Positions 1 to 64,000 of a DNA stretch of 64,000 nt are shown one piece after another (the stretch's first letter is position 1; each line of letters opens with the position of its first letter). The DNA is taken from positions 3,348,001-3,412,000 of the forward strand of contig NZ_FMIA01000002.1 of NCBI RefSeq assembly GCF_900091615.1, given 5' to 3'. The translations under genes and the position numbers were made by a program. Source of the DNA: Micromonospora yangpuensis (GTDB taxonomy: Bacteria > Actinomycetota > Actinomycetes > Mycobacteriales > Micromonosporaceae). The notes below the pieces were generated by a model that had not been told where the DNA came from, searched no databases, and saw nothing but the letters and a program-made list of their open reading frames with translations.

Positions 1-2
1 TC

Positions 3-56
3 TGGGCCGACCTGAAGCGGGCCGGTCTGCTGGCCCGGGAGGTTCCCACGCCGTGA
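3..56 (+). CDS. C-terminal end of an aldo/keto reductase (partial)
   Basis: The window opens inside a plus-strand gene. The last 17 codons read WADLKRAGLLAREVPTP and then TGA. This tail (Trp, Asp-Leu, Gly-Leu-Leu, terminal Pro) is what I recall from actinobacterial aldo/keto reductases of the D-threo-aldose 1-dehydrogenase type, which oxidise free sugars with NAD(P). The assignment fits the sugar-acid dehydratase gene that follows at 1951. Only the tail is visible, so no catalytic residue can be checked, and the family call is tentative. Confidence 0.4.
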   Translation, partial: WADLKRAGLLAREVPTP

Positions 57-250
57 CCGACCGCCGTCGTCTGGAGCGTGCTCTGGGAGACTGACGGGGC
101 GGACCGGTGGGCGCGCGACGCGCCACACCGGAGGCGGCGGGGGGCACTCCGGCGTCAACGGTAGGCTGCGGACGGCGTCCGAGTGACCTAAGGGGAACGC
201 GTGTTTGGCGGAACGGTTGCCGGGTCGGTTGTGGCCTGCGGAAAACCGGC

Positions 251-1825
251 GTGAGTCACGGGCTGCGCGCCGGCGACCCGGCCCGACTCGGCGGTTACGA
301 GTTGCTCGACCGGCTCGGCGAGGGTGGCATGGGCAGCGTCTTCCTGGCCCGCTCGCCGCAGGGACGGCGGGTCGCGGTCAAGGTCGTCCGGGCGGACCTG
401 TCGCACGACGACGAGTTCCGGGGCCGGTTCCGCAGCGAGGTCAACCGGGCTCGCCAGGTCCCACCGTTCTGCACGGCCGAGGTGCTGGACGCCGACCCGG
501 ACCACGACCCGCCGTATCTGGTGGTGGAGTACGTCGAGGGGCCGAGCCTGGCGCAGTTCGTCCGGGACCAGGGGCCCCTGGGGGCGGCCGGGGTGCACAG
601 CATGGCGGTCGGGGTGGCCACCGCGCTCACCGCCATCCACGGCGCCGGGGTCATCCACCGGGACCTGAAGCCGGCGAACGTGCTGCTCGCCCCGGGCGGG
701 GTCAAGGTCATCGACTTCGGCATCGCCCGTGCCTTCGAGGCGACCAGCCGGCACACCCGGACCAACCAGCTGGTCGGGACCGCCGCGTACATGGCGCCGG
801 AGCGCTTCGAGCCGGCATCCGGCCAGCCGGTGGGTCCGGCCGCCGACGTGTTCGCCTGGGGCGCGGTGGTCGGCTACGCGGCGACCGGCCGTAACCCGTT
901 CGGCGGGAATTCCGCCACCGACACCGCGATGCGGATCCTCACCCAACCGCCGGACCTGACCGGGCTCGACGGGCCGCTGCGGGAGCTGGTCGGCCGGGCC
1001 CTGGCCAAGAATCCCGCGGACCGGCCCACCGCCCGGGAGCTGCTCGACGGGTTGCTGACGGCGGCGCCCTCGACGAGCCCGGCGCAGCCGGCCCCTGCGG
1101 CGGCGGTGTCGCCCGCCCCGACCGGTGCCGCGGGTGACGGCGGGTATCCGACCGACGGTGCGGGCTCGGGCCGGCGACGTCGGCTCACCGGGCTGGCGGT
1201 GACCGCCGTGGTGATCGCGGCGCTGGTGTCCAGCGCCCTGTTCGGCCCGCAACTACTGGGCGGCGGCGCTGATCGGGACCCGGTCGGTTCGACGGGCAAC
1301 GGCACGCCGGCGGCTGACGGGCCGACGTCGCCGGCAGCGGGTACGCCGAGTCCGTCGCCGTCGCCGTCGGGGACGGATCGGACCCGGGCCATGCTCTCCG
1401 GAGAGCGCCGTGTCCTGCTGCACGTGGTGCAGATCGACCGGGATCTTTCGCTGCCGTTCGACCGCACGTTGCGCGTCGGCGACGGGACCGGACCGGACGC
1501 CCTGTTCGTGCTCGATCCGGTCGGTGTGGATTACATGATCAAATCGCTGAACCCGGACGTCGCCCACCAGCCGTGCCTCGGGGTCAAGATCGATTCGGCG
1601 GGTTACGCCTCGTTGGTCGGCGTCGACTGTCAGCCGACGCCGGCCACCGTCTTCGACATCTCCCGCGACGGCTGGGACGACAAGGGTCGCCTGGCGTACT
1701 CCATCATCAACGAGACGTACGGCGTGCTGGAGTGGAACGCGGACGAGAAGCGGCTGCACGTGCAGGAGCAGGGCGACGCCCCGGTCGGCACCACCTTCAG
1801 TCTGGTCGACCGCGGCGCGCTCTGA
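251..1825 (+). CDS. membrane Ser/Thr protein kinase (PknB/Hanks type)
   Basis: About 524 residues from the GTG at 251, which places the Gly-rich loop (GEGGMGSV) at residues 23-30, the usual place. Further-upstream starts are possible but would add an unconserved Arg-rich lead. The ATP-binding lysine is K44 (VAVK), the catalytic loop is HRDLKPAN with D138, and the Mg-binding DFG has D155. A Pro/Ala-rich linker follows, then one transmembrane helix at about residues 312-334. A Gly/Ser/Pro stalk and an extracellular domain of about 130 residues complete the protein. That domain has no PASTA repeats and I do not recognise it; it has a beta-rich, ricin- or sensor-like look. The protein probably senses an extracellular signal and phosphorylates cytoplasmic targets. 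It stands alone between two sugar genes. Confidence 0.9.
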
Positions 1826-1950
1826 CCGACCCACGTCGGGCCGGTTCGGATGCGGGCCGCAGAGGCACCTCGTCGGGGCGGGGTCGGCTCGACAAGGGTC
1901 TCCTGCACCCCCCCCCGAGAGCTGAGGCCCACCCGAGAAAGGCACCCCTT

Positions 1951-3180
1951 GTGAAGATCGTCGCCGCAGACGTCATCGTCTCCAGCCCGGACCGCAACTT
2001 CGTCACCCTCAAGATCACCACTGAGGACGGCCTCACCGGTCTGGGCGACGGCACCCTCAACGGACGCGAGCTCTCCGTCGCCTCGTACCTGCGCGACCAC
2101 GTCGCCCCGCTGCTGGTCGGGCGGGACGCGCACAACATCGAGGACGCCTGGCAGTTCCTCTACCGCTCGGCGTACTGGCGGCGCGGCCCGGTCACCATGG
2201 CCGCCATCGCCGCCGTCGACGTGGCCCTCTGGGACATCAAGGCCAAGGCCGCCGGCATGCCGCTCTACCAGCTGCTCGGCGGGGCGTCCCGGACCGGCAT
2301 CATGGCCTACGGGCACGCCTCGGGCCGGGACCTGCCGGAGCTGTTCGACTCGATCCGCGCCCACCTCGACGAGGGATTCCGGTCGATCCGGGTGCAGACC
2401 TCGGTGCCCGGCATCAACGCCGTGTACGGCGTCGCCGCCCAGCCCAGCAGCGGCGGCAAGCGGTACGACTACGAGCCGGCCCAGCGCATCCCGCTGCCGG
2501 CCGAGGAGGACTGGGACACCCGGGCGTACCTGCGGCACCTGCCCGGCGTCTTCGAGGCGGTACGCGCCGAGTTCGGCCCGGAGCTGCCGCTGCTGCACGA
2601 CGGCCACCACCGGATGACCCCGATCCAGGCCGCCAGGCTCGGCAAGTCGCTGGAGCCGTACGACCTGTTCTGGCTGGAGGACTGCACCCCGGCGGAGAAC
2701 CAGGAGGCGCTGCGGCTGGTCCGCCAGCACACCACCACGCCGCTGGCCATCGGCGAGATCTTCAACACCGTGTGGGACTACCAGACGCTGATCCGGGAGC
2801 AGCTGATCGACTACGTGCGCTCGGCCGTCACCCACACCGGTGGCATCACCGCGATGCGCAAGCTGCTGGACTTCGCCGCCCAGTACCAGATCAAGTCGGG
2901 CATCCACGGACCGACCGACATCTCGCCGGTGGGCATGGCCGCCGCTCTGCACCTGGACCTGGCCATCCACAACTTCGGCATCCAGGAGTACATGCGCCAC
3001 GGCGAGCTGACCAACGAGGTGTTCCGCCAGTCGTTCACCTTCGCCGACGGTTACCTGCACCCGGGTGACCAGCCCGGCATCGGCGTCGAGCTGGATGAGG
3101 AGGCCGCCGCCCGGTTCCCGTACCAGCCGGCGTACCTGCCGTACAACCGGCTCAAGGACGGCACCGTCCATGACTGGTGA
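1951..3180 (+). CDS. manD: D-mannonate dehydratase family protein (ManD/RspA, enolase superfamily)
   Basis: 409 residues from GTG 1951, preceded by a GAGAAAGG ribosome site. The N-terminus ([23 protein letters not shown]) and the body closely follow ManD/RspA proteins, which dehydrate D-mannonate or D-gluconate to 2-keto-3-deoxygluconate using Mg2+. The three barrel metal ligands are visible as D217 (LLHDGHH), E243 (WLED) and E269 (GEI), with the family's exact 26-residue spacing. The length is typical (about 400). The stop codon overlaps the next gene (gluconokinase-like), and a LacI regulator lies just beyond, so this is a hexuronate/aldonate catabolic locus. Some RspA-type proteins have poor activity, so the true substrate is uncertain. 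Confidence 0.88.
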
Positions 3181-3574
3181 GGTACCGGCGACCCGGCACG
3201 TGGTGGTGATGGGGGTCTCCGGCGCGGGCAAGACGACGGTCGCCGTCGGTCTCGCCGCGGCGACCGGGCTGACCTTCGCCGAGGCCGACGTGCTGCGGCA
3301 GGGGCCACCGGCGGTGGACTTCGTGCACCTGGCCGGGCCGACCGAGATCATCCGCGCCCGGCTGTCGGTGCGGGAGGGTCACTACATGCCGCCCAGCCTG
3401 CTCGACTCGCAGACCGCCACCCTGGAGCCGCTCCTCCCCGACGAGCAGGGCATCATCCTGGACCTGGAGTCGTCCACCGAGACCCTGGTCGACGCGGCGG
3501 TCGCGCAACTCGGTCTGCCGACGTCGGGCCGGTCGGCCGGACCGCCGCCGTCGCCGACCCCGGCTCGCCGGTGA
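3170..3574 (+). pseudogene. gluconokinase-like gene with large internal deletion
   Basis: The ATG at 3170 overlaps the manD stop. The 134-residue product starts like a gluconate kinase (VMGVSGAGKTTVA, a P-loop, then TFAEAD) and ends like one (FVHLAGPTEII, GHYMPPSLLDSQ, ATLEPL). Normal GntK proteins have about 165-175 residues. About 60-65 residues between the AEAD motif and the VLR-x-GPP segment are missing, while the reading frame is kept. The lost part carries the gluconate-binding His/Lys region and the lid approach, so the product is probably inactive although it still has a Walker A motif. It would have phosphorylated gluconate beside the ManD dehydratase. The alternative is an assembly deletion. 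Confidence 0.65.
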
Positions 3575-3579
3575 CCGCC

Positions 3580-3622
3580 GTGCCTGATCGGTCGTGCCTG
3601 ATCAGCGGTGGATAATGCCGGT
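3580..3622 (+). promoter_or_regulatory. probable promoter for the LacI gene, with tandem repeat; possibly leaderless
   Basis: A GATAAT hexamer at 3611-3616 stands 6 bases before the ATG at 3623, which would place the transcription start on or next to the start codon (leaderless mRNA). Just upstream the 10-base word GTGCCTGATC occurs twice, 14 bases apart (3580 and 3594), where a -35 element or an autoregulatory operator would lie. No good TTGACA box is present. Confidence 0.4.
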
Positions 3623-4624
3623 ATGCGCGAGCCTGCCATGACGGATGTCGCCCGCCTCGCAGGCGTCTCCCACCAGACCGTCTCCCGGGTGCTCAACGAC
3701 CACCCGAACGTCCGGGAGGCGACCAGACTGCGGGTGCGGGCGGCCATCGCCGAACTCGGGTACCGACCCAACCGGGCCGCGCGCACCCTGGTCACCGGCC
3801 GCTCGCAGTTGATCGGCGTGGTCGCGCAGAACAGCACCCTGTACGGTCCCGCGTCGCTGCTGGCGGCCTTCGAGCAGGCGGCGGCCCAGGCCGGTTTCGC
3901 GGTGAGCGTCGGCAGCGTCAGCACCCTGGACCGCCGGTCGATCCTCGCCGCGGTGGAACGGCACCTCGACCACCGGGTCGCCGGCATCGTGGTGATCGCG
4001 CCGGTGGCCTCGGCCAACGAGGCCCTGGACCACCTGCCCGACCAGGTGCCGGCGGTGACCGTCGACGGGGACCTGAACCGGCAGGCCGCGCTGGTCACCG
4101 TCGACCAGGTCGCCGGGGCGGCGATGGCCACCCGGCACCTGCTGGAGCACGGCCACCGGACCGTGTGGCACGTCTCCGGGCCGGCCGACTGGTTCGACAG
4201 CGCCGGTCGGGTCGCCGGCTGGCGCTCGGCGCTGCGTGCGGCCGGCGCGGAGGAGCCGCCGCTGCTGTCCGCCGACTGGTCCGCGGCCTCGGGTTACCGC
4301 GCCGGGCAGATGCTGGCCAGGATGCCCGAGGCCACGGCCGTCTTCGCGGCCAACGACCACCTCGCCCTCGGGGTGTTACGGGCGTTGAGCGAGCGCGGTC
4401 GCCGGGTGCCGGCCGAGGTCAGCGTGGTCGGCTTCGACGACGTGCCGGAGGCGGCCTACTTCATCCCCCCGCTGACCACCGTCCGGCCGGACTTCGACGC
4501 GGTCGCCCGGGCCAGCCTGGGCCTGCTGCTGAGCCAGATCGAGTCCGGGATGCCGACGCGGGAACGGCACACCATCGCGCCCACCCTGGTCACCCGGGAC
4601 AGCGTGGCCGGTCCCGCCCGCTGA
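3623..4624 (+). CDS. LacI-family transcriptional regulator
   Basis: 333 residues from ATG 3623; GTG 3608 and ATG 3638 are alternatives in the same frame. The N-terminal helix-turn-helix is classic LacI (MTDVARLAGVSHQTVSRVLN), followed by the hinge (LGYRPNRAARTL). The periplasmic-binding-protein-like sensor domain covers about residues 65-330 (IGVVAQNS, VTVDGD, FAANDHLALGVLRAL, VVGFDD). It probably represses the sugar-acid genes immediately upstream in response to a sugar or sugar acid. It is the last gene of the locus and is separated from the kinase remnant by only 48 bases. Confidence 0.9.
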   Translation: MREPAMTDVARLAGVSHQTVSRVLNDHPNVREATRLRVRAAIAELGYRPNRAARTLVTGRSQLIGVVAQNSTLYGPASLLAAFEQAAAQAGFAVSVGSVSTLDRRSILAAVERHLDHRVAGIVVIAPVASANEALDHLPDQVPAVTVDGDLNRQAALVTVDQVAGAAMATRHLLEHGHRTVWHVSGPADWFDSAGRVAGWRSALRAAGAEEPPLLSADWSAASGYRAGQMLARMPEATAVFAANDHLALGVLRALSERGRRVPAEVSVVGFDDVPEAAYFIPPLTTVRPDFDAVARASLGLLLSQIESGMPTRERHTIAPTLVTRDSVAGPAR

Positions 4625-4637
4625 CCGGCCCGCCGGC

Positions 4638-4923
4638 TCACGTCCAGCAGACCCAACCGCGGGTCTGGCTGAACCACGTCCCGACCTGCAGCACCGACAA
4701 CGCGGCCCCGGCGACCCAGGCGGCCACCTGCCAGGCCGAGTCGAGCAGGGACCAGGTGGCGACCAGACTCACCGGCGCGGTTGCCCAGCACCACCCCCAC
4801 GATCGCCACCACCGCCACCACCGCCGTGACGTGCAGGTGCATCGTCGTACGATGCGCGCCGGCCAGGTTGTCGATCTCGTTGCGCAGGGCGGTGAACTCG
4901 GCAAGCGCCACCTCGACCGTCAC
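4638..4923 (-). pseudogene. frameshifted small membrane protein
   Basis: On the minus strand a GTG at 4923 begins a well-formed reading frame (VTVEVALAEFTALRNEID, then a hydrophobic helix ending VVAIVGVVLGNR) that looks like the N-terminus of common actinobacterial two-helix membrane proteins. Around 4768-4785 the coding signal jumps to another frame, which continues LVATWSLLDSAWQVAAWVAGAALSVLQ and stops at 4638. Each half alone is unconvincing; joined they give about 95 residues with two membrane helices. It is read as a frameshifted gene or a sequencing error. The function is unknown. Confidence 0.42.
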
Positions 4924-5118
4924 CTGGCCGGCCGACCGGTCCGCACCGGTGGCCCATGGTCGACGTGGTGACCGGGAGCGGACGGGTGCGGCACGCAGAG
5001 TGTCCATGCCGGAATCCTGTCAGCCCGGTGCCACCGGTCGGGCGTACCCTCGGCGCACCTGATCCGCCCGGGGCGCTCCGGTCGTGTCGCGGGCCGACCG
5101 GGCCGAACCTGGTCCAGA

Positions 5119-5931
5119 ATGTCCGATGTGACAACGTGGTTGGTGGGGCCCGACGGCGGTATCGACCGGGCGGCCGGGTTCCCGCCGGGCCCGGTGTCGA
5201 CGCGGCCGGCCGGGGACGGCTCCCTGGACTACTACCTGGTCCGACCCGCCGGTGACGGTCGGTCGGCCCGACGCGACGGCGGCGTCGGGGCCCCGGACGG
5301 GATCCTGGTCGAGGAGTTCGTCCTCGACCGGGAGCACTGTGCGGTCCGGCTGGACAGCGCCGGCTGGACGGCGGGGGAGCGCCGCTGGTGGCGCGCGGCG
5401 GCGTTCAGCCGGGCCGTCCGCTCCGATCCGGCCGTGCGGGCCCGGGTGGTGCCGGTCGACCGGGACGAGGCCGCCGCCGTGCTACGTCTCTTCGGTGGCG
5501 CCGACCTACCCGACGAGCGGACGCTGCGGGGCTACTTCCGCGACGGCACGCCGCTGCGCACCGCCGCGCCCCTGCGGCTGGGCGGGGAGGTGACCGCCGG
5601 CTTCCACGACACCCGGGTGCACCGGATCCTGTTCGCCAACGACCTGACCCCGCCGGGGCTGGCCGACCTGCGCGCCCGCTGGCCGCTGACCGTCACCGGT
5701 GACCTCGCCGACCCGCTGGCCCGGGTCATCGGCACCGCCGAGCTACGGGTAGGCGACGACGCGTTCCGCTGGGAGCTGCGCCGGATCGGCACCGTCTCGG
5801 CCTGGTGCGTCGACCTGACCAGCGACCTCGCCGGACCGCACGACGACGCGCTCCGGCCGATGCTGCGGCAGCTGACCACCGCGATGCGCCGGCAGGGCCT
5901 GATCCCGGTCACCATCGAACGCTTCGCCTGA
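5119..5931 (+). CDS. hypothetical protein, 270 residues
   Basis: I do not recognise this protein. The start is taken at ATG 5119; a GTG three codons later is possible. The sequence is acidic and Arg-rich, with no signal peptide or membrane helix. It contains WTAGERRWWRAAAFSRAV, an acidic stretch at DRDEAAAVLRLFGG, and a C-terminal LRPMLRQLTTAMRRQGLIPVTIERFA. Codon use (GC-rich third positions) is that of a genuine gene. It stands alone, 146 bases ahead of an MFS transporter on the same strand. Confidence 0.7.
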   Translation: MSDVTTWLVGPDGGIDRAAGFPPGPVSTRPAGDGSLDYYLVRPAGDGRSARRDGGVGAPDGILVEEFVLDREHCAVRLDSAGWTAGERRWWRAAAFSRAVRSDPAVRARVVPVDRDEAAAVLRLFGGADLPDERTLRGYFRDGTPLRTAAPLRLGGEVTAGFHDTRVHRILFANDLTPPGLADLRARWPLTVTGDLADPLARVIGTAELRVGDDAFRWELRRIGTVSAWCVDLTSDLAGPHDDALRPMLRQLTTAMRRQGLIPVTIERFA

Positions 5932-6005
5932 CCCCTGGTCGGCCGGATGCCACGACGGGTGCGCGACCGCAGCGCCGGCCCGACCACCGCACCGGGACCG
6001 GACGG

Positions 6006-6036
6006 TTGACCCTCGACCCGGTCGAGACCGGAGAGT
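6006..6036 (+). promoter_or_regulatory. MerR-like operator/promoter ahead of MFS transporter
   Basis: TTGACC at 6006-6011 is followed at once by a perfect 15-bp palindrome, CTCGACCCGGTCGAG (6012-6026), and then an AT-poor GAGAGT about 19 bases from the -35 box. An inverted repeat filling an over-long spacer is the hallmark of MerR-type activated promoters for drug-efflux genes. No merR gene is adjacent; the only one in the window is at 37017. Confidence 0.4.
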
Positions 6037-6077
6037 ACGGCCGAGCACGAGGCCGTACGACAACCGGGGGACCGACC

Positions 6078-7358
6078 GTGGCGACTTCCGACCAGCCGGC
6101 GGTGGCCGCAGCCCCACCGGCGGACCCCCGCGGATCGGCGGTGCCACCCCGGGCGTACTGGGTGTGGTTGGGCGGGACCCAACTCTCCGTCCTCGGCACC
6201 CAGATCCTGGCCTTCGCGATGGCCTGGGCGGCGAGCGGTCGGGGTGGTCTCTTCGCCGGCCTGGTGTTGACCGCGATCAACCTGCCCCGGGTGCTGCTCC
6301 TGCTGGTCGGCGGGGCGGTGGCTGACCGGGTGGGGCCCTGGCGGGTCCTGATCGTCGCCGACGCGATGATGGTCGGGGTGACCCTGGCGTTGGCCGTCGG
6401 CGCCTGGTCGGTGCCCGATCCGGCGGTGTTCTTGCTGGTCGCCGCCCTCGCCATCGGCGCGGTGGACGCCTTCGGGCTGCCTGCCTCGGGTGCGCTTCCC
6501 CGGCTGCTGGTGTCCCCGGCGGCGTTGGCCCGGGCGTTGTCGGCCCGGCAGGTAGCCGGTCAGCTGGCGGTCTTCGCCGGCCCACCGCTGGGCGGGCTGT
6601 TGGTGGCAGCCGCCGGGCTGGTGGCGGCGGCCCTGGCCACCGCGGGCACGTTCGCGGTACTGCTGTTCGTCCTGGCGCTGCTGCGTCCCCGCCACCCCAC
6701 CGGGCAGACCCTGCCGGATCGGCCCCGGCTGCGGAGTGCGGTGATTGACGGGATGTGGGTCGCCGCTCGGGACCCGGTGCTGCGGACCGCGTTGCTGCTG
6801 GTCATGGCCACCGCTGCGGTCCTGCTGCCGGTCTCCGGGCTGTTGGTGCCCCTGCTCGCCCGGGACAATGCCTGGTCGGCCCGGTCCGCCGGCTCGGTGG
6901 TCGGGGTGGTCGCGCTCGGCGTGGCGGTCGTCGCCGCGACGGTGGCGGTGCGGGGTGCCTGGTCCAGTCCGGGGCGTACCGCCGGAGCAGGGCTGTTGCT
7001 CGCCGCCGTCGGCGTGGGCGCGCTGGCGTCGGCTCCGACCGTGTCCTGGGCGGTACCGGCCGCGGCTTTGGTCGGCCTCGGCACCGGCGGGGTCACCACC
7101 GTACTCGCGCCGCTGATCCTCGGTTCGACCCCCGGCACCCACCTGGCCCGGGTCCAGGCGGTGCTGGTCCTGGCGCAGGGCGTACCGCTGCTGGTGACCC
7201 ACAACCTGCTCGGCTGGCTCGCCGACGCCGTCGGCACCTCGACGGCCCTCTACGGCTGCGCCGCCACCCTCACCGCCCTCGCCCTCACCGCCCTACGGGC
7301 CCCCACCTCCTCGCCTCGCCCGATCGGGGCCGCCGGGGGTGCAGCTTCCGGGAAATAG
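6078..7358 (+). CDS. MFS transporter (probable efflux)
   Basis: 426 residues from GTG 6078. The product is almost wholly hydrophobic, with about 12 predicted membrane helices. It begins after a 25-residue Ala/Pro tail with YWVWLGGTQLSVLGTQ and has the cytoplasmic loop-2 signature GGAVADRVGPWRVL after helix 2. The resemblance is to the MFS_3 / enterobactin-exporter-like group common in actinomycetes, usually exporters. A likely MerR-type promoter lies upstream. A long hairpin begins just before and spans its stop codon (7341-7400). The substrate is unknown. Confidence 0.85.
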   Translation: MATSDQPAVAAAPPADPRGSAVPPRAYWVWLGGTQLSVLGTQILAFAMAWAASGRGGLFAGLVLTAINLPRVLLLLVGGAVADRVGPWRVLIVADAMMVGVTLALAVGAWSVPDPAVFLLVAALAIGAVDAFGLPASGALPRLLVSPAALARALSARQVAGQLAVFAGPPLGGLLVAAAGLVAAALATAGTFAVLLFVLALLRPRHPTGQTLPDRPRLRSAVIDGMWVAARDPVLRTALLLVMATAAVLLPVSGLLVPLLARDNAWSARSAGSVVGVVALGVAVVAATVAVRGAWSSPGRTAGAGLLLAAVGVGALASAPTVSWAVPAAALVGLGTGGVTTVLAPLILGSTPGTHLARVQAVLVLAQGVPLLVTHNLLGWLADAVGTSTALYGCAATLTALALTALRAPTSSPRPIGAAGGAASGK

Positions 7359-7400
7359 TGGTGTCCGGTGCGGACGTGGCCACTCTTTCCCGGAAGCTGC
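7341..7400. repeat. 21-bp stem hairpin between MFS gene and hrpB
   Basis: The arms at 7341-7361 and 7380-7400 are inverted copies of GCAGCTTCCGGGAAA-type sequence, with one mismatch in 21 bases. The loop holds a second small stem (GTCCG/CGGAC). The left arm includes the TAG stop of the MFS gene. It may terminate transcription or be a dispersed palindrome; there is no T-run. Confidence 0.75.
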
Positions 7401-7449
7401 CCGCCCTCGACCGTCCGGGACGACGCCCGTCGAGCGGGGACGGGGGCGG

Positions 7450-9944
7450 ATGGGTGAGACTGGCGGGGTGTTGCCCGCTGCTGAACTGATCGCCGACCTG
7501 CCGGTCCGGGAGGTGCTGCCGGCCCTCACCGAGGCTCTGGCCGATGTCGGCGCGGCGGTGCTGGTCGCGCCGCCGGGCACCGGCAAGACCACCCTGGTGC
7601 CGCTCGCGCTGGCCGACGCCGGCAGTGGGCGGGTGGTGGTCGCCGAGCCCCGGCGGGTGGCGGCCCGGGCGGCCGCCCGGCGGATGGCGGCGCTGCTCGG
7701 TGAACGGGTCGGCGAGCGGATCGGCTACACGGTGCGCGGGGACCGTCGGGTCGGCCCGGCGACGCGGGTGGAGGTGGTCACCACCGGCGTGCTGGTGCAG
7801 CGGCTGCACCGCGATCCGGAGCTGGCCGGCATCGACGCGGTGGTGCTCGACGAGTGCCACGAGCGGCACCTCGACTCCGACCTGGCGCTCGCCTTCACCA
7901 CCGAGGTACGGGCCACCCTCCGACCGGACCTGCGACTGCTGGCCACCTCGGCGACCGCCGAGGCCACCCGACTGGCCCAGATCCTCGACGCCCCGGTCGT
8001 CGAGGCGCACGCCGCGACGTACCCGCTGCAGGTGCACTGGTGCCCACCGGCCGGACCGGTCGATCCGCCGCGTGGTGCGCGGGTCGATCCCCGGCTGCTG
8101 GACCACGTGGCGGCCACCGCCCGCCGGGCGCTGGCCGACGGCCCGGGTGACGTGCTGGTGTTCCTGCCCGGTGCCCGCGAGCTGGGCACGGTGGCCGCCC
8201 GGCTGACCGACGTCGACGCCGACGTGGTCACCCTGCACGGCCGGCAGACGGGGCCACCCAGGACGCCGCGCTGCGGCCCGGGCCCCGACGGCGGGTCGTG
8301 CTCGCCACCTCGATCGCCGAGAGCAGCCTGACCGTCCCCGGCGTACGCGCGGTGGTCGACGCCGGACTCAGCCGGGTGCCCCGCACCGACCACGCCCGGG
8401 GCCTGGGCACCCTGGTCACCGTCGCGGTGTCCCGCGCCTCGGCGACCCAGCGGGCCGGCCGCGCCGCCCGCCAGGGACCCGGCCGGGTCTACCGGTGCTG
8501 GTCGCCGGCCCAGCACGAGCGGCTGCCCGCGCAGCCCGAGCCGGAGATCGCCGCCGCCGACCTGACCGGGTTCGCCCTGGACCTGGCCCGGTGGGGGCAT
8601 CCGGACGGGACCGGGTTGGCCCTGCCGGACCCGCCGCCGGCCGGCGCGCTGCGGGTCGCCCAGGCCGCCCTGCGCGCCGTCGGCGCGCTCGACGCGACCG
8701 GCCGGGTCACCGCGCGGGGGCGGGCGATCGCCGAGGCCGGCACCCATCCCCGCCTGGCCCGGGCGCTGCTCGACGGTGCCGCCCTGGTCGGCACCGCCCG
8801 GGCCGCCGAGCTGGTCGCGCTGCTGACCGAGGAGGGCACCGGTGGGGCCGGCGACGACCTGGTCGCCGCCTGGCGGCGGCACCGCGCCGAGGCACCCCAC
8901 GCGTGGCGGCAGGAGGTGCGCCGGTTGACCCGCAACGCCGGGGACCATCCGGGTACGCCGGTCCCGGACGACCTCGCCGCCGCGCTGGTGGTGGGGCTGG
9001 CGTACCCGGAACGGCTGGCCAGGCTGCGTCACGCCGACGGCACCGCGTACCTGATGGCCGGGGGAACCGCCGCGGACCTGACGCCCGGCACCCGGTTGAC
9101 CGGGGCGGCGTGGCTGGCCGTCGCCGTCGCCGACCGGGCACCGGGCGCGACGGCCGCGCGGATCCGCTCGGCCGCGCCGCTGGACGAGGCGACCGCCCGC
9201 CAGGCCGGTGCGGGGCTGCTCACCGAGACCGCCGAGGTGGCCTGGGCCGACGGCGACGTGGTGGCCCGCCGGATCGTCCGCCTCGGCGCGATCACCCTGG
9301 TCGAACGGCCGTTGGCCGAGGTCGATCCGCAGGCCCGGCGGGCGGCCCTGCTCGACGGGCTGCGCGAGGTGGGGCTGAGCCTGCTGACCTGGTCCCGGGA
9401 GGCGGTCGCGCTGCGCGACCGGCTCGCCTTCTGTCACGCGGCGCTGGGCGGGGGATGGCCGGACGTCTCCGACGGGGCGCTGCTGGCCGCCGCCGACGAT
9501 TGGCTGGCCCCGGAGCTGGCCCGGGCCCGGCGCCGGGCCGACCTGGCCCGGGTCGACCTGGTCACCGCGCTGCGCCGGCTGCTGCCGTGGCCGGCTGCCG
9601 CCCGCTTCGACGAGCTCGCCCCGGAGCGCATCGAGGTGCCCAGCGGCTCGCGGATCCGGGTCGACTACACCGACCCGCGGGCCCCGGTGCTCGCGGTCAA
9701 GGTGCAGGAGGCGTTCGGCTGGGCCGAGACACCCCGGCTGGCCGACGGGCGGGTACCGGTGCTGCTGCACCTGCTCTCGCCCGCCGGCCGCCCGGCGGCG
9801 GTCACCGGCGACCTGCCGTCGTTCTGGCGTACCGGGTATCCGCAGGTCCGCGCGGAGCTGCGGGGCCGGTACCCGCGTCATCCGTGGCCGCCGGACCCGG
9901 CCACCGCCACCCCCACCCGGGGTACGGCGCGCCGGGCCCGTTGA
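7450..9944 (+). pseudogene. hrpB: HrpB-type ATP-dependent RNA helicase, split by a one-base frameshift
   Basis: Read with one base restored this is a full-length HrpB (about 831 residues), a DEAH-like SF2 helicase of unclear cellular role. The first part (7450-~8250) has P-loop GTGKTT, the Arg-rich motif AEPRRVAARAAA, the DECH box (LDECHERHLDSD) and SAT (TSATAEATRL). The second part (~8254-9944, another frame) has motifs V-VI (VLATSIAESSLTVPGV, TQRAGRAARQGPG) and the HrpB-specific C-terminus (VDYTDPRAPVLAVKVQE, FWRTGYPQVRAELRGRYP). The frame changes at the G-run 8250-8253; one extra G gives LHGRQTGATQDAALRPG, matching the family. GTG 7468 is an alternative start. A real frameshift would remove function; a homopolymer error is equally likely. 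Confidence 0.85.
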
Positions 9945-9947
9945 CCC

Positions 9948-11666
9948 TCAGCCCTTCGTGATCACCTCGTCGGTGGCCAGGCTCGACGTGCGCTGCTGGA
10001 TCAGTGTCCGCAGCCGCGTCGAGTCCGTGTCGACCGACGCGCCGTCCGAGCTGTCCACACCGGTCAACACCCGGGTCAGCTCGTCCAGGGCGGTCGACGC
10101 CGCCCCGTCGGCGTAGATCTGCTGGTACAGCTCCCGGTAGGCCGACTCGTAGACCTCGGTGAACGCGTCACTGGCCAGGAACCGCTCCTTGAGCTTGTGC
10201 CCTCCGCCGAAGCCCCCACCAGGGGCCCGGCCGTCCTCGGCATCCGCGCCTCCGCCGGGCGGCTGCATCCCCTCGGGCAGCTCCGGCATCCCGCCGGGTA
10301 CCTGTCCGCCGTCGGGCATCCCGCCGGGTACCTGTCCGCCGTCGGGTGCCGCGCCGCCGCGGAACATGTTCCGCATGCTGCCCTGCTCGTGCGGGCCCTG
10401 GTCGGCGTTACCGCTGAAGGTCAGGTTGTAGTCCCAGCCGACCACCGTGAACTTCCTGGCCGACAGGTCGTACCAGAGGTAGTAGTTGCGACCCGGGCCC
10501 GACATGTCGTCGAAGTTGAGCAGCAGGTTCTGCAGCGCCACGTACCGGGCGAAGGACTCCACGTCGATCCGGTCGGCCAACCCCGCGTCGAACTCCTCGT
10601 CGCTGCTGTTGTCGACCCACCTGATCAGGTCGATGACGGGTTGCAGGTCCTGGCTGCCCAGCTTGGTGACCTGCTTGAAGTCGTCCTGGTAGTCGATCGG
10701 ATCGTCGCCCTGGTCGGTGAACTGCCCGGTGGCCAGCGACTTGTACAGCACCCCCGAGCCGTCGATGTCCTCGGCGAAGGCACCGTCCGGGTTCTGGATC
10801 ACCAGCCGGGCCGTCGCCGGCCGGTCGTTGACCACGAAACTGGAGTACGCGTACCGGGGGGCGATCTCGCCGAGGTCGGCCAACAGGTCGAGGGTGACCG
10901 CCTCGTTGAGCACGGTGGATCCACCGCCCATCCCGCCGACCCGTACCGCGATCTCCCGGTGCCCCTGGTAGCGGAGGCCCTCGACGAACTCGTCGAACCG
11001 GATCAGCCACGGCAGCGTCTCCGGCTCCTCGGCCTTCAGGCTGGTCATGGTGAAACCACCTCCGGCCCGGTTGCCCCACCCGCCGTTGTCCTCGGTCGTG
11101 TCGCCCTGGGGGGCGCCGCCTTCGGGCGCGCGACCGCCTTCTGCAGCACCGCCTTCGGGCGCGCGACCGCCGCGGGCGCGACCTTCGGCTGCGCCGTCGC
11201 CGGGAGGGCCGCCGTCGGCCGCACCGCCGGGGCGGTCACCGGAGCGGCCGATCGACTCGCCGTCGCGGGTCAGGCCACGCAGGGTGGAGTTGCCCTTGAG
11301 CCGTACGCCCACGCTGGAGATCGTGGTGCCGTCGATGGTCACGTCGGCCTCGACGTAGTCCTTCTCGCCCTCCTGGTGGAAGGTGTCCAGCATCCGCTGG
11401 TAGTCGGCGTCCCGGAAGGTCACCGTGATCTCGTGGGCGACGGTCGCATCGAACAGGTCCCGGGTGCCCGCGATGTTCTGGGTCACCACGTCACCCTCGC
11501 CGTCGCTGCTGCTGGTCACGTAGGGCTGCACCCGCACCGTGCTGAACACCACCGCCACGACGGCGAGGAACGCGACGCAGCCGGCCAGCAGTTTCCAGTA
11601 GTGGCGCAGCCGGACCGGAATCCGGTGCCGCAGCCGACGACGGGGCGGGGCAACGGCTGCGCCCAT
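9948..11666 (-). CDS. cotH: CotH-family protein kinase-like protein, membrane-anchored
   Basis: 572 residues from ATG 11666, which overlaps the stop of the upstream DUF4956 gene by one base. A basic N-terminus and one transmembrane helix (about residues 28-46) put the rest outside the cell. The CotH fold follows: VTIDGTTISSVGVRLKGNSTLRG, the long FVEGLRYQG and YAYSSFVVND segments, and the active-site-like NLLLNFDDMSGPGRNYYLWYD and VVGWDYNLTF with the Asp pair typical of CotH atypical kinases. Two low-complexity inserts are present: a Gly/Ala/Glu/Pro-rich one near residues 140-185 and a Gly/Pro/Met one near 440-480, the latter containing an exact 30-bp duplication (10291-10350). It is last of a three-gene operon with DUF4956 and VTC-domain genes. 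Confidence 0.88.
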   Translation of the reverse strand: MGAAVAPPRRRLRHRIPVRLRHYWKLLAGCVAFLAVVAVVFSTVRVQPYVTSSSDGEGDVVTQNIAGTRDLFDATVAHEITVTFRDADYQRMLDTFHQEGEKDYVEADVTIDGTTISSVGVRLKGNSTLRGLTRDGESIGRSGDRPGGAADGGPPGDGAAEGRARGGRAPEGGAAEGGRAPEGGAPQGDTTEDNGGWGNRAGGGFTMTSLKAEEPETLPWLIRFDEFVEGLRYQGHREIAVRVGGMGGGSTVLNEAVTLDLLADLGEIAPRYAYSSFVVNDRPATARLVIQNPDGAFAEDIDGSGVLYKSLATGQFTDQGDDPIDYQDDFKQVTKLGSQDLQPVIDLIRWVDNSSDEEFDAGLADRIDVESFARYVALQNLLLNFDDMSGPGRNYYLWYDLSARKFTVVGWDYNLTFSGNADQGPHEQGSMRNMFRGGAAPDGGQVPGGMPDGGQVPGGMPELPEGMQPPGGGADAEDGRAPGGGFGGGHKLKERFLASDAFTEVYESAYRELYQQIYADGAASTALDELTRVLTGVDSSDGASVDTDSTRLRTLIQQRTSSLATDEVITKG

Positions 11667-12343
11667 CACAGGTCCGTCTGGTCGTAGCCGGTCAGGACGG
11701 TGACCCGCTGGCCGGAGGTACGCTCACTCAGCGCCGAGATCAGCTCACCCGGCTCGTGGCCCTTCTTCAGCCGTACCGTGTACATGATCTCGGTGAGCGC
11801 CCCGCCCCGGATCGTCTCCATGCTGACCAGCTCGAACTCGCTGGTGAAGCGGATCAGCACGTCCTTGATCGCCTCGGTGTGGTTGCCGTCCGGGGGCACC
11901 TGGACCTTGACGACCTGGCGCTGCACGTTGCTGGCGAACCAGTTGAACCGGTACATCACCAGGATGATCAGGCTGATCGCGACCGCGGCGACGATGGCCA
12001 GGCTGTAGAAGCGGGTGCCGCAGGCCATGCCGACGCCCATCACCAGGAAGATGAAGCCGACGTCGCGGGTTTCCTTGATCGCGTTGCGGAAGCGCACCAC
12101 CGACAACGCGCCGACCAGGGCGAACGCCCGGGCGATGTTCGAGCCGACCACCAGCATGATCAGGGCGATGAGCATGCCGAGGATGACCAGCGTCTGCACG
12201 TAGGACTGGCTGTACGACACGTTGCGGTGGGTGAACCGGTAGATGTATCCGATCATCGTGCTGAGCAGGAAGGAGAGCGACAACGCGACGGCGATGTCGG
12301 CCATGCTGAAGGTGCCGGACAGGTCCTGGAAGGTGAAGTCCAC
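11666..12343 (-). CDS. DUF4956 membrane protein
   Basis: 225 residues with four to five hydrophobic helices in the first 130 residues (ALSLSFLLSTMIGYIY, TLVILGMLIALIMLVVG, VGFIFLVMGVGMACG, LAIVAAVAISLIILVMY). A cytoplasmic ACT-like domain of about 80 residues follows (VKVQVPPDGNHTEAIKDVL ... RVTVLTGYD). The motif RAFALVGALSVVRFRNAIKETRD between helices is the DUF4956 signature. It is regularly coded between a VTC-domain polyphosphate polymerase-like gene and a cotH gene, exactly as here; the joint function is not established. It overlaps cotH by one base and follows the VTC gene by six. Confidence 0.88.
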   Translation of the reverse strand: MDFTFQDLSGTFSMADIAVALSLSFLLSTMIGYIYRFTHRNVSYSQSYVQTLVILGMLIALIMLVVGSNIARAFALVGALSVVRFRNAIKETRDVGFIFLVMGVGMACGTRFYSLAIVAAVAISLIILVMYRFNWFASNVQRQVVKVQVPPDGNHTEAIKDVLIRFTSEFELVSMETIRGGALTEIMYTVRLKKGHEPGELISALSERTSGQRVTVLTGYDQTDL

Positions 12344-12349
12344 GGTGGA

Positions 12350-13261
12350 TCAGGCCTCGTTTCGGATAGGGCTCGGCGACAGGCCGGCGGCGGGGTCGTC
12401 GTCGACGACGTGGAAGACCGAACGGGGGGCGCGGCCGAAGGCCTCCACGCTCTGGCAGTACTTGGACATCCGGACCACCGACATGTTCGACCGGGCGGCG
12501 AGGTCGGTCAGCCAGTACGGCACCCGCTCGTTGGCCTTGATCTCCACGACCGCGCGGGTGGCCGGCACGATCAGCCGGTTCTCGGCGTCGGCGCCCAGGT
12601 GGAAGTCCCGGTCCCGGCCCCGGACCCGGTGGTCCAGGGTGACCCGCAGGCCCACGTCGGCGTCGCGGCCGACGAACGCCTCCCGCTGGTAGCCGGTCAT
12701 CGCGACCGGTCGCAGGTCCAGCCCGCTCACCAGCTCGAGCACCTCGGAGACGAAGCCGCGCTGGGACTCGTCGTGCTCGATCATCCGGCGGCCGTCGCAG
12801 AGCTCCCGGGCCAGCCGGTAGGGCAGGGCCACCCGTCGTTTCTGGGTGACCCGGTTGACCCGCTGCTTGATCTCGACGTAGACGGTGCTGTCGTCGGTGA
12901 TGCCGAAGCGGTCGCCGTAGTGCCGTACCCGCAGCTTGCGACGGAACTTCAGCCCCTCGATCTTCTCCCAGTAGAAGCGCAGCTGCGGGGTGTCGTAGTA
13001 GAGGCTCCAGACCCCGTACCCGCCGGTGCCACCGTGCTGGTCGCCGTCCATCCGGCCGGCCAGCACCTCGCGCAACGCCGGCACGTCGACGCTGGGCACC
13101 AGGTACTTGATCTCGTACCGGTTGAAGGAGTGCAACCGGCTCGGCGCGCGCAGGGCGTGGCCGGCCCGGTCGGTGCCGGCCGTCGGGGGGCCACCGGACG
13201 ACCGCGGTGGTCGGTCCGCAGCGGCGACCGGTACGGGAGGTGGGCGAAGCGGAAGGGGCAT
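12350..13261 (-). CDS. VTC-domain (polyphosphate polymerase-like) protein
   Basis: 303 residues from ATG 13261. After a 40-residue Pro/Arg-rich lead the VTC/CYTH-type tunnel fold is evident: FNRYEIKYLVP, SLYYDTPQLRFYWEK, KFRRKLRVRHYG, VYVEIKQRVNRVTQKRR, AVVEIKANERVPYWL. The alternating Glu-x-Lys and Arg/Lys pairs are the residues that bind polyphosphate and metal in yeast Vtc4. It is the first gene of the minus-strand trio with DUF4956 and CotH. Catalysis (polyphosphate synthesis from ATP) is inferred from the family. Divergent from mrpA across 263 bases. Confidence 0.85.
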   Translation of the reverse strand: MPLPLRPPPVPVAAADRPPRSSGGPPTAGTDRAGHALRAPSRLHSFNRYEIKYLVPSVDVPALREVLAGRMDGDQHGGTGGYGVWSLYYDTPQLRFYWEKIEGLKFRRKLRVRHYGDRFGITDDSTVYVEIKQRVNRVTQKRRVALPYRLARELCDGRRMIEHDESQRGFVSEVLELVSGLDLRPVAMTGYQREAFVGRDADVGLRVTLDHRVRGRDRDFHLGADAENRLIVPATRAVVEIKANERVPYWLTDLAARSNMSVVRMSKYCQSVEAFGRAPRSVFHVVDDDPAAGLSPSPIRNEA

Positions 13262-13524
13262 GGTGTCGCGCCGATCTCGGAGGTGGACGAGGTCAGGCGA
13301 CAAGCCAATCCGTGTTGTCTGTGTGCCGGATGTGGACAACTTATGAATACGGGGTGAGCCGTCGGTGGACGTCGACCTCCGGCCGGTGCCGGCGAGGGTC
13401 CGGTGACCAGACGATCTTGTGACATGTGTCCCCACTTCGCCGATGAGCAGGGTCACGAGCTGTGCAGTTAACCGGGTACCCCGGTAGGGTAGGTGGACCG
13501 TCTGTTGATCTCTGGGGAGGTTGT
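13262..13524. promoter_or_regulatory. divergent intergenic region, VTC gene / mrpA
   Basis: 263 bases that must hold promoters for both operons. Near mrpA there is an inverted repeat ACCGGG-TAC-CCCGGT (13473-13487), followed by a TAGGGT box and a GGGGAGG ribosome site just before GTG 13525. No strong TTGACA/TATAAT pair could be picked out, and no further gene is visible. Confidence 0.35.
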
Positions 13525-16356
13525 GTGCTGGTCCTGGTGGCGGTCCATGCGCTCGCAGCCGTGGTCGCCCCGGCGCTGGTGCGCAGGTGGGGACCGCGGG
13601 CGCTGTACCTGGTGGCATTGCCCCCGGCCGTGACCCTGGGGTGGGCGTTGACCCACACCGCCCAGGTCCGCGGCGGGGACCCGGTGGTCGAGACGGTGCC
13701 CTGGGTGCCGCAGCTCGGTCTGGAGATCGCCCTGCGGATGGGCACCCTGAGCTGGCTGATGGTGCTGCTCGTCGGCGGCGTCGGCGCGCTGGTGCTGGCC
13801 TACAGCGCCCGGTACTTCTCCGCCGGCGACCCGGGGCTGGGACGCTTCGCCGCGGTCTTCGTCGCCTTCGGTGGAGCGATGCTCGGCCTGGTGGTCTCCG
13901 ACGACCTGCTGCTGCTCTACGTCTTCTGGGAGTTGACCACCGTCTTCTCCTATCTGCTGATCGGGTACGACCCGGCCAAGCGCTCCGCTCGCCGGGCCGC
14001 CATGCAGGCGCTGCTGGTCACCACCCTCGGCGGTCTGGCGATGCTCGCCGGGTTCATCATGCTCGGCCAGCACGCCGGCACCTACCGGTGGTCCGAGGTC
14101 GCCCAGAACCTCCCCGACGGCGGCTACCTCGCCGTCGCCCTGGTTCTGGTGCTGCTCGGCGCGCTCAGCAAGTCGGCCATCTTCCCGTTCAGCTTCTGGT
14201 TGCCGGGGGCGATGGCCGCGCCCACCCCGGTCAGCGCCTACCTGCACGCCGCCGCCATGGTCAAGGCCGGGGTCTTCCTGGTCGCCCTGATGGGACCGGC
14301 GGTCGCCGGAGTCGCCTCGTGGCGCACGATGCTGCTGGTCGGCGGCCTGATCACCATGTTCCTCGGCGCCTGGGCGGCACTGCGGCAGGTCGACCTCAAG
14401 CTGCTGCTGGCCTACGGCACGGTCAGCCAACTCGGTCTGCTGATGGTGGTGCTCGGTGCCGGCACCCGGGACACCGCGCTGGCCGGCGTGGCGATGGTCC
14501 TGGCCCACGCGCTGTTCAAGGCCACCCTCTTCCTCGTGGTCGGGATCGTCGACCACGTCACCGGCACCCGCGACCTGCGCGAGCTCAGTGGCCTCGGCCG
14601 TCGGCTACCCGCCCTGGCGGTGGTGGCCACGCTGGCGGCCGCCTCGATGGGCGGTCTGCCGCCGATGGCGGGTTTCGTGGCCAAGGAGGCGGCCTTCGAA
14701 GGCTTCCTGCACGGCAGCGGAGCCGACCGGATCGTACTGGTGGGCCTGGTCCTCGGCTCGGCGCTGACCGTGGCGTACACGTTGCGGTTCCTCTGGGGCG
14801 CCTTCGCCGCGAAGCCCGGCGTCGCGCCGACCGAGCCGGGTCGGCTCGACTGGGCGTTCCTGACCCCACCGGCGTTGCTCGCGGTGGCCGGCCTGGCCAC
14901 CGGGGTGCTCGCGCCCGCGATCGACCAGGTGCTGGCCCCGCACGCCGACCAGTACCCGAGCACGGGTGAGGGCTACCACCTGGCGCTCTGGCACGGGCCC
15001 ACGCTCGCCCTCGGCCTGTCGGTGCTGGCGGTGGCCGGCGGTGCCGGGCTGTTCTACCTGGTCTACCGGTACCGGCTGCACCCCGCGCTGCGGCTGCCCT
15101 TCGACGGCGCCTCGGTCTACCAGCGGGTCAACAGCGGGGTGGACCGCCTGGCGGTGGAGCTGACCGGTGCCACCCAACGTGGTTCGCTGCCGTTCTACCT
15201 CGGTGTGATCCTGGTCGTGCTGGTGGTCCTGCCCGGCGGTGCCCTGCTGGCCGGCAGCCCCTGGCCGACGAACTTCAAGCTCTGGGACACCCCGTTGCAG
15301 GCCGTCGCCGCCGCGGTGATCATCGTCGCGGCGATCTCCGCCGCGCGGGCGCTGCGCCGGCTGACCGCGATGATCCTGGTCGGGGTCGCCGGGTACGGCA
15401 CCGCGCTGCTGTTCATCCTGCACGGCGCGCCGGACCTGGCGCTCACCCAGTTCCTGGTGGAGACCGTCACCATCGCCATGTTCGTGCTGGTGCTGCGCCG
15501 ACTGCCGGCGAAGTTCTCCGAGCGTCCGATCCGGGCCAGCCGACGGGGTCGCATCGCGATCGGCGTCGCGGTGGGCGCGGTGACCGCCGGCATGGCCTAC
15601 GTCGCGGCGGCCAGCCGGCAGGCCATTCCCATCTCGGTCGACTTCCCCGGCGAGGCGGTCTCCTACGGCGGCGGTAAGAACGTGGTCAACGTGACCCTGG
15701 TCGACATCCGGGCCTGGGACACCATGGGTGAGATCGCCGTGCTCGTGGTGGCCGCCACCGGGGTGGCCAGCCTGATCTTCCGCCGGACCCGGGAACTCGA
15801 CCAGCGCAAGGGCATCCCGCACGCGCGGGCCGCGGCGGAGTCCGCCGGGCCGCGCTGGCTGCGGACCGGCGCCGGGGGAGACCTGCGCCGCCGGTCGATC
15901 ATCCTGCAGGTGGTCACCCGGCTGCTGTTCCACGCCATCGCGCTCTTCTCGGTCTATCTGCTCTTCTCCGGCCACAACGCCCCGGGTGGCGGGTTCGCCG
16001 CCGGGTTGGTCGCCGGTCTCGCGCTGGCCGTGCGGTACCTCGCCGGCGGGCGCAAGGAGCTGAACGCCGCCGCGCCGGTGGACGCCGGTGCGCTGCTGGG
16101 CGCCGGCCTGTTCATCGCGGTGGGCACCGGCCTGACCGCGCTGCTGCTGGGCGGGGAGTTCCTGCAGACCGCGGTGCTCGACCTCTACGTACCCGTGCTC
16201 GGCAAGGTCCACTTCGTCACGTCGGTCTTCTTCGACGTCGGGGTGTACCTGATCGTGGTCGGGCTGGTGCTGGACATCCTGCGCAGCCTGGGCGCGGAGA
16301 TGGACCGGCAGAGCGAGGCGGAGCAGGCCGACTCACGGACGAAGGAGCTGGTATGA
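13525..16356 (+). CDS. mrpA: Na+/H+ antiporter subunit A (MrpA with fused MrpB domain)
   Basis: 943 residues from GTG 13525, which has a GGGGAGG site 5 bases upstream. The N-terminal two thirds are the NuoL-like proton/sodium channel with about 16 helices and conserved charged positions (FWELTTVFSYLLIGYD, ALSKSAIFPFSFWLPGAM, LKLLLAYGTVSQLG, HALFKATLFLVVGIVDH). The C-terminal 120 residues (VTRLLFHAIALFSVYLLFSGHN APGGGFAAG region) are the MnhB/MrpB domain, so no separate B gene is needed. It is the first gene of an operon with mrpC, D, E, F and G, joined by four-base overlaps. The complex exports Na+ (or K+) in exchange for protons and supports pH and salt tolerance. Confidence 0.95.
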   Translation: MLVLVAVHALAAVVAPALVRRWGPRALYLVALPPAVTLGWALTHTAQVRGGDPVVETVPWVPQLGLEIALRMGTLSWLMVLLVGGVGALVLAYSARYFSAGDPGLGRFAAVFVAFGGAMLGLVVSDDLLLLYVFWELTTVFSYLLIGYDPAKRSARRAAMQALLVTTLGGLAMLAGFIMLGQHAGTYRWSEVAQNLPDGGYLAVALVLVLLGALSKSAIFPFSFWLPGAMAAPTPVSAYLHAAAMVKAGVFLVALMGPAVAGVASWRTMLLVGGLITMFLGAWAALRQVDLKLLLAYGTVSQLGLLMVVLGAGTRDTALAGVAMVLAHALFKATLFLVVGIVDHVTGTRDLRELSGLGRRLPALAVVATLAAASMGGLPPMAGFVAKEAAFEGFLHGSGADRIVLVGLVLGSALTVAYTLRFLWGAFAAKPGVAPTEPGRLDWAFLTPPALLAVAGLATGVLAPAIDQVLAPHADQYPSTGEGYHLALWHGPTLALGLSVLAVAGGAGLFYLVYRYRLHPALRLPFDGASVYQRVNSGVDRLAVELTGATQRGSLPFYLGVILVVLVVLPGGALLAGSPWPTNFKLWDTPLQAVAAAVIIVAAISAARALRRLTAMILVGVAGYGTALLFILHGAPDLALTQFLVETVTIAMFVLVLRRLPAKFSERPIRASRRGRIAIGVAVGAVTAGMAYVAAASRQAIPISVDFPGEAVSYGGGKNVVNVTLVDIRAWDTMGEIAVLVVAATGVASLIFRRTRELDQRKGIPHARAAAESAGPRWLRTGAGGDLRRRSIILQVVTRLLFHAIALFSVYLLFSGHNAPGGGFAAGLVAGLALAVRYLAGGRKELNAAAPVDAGALLGAGLFIAVGTGLTALLLGGEFLQTAVLDLYVPVLGKVHFVTSVFFDVGVYLIVVGLVLDILRSLGAEMDRQSEAEQADSRTKELV

Positions 16357-16862
16357 CCCCGAACCTGACCTACGTCCTCGTGGTCGGTGTGCTCTTCGCC
16401 GCCGGCGTGACCCTGCTGCTGGAACGCAGCCTCACCCGGGTCCTGATGGGCGTCATCCTGCTCGGCAACGGTGCCAACCTGCTGCTGCTCACCGGTGGCC
16501 AGGCCGGCGGGGCACCGATCGTGGGCACCACCCCGGAAGACGAGATGAGCGACCCGCTGCCCCAGGCGATGGTGCTCACCGCCATCGTCATCACCCTCGG
16601 CATGACCGCCTTCCTGCTGGCGCTGGCCTACCGCAGCTGGCACCTGGTCGGCCACGACGAGGTGCAGGACGACGTGGAGGACCGCCGGATCATGGAGCTC
16701 GCCGACCGGGACGAGGGGCCCGGCACCGCCGACGTCGGCGAGAGCGACGAGGACGACCTGGACGTACTCGACCCGATCGGTGACGACAACGACCGGCGGT
16801 CGACCGGCGGCACCGACCGCCCGACGGCAACGGCGACTGGCGACGCCCGGAGGCCCGGATGA
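16353..16862 (+). CDS. mrpC: Na+/H+ antiporter subunit C (NuoK-like)
   Basis: 169 residues; ATGA overlap with mrpA. Three NuoK-like helices (YVLVVGVLFAAGVTLLL, VLMGVILLGNGANLLLL, AMVLTAIVITLGMTAFLLAL) fill the first 100 residues, as in MrpC/MnhC. An unusual acidic hydrophilic tail of about 60 residues (DEVQDDVEDRRIMELADRDE, then DEDDLDVLDPIGDDND) extends it beyond the usual 110-130; its role is unknown but it would lie in the cytoplasm. Essential subunit of the Mrp complex. Confidence 0.93.
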   Translation: MTPNLTYVLVVGVLFAAGVTLLLERSLTRVLMGVILLGNGANLLLLTGGQAGGAPIVGTTPEDEMSDPLPQAMVLTAIVITLGMTAFLLALAYRSWHLVGHDEVQDDVEDRRIMELADRDEGPGTADVGESDEDDLDVLDPIGDDNDRRSTGGTDRPTATATGDARRPG

Positions 16863-18436
16863 CCTACCTCGTTCCCCTGCCGGTGGTGATGCCGCTGCTC
16901 GGTGCGGCCCTCACCCTCCTGCTCGCCGGCCGTCCCCGGGCGCAACGGCTGGTCAGCCTCACCGTGCTCACCGCCACCGTCGCGGTGGCCGCGATGCTGC
17001 TGGTCCAGTCCACGCTCAACGGGCCGCTGGTGGTGGCGGTCGGCGGCTGGGCCGCGCCGCTGGGCATCGTGCTGGTCGCCGACCAACTCGCCGCGCTGAT
17101 GCTTGTCGTCTCCGCCTCGGTGACGCTCTGCGTGCTGATCTACTCGATCGGGCAGGGTATGGCCGACGGCGACGAGGAGACGCCGATGTCGGTCTACCAC
17201 CCCACCTACCTGGTGCTGACCGCCGGAGTCTGCAACGCGTTCCTCTCCGGCGACCTGTTCAACCTTTACGTCGGCTTCGAGATCCTGCTGGTCGCCAGCT
17301 ACGTGCTGCTCACCCTGGGCAGCACCGAGAACCGGATCCGGGCCGGCACCACGTACGTCGTGGTCAGCCTGCTCTCGTCGTTGATCTTCCTGGTCGCGAT
17401 CGGCCTGGTCTACGCCTCGACCGGCACGCTGAACCTCGCCCAACTGGTCGACCGGCTCGACGCACTGCCGGACAACCTACGGCTGGTGCTGCAGGGCATG
17501 CTGCTGCTCGCCTTCGGCATCAAGGCCGCGGTCTTCCCGCTGTCGGCCTGGCTGCCGGACAGCTACCCCACCGCGCCGGCACCGGTCACCGCCGTCTTCG
17601 CCGGCCTGCTGACCAAGGTCGGCGTGTACGCGATCATCCGGACCGAGACGCTGCTCTTCCCGGGTGGGCGCGCCGCCGACCTGCTGCTGGTCGTGGCGCT
17701 GTTGACAATGGTGGTCGGCATTCTCGGCGCGGTCGCCCAGTCCGACATAAAACGGTTGCTGTCCTTCACCCTGATCAGTCACATCGGCTACATGCTCTTC
17801 GGGGTGGGGCTGGCCAGCACCATCGGGCTCTCCGCGGCGATCTTCTACGTGGTCCACCACATCACCATCCAGACCACCCTCTTCCTCGCCGCCGGGCTGG
17901 TCGAGAGACGCGGCGGCAGCACCGCCATGGACCGCCTGGGCGGGCTGGCCCGACTCTCGCCGCTGCTCGGGGTGCTGTTCTTCGTCCCCGCGCTCAACCT
18001 GGCCGGCATCCCACCGTTCTCCGGCTTCCTCGGCAAGGTCGGCCTGATCCAGGCCGGAGTCGCCGACGGCGGCCCGCTGGCCTGGGCGTTGGTCGCCGGT
18101 GGTCTGCTGACCAGCCTGCTCACCCTCTACGCCACCGCCCGGGTGTGGAACCTCGCGTTCTGGCGGGCACCGCACCCGGACATGCCCGGTCCGCAGGACA
18201 CCGTGCACACCAGCCGCTCCGAGGGGGCCATCGAGCCCGACCAGGAGCCGGAGTCGTCGTACTCCGGGGCGATGATGCCCCGGCTGATGGTCGCCCCGAC
18301 CATCGCCCTGGTGGTGCTCGGGCTGGCCTTGACGGTGGTGGCCGGCCCGCTCTTCGAGGTCAGCACCGACGCCGCCGACGACCTGCTGCGGCGCGTACCG
18401 TACGTGGAAGCCGTCTACCCGGGGGGTACGCCGTGA
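16859..18436 (+). CDS. mrpD: Na+/H+ antiporter subunit D (NuoN/NuoM-like)
   Basis: 525 residues; ATGA overlap with mrpC. About 14 membrane helices with the proton-pumping antiporter signatures FNLYVGFEILLVASYVLLTLG, LLAFGIKAAVFPLSAWLPD SYP, KVGVYAIIRTE and SDIKRLLSFTLISHIGYML, including the conserved Glu of helix 5 and the Lys of helix 7. A cytoplasmic loop near residues 440-465 (HTSRSEGAIEPDQEPES) precedes the last helix. Works with MrpA as the second channel subunit. Confidence 0.95.
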   Translation: MTYLVPLPVVMPLLGAALTLLLAGRPRAQRLVSLTVLTATVAVAAMLLVQSTLNGPLVVAVGGWAAPLGIVLVADQLAALMLVVSASVTLCVLIYSIGQGMADGDEETPMSVYHPTYLVLTAGVCNAFLSGDLFNLYVGFEILLVASYVLLTLGSTENRIRAGTTYVVVSLLSSLIFLVAIGLVYASTGTLNLAQLVDRLDALPDNLRLVLQGMLLLAFGIKAAVFPLSAWLPDSYPTAPAPVTAVFAGLLTKVGVYAIIRTETLLFPGGRAADLLLVVALLTMVVGILGAVAQSDIKRLLSFTLISHIGYMLFGVGLASTIGLSAAIFYVVHHITIQTTLFLAAGLVERRGGSTAMDRLGGLARLSPLLGVLFFVPALNLAGIPPFSGFLGKVGLIQAGVADGGPLAWALVAGGLLTSLLTLYATARVWNLAFWRAPHPDMPGPQDTVHTSRSEGAIEPDQEPESSYSGAMMPRLMVAPTIALVVLGLALTVVAGPLFEVSTDAADDLLRRVPYVEAVYPGGTP

Positions 18437-19179
18437 GCCCCGAACCGACCACCGCGCGGGAGCAGATCGACGAGCCGAACCCGCCGCTGACCCCCCGGGA
18501 CAGCCGCCGTAACCGGTTGGTGGCACTCTTCGGGCTGGTCGCCGTCTGGGTGCTGCTCTGGGGCACGCTCAGCTGGGCCAACATCATCGGTGGCCTGGTC
18601 GTCGCACTGGTGGTGCTGGCCGTGTTCCCGCTGCCGCCGGTGAAGTTCTCCGGCCGGATCCGACCGGTACCGCTGCTGCGGTTCTGGCTACGCTTCCTGT
18701 GGGACCTGGTGGTGGCCAGCGTGGAGGTCGCCTGGTTGGCGTTCCGGATCGGGCACACGCCGCAGAGCGCGATCATCGCGGTGCCGCTGCGGGTCAACTC
18801 GGACCTGAACCTCACCCTCACCGCCGAGGCGCTGTCCCTGGTGCCCGGTAGCCTGATCCTCGAGGTCGACCCGAGCACCGGCACCCTCTACGTGCACGTC
18901 ATCAACGTGCGCGACATGGACGAGGTGGAACGGTTCCGCCGCAGCGTCCTGGAGCTGGAGGCCCGGATCGTCGCCGCCGTCGGCTCGCCGGAGGAGCAAC
19001 GTCTGCTGGCGCTGCCACCCCCACCCCTCGCCCCGGCGTCCGCCGCGGATCCCTCCGCCGTCGACGCCGCCGGTGCCGAGCGCACCGGTGCGGGTCCCGC
19101 TGGTGCGGACTCCGCCGACGCCGATTCCTCCGATGCTGATGTTTCCGCCCCCGCCGATGCGGAAGGAGCCCCCAGATGA
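18433..19179 (+). CDS. mrpE: Na+/H+ antiporter subunit E
   Basis: 248 residues from GTG 18433 (GTGA overlap with mrpD). After a 30-residue hydrophilic lead there are two adjacent helices (LVALFGLVAVWVLLWGTLSW, NIIGGLVVALVVLAVFPL). The MrpE core follows: RFWLRFLWDLVVASVEVAWLAF, PQSAIIAVPLRVNSDL, LSLVPGSLILEVDPSTGTLYVHVI. The final 60 residues are Ala/Asp/Ser-rich low complexity and not conserved. Fourth gene of the mrp operon; the next gene, mrpF, overlaps by ATGA. Confidence 0.93.
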   Translation: MSPEPTTAREQIDEPNPPLTPRDSRRNRLVALFGLVAVWVLLWGTLSWANIIGGLVVALVVLAVFPLPPVKFSGRIRPVPLLRFWLRFLWDLVVASVEVAWLAFRIGHTPQSAIIAVPLRVNSDLNLTLTAEALSLVPGSLILEVDPSTGTLYVHVINVRDMDEVERFRRSVLELEARIVAAVGSPEEQRLLALPPPPLAPASAADPSAVDAAGAERTGAGPAGADSADADSSDADVSAPADAEGAPR

Positions 19180-19442
19180 CCGTGGTCGCCGTGATCGTCA
19201 CCGTCCTGCTCGCGGTGGCCGGTGCGCTCACCCTGTTCCGGCTGATGCGTGGACCGTCCACCCTCGACCGGGCGGTCGCCACCGACGTGCTGCTGGCCGT
19301 CATGGTCGCCGGCATCGCGATGAGGGCCGCGTACAGCCAGGACGCCACCTCACTGCCGGTGCTGGTCGTACTGGCCATTCTCGGCTTCGTCGGCTCGGTC
19401 AGCGTGGCCCGGTTCGCCCCCCGGAAGAACGAGAAGCGATGA
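19176..19442 (+). CDS. mrpF: Na+/H+ antiporter subunit F
   Basis: 88 residues with three helices, matching MrpF/MnhF: VVAVIVTVLLAVAGALTLFRLMRGPSTLDRAVATDVL (the GPS-x-x-DR motif), MVAGIAMRA and PVLVVLAILGFVGSVSVARF. ATGA overlap with mrpE. Its stop overlaps the start of a tiny coupled reading frame (19439) instead of mrpG, which begins 201 bases later. Confidence 0.93.
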   Translation: MTVVAVIVTVLLAVAGALTLFRLMRGPSTLDRAVATDVLLAVMVAGIAMRAAYSQDATSLPVLVVLAILGFVGSVSVARFAPRKNEKR

Positions 19443-19576
19443 ACGGGCGTCGCGGGCGAATCACCGCTGCCGTTGGTCCGTGCCGGCGTTCGCCGTGGCA
19501 GGGTGGCGGTCTGGGCGAGCGAGCCGCCGACGCCGCGGGCCATGCTGGTGTCGAGCGTAGCGAGGTGACGGTATGA
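19439..19576 (+). CDS. small coupled ORF between mrpF and mrpG (45 codons)
   Basis: The ATG overlaps the mrpF stop by ATGA. The frame stays open for 45 codons and ends AADAAGHAGVERSEVTV, its stop overlapping the ATG of a second small frame (19573). The sequence is not like any protein I know. Its interest lies in the chained ATGA junctions, which could carry ribosomes from mrpF to mrpG. It may be only a translated spacer. Confidence 0.3.
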   Translation: MNGRRGRITAAVGPCRRSPWQGGGLGERAADAAGHAGVERSEVTV

Positions 19577-19650
19577 GCGCGCTTGTCGAGCGAGTCGTCA
19601 ACGCCGCGGGCCATGCCGGTGTCGAGCGTAGCGAGGTGACGGTATGAGCG
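19516..19650 (+). repeat. 71-bp direct duplication carrying a ribosome site and ATGA start
   Basis: About 64 bases at 19516-19579 recur at 19587-19650 with only a few mismatches. Both copies contain GCCGCGGGCCATG, GTCGAGCGTAGCGAGGTGACGG and end in ATGAGCG. The second copy supplies the ribosome site and start of mrpG; the first starts a 24-codon frame. The period is 71 bases. Confidence 0.9.
19573..19647 (+). CDS. small coupled ORF just before mrpG (24 codons)
   Basis: The ATG sits in the first copy of the 71-bp duplication. The peptide ends NAAGHAGVERSEVTV, the same tail as the preceding small frame, and its TGA overlaps the mrpG ATG (ATGA). It is most likely a by-product of the duplication that keeps translational coupling intact. 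Confidence 0.3.
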   Translation: MSALVERVVNAAGHAGVERSEVTV

Positions 19651-20024
19651 TCGACGCCGTCCTCGACATCGCCGCCGCGGTCTTCCTGATCGCGGGCGCG
19701 GTGCTCTGCCTGGCCGCCGGAGTTGCCCTGGTCCGGTTCCCCGACCTGTTCTCCCGGATGCACGCGGCGGCCAAGCCGCAGGTGCTCGGCCTGCTGCTGG
19801 TGCTGATCGGCTGTGCGCTGCGGCTGCGTAGCGGAGTGGACATCACCACCCTCGTCCTGGTCGGCGTGTTCCAGCTCGCCACGGCACCGGTGGCCGCCCA
19901 CATGGTCGGTCGGGCGGCCTACCCGGACGAGCAGACCCGGTCGGACCTGTTGCTCACCGACGAGTTGGCCGGTCACCTCGACCGGATCACCCAGCACCGT
20001 CAGGACGACCCCACCCCCTCCTGA
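19644..20024 (+). CDS. mrpG: Na+/H+ antiporter subunit G
   Basis: 126 residues with three helices and the MrpG core: FLIAGAVLCLAAGVALVRFPDLFSRMHAAAKPQVLGLLLVLIG, then ITTLVLVGVFQLATAPVAAHMVGRAAY (the RxPDxxxRxHAA-x-K motif). The start ATG 19644 follows GCGAGGTGACGGT from the duplicated spacer. Last gene of the antiporter operon. Confidence 0.93.
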   Translation: MSVDAVLDIAAAVFLIAGAVLCLAAGVALVRFPDLFSRMHAAAKPQVLGLLLVLIGCALRLRSGVDITTLVLVGVFQLATAPVAAHMVGRAAYPDEQTRSDLLLTDELAGHLDRITQHRQDDPTPS

Positions 20025-20201
20025 CCGTTGTCCCGCACGGCCCCTGCCCGCAGCGGGGGTGCGGTCGGAACCTCGCCTGCTGACTGCGTCACCCCGGCTC
20101 GTCCCGGGCTCCCGGCTGCCCGGTCCGTCCCGGCGACGGCGGCCGGGTGAGGTGCCGGGTGGCGAGTGCCGGGTGGCGAGTGCCGGGCCTGGACGGGGTG
20201 G

Positions 20202-20280
20202 TTGATCGACTCGGTTGTGCCGATGTGGCGGTATCGAACTGCCTCGGACACCGCCATTTCGGCACAACCGAGTCGATCAA
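20202..20280. repeat. 78-bp palindromic repeat, copy 1
   Basis: The 31-base arms (20202-20232 and 20250-20280) start TTGATCGACTCGGTTG and pair with two mismatches. The 17-base loop ends CCTCGGAC. The same element recurs at 35409 and 48076. It has no transposase, lies in non-coding DNA downstream of mrpG, and resembles a REP/MITE-like dispersed hairpin. Confidence 0.9.
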
Positions 20281-20663
20281 GGCTGGTCCGGAGGCTCGGT
20301 GCGCCCCCGGCCTTGTGTGTTCCCGCACTCCCGCGCTTCTCCGGTCGCACATCCCGCGCTCCTCGGCTCCGCGCCCCTGCGCCGTTGTGCCCCTTCGCTC
20401 GTGTGCTCTTCGGTCCGGCTGTCCTTGCGCCCCTCGGTCCGGCGTCCCGGGCGTTTCCCGGGCCTTGCGCGCTTTCCTGTTGCCTGGCGGCCCGATCTTC
20501 GTCAAGCCCATCAGGGACCCGGCCTGTCCCAGTTGCGCCGACTGCCCCGCGCACTGAGCGCCGGCTCCTGTGAGAGGGGTGACCCTCTCGACCGAATGCG
20601 TTAACAGGGGGCCCTTCCTTACCCCGGGGTGGAACGGGGGTTCGCCTGGTGGATCGGGGTTTC

Positions 20664-20721
20664 TTGACCAGTTGGCGCGTGGGTGGGTACGGTGCAGGAA
20701 CGCCGTTCCTATCAACGGAAC
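20664..20721 (+). promoter_or_regulatory. promoter and IclR-type operator of the CoA-transferase operon (site A)
   Basis: TTGACC at 20664-20669, an 18-base spacer, then TACGGT at 20688-20693. Three bases later comes GGAAC-GCC-GTTCC-TATCAAC-GGAAC (20697-20721). The first two half-sites form a perfect palindrome. The operator overlaps the predicted transcription start, so binding should repress. The same layout recurs at five other promoters in the window. Confidence 0.72.
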
Positions 20722-20768
20722 AGGCCGCCGGCTCCTCCGGTCGGTGAACGTGACGAGAGTGGGATCGA

Positions 20769-21986
20769 GTGGGCGGGCAGGAGTCACGCAGCCGACGGGT
20801 GCTCGACGGTATCCGCGTCCTCGACGTGTCGACGATCCTGGCTGGTCCGATGACCTGCCAGATCCTCGGCGACTTCGGTGCCGACGTGATCAAGATCGAG
20901 CATCCGCGGCACGGCGACGGCATGCGGGGCCACGGTTTGGCCAAGGACGGCGTCGGCCTGTGGTGGAAGATGATCAGCCGCAACAAGCGCACCGTCGGGC
21001 TGTACCTCGGTGACGCCGAGGGGCAGGACGTCTTCCGTGAGCTGGTGCGTACCGCCGACGTGGTGGTGGAGAACTTCCGCCCCGGCACGCTGGAGAAGTG
21101 GGGCCTGGGCCCGGAGCGGCTGCGGGAGCTGAACCCGGGCCTGGTGCTGCTGCGGGTCACCGGGTTCGGCCAGACCGGGCCGTACGCGGCCCGGCCCGGG
21201 TTCGGCACCCTCGCCGAGTCGATGAGTGGCTTCGCCCACCTGACCGGTGAGCCGGACGGCCCGCCGACGCTGCCCGCGTTCGGCCTGGCCGACTCGATCG
21301 CCGGGATCACCGGCGCGTCGGCGGTGATGATGGCGCTCTACGCCCGGGCCACCGGCGACGGTCGCGGGCAGGAGATCGACCTCGACATCCTGGAACCGAT
21401 CATGACGGCGGTCGGCCCGAGCGTCATCTACGTCGACCAGCTCGGGGTGGTCCAGCAGCGTACCGGCAACCGGTCGCTGAACAACGCCCCCCGCAACACC
21501 TACCGCACCAGCGACGACCGGTGGGTGGCCATCTCCACCTCGGCGACCTCGATCGCCGAGCGGGTCATGACGCTGGTCGGGCATCCCGAGGTGATCGCCG
21601 AGCCGTGGTTCGCCACCGGCGGCGGCCGGGCCGCCCACGCCGACCAGCTCGACTCCTATGTGGCCGACTGGATCGGCGCGCGTACCCGGGACGAGGTCTC
21701 CGACGCCTTCGCGGCGGCCGGCGCGGCGGTGGCCCCGGTGTACGCCCCGGACGAGCTGCTCGACGACCCGCAGGTACGCGCCCTGGACATGATCACGAAG
21801 GTCGACGACCCGGAGCTGGGCAGCATCCGGATGCAGAACGTGCTGTACCGGATGGCCGGCACCCCCGGCGAGATCCGTTTCACCGGCCGGCCGATCGGGG
21901 CCGACACCGACGAGGTGCTCGGCGACGAGCTGGGCCTCGACGCGGACCGGTTGGCCGAACTTCGACAGCGGGGAGTTGTGCGATGA
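20769..21986 (+). CDS. family III CoA-transferase (CaiB/BaiF type)
   Basis: 405 residues from GTG 20769. The N-terminal signature LDGIRVLDVSTILAGPMTCQILGDFGADVIKIEHP and then ISRNKRTVGLYLGDAEG, VVENFRPGTLEKWGLG and LLRVTGFGQTGPYAARPGFGTLAESMSGFAHLTGEPDGPP mark a class III CoA-transferase, which moves CoA between carboxylic acids. The catalytic Asp is expected in the LEPIM / DLDILEP region. First gene of an operon with a cyclase (ATGA overlap), MmgE/PrpD and others, under operator site A. It probably activates a carboxylic acid intermediate; the acid is unknown. Confidence 0.9.
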   Translation: MGGQESRSRRVLDGIRVLDVSTILAGPMTCQILGDFGADVIKIEHPRHGDGMRGHGLAKDGVGLWWKMISRNKRTVGLYLGDAEGQDVFRELVRTADVVVENFRPGTLEKWGLGPERLRELNPGLVLLRVTGFGQTGPYAARPGFGTLAESMSGFAHLTGEPDGPPTLPAFGLADSIAGITGASAVMMALYARATGDGRGQEIDLDILEPIMTAVGPSVIYVDQLGVVQQRTGNRSLNNAPRNTYRTSDDRWVAISTSATSIAERVMTLVGHPEVIAEPWFATGGGRAAHADQLDSYVADWIGARTRDEVSDAFAAAGAAVAPVYAPDELLDDPQVRALDMITKVDDPELGSIRMQNVLYRMAGTPGEIRFTGRPIGADTDEVLGDELGLDADRLAELRQRGVVR

Positions 21987-22825
21987 CCGTGGAGACAGTG
22001 CTGGCCGAGCGCGGGGGTGACCTGCTGCTCGACGCCGTCCTGGCCGGAGTGCGGGTGTTCGACCTGGGCCGGCCGCTGCGGATCGGGATGCCCCAGTCGC
22101 CGAACCACCCGCCGTTCTGGCACACCCTGCCGCGCCGGCACGGCGACAGCTACCGGGCCGACGGGATGTCCGCCGCCAACGACCTGATCTCGATGGGCAC
22201 CCACGTGGGCACCCACATCGACGCGCTGGCCCACGTCGCGGTCGACGACCGGCTGCACGGCGGTGGCGACGCGAAGCAGGCCCAGACCGGCGGCCGGTTC
22301 GACTCCGGCGCGATCGACCAGCTGCCCCCGCTGGTGGGGCGGGCGGTGCTGCTGGACGTGCCGGCGGCGCTCGGCGTGGCGACGCTCGAACCGGCCTACG
22401 AGATCACCCCGGCCGACCTGGACCGGGCCGTCGAGCGGCAGGGCACCCCGGTACGACCGGGCGACGTGGTGCTGATCCGCTCCGGGTGGGGCAGCCGCTA
22501 CGACGACCGGGACGCCTACATCGGCCACCACACCGGGGTACCCGGGGTCGGCGAGGCCGGCGCACAGTGGATCGCCGCCCAGCGGGCCCGGCTGGCCGGT
22601 GCGGACACCATCGCCTTCGAGCGGCTCAGCGCGGGGGCGGGGCACGCCCTGCTGCCGGCCCACCGGGTGCTGCTGGTCGAGCACGGGATCAACCTGATCG
22701 AGGCGATGGCCCTGGAGGAGCTGGCCGCCGCCGAGGTGCACGAGTTCACCCTGATCCTGGCCCACCTGGCCATTGTCGGCGCCACCGGCAGCCCGGTCCG
22801 CCCGCTCGCGGTGGTCGGCGCGTGA
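21983..22825 (+). CDS. cyclase/kynurenine formamidase-family metal hydrolase
   Basis: 280 residues; ATGA overlap with the CoA-transferase. The Cyclase-family metal motif H-x-G-T-H-x-D is present as H74, H78 and D80 (HVGTHIDALAH), with HPPFWH upstream and VVLIRSGWG and RVLLVEHGINLIEAM downstream. Members hydrolyse amides, lactones or cyclic bonds (kynurenine formamidase, isatin hydrolase), usually with Mn or Zn. In this operon it could open a ring or a formamide before CoA activation. The N-terminal 25 residues are not conserved. Confidence 0.85.
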   Translation: MTVETVLAERGGDLLLDAVLAGVRVFDLGRPLRIGMPQSPNHPPFWHTLPRRHGDSYRADGMSAANDLISMGTHVGTHIDALAHVAVDDRLHGGGDAKQAQTGGRFDSGAIDQLPPLVGRAVLLDVPAALGVATLEPAYEITPADLDRAVERQGTPVRPGDVVLIRSGWGSRYDDRDAYIGHHTGVPGVGEAGAQWIAAQRARLAGADTIAFERLSAGAGHALLPAHRVLLVEHGINLIEAMALEELAAAEVHEFTLILAHLAIVGATGSPVRPLAVVGA

Positions 22826-24318
22826 CCGCCACCCAGAACCAGCCGGCCACCGGGCAGGCCACGGCCATCGGGCAGCACACCCCGGACCAGTCGGCCGCGA
22901 CGCTCGGGCGGCAGCTTGCCGAGTTCGCCGCGGCGTACGGACCGGGCGGGCGACCCCTGCCCGAGGCGGTGACCCGCAGCGTGGCGCAACGCGTACTGGA
23001 CATCCTCGGCATCGCGGTCGCGGCCACCAGCCTGCCGACCAGCGCCGCGGTGATCGAGCTGGCCCGTGAGCGCGGCGGCCGGCCGGCGGCGCGGGCGATC
23101 GGGCTGACCGGTCGGGTGCCGGCCAGCGAGGCGGCCCTGGTGCACGGCGTGCTGGCCCACTCGCTGGACTACGACGACACCCACCTGCCGTCGGTGCTGC
23201 ACCCCAGCGCCAGCGTGGTGCCGGCCGCGCTCGCCGCCGGCGACGAGGTCGGCGCGGACGGCGCGCAGGTCACCGCGGCGATCGCGGTCGGCCTGGAGAT
23301 CTGTGTCCGGGTGGGGATGGCCGGCTACGACCGGGCCTCCGGCGTCAACAGGTACTTCGAGCGGGGTCAGCACGCCACCTCGCTGTGCGGGGCGCTCGGC
23401 TCGGCCGCCGCCGCCGCGAAGCTGTACCGGCTGGACGCCGACGGGATCCTGCACGCGCTGGGCATCGCGGCGAGCATGGCCTCCGGGATCATCGAGGGCA
23501 ACCGCACCGGCGGTACGGTCAAGCGGATGCACTGCGGCTGGGCCGCGCACGCCGGGGTCTGGGCCGCGCAGTTGGCCCAGCGCGGGTTCACCGGGCCGGA
23601 AACCCTGTTGGAGGGCCGGTTCGGGCTGTTCCAGGCGTTCCTCGGTGGCGAGTTCGACGCCGAGGCGGTGACCGAGGGGCTTGGTCGACGCTGGGAGGTG
23701 CCGGGGATCTTCTTCAAGCCGTACCCGGCGAACCACTTCACCCACGCCGGCATCGACGCGGCGATCGCGTTGCGCGAACGCGGCCTGCGGGCGGCCGACG
23801 TGGCCGCCGTGGAACTCGGGGTGCCCACCGCGACGGTCCGCACCATCGGTGAGCCGCTGGCGGTCAAGCAGGCCCCGGAGACCGGGTACCAGGCGCAGTT
23901 CTCCGGCCCGTACACCATCGCGGCGGCGCTGCTCGGCGGTGGTGGGCTGGGGCTCGGCCTGGACGACTTCACCGACGAGCTGGCCCGTGACCCGGTGCGC
24001 CGGGAGCTGATGGGACGGGTCACCGTGGTCGCCGACGCGCGCTGCGACGCGATCTTCCCGAACCAGTTCCCGGCGGTGCTGCGGGTACGCACCCACGACG
24101 GCACCTGGCTGGAGGAGGCGGTGCTGGCCAACCGGGGCGGTTCCGAGCGGCCGCTCTCCGACGACGAGGTGGCCGGCAAGTTCCGGGACAACGCCGCCCG
24201 GGTGCTGCCGGCCGAGCGGGTCGAGGCGATCGCCGCGGCCGCCCGGGCGCTGCCCGACGCACCCAGTATCGACGACCTTCTCGGCGCGCTGACCGCCGCC
24301 GACGGTGTTCCACGATGA
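22822..24318 (+). CDS. MmgE/PrpD-family dehydratase/isomerase
   Basis: 498 residues from GTG 22822 (GTGA overlap). The MmgE/PrpD fold is shown by VLDILGIAVAATSLPTSAAVIELA, HGVLAHSLDYDDTHLPSVLHPSASVVPAALAAGDEVG, GQHATSLCGALGSAAAAAKLY, MHCGWAAHAGVWAAQLAQRGFTGP and KPYPANHFTHAGIDAAIALRE. Relatives are 2-methylcitrate dehydratase, cis-aconitate decarboxylase (IrgI/CAD) and iminodisuccinate epimerase, so it probably acts on a di- or tricarboxylate. It lies between the cyclase and the IclR regulator. An IclR half-operator overlaps its last codons. Confidence 0.88.
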   Translation: MTATQNQPATGQATAIGQHTPDQSAATLGRQLAEFAAAYGPGGRPLPEAVTRSVAQRVLDILGIAVAATSLPTSAAVIELARERGGRPAARAIGLTGRVPASEAALVHGVLAHSLDYDDTHLPSVLHPSASVVPAALAAGDEVGADGAQVTAAIAVGLEICVRVGMAGYDRASGVNRYFERGQHATSLCGALGSAAAAAKLYRLDADGILHALGIAASMASGIIEGNRTGGTVKRMHCGWAAHAGVWAAQLAQRGFTGPETLLEGRFGLFQAFLGGEFDAEAVTEGLGRRWEVPGIFFKPYPANHFTHAGIDAAIALRERGLRAADVAAVELGVPTATVRTIGEPLAVKQAPETGYQAQFSGPYTIAAALLGGGGLGLGLDDFTDELARDPVRRELMGRVTVVADARCDAIFPNQFPAVLRVRTHDGTWLEEAVLANRGGSERPLSDDEVAGKFRDNAARVLPAERVEAIAAAARALPDAPSIDDLLGALTAADGVPR

Positions 24319-24332
24319 GGAACGACTACGGT
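24307..24332 (+). promoter_or_regulatory. partial IclR-type operator upstream of the IclR gene (site F)
   Basis: GTTCC-ACGATGA-GGAAC (24307-24323) has the same N7 spacing as the second half of the other operators. The first GRAAC half is poor (CCGAC). A TACGGT box like that of site A lies just downstream (24327-24332). It is a candidate autoregulatory site that overlaps the end of the MmgE/PrpD gene. Confidence 0.4.
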
Positions 24333-24401
24333 GCGAGCGTACGATTCCGTGCGCCGCGCCCGCGAGGACGCGGGTCGGATCCGGTCGTGGAGGGGCTTCC
24401 A

Positions 24402-25199
24402 GTGAGCGACACCAGCAAGACGATTCTCACCGTGGGTCGGGCGATGGACGTGCTGACGCTCTTCACCGAGCGCAACGAGTCGACCCTCGGGGTCACCGAG
24501 ATCTCCAAGGCGCTCGGGTTGTCCAAGGCGGTGGTGCACCGGATCCTGTCGACCCTGCTGGAGAAGGACTTCATCCAGATCGAGGCACAGACCCGCCGGT
24601 ACGCCCTGGGTCCGGCGGCGTTGAAGCTCGGCCTGACCTACCTGGACGGCATCGACGTACGCCGGCTGGCCCAGCCGATCCTGCACGAGCTGGTGGCGGC
24701 CACCCAGGAGACCTCCACGCTCTCCATCCGCAGCGGCTGGACCCGGGTCTACATCGACCAGGAGACCCCGTCGACCGACATCCGGATGTCGGTGCAGCTG
24801 GGCCACCCCTACCCGCTGCACGCGGGCTCGTCGTCCAAGGCGCTGCTGGCCTTCCTCGACCCCGACGAGCAGGAGGCGTACCTGTCCAGCGGGCCGCTGC
24901 AGCGACGCACCCCGAGCACCATCACCGACCCCGACGAGCTGCGCACGGAGCTGCGGCTGGTCCGGGAACGGGGCTACGCCCGCTCGCTGGGCGAGCGGCA
25001 GGAGGACGCCGCGTCGGTGGCCGCCCCGGTCTTCGACCACCGGGGTACGCCGATCGCCGCGGTGAGCGTCTGCGGGCCGCTCAAGCGCTTCGAGCCGAAG
25101 ATCGACGCCGCCGCGCAGGCGCTGCTGGAGGCGGTACGCAAGCTCTCGGCCCAGCTGGGTCACCGGGAGAACGGGACGGCGCCGCCGATCGGGCGGTGA
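24402..25199 (+). CDS. IclR-family transcriptional regulator
   Basis: 265 residues from GTG 24402, chosen because GGAGGGG lies 7 bases upstream; an in-frame ATG at 24315 would add 29 non-conserved residues. The winged helix-turn-helix is at about residues 8-70 (VGRAMDVLTLFTE, LGVTEISKALGLSKAVVHRILSTLLEKDFI, RRYALGPAALKLG). The effector-binding IclR domain follows (IRSGWTRVYIDQ, YPLHAGSSSKALLAFL, GYARSLGERQEDAASVAAPVFD, IAAVSVCGP). It is embedded in the catabolic operon and is the only IclR gene in the window. That makes it the prime candidate to bind the GRAAC-N3-GTTYC-N7-GGAWS operators at 20697, 28723, 28834, 51977, 53175 and 60714. Confidence 0.9.
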   Translation: MSDTSKTILTVGRAMDVLTLFTERNESTLGVTEISKALGLSKAVVHRILSTLLEKDFIQIEAQTRRYALGPAALKLGLTYLDGIDVRRLAQPILHELVAATQETSTLSIRSGWTRVYIDQETPSTDIRMSVQLGHPYPLHAGSSSKALLAFLDPDEQEAYLSSGPLQRRTPSTITDPDELRTELRLVRERGYARSLGERQEDAASVAAPVFDHRGTPIAAVSVCGPLKRFEPKIDAAAQALLEAVRKLSAQLGHRENGTAPPIGR

Positions 25200-25241
25200 G
25201 GCCGTAGCACGGGGGCGAGGGCCCCCGGGAAGGGATCGTCG

Positions 25242-26624
25242 GTGCCGGTGCACTCCACGCTCGACCTCTCGGGCGACTCGTTGCTCTACGCGGATCCCGC
25301 CGAGGTCCAACGGCTTCGTGATCCGCTCGTCGCCGAGCAGGTCCAGCTGCTCGCCCGGCACCATCCCTACTACCGGCAGGTCCTCGCCGGTGGCGACCCG
25401 GGGCAGGTGCGGGGCGTGGCCGACCTGGACCGGCTGCCGGTCACCGGCAAGCAGGACTTCCTGGCCGACCCGGAGGCGTTCCGGTTGGCCCCGCCGGACC
25501 GGCTGCCGGTGGAGGAACGGACCCTGGCGTACCTGATCTACACCACCGGCACCACCAGCGGCGCGCCCGCCCCGCTCTACATCACCACCAGCGACGACTG
25601 GGCGTACCTGCTGCACGCCCGGCGCTGTGCCCGGATGCTGGGGCTGGAGAGCACCGACGTGATCGCCAACCTGTTCCCGCTGACGCCGTTCCCGATGGGC
25701 GCGCGGATCCGGGCCGACCGGACGGCGGCGGCCGTCGGGGCCAGCATCTTCCAGGGCCACACCGGCCGGGGCAGCGCGGCGTGGCCGGTGCACCGGCGGC
25801 TGGACGAGGCGATCGACCTGGTGCTCGCGCACCGGGCCACGGTGCTCTGGGGGGTGGCCGGCTTCGTCCGCCGGGTGCTCATCCGCGCCGCCGAACGGCA
25901 GCTGCGGCTGCCCAGCGTACGGTGGTGTTTCGTCACCGGGGAGGCGACCAGCGACGCCGGCCTGGACGACCTGCGGGCCCGGTTGTCGGCGGTAGGCGCG
26001 CCGCAGGCCCGGGTGGCCAACCGGTACGGCTCCACCGAGGGCTGGAGCATGATCGCCTGCGCGGACGGGCACGGCTGGCACAACCCGACCCCGGAGCTGG
26101 TGCACCTGGCGGTGGTCGATCCGGTCACCCACCAGCCGCTTCCCGACGGGGAGACCGGGCTGCTGCTGATCAGCCACCTGCGGGCCCGGGGCACCGCCTT
26201 CCTGCGGTACGCCGTCGGCGACCTGGTGGCGCTCACCCGGCAGACCTGCCCGTCCTGTGGGCGTACCGCCGAGCGGATCGTCTCCCAGCCGGTGCGGACC
26301 AAGGACCTGGTCAAGGTCAACGGCACCCTGGTCAACCTCGGGGTGCTCGGCGACGCGCTGGTGGACCTGCCCGGCGTCGCGGAGTACCGGGTGATCCTCG
26401 ACCACCGTAAGCCGGGTGACACGTTCTCCGGTGACGGCATCCTGGTGGAGTTCGCCCCGGTCGCCGGGGCCGACCCGGACCCGGTGGCCTCGGCGGTGCG
26501 CGAGCGCATCCGCGAGCTGGCCCACCTGACCCCGCAGGTACGGGTGGCCGCCGCCGACGAGATCTACGACCCGGCGGCCGACGCCAAACCCCGCCGGCTC
26601 ATCGACCGGCGCCCGACCGGCTGA
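25242..26624 (+). CDS. AMP-dependent CoA ligase, phenylacetate-CoA ligase-like
   Basis: 460 residues from GTG 25242 (GGGAAGGG upstream). The adenylation-domain motifs of the PaaK group are clear: P-loop YTTGTTSGAPAPLYIT, NLFPLTPFPMGA, FVTGEATSDAG, NRYGSTEGWSMI, ETGLLLISHL, YAVGDLVAL and a Cys pair in TCPSCGRT. The C-terminal small domain has RTKDLVKVNGTLVNLG and PGVAEYRVILDHR. It would activate an aryl or other carboxylic acid with ATP and CoA. The spacing (42 bases from iclR, 34 to the amidohydrolase) suggests one operon. Confidence 0.87.
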   Translation: MPVHSTLDLSGDSLLYADPAEVQRLRDPLVAEQVQLLARHHPYYRQVLAGGDPGQVRGVADLDRLPVTGKQDFLADPEAFRLAPPDRLPVEERTLAYLIYTTGTTSGAPAPLYITTSDDWAYLLHARRCARMLGLESTDVIANLFPLTPFPMGARIRADRTAAAVGASIFQGHTGRGSAAWPVHRRLDEAIDLVLAHRATVLWGVAGFVRRVLIRAAERQLRLPSVRWCFVTGEATSDAGLDDLRARLSAVGAPQARVANRYGSTEGWSMIACADGHGWHNPTPELVHLAVVDPVTHQPLPDGETGLLLISHLRARGTAFLRYAVGDLVALTRQTCPSCGRTAERIVSQPVRTKDLVKVNGTLVNLGVLGDALVDLPGVAEYRVILDHRKPGDTFSGDGILVEFAPVAGADPDPVASAVRERIRELAHLTPQVRVAAADEIYDPAADAKPRRLIDRRPTG

Positions 26625-26658
26625 GCCGGCTTCCGCGCAGCACCCGAAGGAGACTCAA

Positions 26659-27516
26659 GTGCCCACAGGCGTGATAGACGTGGTCGTCAACCCGTACACC
26701 CCCGAGATCGTGGCCGCCCGCCCGGGCTGGAGCAAGGACTTCCTCGGTCGCAAGATCGGGGCGGGGGACCGGCTGCCCGGCGTCACCACCGAGGACTACC
26801 TGGCGAAGATGGACCGGGCCGGCATCGAGCGGTCGTTCCTGATCGCCGCGAAGCTCGGCCCGGTCACCGACGTCAACAGCTTCCACCTGCAGATCGAGGT
26901 GGTCGCCGAGATGGTGGCCGCGCACCCGGACCGGTTCAGCGGCCTGGTCGGGCTGGACCCGACCGCCGGCATGGCCGAGCTGCGGCACCTGGAACGGGCG
27001 GTCACCGAGTACGGCTTCGTCGGGGCGCACTCCTACCCGCACTGGTTCGGCCTGCCGCCGGACCACCGGCGGTACTACCCGATCTACGCCAAGTGCGCCG
27101 AGCTGGACATCCCGATCCAGCTGCAGGTGGGCCACTGCCTGCGCTACGACGACGCCCGGCCGCTGCGTAGCGTGGGCCGCCCGATCACCCTGGACACGGT
27201 GGCCTGCGAGTTCCCCGAGTTGAAGCTGGTGGGGATCCACATCGGCTGGCCGTGGACCGAGGAGATGATCGCGGTCGCCTACAAGCACCCGAACGTCTAC
27301 ATCGGGGTCGACGCGTACGCGCCGAAGCACTGGCCGGAGACGCTCGTGCACTTCATGAACACCTTCGGCCGGGAGAAGGTGCTCTTCGGCACCGACTACC
27401 CGGTGATCGACCCGGAGCGGGCCATGCGGGAGTTCGCCGAGCTGGGGTTGCGCGCGGAGTCGGCGGCGGCGGTGCTGCGCGACAACGCGCTGCGCCTGTA
27501 CGACCTGCCGACCTGA
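26659..27516 (+). CDS. amidohydrolase-2 family TIM-barrel hydrolase/decarboxylase
   Basis: 285 residues from GTG 26659, with GAAGGAG upstream. The ACMSD/amidohydrolase_2 barrel is seen in GVTTEDYLAKMDRAGIERSFLI, RFSGLVGLDPTAGMAELRHLERAV, QLQVGHCLR (His), GIHIGWPWTEEMIAVAYKHPNVYIG and VLFGTDYPVIDPERAM (Asp). The first metal motif, usually D-x-H-x-H, is altered to DVVVNPYTPEI here, so metal binding may be lost or use other residues, as in some decarboxylases of the family. Last plus-strand gene of the site-A operon; it converges on an MFS gene 15 bases away. Confidence 0.82.
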   Translation: MPTGVIDVVVNPYTPEIVAARPGWSKDFLGRKIGAGDRLPGVTTEDYLAKMDRAGIERSFLIAAKLGPVTDVNSFHLQIEVVAEMVAAHPDRFSGLVGLDPTAGMAELRHLERAVTEYGFVGAHSYPHWFGLPPDHRRYYPIYAKCAELDIPIQLQVGHCLRYDDARPLRSVGRPITLDTVACEFPELKLVGIHIGWPWTEEMIAVAYKHPNVYIGVDAYAPKHWPETLVHFMNTFGREKVLFGTDYPVIDPERAMREFAELGLRAESAAAVLRDNALRLYDLPT

Positions 27517-27531
27517 CCGACGGCCGGTGGC

Positions 27532-28716
27532 TCAGGCGCGGCGGCGGGTGGTCAGGTAGGCGGCGGTGGCGAGCGCGGCCACCATGGCGGCGGCGGCGAT
27601 TCCGCTGACGCCGAAGGCGGCCATCGGCCCGACCGCGCCGACCAGCACCGCACCGATCACCGGACCGGTGGCCTGACCGAGGCGGGACGAGGCCGACCAG
27701 GCACCGATCAGCGCCCCCCGGCCGGTGATCTGCTGCCGGGAGACGTGGTGCAGCGCGGCGTTGTAGGCGCAGCCCACCCCGACCCCGAGCAGCAGGGTGC
27801 TGAGCACCACCACCCAGAGCGCGGGCGCGGCGGCGGCCAGCAGCAGGGCGGCGGCGCAGAGGCCCAGGCCGGCCAGGGCGGTGTACCGGTCGGCGAGCCG
27901 GCCGGCCAGCACCGCCAGCATCGCCGAGGCGGCCAGGCTGCCGATGTTGCCGAGGCCGACGAAGACGCCCCGGGCGGCCAGTGGCACCTCGAACACCCGT
28001 TCCAGGGCCAGCGGGAGCACGGCGGCGGTGGTGCCCGACATCAGCACGATGGTGACCGTGGTCAGGCAGAGGGCGCCGAGGGCGGTGCCGAGGGTGCCCT
28101 GCCGGCGCAGGTCCGGCAGGACGCGTGGGGAGCCGCCCCGGGTGGTGGCCCGGCCGGTGGTCAGGCCGAGCACCCGGATGGTCGAGGGGACCAGCAGAAT
28201 CCCGACGGCGTAGGCCCAGAACGCGTTGCGTGGGTCGCCGAGGCTGGCCACGAACCCGCCGACCACCGGCCCGAGGGTGCTGGCGGTGGTCAGGACCAGG
28301 GTGTTCACCGCCAGGGCCCGTTGCCGGCCGGCGCCGGTGAAGGTCTCGGCGATCACCGTGGGCGGGATGGTCAGCAGGCCGGCGAAGCCGATCCCCTGCA
28401 CCACCCGCAGGGCGACCGCGACGCCGAACGAGTCGACAAGCGCGCAGGCGGTGCCCGCGAGGACGAACAGCAGCAGGCAGAACAGTGCCATCCGGCCCCG
28501 GCCGACCCGGTCGGAGAGGCCCCCCAGCAGCACGGTCAGGGCGATCCCGGGTACCGCGATGACGCCCTGGAGCAGTCCGACGGCGGCCTCGTCGACCTGG
28601 TAGGCGGCGGCCAGTTCGGCCATCGCCGGGGCGAGCATTCCGTAGCCGGAGGAACCGACCGCGGAGAGCGCGGTCACGGCGAGCAGGGCGCCGGTGCCGG
28701 GTGGTCGAGATGACAC
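27532..28716 (-). CDS. MFS transporter, probably substrate uptake for the regulon
   Basis: 394 residues from ATG 28716, with 12 predicted helices. The loop 2-3 signature is LLGGLSDRVGRGRMAL, with GSSGYGMLAPAMAELAAAYQVDEAAVGLLQGV near the start and VGCAYNAALHHVSR in the second half. It is divergent from the oligopeptide ABC operon. The 178-base gap carries back-to-back promoters, each with an IclR-type operator, so the carrier should be co-controlled with the catabolic genes. The substrate may be the same acid, or the protein may export an intermediate. Confidence 0.85.
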   Translation of the reverse strand: MSSRPPGTGALLAVTALSAVGSSGYGMLAPAMAELAAAYQVDEAAVGLLQGVIAVPGIALTVLLGGLSDRVGRGRMALFCLLLFVLAGTACALVDSFGVAVALRVVQGIGFAGLLTIPPTVIAETFTGAGRQRALAVNTLVLTTASTLGPVVGGFVASLGDPRNAFWAYAVGILLVPSTIRVLGLTTGRATTRGGSPRVLPDLRRQGTLGTALGALCLTTVTIVLMSGTTAAVLPLALERVFEVPLAARGVFVGLGNIGSLAASAMLAVLAGRLADRYTALAGLGLCAAALLLAAAAPALWVVVLSTLLLGVGVGCAYNAALHHVSRQQITGRGALIGAWSASSRLGQATGPVIGAVLVGAVGPMAAFGVSGIAAAAMVAALATAAYLTTRRRA

Positions 28717-28722
28717 GAAATC

Positions 28723-28757
28723 GATCCATTCAGCGGAACGGCGTTTCGCTGAACGTA
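28723..28757 (-). promoter_or_regulatory. promoter and IclR-type operator of the MFS gene (site B1)
   Basis: Reading on the minus strand, TACGTT (28757-28752) is followed after four bases by GAAAC-GCC-GTTCC-GCTGAAT-GGATC (28747-28723). The wider sequence 28731-28751 is a 21-bp palindrome with one mismatched pair. The MFS start codon is 7 bases further on, so the bound protein would block both transcription and early elongation. Confidence 0.7.
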
Positions 28758-28800
28758 CCGCATGGGCTGCTCACGAGTCCATAACGGCACCTCAGAGCCG

Positions 28801-28858
28801 TTGACACTCCCGGCGAGCCGCGCTTAGTGTGCAGAAACGCTGTTCCGCTTGGCGGATC
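28801..28858 (+). promoter_or_regulatory. promoter and IclR-type operator of the ABC importer operon (site B2)
   Basis: TTGACA (28801-28806), an 18-base spacer and TAGTGT (28825-28830). Three bases later comes GAAAC-GCT-GTTCC-GCTTGGC-GGATC (28834-28858). Its third half-site, GGATC, matches that of site B1. The operator covers the predicted start of transcription. Confidence 0.72.
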
Positions 28859-28894
28859 GCACAGCCTCAAATCTCTTGGAAGAGAGGTCCCGGG

Positions 28895-30490
28895 ATGAGT
28901 CCGAAAACGGGAGTTCTCGGCCGGCTCAGGGCCCTGCGGGTGCCTGCGTTGGTCGGAGTGATGGCCCTTTTGGTCACTGCCTGTAGTTCGTCCAACGGGG
29001 ATAACGAGCCCGATTCCGCCCCCGGCGAGGCGGGCGCGGAGATCGTGGTCGGGGTGGGAGTCATCAACCCCGACCTCGACGCGTTCTCCGCCACCTCCCC
29101 GCCCCGCTCCTACTACACGTACCCGGTCTGGTCGTTGCTGACCCGCGTCGACACCACCGACGAGGGTGCCGAGATCGTTCCCGGCGTCGCCGAGTCCTGG
29201 ACCCGGGTCGACGACCTGACCTGGGACTTCAAGCTGCGCCCGGATCTCAAGTTCCCCAACGGCGAGCCGGTGGACGTCGCCGCGGTGATCTACTCCACCG
29301 AGTTCATGCTCGACCCGAAGAACGAGTCGGGTGTCCGCGGCAAGCTCAGCATCATCAAGACGGTCACCGCCGTCGGCGACGACACCGTCCGGATGACGAT
29401 GGACGTGCCCGAGGCGATCCTGCCCCGGCTGCTCGGCGCGATGCCGATCGTGCCGCCCAAGATGCACCAGGAGATGGGGGCGAAGGCGTTCAACGTCGCG
29501 CCCATCGGCACCGGGGCCTTCATGGTGGAGAAGTTCGTGCCCGGCCAGGAACTCGTCCTGGTGCCCAACCCCAACTCGGCGCACGGCGAGCCGAAGCCCG
29601 CGAAGATCACCTTCAAGGTGATCGCCGAGGACGCCGCCCGGGTCGCCGCGCTGCGCTCCGGCGACGTGGACATCATCAGCAAGGTCCCGATCGACGCCAT
29701 CAACTCGCTGCAGTCGAACAACATGAAGATCTACGACGCGGTCGAGCCCCGGACCTACACCCTGGACCTCTACACCGAGAACGGGCCGCTCAACGACAAG
29801 CGGGTCCGCCAGGCCATCGCCATGTCCCTGGACCTCGACGGTCTGGTGCAGGGCGTGATGGGCGGCAAGGGCCTGGTCGGCGAGGGACAACTGGCCCCGC
29901 AGTTCATGTCCGGCTACTGCGAGGAGGTCAAGCGCTGGCCGTTCGACCTGGCCGCCGCCAACCAGCTGATGACCGAGGCCGGGGTCTCCGGGCTGAAGCT
30001 GAAGTTCCAGACCTCCCAGGGCTTCATCCTCAACGACTCGCTGCTGGCCCAGGCCATCGGCGACATGATCGGCAAGCTGGACGCGGTCGACTCGGTGGAG
30101 ATCGTGCCGATGGAGTTCTCCAACTACCTCGACGTCTACTACAACCGCACCCCGCGCGCCGACATCTTCGCCTGGGGCATGAGCAGCTCGCCGTTCGTGG
30201 ACGCCTCGGTGCAGCTGGAGCGGCTGGTCAGCGACTACACGCCGCACAACATCGAGTACGCCAACCCGCAGTACGACGAGTGGTTCACCAAGCTGCGCTC
30301 GGCCGAGGAGGGCACCCCGGAACGGCAGCAGGCGGCCTGCGAGCTGTCGAAGATCTTCCGGGAGGACGTGCCGCAGGTCGCGGTGATGACCCTGCCGGAC
30401 ATCTGGGCCAGCGGACCGAACATCCAGGAGTTCAAGGTGGACCAGGCGGGCAACCCGGCCTGGGAGCTCATCACCCGGAGCCGGGGCTAG
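28895..30490 (+). CDS. ABC transporter substrate-binding lipoprotein (SBP family 5, oligopeptide/nickel type)
   Basis: 531 residues from ATG 28895. A basic N-terminus and hydrophobic core end in the lipobox LVTAC with C30, so it is a lipoprotein facing the outside. The family-5 binding-protein fold follows: LLTRVDTTDEGAEIVPGVAESWTRVDD LTW, FKLRPDLKFPNGEPVDVAAVIYS, GTGAFMVEKFVPGQELVLVPN, LNDKRVRQAIAMSLDLDGLVQGVMGGKG and the C-terminal EYANPQYDEWFTKL. It delivers substrate to the two permeases and fused ATPase coded next. Relatives bind peptides but also aromatic or sugar-acid ligands. IclR operator site B2 controls it. Confidence 0.92.
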   Translation: MSPKTGVLGRLRALRVPALVGVMALLVTACSSSNGDNEPDSAPGEAGAEIVVGVGVINPDLDAFSATSPPRSYYTYPVWSLLTRVDTTDEGAEIVPGVAESWTRVDDLTWDFKLRPDLKFPNGEPVDVAAVIYSTEFMLDPKNESGVRGKLSIIKTVTAVGDDTVRMTMDVPEAILPRLLGAMPIVPPKMHQEMGAKAFNVAPIGTGAFMVEKFVPGQELVLVPNPNSAHGEPKPAKITFKVIAEDAARVAALRSGDVDIISKVPIDAINSLQSNNMKIYDAVEPRTYTLDLYTENGPLNDKRVRQAIAMSLDLDGLVQGVMGGKGLVGEGQLAPQFMSGYCEEVKRWPFDLAAANQLMTEAGVSGLKLKFQTSQGFILNDSLLAQAIGDMIGKLDAVDSVEIVPMEFSNYLDVYYNRTPRADIFAWGMSSSPFVDASVQLERLVSDYTPHNIEYANPQYDEWFTKLRSAEEGTPERQQAACELSKIFREDVPQVAVMTLPDIWASGPNIQEFKVDQAGNPAWELITRSRG

Positions 30491-30503
30491 GGCGGAGCCG
30501 ACC

Positions 30504-31433
30504 GTGACGAAGCTACTGCGACAGCGCCTGCTGCAACTGCTGCTGGTCATCCTCGGAATCTCGAGCCTGGTGTTCTTCCTGGTGCGGGTCTCCGGAGACC
30601 CGGTGGCGGCCATCGCCGGCACCGACGCGGACCCCGAGACCCTGGCCGCGATCCGGAGCAACCTCGGACTCGACGATCCGATCCTGCTCCAGTACGTGCG
30701 CTTCCTCGGTGACCTGTTGGTGCTCGACTTCGGCGACTCCTACCAGTACCGCAGCTCCGCGATGGGGCTGGTGCTGGACCGGTTGCCGGCCTCGGCGCTG
30801 CTGACCATCCTCGCGATGGTGATCGCGGTCGGCATCGGCGTACCGGCCGGGGTGCTCGGTGCGGTGCACCGCGACGGGTTCCTCGGCCGGGCGGTCAACG
30901 GGTTCGCCATCCTCGGGCAGAGCATCCCCAGCTTCGTCCTCGGCATCCTGCTGATCATGGTCTTCTCGGTCAGCCTGGGCGTGCTGCCCAGCTTCGGTGG
31001 GGAGGGGGTGGCCAGTCTGGTCCTGCCGGCGGTCACCCTCTCCGCCTTCATCTGCGCCCGGCAGATGCGCCTGGTGCAGGCGTACACCCTGGAGGAGCTG
31101 AGCAAGGGCTACGTCCGGACGGCGAACTCGCTGGGCTACAGCAACCGGCGGATCCGCTACCGGCACATCCTGCGCAACGTGACCGTGCCGATGCTCAGCC
31201 TGGTCGGGCTGGAGCTGGGGCAGTTCATCGCAGGGTCGGTGGTGGTCGAGTCGGTCTTCTCCTGGCCCGGCCTGGGCCGGCTGATGGTCGAGTCGGTAGC
31301 CGCCCGCGACTACCCGGTCCTGCAGGCGGGCGTCTTCGTCATCGGGGTGCTCGTCGTGCTGATCAACTTCATAGTCGACCTGCTGTACCAGGTGGTCGAC
31401 CCCCGCCTCAAGTCGCAACTGGTGGCCAAATGA
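30504..31433 (+). CDS. ABC permease, DppB/OppB type
   Basis: 309 residues, 13 bases after the binding-protein gene. Six helices; the N-terminus LLRQRLLQLLLVILGISSLVFFLVRVSGDP and the inner-membrane EAA-type loop YVRTANSLGYSNRRIRYRHILRNVTVPMLS are typical of DppB. VVVESVFSWPGLGRLMVESVAARDYPVLQA is the conserved C-terminal block. It pairs with the next permease (four-base overlap) to form the channel of the importer. Confidence 0.93.
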   Translation: MTKLLRQRLLQLLLVILGISSLVFFLVRVSGDPVAAIAGTDADPETLAAIRSNLGLDDPILLQYVRFLGDLLVLDFGDSYQYRSSAMGLVLDRLPASALLTILAMVIAVGIGVPAGVLGAVHRDGFLGRAVNGFAILGQSIPSFVLGILLIMVFSVSLGVLPSFGGEGVASLVLPAVTLSAFICARQMRLVQAYTLEELSKGYVRTANSLGYSNRRIRYRHILRNVTVPMLSLVGLELGQFIAGSVVVESVFSWPGLGRLMVESVAARDYPVLQAGVFVIGVLVVLINFIVDLLYQVVDPRLKSQLVAK

Positions 31434-32347
31434 CCACTCCGCTGATCGTCACGCCGCCGGGGCCCGGCGAACCGGCCGCCGAGGCCGTACCGGCCCCGAA
31501 GAAGGCACCCCGCCGTCGGCGGCTGCCCCGGTTCCTCGGCAGCCGGTTCGCCCTGGGTTTCCTGGTCGTCGGGGTGCTCGCCGCCATCTTCGCCCCGGCG
31601 GTGGCCCCCTTCGACCCCACCGAACAGAACCTGCTCAACCGGCTGGCCGAGCCGTCGCTGTTCGGCGGCGGCGGCGAACACCTGCTCGGCACCGACGAAC
31701 TGGGCCGGGACCTGCTCAGCCGGGCCATCTACGGCGGCCGGGTCAGCTTCATGGTCGGCTTCGTCGCGGCCACCCTGGCCGGCCTGCTCGGCACCATCCT
31801 CGGCATCCTCGCCGGCTACTACCGGGGGGTGCTGGAGGCGGTCATCATGCGCCTGGTCGACGTGCTCACCGCCTTCCCGTTCCTGATCGTGGCGCTGTCG
31901 GTGGTGGCCGTCTTCGGCGCCACCCTGCCGGTGCTGATCACCATCCTGGTGTTCTGGGAATGGGTGCCCTTCACCCGGCTCGCACACGCCAAGACCCTGC
32001 ACGTGGTCTCCACCGACTACTTCCGGGCGGCGGTGGCCATCGGCCGCCGGGGCACGGGCATCCTGGCCCGGCACGTGCTGCCCAACATCGCCGGCCCGCT
32101 GATCGTGGTCTGGACCTTCGTGGTGGCCCGCGCCATCGTCATCGAGTCGTCGCTGAGCTTCCTCGGCCTCGGCGTGCCACCACCCACCGCCACCTGGGGC
32201 CAGATGCTCAGCGCCAGCCGCGGCTACCTCGACACCGCCTGGTGGATTCCGCTGGTGCCCGGCGTGGCGATCACCCTGGTGGTGTTGAGCGTCAACATCG
32301 TCGGCGACTGGATGAGTGAGAGGTGGGATCCGCATGGCCGGCGCTGA
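31430..32347 (+). CDS. ABC permease, DppC/OppC type
   Basis: 305 residues; ATGA overlap with the first permease. A Pro/Lys/Arg-rich N-terminus precedes the first helix, then HLLGTDELGRDLLSRAIYGGRVSFMVGFVA, VMRLVDVLTAFPFLIVALSVVAVFG and the coupling loop FRAAVAIGRRGTGILARHVLPNIAGPLIVVWTFVVARAI, ending SFLGLGVPPPTATWGQML. Typical DppC partner. Confidence 0.93.
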   Translation: MTTPLIVTPPGPGEPAAEAVPAPKKAPRRRRLPRFLGSRFALGFLVVGVLAAIFAPAVAPFDPTEQNLLNRLAEPSLFGGGGEHLLGTDELGRDLLSRAIYGGRVSFMVGFVAATLAGLLGTILGILAGYYRGVLEAVIMRLVDVLTAFPFLIVALSVVAVFGATLPVLITILVFWEWVPFTRLAHAKTLHVVSTDYFRAAVAIGRRGTGILARHVLPNIAGPLIVVWTFVVARAIVIESSLSFLGLGVPPPTATWGQMLSASRGYLDTAWWIPLVPGVAITLVVLSVNIVGDWMSERWDPHGRR

Positions 32348-34247
32348 CGCCGTACCACTGCTGGAGGTCGACGGGCTCGACGTCGCCTTCGACACCCCCA
32401 AGGGGACGGTGCACGCCGTCCGGGGCGCCACCTGGTCGCTGCACCAGGGGGAGACCCTGGTGGTGCTCGGCGAGTCCGGCTCCGGCAAGAGCGTGTCCCT
32501 GCACGCCATCGCCGGGCTGCTGCCCAAGACCGGGCGCACCGCCGGCCGGGTCCGGTTCCAGGGCCGCGACGTGCTGGGCCTGCGCGGCGAGGAGCTGCGC
32601 CGGTTCTGCGCGGAGAACTACGGCATGGTCTTCCAGGACCCGATGAGCTCGCTCGACCCGAGCTTCACCGTCGGCGACCAGATCGCCGAGATCCTTCGGG
32701 TGCACCGGGGCGCCTCGGCCAGCGACGCCTGGGAGCGGGCGGTGGAGCTGCTCGCCCAGGTCCGCATCGACGACCCGCCCCGGCGCGCCAAGCAGTACCC
32801 GCACGAACTCTCCGGCGGCATGCGGCAACGCATCATGATCGCGATGGCGATCGCCCTGGAACCACCGCTGTTCCTGGCCGACGAGCCGACCACCGCGCTG
32901 GACACCAGCGTCCGGGGCGCGGTCCTGGAGACCATGGCCGAACTGCGCGACCGGCTCTCCATGGGCGTCGTGCTGATCACCCACGACATCGGGGTCGCCG
33001 CCGCCGTCGCCGACCGGGTCGCCGTCATGTACGCCGGCCGGGTCGTCGAGTACGGCACCGCCGAGCAGGTGCTGCACGACCCCGGCCACCCGTACACGGC
33101 GGCACTGCTGGGCTCGCTGCCCCGGCTGCGTACCCTGCGCTCGGCCCTGACCGCGATCCCCGGCAGCCCGCCGAACGCCGCGCGGACCCCGACCGGCTGC
33201 TCCTTCCACCCCCGCTGCCGGTTCGCCACCGACGAGTGCGCCACCGAGCTGCCCCTGCTGCGCCCGACCGGCTCCGGGCAGGTGGCCGCGTGCCACTGGA
33301 CCGAACGCCTCACCGCCGACGGCGACCTCGGTTACTGGCGCGACGGCGGCGAACCGCTGGCCGCCGGCACCGCCGAGGACACCGACGTGTTCGTGACGGT
33401 GGAGAACCTGGTCAAGGAGTACCCGTTGGGCTCCGGCCGCAAGGCCCGCACCCTGCGGGCCGTCGACGACATCTCGTTCACCATCGCCAAGGGCACCACC
33501 CTCGGCCTGGTCGGTGAGTCCGGCTCCGGCAAGTCCACCACCGCCATGATCATGGCCGGGTTGACCACCCCGACCGCCGGCCGGGTCAGCATCGACGGGG
33601 TGGACATCGCCCGCCTCTCCGGCAAGGCGATGCGCTCGGTACGCCGCAACCTCCAGGTGGTCTTCCAGGACCCGTTCTCCTCGATGGACCCCCGGATGAC
33701 CATCGGCCAGATCGTCGACGAACCACTGCTGGTACACAAGATGGGCGACCGGGCCGCCCGGCGGAAGCGGGTCACCGAGCTGCTCGACCTGGTCGGTCTG
33801 GACGCGGAGTACGCCGGCCGGTACCCGCACCAGCTCTCCGGCGGCCAGGCCCAGCGGGTCGCCATCGCCCGCGCGCTCAGCCTGGAACCGGCCCTGCTGG
33901 TGCTGGACGAGCCGGTGGCCGCCCTGGACCTGTCCATCCAGGCCCAGATCCTCAACCTGCTGCGCGACCTGCAGCAGCGGCTCGGCCTGACCTACCTGTT
34001 CATCGGCCACGACCTGGCGGCGGTAGCCTACATCTCCGACCGGGTGGCGGTAATGTCCAACGGCCAGATCGTCGAGATCGACGAGGTTGAATCGATCTAC
34101 CAGCGGCCCGCCGCGGCGTACACCCGGCAGTTGCTCGACGCGGTGCTCGACCCGGAGACCGACCTCGGCCGCTACCTCAACCGCGCGGAGCCCCGACCCG
34201 ACCGGAAGGAGCAGCCGTGCGAACCCTCGGTACCGGCGACACCCTGA
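32334..34247 (+). CDS. ABC ATPase with two fused nucleotide-binding domains (DppD-DppF)
   Basis: 637 residues from ATG 32334, which overlaps the permease. Domain 1 (about residues 8-270) has GESGSGKSV, a Q-loop in VFQDPMSSLDP, signature LSGGMRQR, DEPTTALD and the oligopeptide-ABC tail with the Cys motif GCSFHPRCRFA ... ACHW. Domain 2 (about 355-600) has GESGSGKSTT, VFQDPFSSMDP, LSGGQAQR and DEPVAALD. Each is a complete ATPase, so the gene codes the whole ATPase dimer of the importer. Its end overlaps the start of the isochorismatase-like gene by 31 bases. Confidence 0.93.
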   Translation: MAGADAVPLLEVDGLDVAFDTPKGTVHAVRGATWSLHQGETLVVLGESGSGKSVSLHAIAGLLPKTGRTAGRVRFQGRDVLGLRGEELRRFCAENYGMVFQDPMSSLDPSFTVGDQIAEILRVHRGASASDAWERAVELLAQVRIDDPPRRAKQYPHELSGGMRQRIMIAMAIALEPPLFLADEPTTALDTSVRGAVLETMAELRDRLSMGVVLITHDIGVAAAVADRVAVMYAGRVVEYGTAEQVLHDPGHPYTAALLGSLPRLRTLRSALTAIPGSPPNAARTPTGCSFHPRCRFATDECATELPLLRPTGSGQVAACHWTERLTADGDLGYWRDGGEPLAAGTAEDTDVFVTVENLVKEYPLGSGRKARTLRAVDDISFTIAKGTTLGLVGESGSGKSTTAMIMAGLTTPTAGRVSIDGVDIARLSGKAMRSVRRNLQVVFQDPFSSMDPRMTIGQIVDEPLLVHKMGDRAARRKRVTELLDLVGLDAEYAGRYPHQLSGGQAQRVAIARALSLEPALLVLDEPVAALDLSIQAQILNLLRDLQQRLGLTYLFIGHDLAAVAYISDRVAVMSNGQIVEIDEVESIYQRPAAAYTRQLLDAVLDPETDLGRYLNRAEPRPDRKEQPCEPSVPATP

Positions 34248-34819
34248 TCGTCATCGACGTGCAACGCAAGTACGTCAACTGTCAGGGGCCGCTGGCGGTG
34301 CCGGACGGTCCGGCGCTGGTCCAGCGGATCGCCCGGTTCGCCGAGGCCGCCCGGACCCGGCGCGTCCCGGTCGTCTGGGTCACCCGGGAACAACGCCCCG
34401 GGGTGTCGATGGGCACCGCCACCGAGGCCGCCTACGGGGTGGCGATGCCCGACCTGTTCCAGGGCCCCGCCGCCGAACTCGACCCCGATCTCGGCGCCCG
34501 CGACGACGAGGTACGGGTGGTCAAGCCCCGCCAGTCGGCCTTCTACGGCACCGACCTGGAGGTGGTACTGCGCACCGCCGGCACCCGCCGGGTGATCCTG
34601 GCCGGCGTCACCACCAACATCTGCGTGCAGGCCACCGCCCAGGACGCCCGTGCCCGGGACCTGGAGGTGGTGGTGCCGGCCGACCTGACCGCCGCGCTGG
34701 CGGTGACCAAGGAGGGCTTCGAACTGTCGGCGGCGGCCGTGCAACAGGCCACCCTGGCCACCCTGGCGCACGCCGTCGGCACCGTCTGCCCGTCAGCCGA
34801 ACTGCTCGGCCAGCCCTGA
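34217..34819 (+). CDS. isochorismatase-family cysteine hydrolase (amidase)
   Basis: 200 residues from GTG 34217, overlapping the ATPase gene. The Asp-Lys-Cys triad of the family is at D14 (LIVIDVQ), K103 (VKPRQSAF) and C136 (GVTTNICVQ); the cis-peptide Val-Thr-Thr precedes the Cys. Such enzymes hydrolyse N-carbamoyl compounds, maleamate, biuret, ureidoacrylate or nicotinamide, and a true isochorismatase role is unlikely here. As the last gene of the importer operon it probably acts on the imported substrate or an amide formed from it. Confidence 0.85.
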   Translation: MRTLGTGDTLIVIDVQRKYVNCQGPLAVPDGPALVQRIARFAEAARTRRVPVVWVTREQRPGVSMGTATEAAYGVAMPDLFQGPAAELDPDLGARDDEVRVVKPRQSAFYGTDLEVVLRTAGTRRVILAGVTTNICVQATAQDARARDLEVVVPADLTAALAVTKEGFELSAAAVQQATLATLAHAVGTVCPSAELLGQP

Positions 34820-34835
34820 CGCCGGGGCCGACCGG

Positions 34836-34940
34836 ACGCTTCCTGCCCGGCGGGCCACACGCTTCCTGCCGGCGTGCCGCACGCTTCCTGCCCGGCCCGT
34901 CGCAGGCTTCCTGCCTGCGTGCCGCACGCTTCCTGCCCGG
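34836..34940 (+). repeat. five ~22-bp direct repeats
   Basis: Copies of ACGCTTCCTGCC with a variable CGG/GC-rich tail begin at 34836, 34859, 34881, 34904 (AGGCTTCC) and 34926, alternating 23 and 22 bases apart. The last copy runs into the hairpin at 34931. Confidence 0.85.
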
Positions 34941-34966
34941 CCCACAGCGTGGTGGGCCGGGCAGGA
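34931..34966 (+). terminator. strong hairpin, probable terminator of the importer operon
   Basis: A perfect 15-bp GC-rich stem (34931-34945 with 34952-34966) and a six-base loop AGCGTG, about 110 bases after the isochorismatase-like stop codon. No T-run follows, as is common for actinobacterial terminators. Confidence 0.6.
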
Positions 34967-35045
34967 GCACCTCAGCGATCCCAGCTGAAAACGGGTACGT
35001 CTCACCTTCCGCGCTCACCATCGGTCCAGCCGTGCGAAGCACCCC

Positions 35046-35269
35046 GTGTCCACTGCCCTGTGTCCACCGCCCCGTGTCCACTGCCCCGTGTCCACTGCCC
35101 CGTGTCCACTGCCCCGTGTCCACTGCCCCGTGTCCACTGCCCCGTGTCCACTGCCCCGTGTCCACTGCCCCGTGTCCACTGCCCCGTGTCCACTGCCCCG
35201 TGTCCACTGCCCCGTGTCCACTGCCCCGTGTCCACTGCCCCGTGTCCACTGCCCTGTGTCCACCGCCGA
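35046..35269. repeat. 14-bp minisatellite, 16 tandem copies
   Basis: The unit GTGTCCACTGCCCC starts at 35046 and repeats without gaps to 35269. The first two and last two units carry the same variants (CTGCCCT, then ACCGCC), as if one pair had been expanded from inside. The unit length is not a multiple of three, so all frames of both strands stay open across it and produce spurious reading frames. Confidence 0.95.
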
Positions 35270-35372
35270 GGACGTCACCGGTGAACTCCGGACCCTGCTC
35301 ACCGGCGTCGAGTGGGCGCAGAGCCTGATCGCCGCTGCCGAATCGGGCAATGAGGGCATTCTGTCGGGCTGA
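35256..35372 (+). CDS. possible short ORF after the minisatellite (38 codons)
   Basis: The last repeat unit GTGTCCACCGCC can serve as the start of a 38-codon frame VSTAEDVTGELRTLL ... ending at 35372, with the GC-rich codon use of a real gene after the repeat. It may be a small acidic helical protein, or the N-terminal stub of a longer lost gene. I do not recognise it and there is no clear ribosome site. Confidence 0.25.
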   Translation: MSTAEDVTGELRTLLTGVEWAQSLIAAAESGNEGILSG

Positions 35373-35408
35373 CGGCCGCCGGGTCGCCGGGTTTCCGGTC
35401 GAGGTGCG

Positions 35409-35486
35409 TTGATCGACTCGGTTGGGGAGAAATGGCGGGGTCCGGGGTCGGTTGATACCGCCAGATCAGCCCAACCGAGTCGATCA
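35409..35486. repeat. 78-bp palindromic repeat, copy 2
   Basis: Both ends carry TTGATCGACTCGGTTG and its complement. The inner part (GAAATGGCGGGG ... TACCGCCAGATC) is more diverged than in the other two copies and pairs less well. It is flanked directly by the 7-bp repeat array. Confidence 0.88.
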
Positions 35487-35488
35487 TG

Positions 35489-35572
35489 GCTGGGCGCTGG
35501 GCGCTGGGCGCTGGGCGCTGGGCGCTGGGCGCTGGGCGCGGGGCGCGGGGCGCGGGGCGTGGGGCGTGGGGC
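35489..35572. repeat. 7-bp repeat array, 12 copies
   Basis: Seven copies of GCTGGGC, then three of GCGGGGC and two of GTGGGGC, without gaps. The ordered variants indicate stepwise slippage. Confidence 0.93.
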
Positions 35573-35647
35573 GCCGGTCATCGGCGGACGGAGGCGGGCA
35601 GCGGCCGACTTGACCCCGCCCCTACGTCATGGTTCTGACTGGGGGGC

Positions 35648-37024
35648 ATGAGGCTCATTCCCGGCGCGTATCTGGCGTCGTACCTGCTCTCCCTGCTCGG
35701 CAACTCGATCGCGGGGGTGGCCCTGCCGCTGATCGTGTTGCAGGTCACCGGCAGCATCCTCGGCACCGGCATCGTCGCCGGGGCGACCGCCGTCCCGGCG
35801 GTGCTGGCCGGCCTGCTGATGGGCGTGGTGATCGACCGGATCAACAGGCGTACCTCGTCGGTGGTGACCGATCTGGTGTCGGCGGGGGCGATCGCCGCGC
35901 TGCCGGTGATCGACCTGGTCTCGGGGTTGAGCCTGGGGTGGTTCATCCTGTTCGGGATCATCGGCTCGCTGGGCGACGTACCCGGCATGACGGCCCGGGA
36001 GACCCTGCTGCCCGCCGTCGTGCGGCACAGTGGCGTCACCCCGGAACGGCTGATCGGCCTCCGGGAGGCCCTGGGCGCGGTCGCGCTGCTGCTCGGCCCG
36101 GCCGCCGCCGGGACGCTCATGGTGCTGTTCGACGGCGCCACCGTACTGTGGATCACCGCGGCGACCTCGCTGGCGGCGGCCCTGCTGACCCTGCTGATTC
36201 CCCACCACGTAGGTGCCATCGCCACCATCGAAGGCGCGGCGACGAGCACCGACGGGGCGGCGGCCACGCATGGCGCGGCGGCGACCGACGGAGCAGCGGC
36301 GACCACCAACGGGGCGGCGGCGACCACCGACCGGGCGGCGGCGGATAGGGACGGGGCGGCGGTGGTGTCGGCCGGGACCGGCTGGGGGCAGTTGCGTGAC
36401 GGCTGGCGGGTGCTGTTCCGCAGCCGGTTCCTGACCGTCGCGACGACGCTCAGCTTCGCGTCGGTGATCGTGCTTGCCGGCCTGCAGGGGCTGATCCTGC
36501 CGGTCTACTTCACTCTCGCCGACCGGCCCGGCCTGCTCGGCTTCGTGCTCACCGCCCTCGCCGCCGGCATGCTCGTCGGCGGCGCGCTGTACGCGACCGT
36601 CGGCACCCGGGGCCGGCGACGCGTCTGGTTCCTCGCCGGGCTGCTCGGCAGCACACTCGGCTTCGGGCTCATCGGCGCGCTCTCCTCGGTCTGGGTGGTG
36701 TTCGGCGGCGCGTTCGTCGTCGGGTTGGCCAGCGGACTCTTCGGCAGCCTGATCGGCGTACTGATGATCGAGCGGATTCCCGAGAAGCTGCGGGGACGGA
36801 TCATGGGTACCCAGAACGCTCTGGTGACCGCCGCGCCGGCGATCGGGATCGTCGCCGCGGCCGTGGTCACCGAGTACGCGGGCGTGCGGGTCGCCGCGGT
36901 CGCGCTGACCGGGGTGTGGCTCGTCGCGTTCGTCCGCGGCCTGTTCGCGCGCTCGCTGCGTAATCTCGAACCCGAACCGGCACCGGCCGGCGACGGGGCG
37001 AAGGTGGTGGTGGCAGGTGCGTAG
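35648..37024 (+). CDS. MFS transporter (probable drug efflux) with repetitive cytoplasmic loop
   Basis: 458 residues from ATG 35648. 12 helices in the MFS_3-like pattern: LASYLLSLLGNSIAGVALPLIVLQVTG, LLMGVVIDRINRRTSS, PGMTARETLLPAVV and, in the second half, SLIGVLMIERIPEKLRGRIMGTQNAL. The central loop between the two six-helix halves (about residues 195-240) is a run of Ala-Ala-Ala-Thr-Asp/Asn-Gly repeats coded by near-identical ~21-bp units (about 36238-36360) and is probably a flexible expansion. It overlaps the MerR gene by 8 bases. The promoter begins TTGACC at 35610. Confidence 0.88.
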   Translation: MRLIPGAYLASYLLSLLGNSIAGVALPLIVLQVTGSILGTGIVAGATAVPAVLAGLLMGVVIDRINRRTSSVVTDLVSAGAIAALPVIDLVSGLSLGWFILFGIIGSLGDVPGMTARETLLPAVVRHSGVTPERLIGLREALGAVALLLGPAAAGTLMVLFDGATVLWITAATSLAAALLTLLIPHHVGAIATIEGAATSTDGAAATHGAAATDGAAATTNGAAATTDRAAADRDGAAVVSAGTGWGQLRDGWRVLFRSRFLTVATTLSFASVIVLAGLQGLILPVYFTLADRPGLLGFVLTALAAGMLVGGALYATVGTRGRRRVWFLAGLLGSTLGFGLIGALSSVWVVFGGAFVVGLASGLFGSLIGVLMIERIPEKLRGRIMGTQNALVTAAPAIGIVAAAVVTEYAGVRVAAVALTGVWLVAFVRGLFARSLRNLEPEPAPAGDGAKVVVAGA

Positions 37025-37784
37025 CGGGGAGCTGGCGCGACTCGCCGGGGTCACCGTCCGGGCGTTGCGCCACTACCACCAGGTAGGCGTCCTCGCCGAG
37101 CCCGAGCGGGGCAGTAACGGCTACCGCAGCTACGACGTGCACGACCTGATCCGGGTCGTCCGGATCAAGCGCCTGGCTTCGGTCGGGATACCACTGGAAC
37201 GGATGCCGGCCCTGCTCGACGACGCGGCGGTGGACGGGGGAGAGCTGCTGGAGGTTCTGGCCGCCGAGCTGACCGGGCAGATCGACCGGCTGACCGCACA
37301 ACGCGATCTCGTCCTGCGGCTGCGTGCCCAGAACGCGGCCCCGGACCTGCCCCCGGAGTTGGCCCCGTTCCTCGCGGTCTTCGCCACCGCCGGGCTGTCG
37401 CCGCACCTCGCCAGGCTCGACCGGGACCAGTCGGTGCTGCTGGCGCACCTGGTCGGCGTCGACGGGATGCCGCACCTCGAACGCTTCTACCAGCGGATCA
37501 GCACCTCCACGGCCGCGCCGGCGGTGGTCGACCTCGCCAGACGGTTCGACCGGCTCGGGCCGGACAGCACCGAGCCGGAGGTGACCGCGTTCGTCGACAG
37601 CTTCGTGGCAACCGTCCGGCCGCTGCTCGACGAACTCGCCGACGGATCGGTGCTGCACGACCTGAACGGGGCGGCGGGCCTGGTCGACGAGTACACGACG
37701 GACGTCCTGAACGAGCAACAGCGGCACGCCCTCACGAGTATCGCGGCAGTCCTCGACACGCCGGTGTCGGAGGACCGGACGTAG
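37017..37784 (+). CDS. MerR-family transcriptional regulator
   Basis: 255 residues from GTG 37017. The N-terminal winged helix is typical (SGELARLAGVTVRALRHYHQVGVLAEPERGSNGYRSYDVHDLIRVVRIKRLASVGIPLERM), followed by a dimerisation helix (LAAELTGQIDRLTAQRDLVLRLRA). A helical C-terminal domain of about 140 residues of the TipAS/antibiotic-binding kind has no obvious Cys metal site. It is translationally coupled to the MFS exporter and probably activates that operon when a drug-like ligand binds. It could also act on the MerR-like promoter at 6006. Confidence 0.88.
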   Translation: MRSGELARLAGVTVRALRHYHQVGVLAEPERGSNGYRSYDVHDLIRVVRIKRLASVGIPLERMPALLDDAAVDGGELLEVLAAELTGQIDRLTAQRDLVLRLRAQNAAPDLPPELAPFLAVFATAGLSPHLARLDRDQSVLLAHLVGVDGMPHLERFYQRISTSTAAPAVVDLARRFDRLGPDSTEPEVTAFVDSFVATVRPLLDELADGSVLHDLNGAAGLVDEYTTDVLNEQQRHALTSIAAVLDTPVSEDRT

Positions 37785-37897
37785 CCCTGCGCTCGCGACT
37801 GTCGTCCCAACCTCGGATCGACAGACCCTGGCTGCCGTCTCCCGGTGCGGTCAGGGTGATGGGGCACCCCCGTTCGACGTCTATCCGGGGAGAACCG

Positions 37898-38506
37898 ATG
37901 AATCCACACGACGACGATGGCCAGGGCCGATCGGGCGTGGCCCGCCGGAGCGTCCTGGGTGGCGGTGCCGCCGCGTTGGCGATACCGCTGCTGCCAGGTG
38001 GGGCGCAGGCCGCGCCGGCGGCCCCGAAGGGCAGCGTCGAACTCGTGACCGTCCAGGCCGAGGTCAACGGCACGGCGGTCGCGGCACAGGTGGACCCGCG
38101 TGCCACGCTGCTCGACACACTGCGCGAGGAGTGGGGGCTCACCGGCACGAAGAAGGGCTGTGACCGTGGTCAGTGCGGGGCGTGCACCGTGCACGTCGAC
38201 GGTCGGCGGGTGCTGTCCTGCCTGACGCTGGCGGCCACGGTCGACGAGCGGGCGGTCACCACGATCGAGGGCCTGGCCCACGGTGATCGACTGCACCCGA
38301 TGCAGCAGGCGTTCATCGAGCGCGACGCACTCCAGTGCGGCTTCTGCACGTCGGGACAGATCATGTCGGCGGTCGGCATGGTCCAGGAGGGCCGTGCCCG
38401 CTCCGACGACGAGATCCGCGAGCGGATGTCGGGCAACATCTGTCGGTGCAGTTGTTATCCGGGCATCGTGGACGCGATCCGCGACGCGCAGCAGGTGATG
38501 CGCTGA
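37898..38506 (+). CDS. paoA: Tat-exported [2Fe-2S] subunit of a molybdenum aldehyde oxidoreductase
   Basis: 202 residues from ATG 37898. A twin-arginine signal (ARRSVLGGG then a hydrophobic stretch and GAQA) marks folded export by Tat, as in E. coli PaoA/YagT. The plant-type ferredoxin cluster is at CDRGQCGACTVHVDGRRVLSC and the C-terminal cluster at CGFCTSGQ and CRCSCYPG. It passes electrons from the Mo centre of PaoC to FAD in PaoB. The stop overlaps the paoB start (TGATG). In this Gram-positive cell the complex would work outside the membrane. Confidence 0.92.
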   Translation: MNPHDDDGQGRSGVARRSVLGGGAAALAIPLLPGGAQAAPAAPKGSVELVTVQAEVNGTAVAAQVDPRATLLDTLREEWGLTGTKKGCDRGQCGACTVHVDGRRVLSCLTLAATVDERAVTTIEGLAHGDRLHPMQQAFIERDALQCGFCTSGQIMSAVGMVQEGRARSDDEIRERMSGNICRCSCYPGIVDAIRDAQQVMR

Positions 38507-39483
38507 TGCGGGCGTACACCTTCAGCCGGCCGCGCTCCGTCCGCGAGGCCGTCGCGCACGCCGGTGCGGACACGGCCTTCCTGGCTGGCGGCACGACCCT
38601 CGTGGACCTGATGAAGCTCGACGTGGTGGCGCCGGCCCGGGTCGTGGACATCAACCGGCTTCCGCTGCGGGGCATCAGGCTCGACCGGGACGGGCTGCAC
38701 ATCGGCGCGCTCGACCGGATGAGCGATGTCGCCGCCGACCGCGACGTGCGGCGGGACTATCCGGTGATCGCCCAGGCGTTGGAGCTGAGCGCGTCCGCCC
38801 AGCTTCGCAACATGGCGAGCATCGGCGGGAACCTGTTGCAGCGCACCCGGTGCGGCTACTTCCGTGACGTCACCACCGGTTGCAACAAACGGGAGCCCGG
38901 CAGTGGTTGCTCGGCGCTGACCGGCATCAACCGTACGCATGCCATCCTCGGCACCAGCGACGCCTGTGTGGCGACCCATCCCAGTGACCTGGCCGTCGCG
39001 TTGGTAGCCCTCGGCACCGACGTGCACCTGGCCACCCGCCAGGGTGCCCGTACGGTGCCACTCGACACGTTCTACGCCCTGCCCGGCAGCACACCCCACG
39101 TCGAGAACGTGCTGCGTCCGGGCGAGCTGATCACCGGCATCACGGTCCCCCGCTCGAGGTGGGCGGCGAACTCCCTCTACCTCAAGATCCGCGACCGGCA
39201 GTCGTACGAGTTCGCCCTCACCTCGGCGGCTGTCGCCGTCGAGTGGCGGGGCCGCACCATCAAGCAGGCCCGCATCGCCGCCGGTGGGGTCGGCACCCGA
39301 CCCTGGCGGCTGCCGGCGGTCGAAGACGCCCTGGCCGGCCGACCGGCCACCGCCGACGTCTTCGAGGCGGCGGTCCGCACCGCCGCGGACGGCGCCCGGC
39401 CGCTGTCGTACAACGGGTTCAAGCCCGCGCTGCTGCGACGGACGCTGGTCCGGGCCCTCACCGTGCTGACGGAGCGCCGATGA
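38506..39483 (+). CDS. paoB: FAD/[4Fe-4S] subunit of the molybdenum aldehyde oxidoreductase
   Basis: 325 residues. FAD-binding signatures of the xanthine dehydrogenase medium subunit are FLAGGTTLVDLMKL and ASAQLRNMASIGGNLLQRTRCGYFRD. A Cys-rich insert (RCGYFRDVTTGCNKREPGSGCSAL) resembles the extra [4Fe-4S] loop known from PaoB and 4-hydroxybenzoyl-CoA reductase. The C-terminal CO_deh_flav_C domain ends the protein. It has no signal peptide and should be carried out with PaoA. Confidence 0.92.
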   Translation: MRAYTFSRPRSVREAVAHAGADTAFLAGGTTLVDLMKLDVVAPARVVDINRLPLRGIRLDRDGLHIGALDRMSDVAADRDVRRDYPVIAQALELSASAQLRNMASIGGNLLQRTRCGYFRDVTTGCNKREPGSGCSALTGINRTHAILGTSDACVATHPSDLAVALVALGTDVHLATRQGARTVPLDTFYALPGSTPHVENVLRPGELITGITVPRSRWAANSLYLKIRDRQSYEFALTSAAVAVEWRGRTIKQARIAAGGVGTRPWRLPAVEDALAGRPATADVFEAAVRTAADGARPLSYNGFKPALLRRTLVRALTVLTERR

Positions 39484-39519
39484 ACCACACACCCGGCCCG
39501 GCTCGCTGCGGCGGCGCTC

Positions 39520-40719
39520 ATGCTTGAACTCGCCACCGAACTCCTCGACCGGGTCCGCGGTGGGACCCCGTTCGTGACCGCCACCGTCACCCGCGTGGAC
39601 GGCAGCGCGCCCCGCCAGCCCGGCGCGTCGCTCGTCGTCGACGCGGACGGTGCGGTGCTGGGCAACGTCTCCGGCGGCTGCGTCGACTCCGCCGTCTACC
39701 AGGCGTGCCAGGAGATGCTGCGGGGGGAGCGCAGCCCGAAGACCCTGCGGTTCGGCTACACCGACGACGACGCCATCGCCGTCGGCCTCACCTGCGGCGG
39801 AACGATCGAGCTGTTCCTGCGCCACCACGATCCGGGTGCCGAACCCGGCCTGGAAGCGGCGTACGCCGACGCGACGCGGGACGAGCCCGTCGCCGTCGCC
39901 ACCGTCGTCCGCGGCCCGGAGGCCCACCTCGGAAAACTGATCGTGGTACGCCCCGGGGGACACCGGGCGGGAACCCTCGGCGACGAACGGCTCGACGAGG
40001 TGGCTGCCGCACACGCGACCGGCGTGCTGCACGCCGGGACCAGCGGCACCGTGGACATCGGGGTGGCCGACGGCTACTGCCGGGAACCGATGACCCTGCT
40101 GGTCGAGTGCAACACCCCGGCGCCTCGGATGCTCATCTTCGGGGCCATCGACCATGCCGCGGCACTGGCCCGCCTGGGTGCCTTCCTCGGCTACCGGGTG
40201 ACCGTCTGCGACGCCCGGGCCACGTTCACCACGCCGGCCCGATTCCCGTACGCCGACGAGGTCGTCGTCGACTGGCCACACCGCTACCTTGCCACCCAGC
40301 GCCTCGACGGCAGCACCGTGATCTGTGTCCTCACCCACGACCCGAAGGTCGACGTACCGCTGCTCACCGCAGCCCTGCGACTACCGGTCGACTACGTGGG
40401 GGCGATGGGGTCACGGCGTACCCACGAACAACGCCTGGTACGGCTGCGCGAGGCCGGCCTGACCGACCGGGAACTCCGCCGGCTGCACTCGCCGATCGGG
40501 CTGGACATCGGCGCCCGTACCCCCCAGGAGACGGCGCTGTCGATCGCGGCGGAAATCGTCGCGCACCGGCACGGCGGCACCGGGGTGCCGCTGCGTACCG
40601 GGGTCCCCATCCACCGTCGCGCCACCCCGTCGTCGGCTCCCTTCCCGCCGACCTGGACCGCCGAACACCTCGACCACAGCGCCGGCATCACCCGACCACG
40701 GTCCTCTTCCCAGAGCTAG
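39520..40719 (+). CDS. XdhC/CoxI-family molybdenum cofactor chaperone
   Basis: 399 residues from ATG 39520, between paoB and paoC. The N-terminal XdhC domain has VDGSAPRQPGASLVVDADG and GNVSGGCVDSAVYQACQE. The Rossmann-like C-terminal domain has MLIFGAIDHAAALARLGAFLGYRVTVCDAR and a YVGAMGSRRTHEQRL block. Such proteins (PaoD, XdhC) bind MCD or sulfurated Mo cofactor and insert it into the large subunit. It is longer than E. coli PaoD (about 320). Its position inside the operon supports dedicated maturation of PaoC. Confidence 0.88.
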   Translation: MLELATELLDRVRGGTPFVTATVTRVDGSAPRQPGASLVVDADGAVLGNVSGGCVDSAVYQACQEMLRGERSPKTLRFGYTDDDAIAVGLTCGGTIELFLRHHDPGAEPGLEAAYADATRDEPVAVATVVRGPEAHLGKLIVVRPGGHRAGTLGDERLDEVAAAHATGVLHAGTSGTVDIGVADGYCREPMTLLVECNTPAPRMLIFGAIDHAAALARLGAFLGYRVTVCDARATFTTPARFPYADEVVVDWPHRYLATQRLDGSTVICVLTHDPKVDVPLLTAALRLPVDYVGAMGSRRTHEQRLVRLREAGLTDRELRRLHSPIGLDIGARTPQETALSIAAEIVAHRHGGTGVPLRTGVPIHRRATPSSAPFPPTWTAEHLDHSAGITRPRSSSQS

Positions 40720-40727
40720 GAGCCACG

Positions 40728-42941
40728 ATGACCGTCTCCCCACTCGGCCGCGACATCGACCGCGTCGACGGCCGGGCGAAAGTCACCGGCGCCGCCCGAT
40801 ACTCGGCCGACTACCCGGCGGCCAACCTGGCCCATGCCCACCTGGTCACCAGCACCGTCGCCCGAGGCTCCATCACCACGATGGACACCGTCGCGGCGCA
40901 GAACGCCCCAGGCGTCATCGGGGTGTACAGCCCGTTCCACAAACTCGCGCTCCAGCCGGTGCCCGGCGTCGGGGAGAACTACGCACCCCTGCAGGACACC
41001 CAGATCCGCTTCCGGGGACAGATCATCGCCATGGTCGTCGCCGAGACCGCCATGCAGGCACGGGACGCCGCAACGCTGATCACCACGACCTACCACGAGC
41101 AACGGCCGCGTACCTCGCTCACCGACGAGCCCCGCGTGCCTGCCGACGGGGGGCCGACCTGGCCCGCCCCCAGGGCCATCGTCCTCGCCCCCGGCGTCGA
41201 CTCGATCGAGACCGCCCTGGCCGCCAGCGACATCGTCGTGGAGGCATCCTTCCACCAGCCGATGCAGCACGCCGTCGCGATGGAACCCCACGCCGTCCTC
41301 GCCGAGTGGAACAACGACCGAACCCAGCTCACGCTGTACAGCGGCGCACAGCTACCCCACCTCTCCGCCACGGCGGCAGCCGCACGGCTCGGCCTGCCGC
41401 CAACGGCGGTACGGCTGATCAGCACGTACGTCGGCGGTGGTTTCGGCAGCCGGGTGATGCCGTGGTACGACGCCGCCCTGGCCGCAGCCGCGGCCCGCGA
41501 GCTGAACCGCCCGGTCAGGCTGGTCCTCTCCCGGGAACAGGTGTTCACCGTGGTCGGCCACCGCAGTGCGATCAACCAGACCGTCACGCTGGGCGCCTCC
41601 CGGGACGGGGTCCTCAACGCGGTCAGTCATGTCACCGACGCCTCGATGCCGCCCGTCGGCTACCGGCACATGCAGCCGGCCGTGGACACCTCGGCCGTGC
41701 TGTACCGGACCCCCAACCTGTCCATCGACCAGCGGCACGTCATGCTCGACGTGCCACCGACCTGCGCCATGCGGGGCCCCACCGAGGCCCCCGGGTCCTT
41801 CGCGTTGGAGACCGCGATGGACGAACTCGCCGTCGCCACCGGTATCGACCCGGTCGAGCTACGGCTGCGCAACTACGCCACCGCCGTACCCGGGTCGGGC
41901 CTGCCGTGGTCGAGCAAGCACCTCGACGAGTGCTACCGCGTGGGCGCCCGACGCTTCGGCTGGTCGGCCCGACGCGCCAGGCCCCGCAGCCGGACCGACG
42001 GACACTGGCTGGTCGGGATGGGAATGGCCACCGCCATCTACCCCGGAGCCCGCAGGCCGGAGGCCATCCAGGCCCGGGTCCGGCTGCTCGACGACGACAC
42101 CGCCGTGGTCTCCTCCGCGACCGCCGACACGGGCACCGGCGCGTTGACCATGCTGGCCATCACCGGCGCCCACGAACTGGGCATCCCGCTGCGGCGGGTG
42201 ACACCCGAACTCGGTGACACCGCACTGCCGCCGGGCGCACCGTCCGTGGCGTCGGCCGGCACCTCCACCAGCGTGCCGGCGGTCGAGGCCGCCGCCAACG
42301 CCGCGATCGCCGAACTCGTCAACGTCGCCGTCACGAGCCCCCAGTCACCCTGGCACGGTACGAACAGCGAGGACCTGAGCTACCAGAAGGGCACGTTGCG
42401 CGGGGGAGGCCTCTCGATGTCCTTCGGCCGCCTGCTCACCACGGTGGGCCGCCGCAACGTCGAGGCCACCGCGACGGTTCAACCCGGCCCGGAGGCCACC
42501 CGGTACCGGTTCCACAGCTTCGGCGCACACTTCTGCGAGGTCAGGGTCAACCGGTACACCGGAGAGCCCCGCGTGACCCGCTTCACCACGGTCGTGGACA
42601 TCGGCCGGGTGGTCAACGCCCAGGCCACCCGGAGCCAGATCGTCGGCGGCATCATCTTCGGCATCGGCCACGCCCTGCTGGAGGACGACCCGCTCGAGGA
42701 GGCCACCGGCCGGCTGGCCGCCGGCAACATGGCCGACTACCTGGTGCCGGTCAACGCCGATGTTCCCGACCTCGACGTCCACTGCCTCGACCGGCCCGAC
42801 CCCGTCATCAACAACCTCGGCGCGCGGGGTGTCGGCGAACTCGGCACCGTCGGCTCGGCGGCCGCTGTCGGCAACGCCATCTTCAACGCCACCGGTAAGC
42901 GGATCCGCAGCCTCCCCATCACCCTCGACAAGCTGCTGTGA
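40728..42941 (+). CDS. paoC: molybdenum-binding large subunit of aldehyde oxidoreductase (xanthine oxidase family)
   Basis: 737 residues from ATG 40728 (AGGAGCC upstream, 8 bases after the XdhC stop). Molybdopterin-binding blocks include RVDGRAKVTGAARYSADY, YVGGGFGSRV, APGSFALETAMDELA, the Gln/Gly-rich ATADTGTGALTM, and the terminal NNLGARGVGELGTVGSAAAVGNAI with the catalytic base Glu at residue 704. The length matches PaoC (about 730). It oxidises aldehydes (aromatic ones in PaoABC) to acids with water as the oxygen source. The substrate here is not known. Confidence 0.92.
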   Translation: MTVSPLGRDIDRVDGRAKVTGAARYSADYPAANLAHAHLVTSTVARGSITTMDTVAAQNAPGVIGVYSPFHKLALQPVPGVGENYAPLQDTQIRFRGQIIAMVVAETAMQARDAATLITTTYHEQRPRTSLTDEPRVPADGGPTWPAPRAIVLAPGVDSIETALAASDIVVEASFHQPMQHAVAMEPHAVLAEWNNDRTQLTLYSGAQLPHLSATAAAARLGLPPTAVRLISTYVGGGFGSRVMPWYDAALAAAAARELNRPVRLVLSREQVFTVVGHRSAINQTVTLGASRDGVLNAVSHVTDASMPPVGYRHMQPAVDTSAVLYRTPNLSIDQRHVMLDVPPTCAMRGPTEAPGSFALETAMDELAVATGIDPVELRLRNYATAVPGSGLPWSSKHLDECYRVGARRFGWSARRARPRSRTDGHWLVGMGMATAIYPGARRPEAIQARVRLLDDDTAVVSSATADTGTGALTMLAITGAHELGIPLRRVTPELGDTALPPGAPSVASAGTSTSVPAVEAAANAAIAELVNVAVTSPQSPWHGTNSEDLSYQKGTLRGGGLSMSFGRLLTTVGRRNVEATATVQPGPEATRYRFHSFGAHFCEVRVNRYTGEPRVTRFTTVVDIGRVVNAQATRSQIVGGIIFGIGHALLEDDPLEEATGRLAAGNMADYLVPVNADVPDLDVHCLDRPDPVINNLGARGVGELGTVGSAAAVGNAIFNATGKRIRSLPITLDKLL

Positions 42942-42964
42942 ACGCAACCAGCCCCGGCCAGTGG

Positions 42965-43531
42965 TCACCGTTCGTCGATGTCGTACCCGGCGGCCACGTC
43001 ACCGCACTCGACCAGGTCGACCTGGGCAGCGTGCCGGCGTAGGTACGCCCGGGCGCCCCGGTCGCCACGCACGGTCGAGACGATCTCGGCCCAGTGGTCA
43101 CGACCGAGTACCACCGGATGGCCCGCCTCGCCGTCGTAGCAGGCTCGGACCAGGCAGCCCGGGTCTGCCCGGGCCAGCAGCCGCATCACCGCCGTAGCGG
43201 AGACCCCGGGCATGTCGACCAGGTGTACGCACACGGCCGAGACGCCCGGCAGGCGGGCGGCCGTGGTGAGCCCGAGCCGCAACGACGAGGCCATGCCCTC
43301 GGCCCAGCCCGGATTATCGAGGACCTGGACACCCGCCAGGTCGACGGTTGCCCGGGCCTGGCGGGCTCCGGCACCGAGGACCGCGAGAACCGGGTCGCAG
43401 CCGCCCTCGCGCAGCACCCGCAGCGCCTGCCCGAGAAACACAGGTGCCTTCGGGCCGCCGTAGCGGCGCCCTGCCCCGGCGGCGAGAACCAGGCCGGCGG
43501 CCTGACCCCCCGCGAGATCGCGGAGGTTCAT
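42965..43531 (-). CDS. MobA/MocA-like NTP transferase (probable molybdopterin cytidylyltransferase)
   Basis: 188 residues from ATG 43531. The nucleotide-binding N-terminus AGLVLAAGAGRRYGGPKA and the later VHLVDMPGVSATAVMRLL and CYDGEAGHPVVLGRDHW are MocA/MobA signatures. Xanthine-oxidase-family enzymes such as PaoABC need the cytosine dinucleotide cofactor, so a MocA role fits the convergent pao operon 23 bases away. The segment after PKA is about ten residues shorter than usual. Its ATG overlaps the stop of the upstream regulator (ATGA). Confidence 0.8.
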   Translation of the reverse strand: MNLRDLAGGQAAGLVLAAGAGRRYGGPKAPVFLGQALRVLREGGCDPVLAVLGAGARQARATVDLAGVQVLDNPGWAEGMASSLRLGLTTAARLPGVSAVCVHLVDMPGVSATAVMRLLARADPGCLVRACYDGEAGHPVVLGRDHWAEIVSTVRGDRGARAYLRRHAAQVDLVECGDVAAGYDIDER

Positions 43532-44445
43532 CGGGGCTGACGATCGGTCGACGCCCGGGTCGGGCCACAGTCCGGCTGCGGGAACCACTCTCCCACCGAG
43601 ACACCGCCGGGTATGTCCCGCGCACCGACCTCCGACAGCAACCTGAGCCGGCGGTGGCTCTCGCTGCCCGGGGTGGCGGTGTAGACCAGCAGCCGGTGCG
43701 ACTGTGCCGGGTCGTCGAGCACCTGGCAGCTGAGTTCCAGTACGCCGACCTCCGGATGCACGAAGCGTTTGACGTCGGCGAAGGTCGCGCCGACCTCATG
43801 CCGGTGCCACAGGTCGGCGAACTCGGGGCTCTCCCGGAGCAGAAGTTCGACAAGGCGCGCTGCCTTCGACCCAGGTCCGCGCAGCGTGGCCACCCTGCGC
43901 GCCCCTGAGGCGAAGACCCGTGACATGCGCTCGTGGTCCTCCGGGAGGTACGTGGCGCGGGTATTCGGGTCGGTGAACCACCGGAAGGGCATGCTTCGGG
44001 CAGGGCCGGAGTACCGGGTGTTGTCGCCCACGAGTGCGACGCTCGGCGGGGTCTGCCGCAGCGTCTCGCTGAGCTCCGTGACGATCTCGGCGGGACTGTC
44101 GGCGAGCCGGTCGAAGATGCGCAGCAGTCCCGGACTGATGTGCTCGCTGGTCGCGCCGCGCGGCGGAGGCTGGTGTCCGGCGAGCCGGAACAGGTGGTCG
44201 CGTTCGTCGAGCGTGAGGTGCAGTCCCTGGGCGATGGCGGCGATCAGACGGTCGGACGGGAGGGGCCCGCGCCCCTGCTCCAGCCGGCTGTAGTAGTCGG
44301 CGGAGATGTGACACAACGCGGCCACCTCCTCCCGGCGGAGCCCGGCGGTCCTGCGCCGCCGTCCGCGAGGAACACCGACGTCCTCAGGCTGCAGCGACTC
44401 ACGCCGCCGGCGTAGGAACTCGGCAAGTCCGGCTCGGTCGATCAT
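43528..44445 (-). CDS. helix-turn-helix regulator with MmyB-like ligand domain
   Basis: 305 residues from ATG 44445. XRE-type helix-turn-helix (LAEFLRRRRE, RRTAGLRREEVAALCHISADYYSRLEQGRG) and then the MmyB PAS-like domain (ALVGDNTRYSGPARSMPFRWFTDPNTRATYLPEDHE, RHEVGATFADVKRFVHPEVGVLELS). Many relatives sit next to oxidoreductases, sense small lipophilic ligands and repress their neighbours. It is translationally coupled to the MobA-like gene and is probably the regulator of the molybdenum enzyme locus. Confidence 0.88.
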   Translation of the reverse strand: MIDRAGLAEFLRRRRESLQPEDVGVPRGRRRRTAGLRREEVAALCHISADYYSRLEQGRGPLPSDRLIAAIAQGLHLTLDERDHLFRLAGHQPPPRGATSEHISPGLLRIFDRLADSPAEIVTELSETLRQTPPSVALVGDNTRYSGPARSMPFRWFTDPNTRATYLPEDHERMSRVFASGARRVATLRGPGSKAARLVELLLRESPEFADLWHRHEVGATFADVKRFVHPEVGVLELSCQVLDDPAQSHRLLVYTATPGSESHRRLRLLSEVGARDIPGGVSVGEWFPQPDCGPTRASTDRQPR

Positions 44446-44480
44446 GTCGGCCTCCTCCACCGTGGCGATTTCGTACCTTT

Positions 44481-45398
44481 CTACAGTGGGTGTTGCCCGG
44501 CAGCCACGGACCAGCGATCCCCCTCTCCCGGGCGCGCGTGTACCTGGTGGTTGATCTTCTCGATGAGGCGTACCGAGATGTCTTCGTTGAGCGCATGGGT
44601 GGCGATGGCCAGCCAGAGGCGTTCGTAGCTGGTGATCTCCCCGGGCCGGTCGAGGTAGAGGTCGCCGGTGAGAGATGCCCGGTACACCACCGGCGGGTCG
44701 GGGGTGACGCGCCTGCCGGGGGTGAAGTCGAGCATGGTGAACGGTCCGGCGAGGGCGGCCTCGGGGACTCCGGCGGAAAGCGGCAGCACCCGGACGGCGA
44801 CGTGCGGCAGCTCGGTCAGCCTCAGCAGGTGGGTCAGCTGCTCGGCCATGACTCCCGGCTCGCCGACCCGGCGCAGCAGCACCGCCTCGGAGAGCACCAC
44901 GTAGAGCCGTGGTGGTGGGGGCAGCCGCCGGGTGAGCAGGTTGCCGGGCGGGTGGCGTACCTCGTGGAGGTGTTCGGGGTGGTCGGGCCGGTGGGGGTGG
45001 ACGGCCTGGTGGTAGGCGGGGGTCCGCAGCAGGCCGGGCAGGAGGGCCTGCTGGTAGCTGCGGATCCGGGCGGCGGCGTTTTCCAGGCCCGGGTACGGGG
45101 TGAACCAGGCGGGGACGGGGTTGTCGTGGGCGTGCCACCAGCCGGTGGCTTTGGTTTCGGCGGCCACGGTGACCAGGGCGGCGGTGAGGTCGGGGTCGGT
45201 GTTGTAGAGGTCGCAGAGGGCGCGTACGTCGACCGCGCGGGTGGTGCCGAGGCCGGTTTCGATGCGCCAGACCTTTTGTCGGCTGCAGGCGATGGCGTCG
45301 CTGGCGGCGTCGAGGGTGATGCCGGCGTCGAGGCGCAGCTCGCGCAGGATGCGTCCGAGGTGTCGGCGGGGGACGCTGGACCCCAGGTCTTCGGCCAC
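44481..45398 (-). CDS. XRE-family regulator with DUF5753 (Scr1-type)
   Basis: 305 residues from GTG 45398. The helix-turn-helix is near residues 14-65 (LGRILRELRLDAGITLDAASDAIACSRQKVWRIETG). The DUF5753 domain follows (YPGLENAAARIRSYQQALLPGLLRTPAY, LYVVLSEAVLLRRVGEPGVMAEQLTHLL, VAVRVLPLSAGVPEAAL, GPFTMLDF, VYRASLTGDLYLDRPGEI). Such regulators usually sit beside a small DUF397 gene; none is visible here, so it seems an orphan. These pairs control development or antibiotic genes in streptomycetes. Confidence 0.88.
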   Translation of the reverse strand: MAEDLGSSVPRRHLGRILRELRLDAGITLDAASDAIACSRQKVWRIETGLGTTRAVDVRALCDLYNTDPDLTAALVTVAAETKATGWWHAHDNPVPAWFTPYPGLENAAARIRSYQQALLPGLLRTPAYHQAVHPHRPDHPEHLHEVRHPPGNLLTRRLPPPPRLYVVLSEAVLLRRVGEPGVMAEQLTHLLRLTELPHVAVRVLPLSAGVPEAALAGPFTMLDFTPGRRVTPDPPVVYRASLTGDLYLDRPGEITSYERLWLAIATHALNEDISVRLIEKINHQVHARPGEGDRWSVAAGQHPL

Positions 45399-45430
45399 GG
45401 TTCGAGGGTTCCTTTCGGTGTGGTGGGTGG

Positions 45431-46289
45431 TCAGCGGGTCAGGCCGACGAGGGTGGCCAGTCGCGCCACGTCGGCCGCCGCCGGCTCGCCGCGGGTGATC
45501 TCGGTGATCGCGGTACGGGCGTACGGGCGGTGGCGGACCTCGGCGGGGGCGATGCTGTCGGCGGCGATCAGGGCCTGGCCGGCGGCGGTGGGGTCACCGG
45601 CCGAGTCCGGCCTGGAGTAGCAGGGTGCCGCGTACCCGGTGGTCGGTGGTGGTGTCGGTGGCGTCGAGGGTGGCGGTGAGGGCGAGTCGGTCGCGGCCGA
45701 GGGCGCGTAGCGCCTGGGCGACGGCGATGGTGGCGTTGCTCGTGGGGTCGGTGGTGGCGGCGCGGTCGGCGGCGAGCCAGCTCAGGTCGGCCGCGCCGAG
45801 TTTGACCAGTACCAGGGCGGTGATCTGGTACGCCGACGCGCGCAGTGCCGGTGTGTGGTGGGTGGTGTCGAGCAGGGTGGGCAGGGTTCGTAGGAGCTGC
45901 GGGTACTGGGCGTGGTGGTAGGCGAGCCAGGCGTGGCCGGTGTGTCGGCGTAGCTGGTCGACGGGCAGGTGGGTCGGCTGGTGGTGGTAGCGGGCGAGCG
46001 CGGTCCGGATGGTGTCGACCCCGTCCAGGCTCGTCACCGGCGGGGTGGGGGCGGGTTCGTGCGGGTCGAGTAGTTCGGTGGGGTCGATGTGGAGGACGGT
46101 GGCGATGTCCCGCACCACCGAGTAGCGGTCGAGGGCGCGGACGCCGCGTTCGACCTTGTCGACCCAGCTCTTGGACTTGCCGAGGCGGTCGGCGAGCATC
46201 TGTTGGGTGAGTCTGCGGCGTACCCGCCAGCGGGCCACCCGCCGCCCGATCGGCAGCTGCTCGCCGCCGTGGACGGTCGGCCGGGTCAC
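45431..46289 (-). pseudogene. helix-turn-helix regulator, frameshifted near its C-terminus
   Basis: From GTG 46289 the frame codes an XRE helix-turn-helix (RRLTQQMLADRLGKSKSWVDKVERGVRALDRYSVV) and TPR-like helices (HAWLAYHHAQYPQLLRTLPTLL, LVKLGAADLSWLAADRAATT). It stops prematurely near 45595. The coding signal resumes one frame over at about 45605 as DSAGDPTAAGQALIAADSI ... ending LATLVGLTR at 45431. Family members are normally longer between these parts, so the gene is probably both shortened and frameshifted; a single-base error is possible. Its start overlaps the stop of a 48-codon gene (GTGA). Confidence 0.6.
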
Positions 46290-46432
46290 CGGTGCGGCTC
46301 CGTGGTCGGGGGCATCGTCTCGGTGGACTCCCCGCAACGCGGACACCACCGCGCCTTGACCCGAAACGCAAACAACCCGAGCAGGAACCCCGGCACCAAC
46401 CCACCGAACACGACCGACACGACGACTTCCAC
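46286..46432 (-). CDS. small membrane protein with Cys-x-x-Cys end
   Basis: 48 residues from GTG 46432, with GGGAGG about a dozen bases before. A hydrophobic helix (VVVSVVFGGLVPGFLLGLFAF) is followed by RVKARWCPRCGEST, a zinc-ribbon-like Cys pair. Similar tiny proteins are common in actinomycetes next to helix-turn-helix regulators, and the overlap (GTGA) with the downstream regulator supports a shared operon. The function is unknown. Confidence 0.6.
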   Translation of the reverse strand: MEVVVSVVFGGLVPGFLLGLFAFRVKARWCPRCGESTETMPPTTEPHR

Positions 46433-46600
46433 GAATCCCTTCACCTCCCGACGAGACCGAAAGCCGGGACCCTGCTGAGAGCCCGTGATGCTGGCTCTCG
46501 CAGTGGGCGCACGGCATGTGCGACACGCTGCCAGCGCGTCACGGACGGTAGAACCGCTCGCGTGGGACTATCGAGGGACGTCGTGGAAAGGTCCCCTGCT
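46433..46600. promoter_or_regulatory. divergent intergenic region with inverted repeat
   Basis: 168 bases between the minus-strand regulator operon and the plus-strand DUF5919-type gene. GAGAGCC (46477-46483) and GGCTCTC (46493-46499) form an inverted repeat with a 9-base centre. It is placed to be a shared operator. Confidence 0.4.
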
Positions 46601-47344
46601 GTGGCGCGAAACGATGCACTCAAGATGGCGATCGTGGAGTCGGGTCTGACCGTCGCTGACCTGGCCGGAAAGTGCGATGTGGATGCGAAGACCGTGGAAC
46701 GCTGGATCAGCCGGGGCCGGCTACCTCACCCCCGTTCCAGGATGCGAGTAGCCGGGGTCCTAGGTAAGGATGTGGGAGTGCTGTGGCCTGAGATGATCCG
46801 ACGTTCCGTGAAGGTTGGGGCTGATCGCGAGGTGGTCGGCGTCTATCCACGACGGGCCGACCTGCCGCGTTCAGTCTTTCGCGAGGCGATCGAGCGCTCC
46901 AGCTCCCGGCTGTGGTTCGGTGGCTACACCAGTTACTTCCTGTGGCTGGAGGTGCCCGGCGTCACCGCCACCCTGACGGCCAAGGTCGCTGCCGGAGCCG
47001 ACGTGCGATTTCTGCTCGGCGACCCGGACAGCCCGGTCACCGCTGAGCGTGAGCGAGTCGAAAGCACGCCGCTGACGCTGGCTACGCGCATCGCGACCAC
47101 GCGGGCGGAGATCGCCAAGGTCAACGCCGCGGTTCCGGTGCGTCTTTCTGATCGCCACATCGCCATGTCGGTCTGGATCTTTGACGACGAGGCCATCGTC
47201 GCCACGCACATCGGTGCGAGTCTCGGTCAGGACTCCGTGGTGCTGCACCTGCGGCGTGGACAGGACGGGGGAGCGTTCGATCGCTATGTCGAGCATTTCG
47301 AGTCACTGTGGTCCGCCGGAAAGCCCGCCTCGCAACAGCACTGA
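46601..47344 (+). CDS. helix-turn-helix protein with PLD-like (DUF5919-type) domain
   Basis: 247 residues from GTG 46601; GTG 46583 is an alternative. The N-terminus (LKMAIVESGLTVADLAGKCDVDAKTVERWISRGRLPH) is an XRE/MerR-like helix-turn-helix. The rest (YPRRADLPRSVFREAIERSSSRLWFGGYTSYFLWLEV, AKVAAGADVRFLLGDPDSP, RHIAMSVWIFDDEAIVATHIG) resembles the DUF5919/phospholipase-D-like sensing domain of actinobacterial regulators. It lacks a clear HKD pair, so it is probably not catalytic. It ends 8 bases before the CRISPR remnant. Confidence 0.75.
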   Translation: MARNDALKMAIVESGLTVADLAGKCDVDAKTVERWISRGRLPHPRSRMRVAGVLGKDVGVLWPEMIRRSVKVGADREVVGVYPRRADLPRSVFREAIERSSSRLWFGGYTSYFLWLEVPGVTATLTAKVAAGADVRFLLGDPDSPVTAERERVESTPLTLATRIATTRAEIAKVNAAVPVRLSDRHIAMSVWIFDDEAIVATHIGASLGQDSVVLHLRRGQDGGAFDRYVEHFESLWSAGKPASQQH

Positions 47345-47352
47345 GGAATCGG

Positions 47353-47441
47353 GGAGTTGCCCCGCCTGCGCGGGGAGCACCAAAGTGGGAGGCGTTGTCT
47401 ATTCCGCGGACGAGGGTCACCCCCGCCTGCGCGGGGAGCAC
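47353..47441 (+). CRISPR. two-repeat remnant of a type I-E CRISPR array
   Basis: The word CCCCGCCTGCGCGGGGAGCAC ends at 47380 and again at 47441, exactly 61 bases apart. That equals a 28-base repeat plus a 33-base spacer (47381-47413), the type I-E geometry. The inner stem CCCCGC/GCGGGG is intact in both. The first eight bases of repeat 1 are degenerate (GGAGTTGC versus GGGTCACC). No cas genes are in the window. Confidence 0.8.
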
Positions 47442-47446
47442 ACTTC

Positions 47447-48079
47447 TTGACCTGGGGCCGGGCAGCGCGGTGGCGGTGTCGGTGACGACCGACTCCGTTG
47501 GGGCCATGGTCGTCTTCGACGGCTCGTGCACGTGTAGCCGGGCCGGTTCCTGTGACCATCCTGCGGCCTTGGCGTTCGCCGCCCTGGTCAGCATGGACAT
47601 CGCGGCGGAGCCGAGCATCCCCAGGCCCCGACAGGCACCAGAGCCCCAGCCGGCAGCGCGGACGGCGAAACGCCGTAAGGCCGCCTGGGAGACCGGATTG
47701 TCCGCCCTGGTGAAGGCCGTCGCCGCGCCGCCTGCCCCGGCGGAGTCCGGCGTGGGGGCGCGGGTCGCGCTCCAGTTCGACATCGAGCAGCCGCCGGCCG
47801 GTGGGAGGGGCGAGACCCGGATCGCCTGCTCGACCCGTGGTGGAACCCGCCCACCAATGCGCAGGCCGTCGACCGGGCCCACCGCATCGGTCAGACCCGC
47901 AGCGTCATGGCGTACCGGATGGTCGCCCGGGACACCATCGAGGAGAAGGTGATGGCGCTGAAGGCCCGCAAGGCGGGCTGTTCGGCAGCGTCCTCGACGG
48001 CGGTGAGTTCGGCTCCGCCCAGCTCACCGCCGCCGACATCCGTGACCTGCTGAAACTGACCGCGTCGTGTCGGGGTTGA
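47447..48079 (+). pseudogene. remnant of a SWIM/SNF2 helicase
   Basis: Two pieces of one large protein family are joined. From 47447 the frame codes a SWIM zinc finger (SCTCSRAGSCDHPAALAF) and an Ala/Pro-rich linker. From about 47815, in another frame, comes the extreme C-terminus of an SNF2 helicase ([40 protein letters not shown]), then a further shift near 47970 to [26 protein letters not shown] and a stop at 48079. About 700-800 residues with the ATPase motor are gone. It lies directly after the CRISPR remnant. Confidence 0.75.
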
Positions 48080-48153
48080 TCGACTCGGTTGGGTAGATAT
48101 GGCGGTATCAACCAGCCTCGGACACCGCCATATCGGCCCAACCGAGTCGATCA
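48076..48153. repeat. 78-bp palindromic repeat, copy 3
   Basis: The arms 48076-48106 and 48124-48153 pair with two mismatches. The 17-base loop (ATCAACCAGCCTCGGAC) closely matches copy 1. It overlaps the last codons of the SNF2 remnant and lies 14 bases from the stop of the convergent dehydrogenase gene. Confidence 0.9.
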
Positions 48154-48167
48154 TCGGAAGGGGCGGG

Positions 48168-49289
48168 TCAGTAGCCCTTGGTGAGGTCGTATTCGCCGAG
48201 CAGGGGCTCACCGGCGCGCCAGCGGTGCAGGTTGGCGCAGAACTGGTCGACCACCCGTTCCGCCCGACGGGGCGAACCGCCGGCGATGTGCGGGGTGACC
48301 ACTACGTTCGGCAGGTGCCAGAGTGGATCGTCGGCGGCCAGGGGTTCGTCGACCACCACGTCCAGGCCGGCACCGCCGAGCCGGCCGTCGACGAGTGCGT
48401 CCCGCAGCGCCGCCTCGTCGATCAGCCCGCCCCGACTGACGTTGACCACGATCGCGCCGGGTTTCATGGTGGCGATCCGGCGGGCGTCGAGCAGCTGTCG
48501 GGTGGCCGGGGTCAGCGGCACGGTGAGCACCACGACATCGGCGGTGGGCAGCACCTCGTCGAGGCGGTCCGGGGCGATCAGCTCGTCGACGTCGGGGCCC
48601 GGTTCGACGGACTCCGGTTCCACGGCGACGATCCGGGCGAACTCGAAGCCCCGGGCCCGTCGGGCGACCGCCCGACCCGCGCCGCCGTACCCGACGACCA
48701 GCATGGTCCGGTCGGTGAACTCCCACTGCCGGGCCCGGATCTCGATGCGGTGCGGGTCGGTCCAGGCCGGTTCGCGCAGGCTCGCCGCGATGCCCCGGGT
48801 CAGGGCCAGCAGCAGGGCGAAGGCGTGTTCGGCCAGGTGCGCCCCGACGATGCCGCCCTTGGCCGAGACCAACCGGACGTCCCGGTCGCCCAGGTGGCGG
48901 GCGATCCGGTCGACGCCGGCGCCTACCGACTGTACCCAGCGCAGCTTCGGCGCGGCGTCGAGCACCTCCGGTTGGACGTCGCCGAAGAGCACCACCGCGT
49001 CGGGGGCGTACCGCAGCTGTTCGGCGCGGTCCCGGGCGACCAGCACCTCGTCGGGTGCGGCGGCGGCCCGGATCTGCGCGATCTGCGCGTCGTCCAACGG
49101 CGCGATCAACTCGTGCGCGGCCGCCAGCACCGGCCCACCGAACCCCGGCCGCGCGCGGTCACCCGCCCGCGCCGCGCCGTCCGGCGACCCACCGTGCCCG
49201 GCCTGCGCCGCGCCGTCCGGCGACCCACCGTGCCCGGCCTGCGCCGCGCCGTCTGGCCGCCCGCCGTGCCCCGGCTGCGTCGCGCTCAT
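48168..49289 (-). CDS. D-2-hydroxyacid dehydrogenase (NAD-dependent)
   Basis: 373 residues from ATG 49289, which overlaps the stop of the PEP-mutase-like gene. After a 50-residue Gly/Ala-rich lead made of three in-frame 12-residue repeats (GHGGSPDGAAQA type), the 2-hydroxyacid dehydrogenase fold follows. It shows LRWVQSVGAGVDRI, the NAD loop MLVVGYGGAGRAVARRA, ADVVVLTVPLTPATRQLLD, the catalytic Arg in VNVSRGGLIDE, the Glu in DVVVDEPL and His in VTPHIAGGS. It would reduce a 2-oxo acid or oxidise the D-hydroxy acid. It is third in a minus-strand operon after the TPP enzyme and the lyase. Confidence 0.88.
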   Translation of the reverse strand: MSATQPGHGGRPDGAAQAGHGGSPDGAAQAGHGGSPDGAARAGDRARPGFGGPVLAAAHELIAPLDDAQIAQIRAAAAPDEVLVARDRAEQLRYAPDAVVLFGDVQPEVLDAAPKLRWVQSVGAGVDRIARHLGDRDVRLVSAKGGIVGAHLAEHAFALLLALTRGIAASLREPAWTDPHRIEIRARQWEFTDRTMLVVGYGGAGRAVARRARGFEFARIVAVEPESVEPGPDVDELIAPDRLDEVLPTADVVVLTVPLTPATRQLLDARRIATMKPGAIVVNVSRGGLIDEAALRDALVDGRLGGAGLDVVVDEPLAADDPLWHLPNVVVTPHIAGGSPRRAERVVDQFCANLHRWRAGEPLLGEYDLTKGY

Positions 49290-50179
49290 CCGGCGTCCCC
49301 ACCGAGGTACGCGGTGCGCAGCCGCTCGACCTCGGCGTAGCCGATGGCCCGGGTGAACTCGCGCAGCGGAACCCCGTCCCGGGCCACCGCCGCCGGGTCG
49401 CTGAGCAACCCGGTGTACGCCCCGGCGAGGGTACGGGCGGTGTGCAGCAGTCCCTGCAGGCCGTAGATGACCACGGCGATGCCCAGTTCGCGGGCGATCT
49501 CGTCGGTGAGTTCCCGCTCCAGCCAGCTGCCCGGGGCGACGGCTGCGGCCAGCGGCCGGCCGCCACCTGCCTCGCGGGCGGCCTGCCACGCCTCGAAGGG
49601 GAACGTCTCGTCGTGGCGCATCGGGAAGATGACGTCCGCGCCGGCCGTCGCGTACGCCTCGGCGCGGCGCAGCACCTCGTCGACGGTGTCGGCGTTGGTC
49701 CGGGCCACCACGGCGGTACGTGGGTCGTGCCGGGCGTCGACGCAGGCGCGTACCTTGGCGGCGGCCTGCGGCAGGGGTACCAGGGCGACGCCGGACTGTT
49801 CGCTGAGCGGGCCGGGTTTCGGCGAGATCTGGTCCTCCAGCATCAGCGCCGCCGCGCCGGCCTGTTCGAAGTCGCGGGCGGCGTGGAAGGTGTTCACCGC
49901 GTTGCCCCAGCCGGTGTCCAGGTCGGCGATGACCGGCAGCCCGGAGGCGCGGGTGGCGACCTGGACGGCGCGGGTCATGTCGGCGCGGGTGTAGAGGTCG
50001 GCGTCGGGCAGGCCGAGTGAGGCCGAGACGGCGAAGCCGGAGGCGAACAGGCAGCGGAATCCGGCCTGGGCGGCCAGCGTGGCGCTGAGGCCGTCCCAGA
50101 CTCCGGCGGTGTGCACCGGCAGGTCGGTGGCGGCCAGCACGGCGGCGAACCGGTCGGCGGGGGTGGGGGAGTCGGGCAT
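49286..50179 (-). CDS. isocitrate lyase/PEP mutase superfamily protein
   Basis: 297 residues from ATG 50179. The barrel is clear (FRCLFASGFAVSASLGLPDADLYT, PVIADLDTGWGNAVNTFHAARDFEQAGAAALMLEDQ, VVARTNADTVDEVLRRAEAYATAGADVIF). Mg-binding Asp residues lie in DLDTGWG and the Glu in LEDQ. After LEDQ the loop reads ISPKPGPL, which fits neither the PEP mutase motif (EDKxxxxxNS) nor the lyase motif (KRCGH) with its catalytic Cys. The reaction is therefore open: C-C lyase, hydrolase or decarboxylase on a 2-hydroxy or 2-oxo diacid. It lies between the TPP enzyme (4 bases) and the dehydrogenase (ATGA overlap). Confidence 0.85.
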   Translation of the reverse strand: MPDSPTPADRFAAVLAATDLPVHTAGVWDGLSATLAAQAGFRCLFASGFAVSASLGLPDADLYTRADMTRAVQVATRASGLPVIADLDTGWGNAVNTFHAARDFEQAGAAALMLEDQISPKPGPLSEQSGVALVPLPQAAAKVRACVDARHDPRTAVVARTNADTVDEVLRRAEAYATAGADVIFPMRHDETFPFEAWQAAREAGGGRPLAAAVAPGSWLERELTDEIARELGIAVVIYGLQGLLHTARTLAGAYTGLLSDPAAVARDGVPLREFTRAIGYAEVERLRTAYLGGDAG

Positions 50180-50183
50180 GTCC

Positions 50184-51914
50184 TCAGCTCTCGGTCGCGA
50201 CGGGCAGGTCGACGACCACGTCGACCAGGACGGGGTTGCCACCACGGACGGCCTTGACGGCCTCGGCGAGCACGCCGGGCAGCGCGGCGCGGTCCTCGAC
50301 CGGGCCGAACGCCTCGACGCCCTGGGCGCGGGCCATCGCGGCGTGGTCGACGTGCGGGCCGGTCAGGTCCATGCCGTGCCGGGCCCGTTCCAGGTCGCCG
50401 CCGCGGGTGTCGACGACCCGCTTCTGGTGCAGCCAGTCCGCGCCGTAGCTGCGGTTGTCGACCACCACCATGAGGACCGGGATCTGGTGGTGGGCGGCGG
50501 TCCAGAGCGCCTGCGGGGTGTAGAGCAGGTCGCCGTCGGGTTGCAGCCCGACCACGACGGTGTCGTCGTCGCGGTGGTGCAGCGCCGCGCCGATCGTGCC
50601 GCCGGCGCCGAAGCCGAGCCCGCCGCCGCCGGAGCCGCCCAGGTGGCAGTTGTAGTCGACCATGTCCCAGGTACGCCGGGGCCAGCCCCGGAACATGTTG
50701 AAGCCGATCTGCCAGGGGCCGTCGCGGACCGCGTCGTAGGTGGCGGCGGCGAGTACCCCCTCGGAGATGCCGCCGGTGGGTGACTCCGGTGGTGCGCCGA
50801 GGGCGGCGCGCAGGCCGGCGGTGTGGCCGGTCAGCCACTTTCTGCGGGCGGCGACGGCGTCGCGGCGGGCGGCCACCCGCTCGTCGACCAGGTCGGCCAG
50901 GACCGGCAGGGCCACGGCGGTGTCGGCGAGCAGGTGCTCGTGGGCCCGGATCGGCGGTTCCAGGTCGAGGAAGCCGTTGTGCTTGAGGTCGTTGAGGGTG
51001 ATCACCGCGAGCCGGGCGTCGGGGCGGGAGAGCATGTGGTGGCCGCGTTTGACGTTGTCGACCCGCGACAGCGCCCAGCGCACGTCGCGGCAGTCCAGGG
51101 CGAGGATCACGTCGGCCTCGGCGAGCCGGCCGGCCCGGTCGCCGGTGCAGTCGGCCCAGTGGCCGGTGGGGAAGTTGTGTCGCCCGCCCAGGTCGACCAC
51201 GGGCGCGGCGAGGGTCTCGGCGAGCCGGCGCAGCGCGTCGAAGCCGGCCCGGCTGCGCCCGACGTGGTCGGCCAGGATCACCGGGGACTCCGCGCCGAGC
51301 AGCAGGTCGGCGACGGCTTCGAGGCGGTCCAGTGGCGCGGTGGGCGCGGCGATCGGGGCCGGTCCCCAGTCGCCGAGGTCGATCGGGGGCGCGGGGCGTT
51401 CCTGCAGCAGGGCGTCGAGGGCGACGTACGTCGGGCCCTGGGGTTGGGCCGCGGCCAGCTGGTGGGCGCGCAGCAGCAGGTCCGGCACGGCCTCGATGGA
51501 GGCCGGTTCGGCGTCCCACTTGACCACGTCACGGACCACCTGGCCCTGCTGGTTGGCGGTGTGCACCCAGTCGATCCAGGGGCGGCGGTGGGCCTGGTCG
51601 GCCGGTCCGGAGCCGCCGAGGACCAGGATCGGCGCGTGGTCGGCGTACGCGTTGAAGGTCGCCATCGTGGCGTTCTGCAGGCCTACCAGGTTGTGTACGG
51701 CGGCGGCCATCATCTCGCCGGAGGCCTTGGCGTAGCCGTGGGCGATGGCGATGGCCACGCCCTCGTGCAGCGCCGAGATCAACTCGGGTTGGCCGGCGGT
51801 GGTCAACGAGTCGTGCAGGCCCCGGAAGGAGGCGCCCGGGTTGGCGGCCACGTAGCGGATTCCCAGGCGCTGGAGCAGCGCCACCATCACGTCGCTGCCG
51901 TAGGTGAAAGTCAT
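50184..51914 (-). CDS. thiamine-diphosphate-dependent enzyme (benzoylformate decarboxylase/acetolactate synthase-like)
   Basis: 576 residues from ATG 51914 (GGGGAGAC upstream). The three-domain TPP fold shows the catalytic Glu E51 (ALHEGVAIAIAHGYA), the central domain (SPVILADHVGRSRAGFDALRRLAETLAAPVVDLG) and the TPP/Mg motif PDGDLLYTPQALWTAAHHQIPVLMVVVDNRSYG. The N-terminal YVAANPGASFRGLHD is typical of decarboxylases acting on 2-oxo acids. It probably decarboxylates a 2-oxo acid or forms an acyloin. First gene of a minus-strand operon, divergent from an amidohydrolase across 103 bases that contain operator site C. Confidence 0.87.
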   Translation of the reverse strand: MTFTYGSDVMVALLQRLGIRYVAANPGASFRGLHDSLTTAGQPELISALHEGVAIAIAHGYAKASGEMMAAAVHNLVGLQNATMATFNAYADHAPILVLGGSGPADQAHRRPWIDWVHTANQQGQVVRDVVKWDAEPASIEAVPDLLLRAHQLAAAQPQGPTYVALDALLQERPAPPIDLGDWGPAPIAAPTAPLDRLEAVADLLLGAESPVILADHVGRSRAGFDALRRLAETLAAPVVDLGGRHNFPTGHWADCTGDRAGRLAEADVILALDCRDVRWALSRVDNVKRGHHMLSRPDARLAVITLNDLKHNGFLDLEPPIRAHEHLLADTAVALPVLADLVDERVAARRDAVAARRKWLTGHTAGLRAALGAPPESPTGGISEGVLAAATYDAVRDGPWQIGFNMFRGWPRRTWDMVDYNCHLGGSGGGGLGFGAGGTIGAALHHRDDDTVVVGLQPDGDLLYTPQALWTAAHHQIPVLMVVVDNRSYGADWLHQKRVVDTRGGDLERARHGMDLTGPHVDHAAMARAQGVEAFGPVEDRAALPGVLAEAVKAVRGGNPVLVDVVVDLPVATES

Positions 51915-51968
51915 GGTCACGTCTCCCCGGTCGTCGTCTCGGCCCTGTCCCGACCCCGTCAGCTGCGC

Positions 51969-52001
51969 TACGTTATGAAACACCGTTTCGTCATACGGAA
52001 C
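51969..52001 (+). promoter_or_regulatory. promoter element and IclR-type operator (site C)
   Basis: TACGTT (51969-51974) is followed after two bases by GAAAC-ACC-GTTTC-GTCATAC-GGAAC (51977-52001). The site is oriented toward the amidohydrolase at 52018, but being in a 103-base divergent gap it could also control the TPP-enzyme operon. No good -35 box is visible, so activation is also possible. Confidence 0.65.
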
Positions 52002-52017
52002 AAGAGGGGTGTTCGCA

Positions 52018-53112
52018 ATGCATCGACCTGGTCAGGCCGTCGACCTGCACAGCCACTGGTGGCCCCGGGAGTTCGCCACCGCCGTCCGGGCGGGCCGTCG
52101 CTGGCACGCCTGGGACTCCGACCTGACCGCCGCCACGCCCCGGATCGTGGCCGGCGACCGCGACGCCCCGGCCCCGGTCGACCTGTTCCGCACCGACCTG
52201 ACCGAGCGCCGCGAGCGCCGGGCCGCCGAGGGCATCGTCCGCGAGGCGGCCATGGTCCCGGTCTTCCTCTGGGGGTACGAGCTGCCGGCCGCCGAGGCCG
52301 AGGCGTACTGCCGCGACGTCAACGCCGACCTGGCCGACGCCCAGGCCGCCTCCGGCGGGTCCTTCACCGGCCTGGGCCTGCTGCCGTTGCAGGACCACGA
52401 CGCCGCGCTGCGGGTGCTCGACCACGCGGTCAAGGACCTCGGCCTGTACGCGTTCAGCATCGGCACCAACGTCGAGGACGCCAACCTCGACGACCCGAAG
52501 GTGGTCGGCATCCTGGAGCAGGTGCTGGCGGCCGGGGCCGCGATCGTCATCCACGCCAACTGGTACACCCGGGCCGGTCGGGAGCGCACCTGCCGGCACA
52601 TGTTCGACAACTCCGTCGGGGTGCCGCTGGAGGCCGGCCTGGCGCTGGCCTCGCTCATCTACTCCGGGCTGCTGGACAGGTACCCGCAGGCGCGGATCTG
52701 CTGCTCACACGGCGGCGGTTGGCTGCCCTACGGCATCGGCCGGCTCAACCTGCGCTACCTGCAGGGGCGCGACAGCGGGCTGCTGGCCGAGGCCCCGGAC
52801 CGCTACCTGCGGCGGTTCCACTACGACTGCCTGGTGCACGACGAGCGCGCGTTGCGGCTGCTGGTGGAACGGGTCGGCACCGACCGGGTGGTGATCGGCA
52901 CCGACCACCCGTACGGCGGGGACATCCCCGAGATCGGCGCGGTGCGCTGGATCGCCGAGCAGCCCTTCCTGACCAGCCGGGAGAAGGACATGGTCGTCCG
53001 GGAGAACGCCGCGGCCTTCCTGGACGGCGCGCGGAGTTCGGTCGCCGGTTCCGGCGACGGGCGGACTTCGGTCGCCGGTTCCGGCGACGCAGGCGGCTCG
53101 ACTCTGGGCTGA
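52018..53112 (+). CDS. amidohydrolase-2 (ACMSD-type) metal hydrolase/decarboxylase
   Basis: 364 residues from ATG 52018 (AGAGGGG 8 bases upstream; GTG 52009 is an alternative). The Zn ligands of the ACMSD group are in VDLHSHWWP (H-x-H), IVIHANWY, CCSHGGGWLPYGIGRL and the Asp in VIGTDHPYGGD. The C-terminal 25 residues contain an exact-style duplication (SVAGSGDG-x-TSVAGSGD) made by a 30-bp repeat (53031-53090) and are not part of the fold. A similar enzyme is coded at 54981. Under operator site C. Confidence 0.87.
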   Translation: MHRPGQAVDLHSHWWPREFATAVRAGRRWHAWDSDLTAATPRIVAGDRDAPAPVDLFRTDLTERRERRAAEGIVREAAMVPVFLWGYELPAAEAEAYCRDVNADLADAQAASGGSFTGLGLLPLQDHDAALRVLDHAVKDLGLYAFSIGTNVEDANLDDPKVVGILEQVLAAGAAIVIHANWYTRAGRERTCRHMFDNSVGVPLEAGLALASLIYSGLLDRYPQARICCSHGGGWLPYGIGRLNLRYLQGRDSGLLAEAPDRYLRRFHYDCLVHDERALRLLVERVGTDRVVIGTDHPYGGDIPEIGAVRWIAEQPFLTSREKDMVVRENAAAFLDGARSSVAGSGDGRTSVAGSGDAGGSTLG

Positions 53113-53140
53113 AGGTGCTGGTGGCGGCGGTGGGCCGCCC

Positions 53141-53199
53141 TTGACAGGGTTCGACGATCACGCCTAGTTTTTCTGGAACGGCGTTTCGCTCAGCGGAAG
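53141..53199 (+). promoter_or_regulatory. promoter and IclR-type operator (site D)
   Basis: TTGACA (53141-53146), 18 bases, TAGTTT (53165-53170). Four bases on comes GGAAC-GGC-GTTTC-GCTCAGC-GGAAG (53175-53199). The layout is that of sites A and B2. The third half-site doubles as the ribosome site region (GCGGAAGGA) of the ADC-like gene. Confidence 0.72.
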
Positions 53200-53206
53200 G
53201 ATAGAC

Positions 53207-54013
53207 ATGTCCACGCTCCGAGGGTTCGGCAATCCACTCTCCCCGACCGGCCGAGCGGCGCTCGTCGACCCGCCGCCGCACCACATCAGCGCCGACGCGA
53301 TCCAGGTCGTCTACCGGGTTGACCCGGACAAGGCCCGGGCGTACCTGCCGGACGGGCTCGAACTGCACCCGGACGCGCTCGCCTACGCGTACGTGGCCGA
53401 CATGGTCAAGGTCAGCGAGAGCCAGCCCGACCAGGCCTGGGTGGAACCGCAGGCCTCCCAGTACCAGGAGGGCATCCTCGGCCTCTACTGCACCTACCAG
53501 GGGCAGCCCGGCCGGTTCAGCGCCTTCATCTGGGTCAGCGAGGACTGGTCGGTGGTCTTCGGCCACTACATGGGCTTCGCCAAGAAGCAGGGCCTGATCC
53601 ACAAGACGAAGATCCAGCCGGCCAACCCGGCGCTCGGCCCGGTCGGGCCCGGCACCCGGTTGCGCGGCACCGTCGACCGGTTCAGCCACCGGATCTTCAA
53701 CGTCGACATCCAGCTCACCGAGAAGATCGACGACGACGCGATCCCCTCGCACGGCCACCGCGTCTACACCTACCGGCACATCCCGTCGCCCAGCCCGGAC
53801 GTGGCCGACCAGCGGCAGTTGTTCGCCCTCGACCTGGACCGGGCCACCACCATCGACGCCTGGCGGGGCACCGGCGGCGTGGAGATCAAGACCGACGCGT
53901 TCAACGAGGACCTCGACGGCTTCCAGCCGCTGGAGATCGTCGACGCGTTCACCTTCCAACGTGGCTGGACCACCAAGGCCGGCGCGACCCTGCTGCGAGA
54001 GGACCACGCATGA
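53207..54013 (+). CDS. acetoacetate decarboxylase-family protein
   Basis: 268 residues from ATG 53207. The ADC fold is indicated by VYRVDPDKARAYLPDGLELHP, AYAYVADMVKVSES, QYQEGILGLYCTYQGQPGRFSAFIWVSED and the Schiff-base lysine region FGHYMGFAKKQGLIHKTKI (K126 or K127; true ADC has a similar Lys-Lys pair). Related members act as decarboxylases, aldolase-dehydratases or hydratases. It heads a four-gene operon with ATGA/GTGA overlaps to a NicX/M29-like enzyme, an amidohydrolase and a flavoprotein, under operator site D. Confidence 0.85.
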   Translation: MSTLRGFGNPLSPTGRAALVDPPPHHISADAIQVVYRVDPDKARAYLPDGLELHPDALAYAYVADMVKVSESQPDQAWVEPQASQYQEGILGLYCTYQGQPGRFSAFIWVSEDWSVVFGHYMGFAKKQGLIHKTKIQPANPALGPVGPGTRLRGTVDRFSHRIFNVDIQLTEKIDDDAIPSHGHRVYTYRHIPSPSPDVADQRQLFALDLDRATTIDAWRGTGGVEIKTDAFNEDLDGFQPLEIVDAFTFQRGWTTKAGATLLREDHA

Positions 54014-54984
54014 CCGACTGGGCCGCACTCCAGGTCGCCAAGGCCGCCCGCAACGTCGTCGACACCTCCCTCGCGGTACGCCCCGGCGAGCAGGTACTGG
54101 TCGCCGCCGACCACAACTCCGACCAGGCGGTGGTGGACGCGCTGCTGGCCGCCGTCGCCTCGGCCGGGGCCGAGGGCACCCTGGTGGTGCAGCCGGCCCG
54201 GGTCCGCGCCGGCGAGCCGGCCAACACGGTGATGGCAGCCGCCCTGGCCGGCGCCGACGTGATCATCTCGCCGACCTCGACCGCGCTGAGCTTCACCCCG
54301 GAGCTGAAGCAGGCCCTCAACCGGGGCGCGCGGGCCATCGTGATGACCGGGGTGACCCGGGCCGAGCTGACCGGTGGGGCCGGGGTGGCCGACTACGAGG
54401 AGGTCTACCGGATCACCAAGCCGCTCTCCGACGCGATCACCGCCGGCTCCCGGATGCGGATCACCTCCGCCCAGGGTTCCGACCTGACCGCCTCGCTGGA
54501 GGGGGTCACCTGCGGCGTCGGGGCGTCCTTCGCCCGGGAGCCCGGCCAGATCTCCAGCTACCCCAGCGGCGAGGCGTGGAGCGCGCCGGCCACCGGCACC
54601 GGGCAGGGCGTGCTGGTCGCCGACGGCTCGGCCCACCAGCTCGGCAAGCTGCGCGAGCCGATCCGGGTGCACTTCACCGACGGCCGGGCGGTCCGGATCG
54701 AGGGCGGCGCACAGGCCGACGAGCTGCGCCAGATGATCGACGGGGTGGAGAACGGCGACAACCTGGGCGAGCTGTCCATCGGCACCAACCCGGCGGCCCG
54801 GTTCCTCGGCAACATCACCGAGGACAAGAAGCAGGTAGGCACCGTCCACTTCGCCCTCGGCAACAGCGTCGTCGGCGGCACGGTCAAGGCCCCGATCCAC
54901 GTCGACCTGCTGCTGCTCACCCCGACCGTCGAGGTGGACGGGGAGATCCTGGTCCAGGACGGCAAGATCGTGAAAACCGCATGA
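54010..54984 (+). CDS. M29-peptidase/NicX-fold metalloenzyme
   Basis: 324 residues; ATGA overlap with the ADC-like gene. The order of blocks follows the M29 aminopeptidase and 2,5-dihydroxypyridine dioxygenase (NicX) group: VRPGEQVLVAADHNSDQAVVDALLAAV, TSAQGSDLTASLEG, YPSGEAWSAPATGTGQGVLVADGS, GELSIGTNPAARFLGNITEDKK, GTVHFALGNSVVGG, IHVDLLLL. Likely metal ligands are E254, H280, H297 and D299. The H-x-D pair matches NicX, whereas the Glu and first His match the peptidase branch. It may be a ring-opening oxygenase or an amide hydrolase, and the catabolic context favours small-molecule chemistry over peptide cleavage. Confidence 0.78.
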   Translation: MTDWAALQVAKAARNVVDTSLAVRPGEQVLVAADHNSDQAVVDALLAAVASAGAEGTLVVQPARVRAGEPANTVMAAALAGADVIISPTSTALSFTPELKQALNRGARAIVMTGVTRAELTGGAGVADYEEVYRITKPLSDAITAGSRMRITSAQGSDLTASLEGVTCGVGASFAREPGQISSYPSGEAWSAPATGTGQGVLVADGSAHQLGKLREPIRVHFTDGRAVRIEGGAQADELRQMIDGVENGDNLGELSIGTNPAARFLGNITEDKKQVGTVHFALGNSVVGGTVKAPIHVDLLLLTPTVEVDGEILVQDGKIVKTA

Positions 54985-56054
54985 GCGTACCGGCGATCGA
55001 CACGCACACCCACTTCTGGCCCCGGGGGCTGCTCGCGGCCGGTCGCGCCGGGCGGGACTGGTACGGCTGGCGGGCGCTGACCGAGGGCAACGGGAAACGG
55101 GCCTTCGCGTTGGGGCGTACCGTGCTGGCCTTCGACCCGCCGGAGGTCGACCTGGACGATCCGACGGCCCGGCTCGCCGGTCGGACCGCCGCCCAGGGCA
55201 TCGCCTTCGAAGCGGTGCAGGTCGCCGGCTTCCTGTTCAACTACCACCTCGACGCGGCCCGGGGCGCGGCCTTCTGCCGGGAGCTCAACACCGAGCTGGC
55301 CGAGTTGCAGGCCGCCGCGCCGCAACGCTACCGGGGGCTGGCCCAGCTGCCCCTGCAGGACCGCGACGCCGCCCTGGCCACCCTGGACCACGCGGTCCGG
55401 GAACTGGGCCTGCGGCACTTCGTCATCACCCCGGCGGTCAACGGCCGCAACCTGGACGATCCGCAGATCCTGCCGGTGCTGGAGGCGATGGCCGAGGCCG
55501 GGGTCACGGTGAACGTGCACCCGGCCTTCTTCGACAAGCTCGGCGCGGGCGACCGGCTCAGCCGGTACTACTTCGAGAGTTCCTTCGCCGCGCCGGTGGA
55601 GGCCAGCATCGGGCTGATGTCGGTGATCCACTCCGGCCTGCTGGACCGCCATCCCGACCTGCGGATGTGCTTCACCCACGGCGGCGGCATCGCGATCCAC
55701 TCGCTGGGCCGCTTCGACCACCGGTGGCACATGATCGGCGCGGCCCAGCGCAGCATGGCCCGGCCACCCAGCGAGTACCTGGCCGCCGGCAACCTCTTCT
55801 ACGACGTGCTGGTGCACGACGTGCGGGCCCTGGAACTGGTCGTCGAACGGGTCGGGGTGGACCAGCTGACCATCGGCACCGACCACCCGTTCGCCTGGGA
55901 CCACCCGGGCGGGGCGGCGAACTGGATCCGGGACGCCGACTTCCTCGACGCCGAGGCCCGGGAGAAGATCCTCTGGCGCAACGCGGCCCGCCTCTACGAC
56001 CTGGACACCACCGTCGGTCCGTGGGGCGACCCCGCGTCGGCGGTGTCGGGGTGA
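54981..56054 (+). CDS. amidohydrolase-2 (ACMSD-type) metal hydrolase/decarboxylase
   Basis: 357 residues from ATG 54981 (ATGA overlap). Zn ligands: AIDTHTHFWPRG (H-x-H), VNVHPAFF, CFTHGGGIAIHSLGRFDHRW and TIGTDHPFAWDH (Asp). It is clearly a paralogue of the enzyme at 52018 (shared LPLQDxDAAL-x-x-LDHAV, NLDDP, EAS/AGL, IHSGLLDRHP/IYSGLLDRYP, LVHDxRAL). Two such enzymes in one regulon suggest two successive or parallel decarboxylations or hydrolyses. Relatives include aminocarboxymuconate-semialdehyde and gamma-resorcylate decarboxylases. Confidence 0.87.
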   Translation: MSVPAIDTHTHFWPRGLLAAGRAGRDWYGWRALTEGNGKRAFALGRTVLAFDPPEVDLDDPTARLAGRTAAQGIAFEAVQVAGFLFNYHLDAARGAAFCRELNTELAELQAAAPQRYRGLAQLPLQDRDAALATLDHAVRELGLRHFVITPAVNGRNLDDPQILPVLEAMAEAGVTVNVHPAFFDKLGAGDRLSRYYFESSFAAPVEASIGLMSVIHSGLLDRHPDLRMCFTHGGGIAIHSLGRFDHRWHMIGAAQRSMARPPSEYLAAGNLFYDVLVHDVRALELVVERVGVDQLTIGTDHPFAWDHPGGAANWIRDADFLDAEAREKILWRNAARLYDLDTTVGPWGDPASAVSG

Positions 56055-57418
56055 GCGACTGTGACGTGGTGGTGGCCGGTGCCGGTGGCGCCGGCCTCGC
56101 CGCCGCGCTCGCCGCCGCCCAGGCCGGCCGGACGGTGGTGCTGGCCGAGGCGCGGGAGACCTTCCGGCAGGGCAGCAACACCGCGATGAGCACCTCGATG
56201 ATCCCGGCCGCCGGCACCCGCTGGCAGGCCGAGGCGCAGGTCACCGACTCGCCGGCCCGGTTCCTCGACGACATCCGGGCCAAGACCCACGGCCAGGCCG
56301 ACCCGGTGGTCGCGGTCGCGCTCACCACCGTCGCCGCCGAGCTGGTCGACTGGCTGGCCGACGCCTGCGGGGTACCGCTGGAACTGGTCACCGACTTCAG
56401 CTACCCCGGGCACTCGGCGTACCGGTGCCACAGCGTGCCGGACCGCTCCGGGGCGAGCCTGCACCGGGCGCTGCTGGACGCCGCGGCGAACCTGGACGAC
56501 CTGCACCTGGTGGTACCGGCCCGGCTGGTCGACGTGCGCACCGACGAGCGCGGCGCGGTGCGCGCCGCCGTGCTGCAACGACCCGACGGCAGCCGGGAGG
56601 AGATCGACACGGCAGCCGTGGTGCTGGCCACCAACGGCTTCGCCGCCGACGCCGACCTGGTCGGCCGGCACCTGCCGGAGATCGCCGGCGGGGTCTACCA
56701 CGGCGGGGAGGCCTCCCGGGGCGACGCGCTGCACCTGGCCGAGCGGCTGGGCCTGGACACCGGCTGCCTCGACGCGTACCAGGGGCACGGGTCGCTGGCC
56801 GTGCCGGAGTCGATCCTGCTCACCTGGGCGGTGGTCATGCACGGCGGCTGGTTGGCCGACGCCGCCGGCCGGCGCTTCGGCGACGAGACGGTCGGCTACT
56901 CCGAGTACGCCGTCAAGGTGCTGGCCCGCCCCGGCGGCCGGGCCTGGGCCGTCTACGACCAGCGGATCCACCAGGCCTGCCTGGCATTCAAGGACTACCT
57001 GGACGTGGTGGAGGCCGGTGCGGTGCGCTGGGCCGACGACCTGGCCCAACTGGCCGCCGCCACCGGGCTGCCGGTGGACGCGTTGACCGCCACCATGAAC
57101 GAGGCGAACGCCGCCGCCTCCGGTGCCGGGGCCGACCGCTTCGGCCGTACCACGTGGGCGGGCCCGTTGCGGCCACCGTTCGCGGCGGTCCGGGTCACCG
57201 GCGCGCTCTTCCACACCCAGGGCGGGCTCCTGGTCGACCGGCACGCCCGGGTGCTACGCGGCGGGACCCCGGTGCCCGGCCTGTACGCCGCAGGTGGCGC
57301 CGCCGTCGGGATCTCCGGCCACGGTGCCGGCGGCTACCTGGCCGGCAACGGTCTGCTGGCCGCCCTCGGCCTGGGCTTCCTCGCCGGCCGCCACGCGGCG
57401 GATCACGGCAGCCGCTGA
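56051..57418 (+). CDS. FAD-dependent oxidoreductase (fumarate reductase/ketosteroid dehydrogenase-like)
   Basis: 455 residues from GTG 56051 (GTGA overlap). The FAD dinucleotide fold opens the protein (DVVVAGAGGAGLAAALAAAQAGRTVVLAEA), followed by SNTAMSTSMIPAAGTRWQ. A second FAD contact lies in AAVVLATNGFAADADLV and the closing block in GLYAAGGAAVGISGHGAGGYLAGNGLLAALGLGFLAGRHAA. This is the FAD_binding_2 family, which adds or removes hydrogens next to a carbonyl or in an enoic diacid. Last gene of the site-D operon. No signal peptide. Confidence 0.88.
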   Translation: MSDCDVVVAGAGGAGLAAALAAAQAGRTVVLAEARETFRQGSNTAMSTSMIPAAGTRWQAEAQVTDSPARFLDDIRAKTHGQADPVVAVALTTVAAELVDWLADACGVPLELVTDFSYPGHSAYRCHSVPDRSGASLHRALLDAAANLDDLHLVVPARLVDVRTDERGAVRAAVLQRPDGSREEIDTAAVVLATNGFAADADLVGRHLPEIAGGVYHGGEASRGDALHLAERLGLDTGCLDAYQGHGSLAVPESILLTWAVVMHGGWLADAAGRRFGDETVGYSEYAVKVLARPGGRAWAVYDQRIHQACLAFKDYLDVVEAGAVRWADDLAQLAAATGLPVDALTATMNEANAAASGAGADRFGRTTWAGPLRPPFAAVRVTGALFHTQGGLLVDRHARVLRGGTPVPGLYAAGGAAVGISGHGAGGYLAGNGLLAALGLGFLAGRHAADHGSR

Positions 57419-57455
57419 CCCACCGCTGCCCACCTCGGGCCGGTCGCCGCCGGTG

Positions 57456-57690
57456 CCCCGACCTCGGACCGGGTCGATGCTGGTGGCCTGGGCCCCGGGT
57501 GGGGTCGACGTTGGTGGCCCCGACCTCGGGTCGGGTCGATGCTGGTGGCCCCGACCTCGGGTCGGGTCGATGCTGGTGGCCCCGACCTCGGGTCGGGTCG
57601 ATGCTGGTGGCCTGGGCCCCGGGTGGGGTCGACGCTGGTCTCGACTCGGGGTGGGTCAGCGCTGGTGGCCCCGACCTCGGGCCGCTGACG
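57456..57690. repeat. 31-bp minisatellite, 7-8 copies
   Basis: The unit is CCCCGACCTCGGGTCGGG followed by TCGATGCTGGTGG. Units begin at 57456, 57487, 57518, 57549, 57580, 57611 and 57642, with a shorter last unit at 57669. The second and sixth copies share a variant (CTGGGCCCCGGGTGGGG). Confidence 0.93.
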
Positions 57691-57843
57691 CAGCGCTCCT
57701 GCCCAGGGTGCCGCTGCGCGAGGGGCGGCAGCAATGAGCTGACCAAACAACCGCCCCACTTTGCACCCATTCCTCCCGTTCCTCGCCCACAACTGCCCAC
57801 GCGCCCCACGCCCACCCACCGCTTGAAGCGGTCCCCGAGGTGA

Positions 57844-57888
57844 ATCTTGGACACTTACCGTTCTATTTGGACGGTAAGTGTCCAAGAT
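57844..57888. repeat. perfect 18-bp stem hairpin
   Basis: The arms 57844-57861 and 57871-57888 (ATCTTGGACACTTACCGT and its complement) enclose a 9-base loop TCTATTTGG. It shares its outer TCTTGGA/TCCAAGA with the hairpin at 58082. It could be a terminator for the site-D operon, though 425 bases away. Confidence 0.88.
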
Positions 57889-58081
57889 CTACCCCATTCG
57901 GGTACGGAGAGAGCGCGGCGCTCCGGTTGGGGCGGGGAGGGGCGGGGAGGTCGGGGGCCGGGAGGCGGGGCGATGGGGAGGCCGAGTTGGCCAGCCAGCC
58001 CGGTGGCTGGCCGCACAACCGAACCACCTTGCACCCGCTCGTCCCGGTTTCTCGTCTGCGAGGCGTCGACAGCAGGCGGGG

Positions 58082-58131
58082 GATCTTGGAAGAAAGCGGC
58101 CCCCCGGAGGGGCACATTTCTTTCCAAGATC
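58082..58131. repeat. hairpin related to the one at 57844
   Basis: GATCTTGGAAGAAA (58082-58095) pairs with TTTCTTTCCAAGATC (58117-58131), with one bulged base. The centre GGCCCCCCGGAGGGGC can pair further. It lies 157 bases beyond the stop codon of the convergent hydantoinase gene and may also serve as its terminator. Confidence 0.82.
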
Positions 58132-58288
58132 TTTGCCGCCCCCACGCCCCGCCGCCCGATCAGCCTGCCACGCGCGCCGCCCGACCAGCCGTCCCCGACC
58201 AGCCGTCGCCCGCCGCTGGGCGGGTTGGGTGTCCAGGTGTGGTGCCGGTCCCGGCCGGTCGGGGTGGGGCCGACCGGCCGGGACCGGG

Positions 58289-59755
58289 TCAGTCGCGGAC
58301 CGGGCGGCGCAGGTAGCGGCCGGTCGGGGTGCCGACCACCGCGCCGTCGCGCAGGATCCGGTTGCCGCGCAGCCAGACTTCGTCGACCCGGGCGGTCAGC
58401 TCGAAACCCTCGAACGGGGTGTACTCCTGGGTGGAGTCGCTCTCCTGGGCCCGTACCGTCCAGGTCCGGTCCGGGTCGACGAGCACGATGTCGGCGTCGA
58501 AGCCCGGCGCGAGGTCGCCCTTGCGTGGCCAGAGCCCGTAGCGCTTGGCCGGGTTGGCGCTGAGCAGCTCGGCGACCCGGCCCAGCGGCAGGCCGTGCCG
58601 CCGGCCCTCGGTGATCAGACCCGGCAGCAGGTACTCGGCCCCGCCGAAGCCGGACTTGGCCAGGAACACGTCGTCGCGGTCGGTGCCGAACTTGGCCTCG
58701 TCGCGGCAGCAGGCGTGGTCGGAGACCACCCAGTCGACGTGCCCGTCCAGCACCGCCTGCCAGAGCGCCAGCCGGTCCGACTCGGCCCGCAGCGGCGGGT
58801 TGACCTTGCCGCCCAGCCCGGCGGCGGTGTCGTAGGTGGCCAGCAGGTGGCCGATGGTGACCTCGCGGCGGAAGTCCACGTGCGGGAAGGCCTGGGCCAT
58901 CCGCAGCGCCGCGGACATCGCCTTCTCGCCGGACAGGTGCAGCAGGTTGATCGCCGGCAGGCCGGTCTCGTGGGCCAGGTACGAGGCCATGGTGATGGCC
59001 AGCCCCTCCGAGTGTGCCGGCCGTGACGCGCTGTACGCGGCCAGGCCCTTCAGATCGCCGGCCTCCTCGACCAGCTTGGTGTAGGCGGCCATGATCTCGG
59101 CCGTCTCGCAGTGCAGCGAGAGGCTGATCCCGTCGGCCAGCTCGGGCCGTTCGGCGCGGACCCGCTGCACGCCCCGCATGACGAACTCGAAGTGTGCCAG
59201 GTCGTAGCGCTCGCCGGGCGGGGTCATCAGGAACGACGACTGGTCGGCCGAGCGGCCGTGCAGCCCGTGTGAGCCGTAGAACATGAAGATCTTGAACGAG
59301 GAGACCCCGAAGTCGTCGACCAGTTGGCCCAGCTCGTCGATGTGCCCGGCCTGCATGGGGGCGAGGTGGAACGCGTAGTCGACGTACGAGCGGTCCTGGC
59401 TGAGCTTGAGCACCTCGGGGAAGAACTCGGCGTAGCTGCCGCCCCGGTTGAGGTAGTACTGGCCGGTGCGCATGTAGGTCAGGCCGGTGGTCACCCCGCC
59501 CTGTGCCGACGCCCGCGACTCGCTGTCGGTGTCGACGTCCAGCGGGTTGTAGATGCCCCAGTGCTGGTGGCCGTCGACGGCGCCGGGGAAGGCCAGCCGG
59601 CCTCGGGCGTCGACGACCTCCCGGGCGTCCTCGGGTCGCAGCTGCGGCCCGATCGCGGTGATGGTGCCACCGTCGACCGCGATGGCGGCCGGGACGGGAT
59701 CCGCTGTCCCGGGTCGCACCACTCGCGCGTTGGTGATGAGCAGGTCATGGGTCAT
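58289..59755 (-). CDS. dihydropyrimidinase/hydantoinase-like cyclic amidohydrolase
   Basis: 488 residues from ATG 59755 (AGGAGGGG upstream). The binuclear metal site of the hydantoinase/dihydroorotase group is complete: GHQHWG (H-x-H), the carboxylated lysine in SSFKIFM, His in SLHCET, His in NLLHLSG and Asp in VVSDHACC. The end is ANPAKRYGLWPRKGDLAPGFDADIVLVD. It would open a cyclic amide or imide ring (hydantoin, dihydropyrimidine or allantoin type). It lies between the site-D operon and the CitE-like gene. The 97-base upstream gap ends at a weak IclR-like half-operator (59818-59834). Confidence 0.88.
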   Translation of the reverse strand: MTHDLLITNARVVRPGTADPVPAAIAVDGGTITAIGPQLRPEDAREVVDARGRLAFPGAVDGHQHWGIYNPLDVDTDSESRASAQGGVTTGLTYMRTGQYYLNRGGSYAEFFPEVLKLSQDRSYVDYAFHLAPMQAGHIDELGQLVDDFGVSSFKIFMFYGSHGLHGRSADQSSFLMTPPGERYDLAHFEFVMRGVQRVRAERPELADGISLSLHCETAEIMAAYTKLVEEAGDLKGLAAYSASRPAHSEGLAITMASYLAHETGLPAINLLHLSGEKAMSAALRMAQAFPHVDFRREVTIGHLLATYDTAAGLGGKVNPPLRAESDRLALWQAVLDGHVDWVVSDHACCRDEAKFGTDRDDVFLAKSGFGGAEYLLPGLITEGRRHGLPLGRVAELLSANPAKRYGLWPRKGDLAPGFDADIVLVDPDRTWTVRAQESDSTQEYTPFEGFELTARVDEVWLRGNRILRDGAVVGTPTGRYLRRPVRD

Positions 59756-59817
59756 CGCACACCCCTCCTAGCGGCTGCGGCCCAGGCTAAGGCCCCCGGA
59801 CCGCTGTGCGCAACACC

Positions 59818-59834
59818 GGTCCGCTGGTCGGAAC
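59818..59834 (-). promoter_or_regulatory. weak IclR-like half-operator (site G)
   Basis: On the minus strand GTTCC-GACCAGC-GGACC shows the GTTCC-N7-GGAxC spacing of the other sites, but the leading GRAAC half is absent. It lies 63-79 bases upstream of the hydantoinase start. It may be a degenerate site or chance. Confidence 0.3.
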
Positions 59835-59852
59835 ATTGGGGATGCGTGGTGG

Positions 59853-60698
59853 TCAACGGCGGGCGCGGGCCAGCACCGCGCGGGCGGAGCGGGCCACCGC
59901 CTCGTCGACCATCGTGCCGGTACCGGCCACCGCCACCGCGCCGCCGTCGCCGGCCGCGTACGCCGCCAGTACCCGCTCGGCCGCCGCGACCTCGTCGGCC
60001 GAGGGGGTGAAGACCTCGTTGATCACCGGCAGCTGGGCCGGGTGGATGGCGGTCCGGCCACCGAAGCCCAGGTGCCGCAGGGCGGTCGTCTCGGCGCGCA
60101 GCCGGTCCAGGTCGCGGTAGTTCACCGAGGCCGGCCCGACCGGCGCGGCCAGCCCGGCGGCGGCGGAGGCGGCCACCACCTCGAAGCGTGCCGGCAGCAG
60201 CTCCAGCCCGTCCGGTCCCGGCCGCAGGCCCAGGTCGGCGACGAGGTCGGCCTCACCGAGGCCGAGCAGCAGCATCCGGGGGGCCGCCGCGATCGCGTCG
60301 ATCCGGCGCAGCCCCCGGGCCGACTCGACCCGGGGGGACACCGCGATCCGCCCGACGGGCAACCCCCGCTCCTGCTCCAGCCGGGTCAGCGTGGCGTCCA
60401 CCCGGTGCAGCAGTTCGGCGTCGTCGACCTTGGCCACCACGATCCCGTCGAGCCCGGGACGGACGACCGCGTCGAGGTCCTCGTCCAGCGCGCTCGGGCA
60501 GACGCGTACCCAGACCGCCGGCCCGTCGACCGGCCGGTCACCGAGCCAGCGGGTCAGCAACTCGCGGGCCTGTGGGCGTTCCGCCGCGGCGACACCGTCC
60601 TCCAGATCGGCGATGAGCGCGTCGGCGTCGCTGGTCAGGGCGCGGGCGAGCATCCGCTCGCGGTGGCCCGGGACGTAGAGCCAGGATCGGGGCAGCAT
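59853..60698 (-). CDS. HpcH/HpaI aldolase family, CitE-like lyase
   Basis: 281 residues from ATG 60698. CitE-type blocks: SWLYVPGHRERMLARAL, ADALIADLEDGVA (Mg-binding Glu-Asp), AVWVRVCPSALDEDLDAVVRPGLDGIVVAKVD, ISPRVESARGL-like VSPRVESARGLRRIDAI, LLLGLGEADLVADLG and HLGFGGRTAIHPAQLPVINEVFTPS. Stand-alone members cleave citramalyl-, malyl- or related CoA esters. That would fit the CoA-transferase and ligase of the same regulon. It is transcribed from a promoter with the best palindromic operator of the set (site E). Confidence 0.87.
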   Translation of the reverse strand: MLPRSWLYVPGHRERMLARALTSDADALIADLEDGVAAAERPQARELLTRWLGDRPVDGPAVWVRVCPSALDEDLDAVVRPGLDGIVVAKVDDAELLHRVDATLTRLEQERGLPVGRIAVSPRVESARGLRRIDAIAAAPRMLLLGLGEADLVADLGLRPGPDGLELLPARFEVVAASAAAGLAAPVGPASVNYRDLDRLRAETTALRHLGFGGRTAIHPAQLPVINEVFTPSADEVAAAERVLAAYAAGDGGAVAVAGTGTMVDEAVARSARAVLARARR

Positions 60699-60712
60699 GC
60701 GGCCTCCTAGAG

Positions 60713-60732
60713 TGGAACGTCGTTCCAGTCTA
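60713..60732 (-). promoter_or_regulatory. -10 box and palindromic IclR-type operator (site E)
   Basis: TGGAACG-T-CGTTCCA (60713-60727) is a perfect 15-bp palindrome, extended by CCTAGA/TCTAGG outside. On the minus strand a TAGACT -10 box (60732-60727) abuts it directly. The N7-GGAWS third half-site is missing here. It lies 15 bases before the CitE-like start codon. Confidence 0.65.
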
Positions 60733-60775
60733 GGCCGGGCCGGGTGGTGGGCGGCACCGGGTGGTGGTCCGCGGG

Positions 60776-61414
60776 TCAGGCCCGCAACAGCGTGACCAGG
60801 CCCGCGGTCACCAGCACCCCGGCCCAGAGCCGGTCGACGTTGAACCAGGCGCGGCGCAGCATCCCCACCCCGAGCACCTCGTGTACCAGCAGGGCGACGA
60901 CGAGGGCGACGCCGAACATGGCGACCGTGTGCACCCCGGCCGCGGCCAACCCTGGCAGCGCCCCGGCCCCGGCGGCGGCCAGGTGCCCGCCGTGCCCCGC
61001 TGCGTCACCTGCCGGCGGATGGGCCAGCAGCACCGGCAGCAGCATCAACCCGGCACCGTGCGCCGAGGACATCAGAAACGACCAGCCGACCAACTGGGTG
61101 GCCGACAACCGCATCCCGACCCACCGGAAGTGACGCTCGGAGAGCAACCGCCACAACCCGAAGCCGACCAGCAGCAGCCCACCGGCGACCGCCACGACGC
61201 TACCCGTGCTGACCGAACGGGTGGCGCTGACCAGCGCGGCGACCACACCGACCGAGGCCAGGTGACCCAGTGCGATCGGCGGCAGCGACCAGAGCAGCGC
61301 CGACCGGTGGCCCTCCTGCAGGCCCCGGGCCACCGCGAAGAGCCACCCCATGGCCGGGTTCAGCCCGTGCGCCGCGCCGAGGACGGCCAACACCACCCAG
61401 GTCGCCCCGGTCAC
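60776..61414 (-). CDS. polytopic membrane protein of unknown function
   Basis: 212 residues from GTG 61414, which overlaps the stop of the SELENBP1-like gene (GTGA). Six hydrophobic helices with His residues at helix ends: VLAVLGAAHGLNPAMGWLFAVARGLQEG, LWSLPPIALGHLASVGVVAALV, FLMSSAHGAGLMLLPVLLAH, HTVAMFGVALVVALLVHEVLG. The repeated small-residue/His pattern recalls metal or sulfur-compound transporters such as the UreH/NiCoT-like group, but the Ni-motif is absent. The context (methanethiol-oxidase-like protein, SsuBC importer) suggests a link to that enzyme, for example metal supply or export. Confidence 0.75.
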   Translation of the reverse strand: MTGATWVVLAVLGAAHGLNPAMGWLFAVARGLQEGHRSALLWSLPPIALGHLASVGVVAALVSATRSVSTGSVVAVAGGLLLVGFGLWRLLSERHFRWVGMRLSATQLVGWSFLMSSAHGAGLMLLPVLLAHPPAGDAAGHGGHLAAAGAGALPGLAAAGVHTVAMFGVALVVALLVHEVLGVGMLRRAWFNVDRLWAGVLVTAGLVTLLRA

Positions 61415-62817
61415 GGGAAACAGTACGAGTCGGAGGAGGCGTCCCCGCCCTGCAACCGGGTCTGGTGCACGCGCAGCCCCCGGAAGTCCGCCCCGCGCGG
61501 AAAGAACCGCAGGTCCGGCCGCAGGCCACCGGCGTCGGTGTCGACGTCGAGTCTGGCCAGCCACGCGCCGACCCCGTCCGGGTAGAACTGGTCGTCCCAG
61601 GAGCCGTAGAGCGAGTTGGAGACGTACACCCGGCGACCGTCGCGGCTCACCTCGACCATCTGCGGGCCGCCCGCGAGAGGCTCGTCCGGCGCACCCGGAT
61701 GAGGGGTACGCCGGACGATGCCGCCGAGGCGCACCGAACCGGTCAGCACCGGGTGGAACGGGTCGCTGACGTCGTACTGGCGCAGCTCACCCGTGCCCCA
61801 GCAGGAGACGTAGAGGAACCGGTCGTCCACCGACAGGTCGATGTCGGTGACCAGCGGCGGCACCGCACCGAACGGCGCGAGCAGGTCGGGCAGGTCGGCG
61901 GGGTCGGCCGGCTCGGCGGGTATGTCGATGACCTTGGTGACCGCCCAGCCGGCACCGTCGCGGTGCCAGAGCCAGACCGAGGCGGACAGGTCCTCGACGT
62001 TGATCACCACCCCGACGAACCCGTACGTGCGCGTCGGGTCGTGCGCCGGACGCAGCTCCAACGGCATCTGGTACGCGTCACCGAGGTCCAGCCGCTGCAC
62101 GTGCCGGCGGCTGGCCAGATCCCAGACGTGGATCGCGTGCCCGTAGCGGCGGCCCAGCAGCAGCTCACCGACGATCCCATCCTCGATCATCGACGGGGTG
62201 CCCCATTCGCTGGTCACCAGCACGTCGTGGTTGAGGTGCCACCAGAAGTCGTACGCGAACTCCTGCGGCCCCCGGTCGGACTCCCACGCCCCGCGTACGT
62301 CGAAGCTGGTGTGGTCGAGCACCGCGATGCCGCCGGGGCCCTCGGCACCGTCGGCGCCGCCCAGCGCGGAGACGTAGATGCCGTCCGGGCCACAGTGCAC
62401 GGTGTGCGGCCGGGAGTAACCGGCCCGCTCGGCCAGCTCCCGCGCGTCGATCACCTTGACCACCGTCGGCGTACGCGGGTCGGGCCGGGTGTCGACGACA
62501 TGGATCCGGGACGACCGCAGGCCGGGCACGATCAGGTAACGCCGCTCCACGTGCGGGTGCGGGGCGGTCGGGCAGAGCGCACTGCTGCACGCGTTCCAGC
62601 CGAAGTGGTGGACCTCGTCGCCGGTGTACGGCAGGTCGGTCCAGCCGACCACCCGCCCGTAGTCGGGGGAGTCGGGGTCGGTGTCGAGCACCACGATCGC
62701 GTCGGGGCGCTGCGCGCTGCGGTCGAAGGCCGCCACGTAGGCGAGCTTCTCGGCAGGTGCGGTCGCCGCCAGCCGGGGGGAGGGGTAGAAGGTCGGGTCG
62801 GGGGTCCAGCGGGTCAT
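61411..62817 (-). CDS. SELENBP1/methanethiol oxidase-family protein
   Basis: 468 residues from ATG 62817. The family blocks of 56-kDa selenium-binding protein are present: YTGDEVHHFGWNACSSAL (the key Cys), SRIHVVDTRPDPRTPTVVKVI, SRPHTVHCGPDGIYVSALGG, VTSEWGTPSMIEDGIVGELLLGRRYGHAIHVWDL, SVDDRFLYVSCWGTGELRQYDVSDP and GGPQMVEVSRDGRRVYVSNSLYGSWDDQFYPDG. Bacterial MtoX oxidises methanethiol to formaldehyde, sulfide and peroxide. Secretion is usual for MtoX, but no signal peptide is visible here. It is coded after an SsuC/SsuB importer (16 bases), which supports organosulfur metabolism. Confidence 0.85.
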   Translation of the reverse strand: MTRWTPDPTFYPSPRLAATAPAEKLAYVAAFDRSAQRPDAIVVLDTDPDSPDYGRVVGWTDLPYTGDEVHHFGWNACSSALCPTAPHPHVERRYLIVPGLRSSRIHVVDTRPDPRTPTVVKVIDARELAERAGYSRPHTVHCGPDGIYVSALGGADGAEGPGGIAVLDHTSFDVRGAWESDRGPQEFAYDFWWHLNHDVLVTSEWGTPSMIEDGIVGELLLGRRYGHAIHVWDLASRRHVQRLDLGDAYQMPLELRPAHDPTRTYGFVGVVINVEDLSASVWLWHRDGAGWAVTKVIDIPAEPADPADLPDLLAPFGAVPPLVTDIDLSVDDRFLYVSCWGTGELRQYDVSDPFHPVLTGSVRLGGIVRRTPHPGAPDEPLAGGPQMVEVSRDGRRVYVSNSLYGSWDDQFYPDGVGAWLARLDVDTDAGGLRPDLRFFPRGADFRGLRVHQTRLQGGDASSDSYCFP

Positions 62818-62833
62818 CGGTCCTCCGGTCGGG

Positions 62834-63565
62834 TCAGGACGCGGGTACGCCCAGGCGGTCGAGCAGATGGCGACGTAGTACGCCGAAGGCCTCGGCATCG
62901 GGGGTGCGGGTGGTACCGAGCGCGACGGTCACCTCCTCGGCGATCACCCCGCCGTCGAGCAGCAGCACCCGGTCGGCCAGCAACAGCGCCTCCTCCACGT
63001 CGTGCGTGACCAGCAGCGCGGCGAAGCCGTGCTCGGCACGCAGCCGACGCAGCAGCGCCTGCATCCGCAGCCGGGTGAGCGCGTCGAGGGCGCCGAACGG
63101 CTCGTCGAGCAGGAGCAGGTCGGGCTCACGGACCAGCGCACGGGCCACGGCCACCCGCTGGGCCTGCCCGCCGGAGAGTTCGGCGGGCCAGGCCCGGTGC
63201 CGGTCGGCGAGCCCGACCTCGGCCAACGCCCGGTCGACCCGGCCGAGGACGTCCGGACCGGTCAGCCCGAGTGCGACGTTGGCGGCCACCCGCTTCCAGG
63301 GCAGCAGCCGGTGTTCCTGGAACACCACGGCGGCCGTACCGTGTACGGTGGTCTCACCGGTGGCCTCCCGGTCCAGCCCGGCGAGCACCCGCAGCAGGGT
63401 GCTCTTGCCCGAGCCGCTGCCGCCCAGCAGCGCGACCACCTCGCCGGGGGCGATCCGCAGCTCGACGCCGGCCAGCACCACGGTCGGCCCGAACGCCCGG
63501 CGTACCCGGTGGGCGGTCAGCACCGGCGCGGACCTGCTCAGCTCGCCCGTAGTCCGCGTCGCCAC
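62834..63565 (-). CDS. ssuB: ABC ATPase, SsuB/TauB (sulfonate/nitrate/taurine) type
   Basis: 243 residues from GTG 63565, which lies 28 bases inside the end of the permease gene. Walker A GGSGSGKST, Q-loop VFQEHRLLPWKRVAANVALGL, signature LSGGQAQR, Walker B LLLLDEPFGALDALTRLRMQ and H-loop LVTHDVEEALLLADRV are exactly those of the nitrate/sulfonate/taurine ATPases. It powers the SsuC-type permease coded just upstream on the minus strand. Sulfonates are the likeliest cargo given the thiol-oxidase gene that follows. Confidence 0.9.
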   Translation of the reverse strand: MATRTTGELSRSAPVLTAHRVRRAFGPTVVLAGVELRIAPGEVVALLGGSGSGKSTLLRVLAGLDREATGETTVHGTAAVVFQEHRLLPWKRVAANVALGLTGPDVLGRVDRALAEVGLADRHRAWPAELSGGQAQRVAVARALVREPDLLLLDEPFGALDALTRLRMQALLRRLRAEHGFAALLVTHDVEEALLLADRVLLLDGGVIAEEVTVALGTTRTPDAEAFGVLRRHLLDRLGVPAS

Positions 63566-64000
63566 GAGAGCGTCCTCCTCTCGACCACCCGAAGGGCCAG
63601 GTCGGACGCCAGCCCGAGCAACGCGTAGACGAGCAGCCCGAGCACCACCACGTCGGTCTGGCTGAACTCACGGGCCTCCATCATCAGGAAGCCGATGCCG
63701 CTCTGGGCGTTCACCTGTTCACCGACGACCAGGCTGAGCCAGGCGGCCCCGATGGCCAGTCGCAGGCCGAGGAAGAGTGCCGGCAGCGCGCCGGGCAGGA
63801 TGACGTGCCGCAACCGGGCGAGTTGCCCCAGCCCGCAGGTACGGGCCGCCTCGACCAGTCGTTCGTCGATGTCCCGGATGCCCGCGTAGGTGTTGAAGTA
63901 GATCGGGAAGAACGCGCCCAGCGCGACCAGGGTGATCTTCAGGGGCTCGCCGATCCCGACCCAGATGATCAGCAGTGGGACGAGCCCGAGGTGGGGCAGC
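63538..64000 (-). CDS. ssuC: ABC permease, SsuC/TauC type (partial, N-terminus outside window)
   Basis: The last 153 codons are inside the window. The reading frame is open to 64000 and enters with LPHLGLVPLLIIWVGIGEPLKITLVALGAFFPIYFNTYAGIRDID. The EAA coupling loop follows (ERLVEAARTCGLGQLARLRHVILPGALPALFLGLRLAIGAAWLSLVVGEQVNAQSGIGFLM) and the terminal helix, then RTLSWRRGL. This is diagnostic of SsuC/TauC/NrtB-like permeases. The binding protein is presumably beyond the window edge. Confidence 0.92.
   Translation of the reverse strand, partial: LPHLGLVPLLIIWVGIGEPLKITLVALGAFFPIYFNTYAGIRDIDERLVEAARTCGLGQLARLRHVILPGALPALFLGLRLAIGAAWLSLVVGEQVNAQSGIGFLMMEAREFSQTDVVVLGLLVYALLGLASDLALRVVERRTLSWRRGLRAS

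Follow-up and report, generated by a model that had tools for sequence, protein, structure and literature searches.

Candidate operators of an IclR-family protein repeated through a catabolic gene cluster of Micromonospora yangpuensis

The window analysed here is a stretch of 64,000 nt from Micromonospora yangpuensis (NZ_FMIA01000002.1, positions 3,348,001-3,412,000, forward strand). It carries a catabolic gene cluster in two halves and, in the left one, a gene for an IclR-family regulator. The genes of the cluster are as follows, in window coordinates.

20769..21986, plus strand: family III CoA-transferase (start perhaps 20799)
21983..22825, plus strand: cyclase-family hydrolase (PF04199; approximate start)
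22822..24318, plus strand: MmgE/PrpD-family protein (approximate start)
24402..25199, plus strand: iclR regulator gene (Pfam IclR_C 149 bits, HTH_IclR 46 bits)
25242..26624, plus strand: PaaK-like CoA ligase (family match)
26659..27516, plus strand: amidohydrolase, Amidohydro_2 (family match)
27532..28716, minus strand: MFS transporter (approximate start, near operator B)
28895..34247, plus strand: Opp/Dpp-type ABC transporter (SBP5, two permeases, fused ATPase)
34217..34819, plus strand: isochorismatase-like hydrolase
48168..51983, minus strand: TPP enzyme, PEP-mutase/PrpB-like lyase and 2-hydroxyacid dehydrogenase (approximate starts)
52009..53112, plus strand: ACMSD-like amidohydrolase
53207..57418, plus strand: ADC/MppR-like, NicX-like M29, ACMSD-like amidohydrolase and FAD_binding_2 flavoprotein
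58289..59755, minus strand: hydantoinase/allantoinase-like amidohydrolase
59853..60698, minus strand: HpcH/CitE-like C-C lyase

To judge by the CoA-transferase and the PrpD-, hydantoinase-, ACMSD- and NicX-like enzymes, the substrate may be a cyclic or heteroaromatic acid; the family matches did not single one out. A search by title or abstract start, with subscription journals largely outside its coverage, found no paper on this cluster.

The iclR reading frame is open from 24315 with GTG at 24402 as the preferred start, and close orthologues align from residue 2 of that form. The product is an IclR-family protein by both Pfam models (PF09339, 46.4 bits, cut-off 22; PF01614, 149.3 bits, cut-off 24). 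Its best two NCBIfam matches, BhcR (NF045644; 178.3 bits against a curated cut-off of 350) and PcaR/PcaU/PobR (TIGR02431; 155.1 bits against 284.75), both fall far under the cut-offs, so the protein belongs to neither family and both identities were rejected.

A pattern scan of the window for GRAAC-N3-GTTYC-N7-GGAWS found five exact matches, all where the preliminary description had placed them, together with its two-box site and several weaker sites.

20697..20721, plus strand: operator A, exact three-box site before the CoA-transferase/cyclase/PrpD/iclR/CoA-ligase/amidohydrolase operon
28723..28747, minus strand: operator B, exact three-box site before the MFS transporter gene
28834..28858, plus strand: operator C, exact three-box site before the Opp-type ABC transporter operon
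51977..52001, plus strand: operator D, exact three-box site before the ACMSD-like amidohydrolase gene, with the divergent TPP-enzyme gene on the opposite side
53175..53199, plus strand: operator E, exact three-box site before the ADC/M29/amidohydrolase/flavoprotein operon
60714..60726, minus strand: operator F, exact two-box site (GGAAC-N3-GTTCC) before the HpcH/CitE-like lyase gene
59810..59834, plus strand: operator G, degenerate three-box site with 2 mismatches, upstream of the hydantoinase-like gene
24299..24323, plus strand: possible partial operator H at the prpD-iclR junction, with boxes 2 and 3 only in the window
20631..20655, plus strand: possible auxiliary site upstream of A, with 1 mismatch

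Operators thus front most of the transport and enzyme operons of the cluster. The third box of A-E reads GGAAC, GGATC or GGAAG, and is GGAAC itself at A and D. At all six of A-F the gap from a -10-like box to the operator is 0-4 bases, as had been described, which would place these operators over the start site. Operator G lies on a -35-like region and not on a start site. The weak copy that had been noted at 59818 corresponds to operator G, which is probably real and is kept in three relatives, where its counterpart reads GCAAC-N3-GATCC-N7-GGAAC. The partial copy that had been proposed before iclR (24307) holds up in boxes 2 and 3 and fails in box 1, which is not kept; operator H is better preserved in the congeners than in the window, and its status as a true operator is uncertain.

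The motif is highly specific to the window. With up to 2 mismatches permitted, 8 three-box sites were observed in the window against a shuffle mean of 0.69, and none of 100 shuffles reached 8; for exact two-box sites the figures were 6 observed and 0.06 in shuffles. In the whole 6.52-Mb genome all five exact three-box sites lie inside the window and none outside it. One mismatch adds three further three-box sites, one of them in the window (20631), with one for the reversed control. Exact two-box sites occur at 12 places, half of them in the window, against 3 per strand for the reversed control. The position of outside sites relative to genes was judged by a GC-position gene call: two of the six outside two-box places are within genes, two are outside called genes and two form a tandem pair before an unrelated gene, while of the two outside one-mismatch three-box places one is within a gene and one lies 24 bases past the called start of a gene. 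Operator F, which has no third box, ranks only 6th when it is omitted from the matrix.

Among 160 genomes of the same genus exactly four, the ones with a close IclR orthologue (83-100%), contain five exact sites apiece; in the remaining 156 the count is 0-2. In three congeners the gene cluster recurs, and every promoter orthologous to one in the window has its operator. Across A-E, box bases agree between the window and these congeners at 222 of 225 positions (150/150 in boxes 1 and 2, 72/75 in box 3): A, C, D and E show no differences, and the third box of B is GGACC in the congeners, which makes it an inexact match there, so that their five exact sites are not the same five as in the window but include another site as the fifth. 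Operator F is a two-box site in all four genomes, and the congeners also have weak sites upstream of A, but at other distances. The flanks of A-E, gap-aligned over 60 bases, agree with the congeners at 641/868 positions upstream and 645/823 downstream, that is 74-78% identity, or 83-85% over all pairs; an ungapped comparison gave 63-68%, and the contrast between boxes and flanks is thus smaller than on the ungapped count.

In 354 genomes of the family we counted 123 exact sites, against 8 for the reversed-pattern control. An IclR homologue (E<=1e-40) lies within 100 kb on the same contig for 66 of the 123. The correspondence is incomplete in both directions: an exact site is lacking in 57 of the 97 genomes that encode such a homologue, the window's own being among the 97, and a homologue at that threshold is lacking in 26 of the 66 genomes that carry an exact site. 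Of the 57 sites far from a homologue, 17 are in coding-like sequence (score >=0.2), which means that the bare pattern yields chance matches too; one of six sites in G104, a genome of another genus, is also in such sequence. These counts are not independent: G299 and G245 hardly differ in this region, and relatedness also links the congeners and many of the g4 sites. In Rhodococcus, where the homologue is 42% identical, there was no two-box excess with one mismatch permitted (8 observed, 7.06 expected).

The preliminary description had spoken of an unlinked regulon joining genes 40 kb apart, a view that we rejected for the window genome. In G245 and G299 the cluster genes are contiguous over about 26 kb, whereas in the window a xanthine-dehydrogenase-type block of 13 kb, containing no exact operator site, splits the cluster into its two halves. 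In five congeners the sequence past the Mrp operon was searched for an empty island site; the window's right-hand flank was absent from the stretch read, which in one of them (G169) is short because the contig ends there. The MerR regulator of the 13-kb block tells little, its best matches in three congeners being just 36-41%. Among the genomes compared, only G104 appears to hold a truly unlinked member, a site about 337 kb from iclR and before a second cyclase-PrpD pair.

The architecture of the sites has a published counterpart. Suvorova and Gelfand (2021; PMC8222616), in a survey of 199 regulators in 32 orthologous groups, predicted three-box operators for the IclR family, with a group 2 consensus TGRAACAN1-2TGTTYCA (core GRAAC-N3-GTTYC) and a group 1 motif GTT-11-AAC. 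Compared at the level of these consensuses, the window operators have similar boxes, alternating direction and spacing: boxes 1 and 2 fit group 2, the GTTYC-N7-GRAAC pair fits group 1, and all five exact sites belong to the three-box class in which the two share the middle box. The group 2 consensus has outer T/A bases that the window operators do not keep, and the gene content is specific to the window cluster. A novel operator class was therefore rejected, and the third half-site is not the added feature that it had been taken for, as it completes the common GTT-11-AAC motif. The PcaU, PobR and HmgR sites described there, which also serve IclR-family regulators of catabolic pathways, likewise have three half-sites, a palindrome and an external direct half-site, and PcaU binding needs the third. 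The PcaU consensus TTTGTTCGATWATCGMACAMA is of another sequence class, and the window operators differ further in covering the probable start site at several promoters. Co-occurrence and linkage make the window sites candidate targets of an IclR-family protein.

Genome-wide specificity, co-occurrence and comparative footprinting together make a single regulon under the IclR protein at 24402-25199 very probable, and to this extent the regulon first proposed stands, direct repression being its conjectural part. In our model the protein would bind the three-box operator directly downstream of the -10 element at A-E, the two-box form at F and the degenerate form at G. Free of ligand, it would prevent the promoters of these units from opening, that of its own operon among them, and a pathway intermediate would release it. 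We put the probability of the whole model, with this protein as dedicated regulator and repressor of the cluster through operators A-G, at about 0.87.

The same regulon could be under a ligand-dependent activator or dual regulator, which would differ only in the sign of control. PcaU, with its three-box site, acts in this way, and operator G lies over a -35-like region; activators, however, seldom sit over transcription start sites, where A-F should lie, and we regard this alternative as unlikely. More doubtful still is binding of the sites by a different regulator, either another IclR protein of the genome or a factor of some unrelated kind. A more divergent IclR gene does lie within 6 kb of seven of the 57 distant sites (by a profile of only 10 sequences, which may miss others), so the motif is shared within the family. 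Against this, none of the five other IclR genes of the genome comes nearer to the window than about 500 kb, and the window holds every exact three-box site. Of the genes listed for the conserved cluster, none but iclR was recognised as encoding a regulator, the stretch at 57.4-58.3 kb having no gene assigned to it. The recognition-helix segment is kept among the 54-59% homologues shown (SKAVVHRIL, SKAAVHRIL, TKAAVHRIL and one SKPAVHRIL) and is different in the three of five paralogues that aligned. A dispersed repeat or chance similarity, which some single sites within genes of other genomes resemble and for which the window's sites offer nothing, was rejected on the strength of the shuffles, the reversed control and flanks that vary between sites and change between species while the boxes stay fixed.

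The proposed regulon, of seven operators and one regulator, lends itself to direct testing, and its list of co-regulated genes leaves fewer candidates for the pathway's substrate. IclR regulation as already understood is unchanged by it, and the natural three-box, two-box and degenerate variants offer material for the question, raised in PMC8222616, of two-way IclR dimerisation on three boxes. We tentatively suggest, as an improbable refinement, a two-state switch in which an IclR dimer sits either on boxes 1 and 2, covering the transcription start, or further downstream on boxes 2 and 3, the middle box being common, with ligand or promoter sequence selecting the register and giving graded output of a putative (hetero)cyclic-acid pathway.

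The third box of operator E overlaps the likely ribosome-binding site, over which the register of boxes 2 and 3 would lie at that promoter.

Six promoters of the cluster carry one operator, five times as an exact three-box site (GRAAC-N3-GTTYC-N7-GGAWS) and once as the two-box palindrome of the GGAAC-N3-GTTCC type, and all six copies lie at the coordinates given in the preliminary description. With a probability of about 0.87, we consider these units to be one regulon under a single IclR protein (gene at 24402-25199, plus strand), whose binding to the sites is predicted.

Operator sites, their -10-like hexamers and the genes behind them, with the block interrupting the cluster (gene starts approximate; gene list excludes 57.4-58.3 kb).
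20697-20721, plus strand: operator A, exact three-box match, TACGGT; CoA-transferase III, cyclase-family hydrolase, MmgE/PrpD protein, iclR, PaaK-like CoA ligase, amidohydrolase
28723-28747, minus strand: operator B, exact three-box match, TACGTT; MFS transporter
28834-28858, plus strand: operator C, exact three-box match, TAGTGT; Opp/Dpp-type ABC transporter and isochorismatase-like hydrolase
34820-48167: 13-kb block; MFS, MerR, molybdenum hydroxylase subunits, XdhC, MobA-like and helix-turn-helix proteins
51977-52001, plus strand: operator D, exact three-box match, TACGTT; ACMSD-like amidohydrolase and, in the opposite direction, TPP enzyme, PrpB/PEP-mutase-like lyase, 2-hydroxyacid dehydrogenase
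53175-53199, plus strand: operator E, exact three-box match, TAGTTT; ADC/MppR-like protein, M29 protein, another ACMSD-like amidohydrolase, flavoprotein
59810-59834: degenerate three-box site G; hydantoinase/allantoinase-like gene downstream
60714-60726: operator F, exact two-box match, TAGACT; HpcH/CitE-like lyase

The best solved relative of the M29 protein is a 2,5-dihydroxypyridine dioxygenase (E 7e-9), and the set of ACMSD-like, NicX-like, hydantoinase-like, CoA-transferase, PrpD and CitE-like families would be compatible with a pathway that degrades a cyclic or heteroaromatic acid; no known pathway accommodating all these family assignments was found.

Allowing up to two mismatches, the three-box pattern occurs eight times in the window against a shuffle mean of 0.69, and the exact two-box form six times against 0.06. 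Across the whole genome (6,524,299 bases, two contigs) the motif in its three-box form is not equally common inside genes: all five exact copies fall in the window, and one mismatch adds only three matches, one of them in the window (20631). Specificity is lower for the two-box form by itself, which has 12 exact places genome-wide (reversed control, 3 per strand), six of them in the window. A GC-position gene call puts two of the other six in genes and two outside called genes; the last two stand in tandem ahead of an unrelated gene. At one locus of the same genome (L152, C2:2882326-2882365), a divergent gene pair flanks two identical GGAACCGAGTTCC palindromes whose starts are 27 bases apart, probably an operator belonging to another regulator.

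A matrix built from the five three-box sites of the window, scoring box positions alone, recovered an orthologous site for every unit in the three congeners with the same cluster (G156, G299 and G245), except that F scores low there and was identified by position and two-box sequence. When sites A-E of the window were compared with each congener (flanks gap-aligned, 60 bases per side), boxes 1 and 2 agreed at 150/150 positions and box 3 at 72/75, all three differences being at B, against 641/868 in the upstream and 645/823 in the downstream flanks, which supports the proposed operator; the spacers agreed at 34/45 (N3) and 77/105 (N7) positions. All-pairs flank agreement is higher (83-85%), an effect of the near-identity of G299 and G245 in this region. 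Site F has the two-box form throughout the four genomes, each of which also retains GCAAC-N3-G[GA]TCC-N7-GGAAC at site G. At the prpD-iclR junction the window has a partial site consisting of boxes 2 and 3, which the congeners carry in a more complete form; because it lies at overlapping gene ends, this site is uncertain.

Among 354 family genomes, including the window's own, with the best seven candidates per genome scored, 97 had an IclR match at E<=1e-40, and the close homologues beyond the own genome were only those of G156 (86%), G299 (83%) and G245 (83%), the next best being 58%. Within the same genus, 11 of 160 genomes have exact sites, and the four with five sites each are precisely the four with the close IclR protein, the remaining seven having one or two. 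The five sites are orthologous only in part: A, C, D and E recur in all four genomes, but B matches exactly in the window alone (the congeners have GGACC as box 3). In G245 the fifth site (L066:14479), which has a counterpart in G299 (L062:14612), precedes an NMT1-type ABC transporter gene adjoining a luciferase-like monooxygenase gene (Pfam, G245 only), a unit not seen in the window. In G156 the fifth exact site (L094:8249, C1:5148249) lies ~46 kb from iclR, with an ABC-transporter ATPase homologue ~1.1 kb downstream. Family-wide, 66 genomes hold 123 exact sites (reversed-pattern control, 8), and operator and IclR occur together in 40 genomes, IclR alone in 57, the site alone in 26 and neither in 231, counts that are not independent as the genomes are related. 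Of the 123 sites, 66 (29 genomes) share a contig with an IclR homologue at most 100 kb away, a limit of our choosing, with ~2 expected by rough genome-size arithmetic.

A -10-like hexamer ends 0-4 bases before the operator at all six sites on direct reading, as had been proposed, and TTGAC[AC] stands 18 bases ahead of it at A, C and E. Transcription would therefore be expected to start within boxes 1-2, a predicted position that suits a repressor, and repression is the probable mode of action. At operator E, box 3 (GGAAG) continues into GGAAGGA shortly upstream of an ATG (53195-53210) and probably also serves the gene behind it as Shine-Dalgarno sequence; the base at which it deviates from GGAAC is shared by all four genomes.

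The suggestion that the regulon joins unlinked genes did not hold. From the CoA-transferase through the HpcH lyase, gene order is the same in all three congeners (68-94% identity, translated searches), and operators A to F span a single cluster of ~26 kb in G245 and G299, whose contiguous halves are split in the window by the 13-kb block. By match ends, the gap from the isochorismatase-like gene to the 2-hydroxyacid dehydrogenase gene is <100 bases in G245 and G299, ~2 kb in G156 and 13.3 kb in the window, and in 80 kb of sequence per congener, translated searches found no match to the 35.6-48 kb genes. The congeners do not share the Mrp and SBP56 flanks of the window, and this difference in surroundings suggests a mobile catabolic island; reading the congener sequence revealed no insertion site.

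Nor is the third half-site, described at first as an added feature, new in kind. Suvorova and Gelfand 2021 (PMC8222616) give group 1 IclR motifs as GKTYCRYW3-4RYGRAMC, including GTT-11-AAC, and group 2 motifs as TGRAACAN1-2TGTTYCA. They predict three-box sites of alternating direction in 32 orthologous groups (199 regulators) and note an additional half-site for PcaU, PobR and HmgR, which PcaU requires for binding. Against these sites, boxes 1 and 2 of the window operator correspond to the group 2 core and boxes 2 and 3 to group 1, so the architecture was already known.

The recognition-helix segment SKAVVHRIL is found in the close orthologues, is identical or a near variant in the homologues shown at 54-59%, and differs in those of the genome's own IclR paralogues that aligned (3/5). 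In G104 and G107, the former of another genus, three-box sites lie beside paired IclR homologues with CoA-transferase, cyclase, PrpD, hydantoinase-like and HpcH genes; neighbours in G107 include alpha/beta hydrolases, a flavoprotein, an SBP5 transporter gene and glyoxalase-fold proteins, possibly extradiol dioxygenases. One of the six G104 sites is in coding-like sequence, and another (L126:6001) is a predicted, truly unlinked target of the regulon: it is ~337 kb away from iclR, directly ahead of a second cyclase-PrpD pair (67 and 64% identity), with a flavin-hydroxylase-type gene on its other side. Among the 57 sites remote from close IclR homologues, 17 fall in stretches that look coding (score at least 0.2) and are probably chance matches, and seven have a more divergent IclR gene within 6 kb, so that the three-box site seems to serve other IclR groups as well. 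In one genus (g4; L091, L092, L147 and L148), a conserved three-box site, GGAAC[AG]TCGTTTCCCTCAATGGAAC, lies within ~6 kb of VTC/CotH homologues, with the IclR homologue far off or on another contig, and the same site occurs at L149 without a VTC/CotH neighbour.
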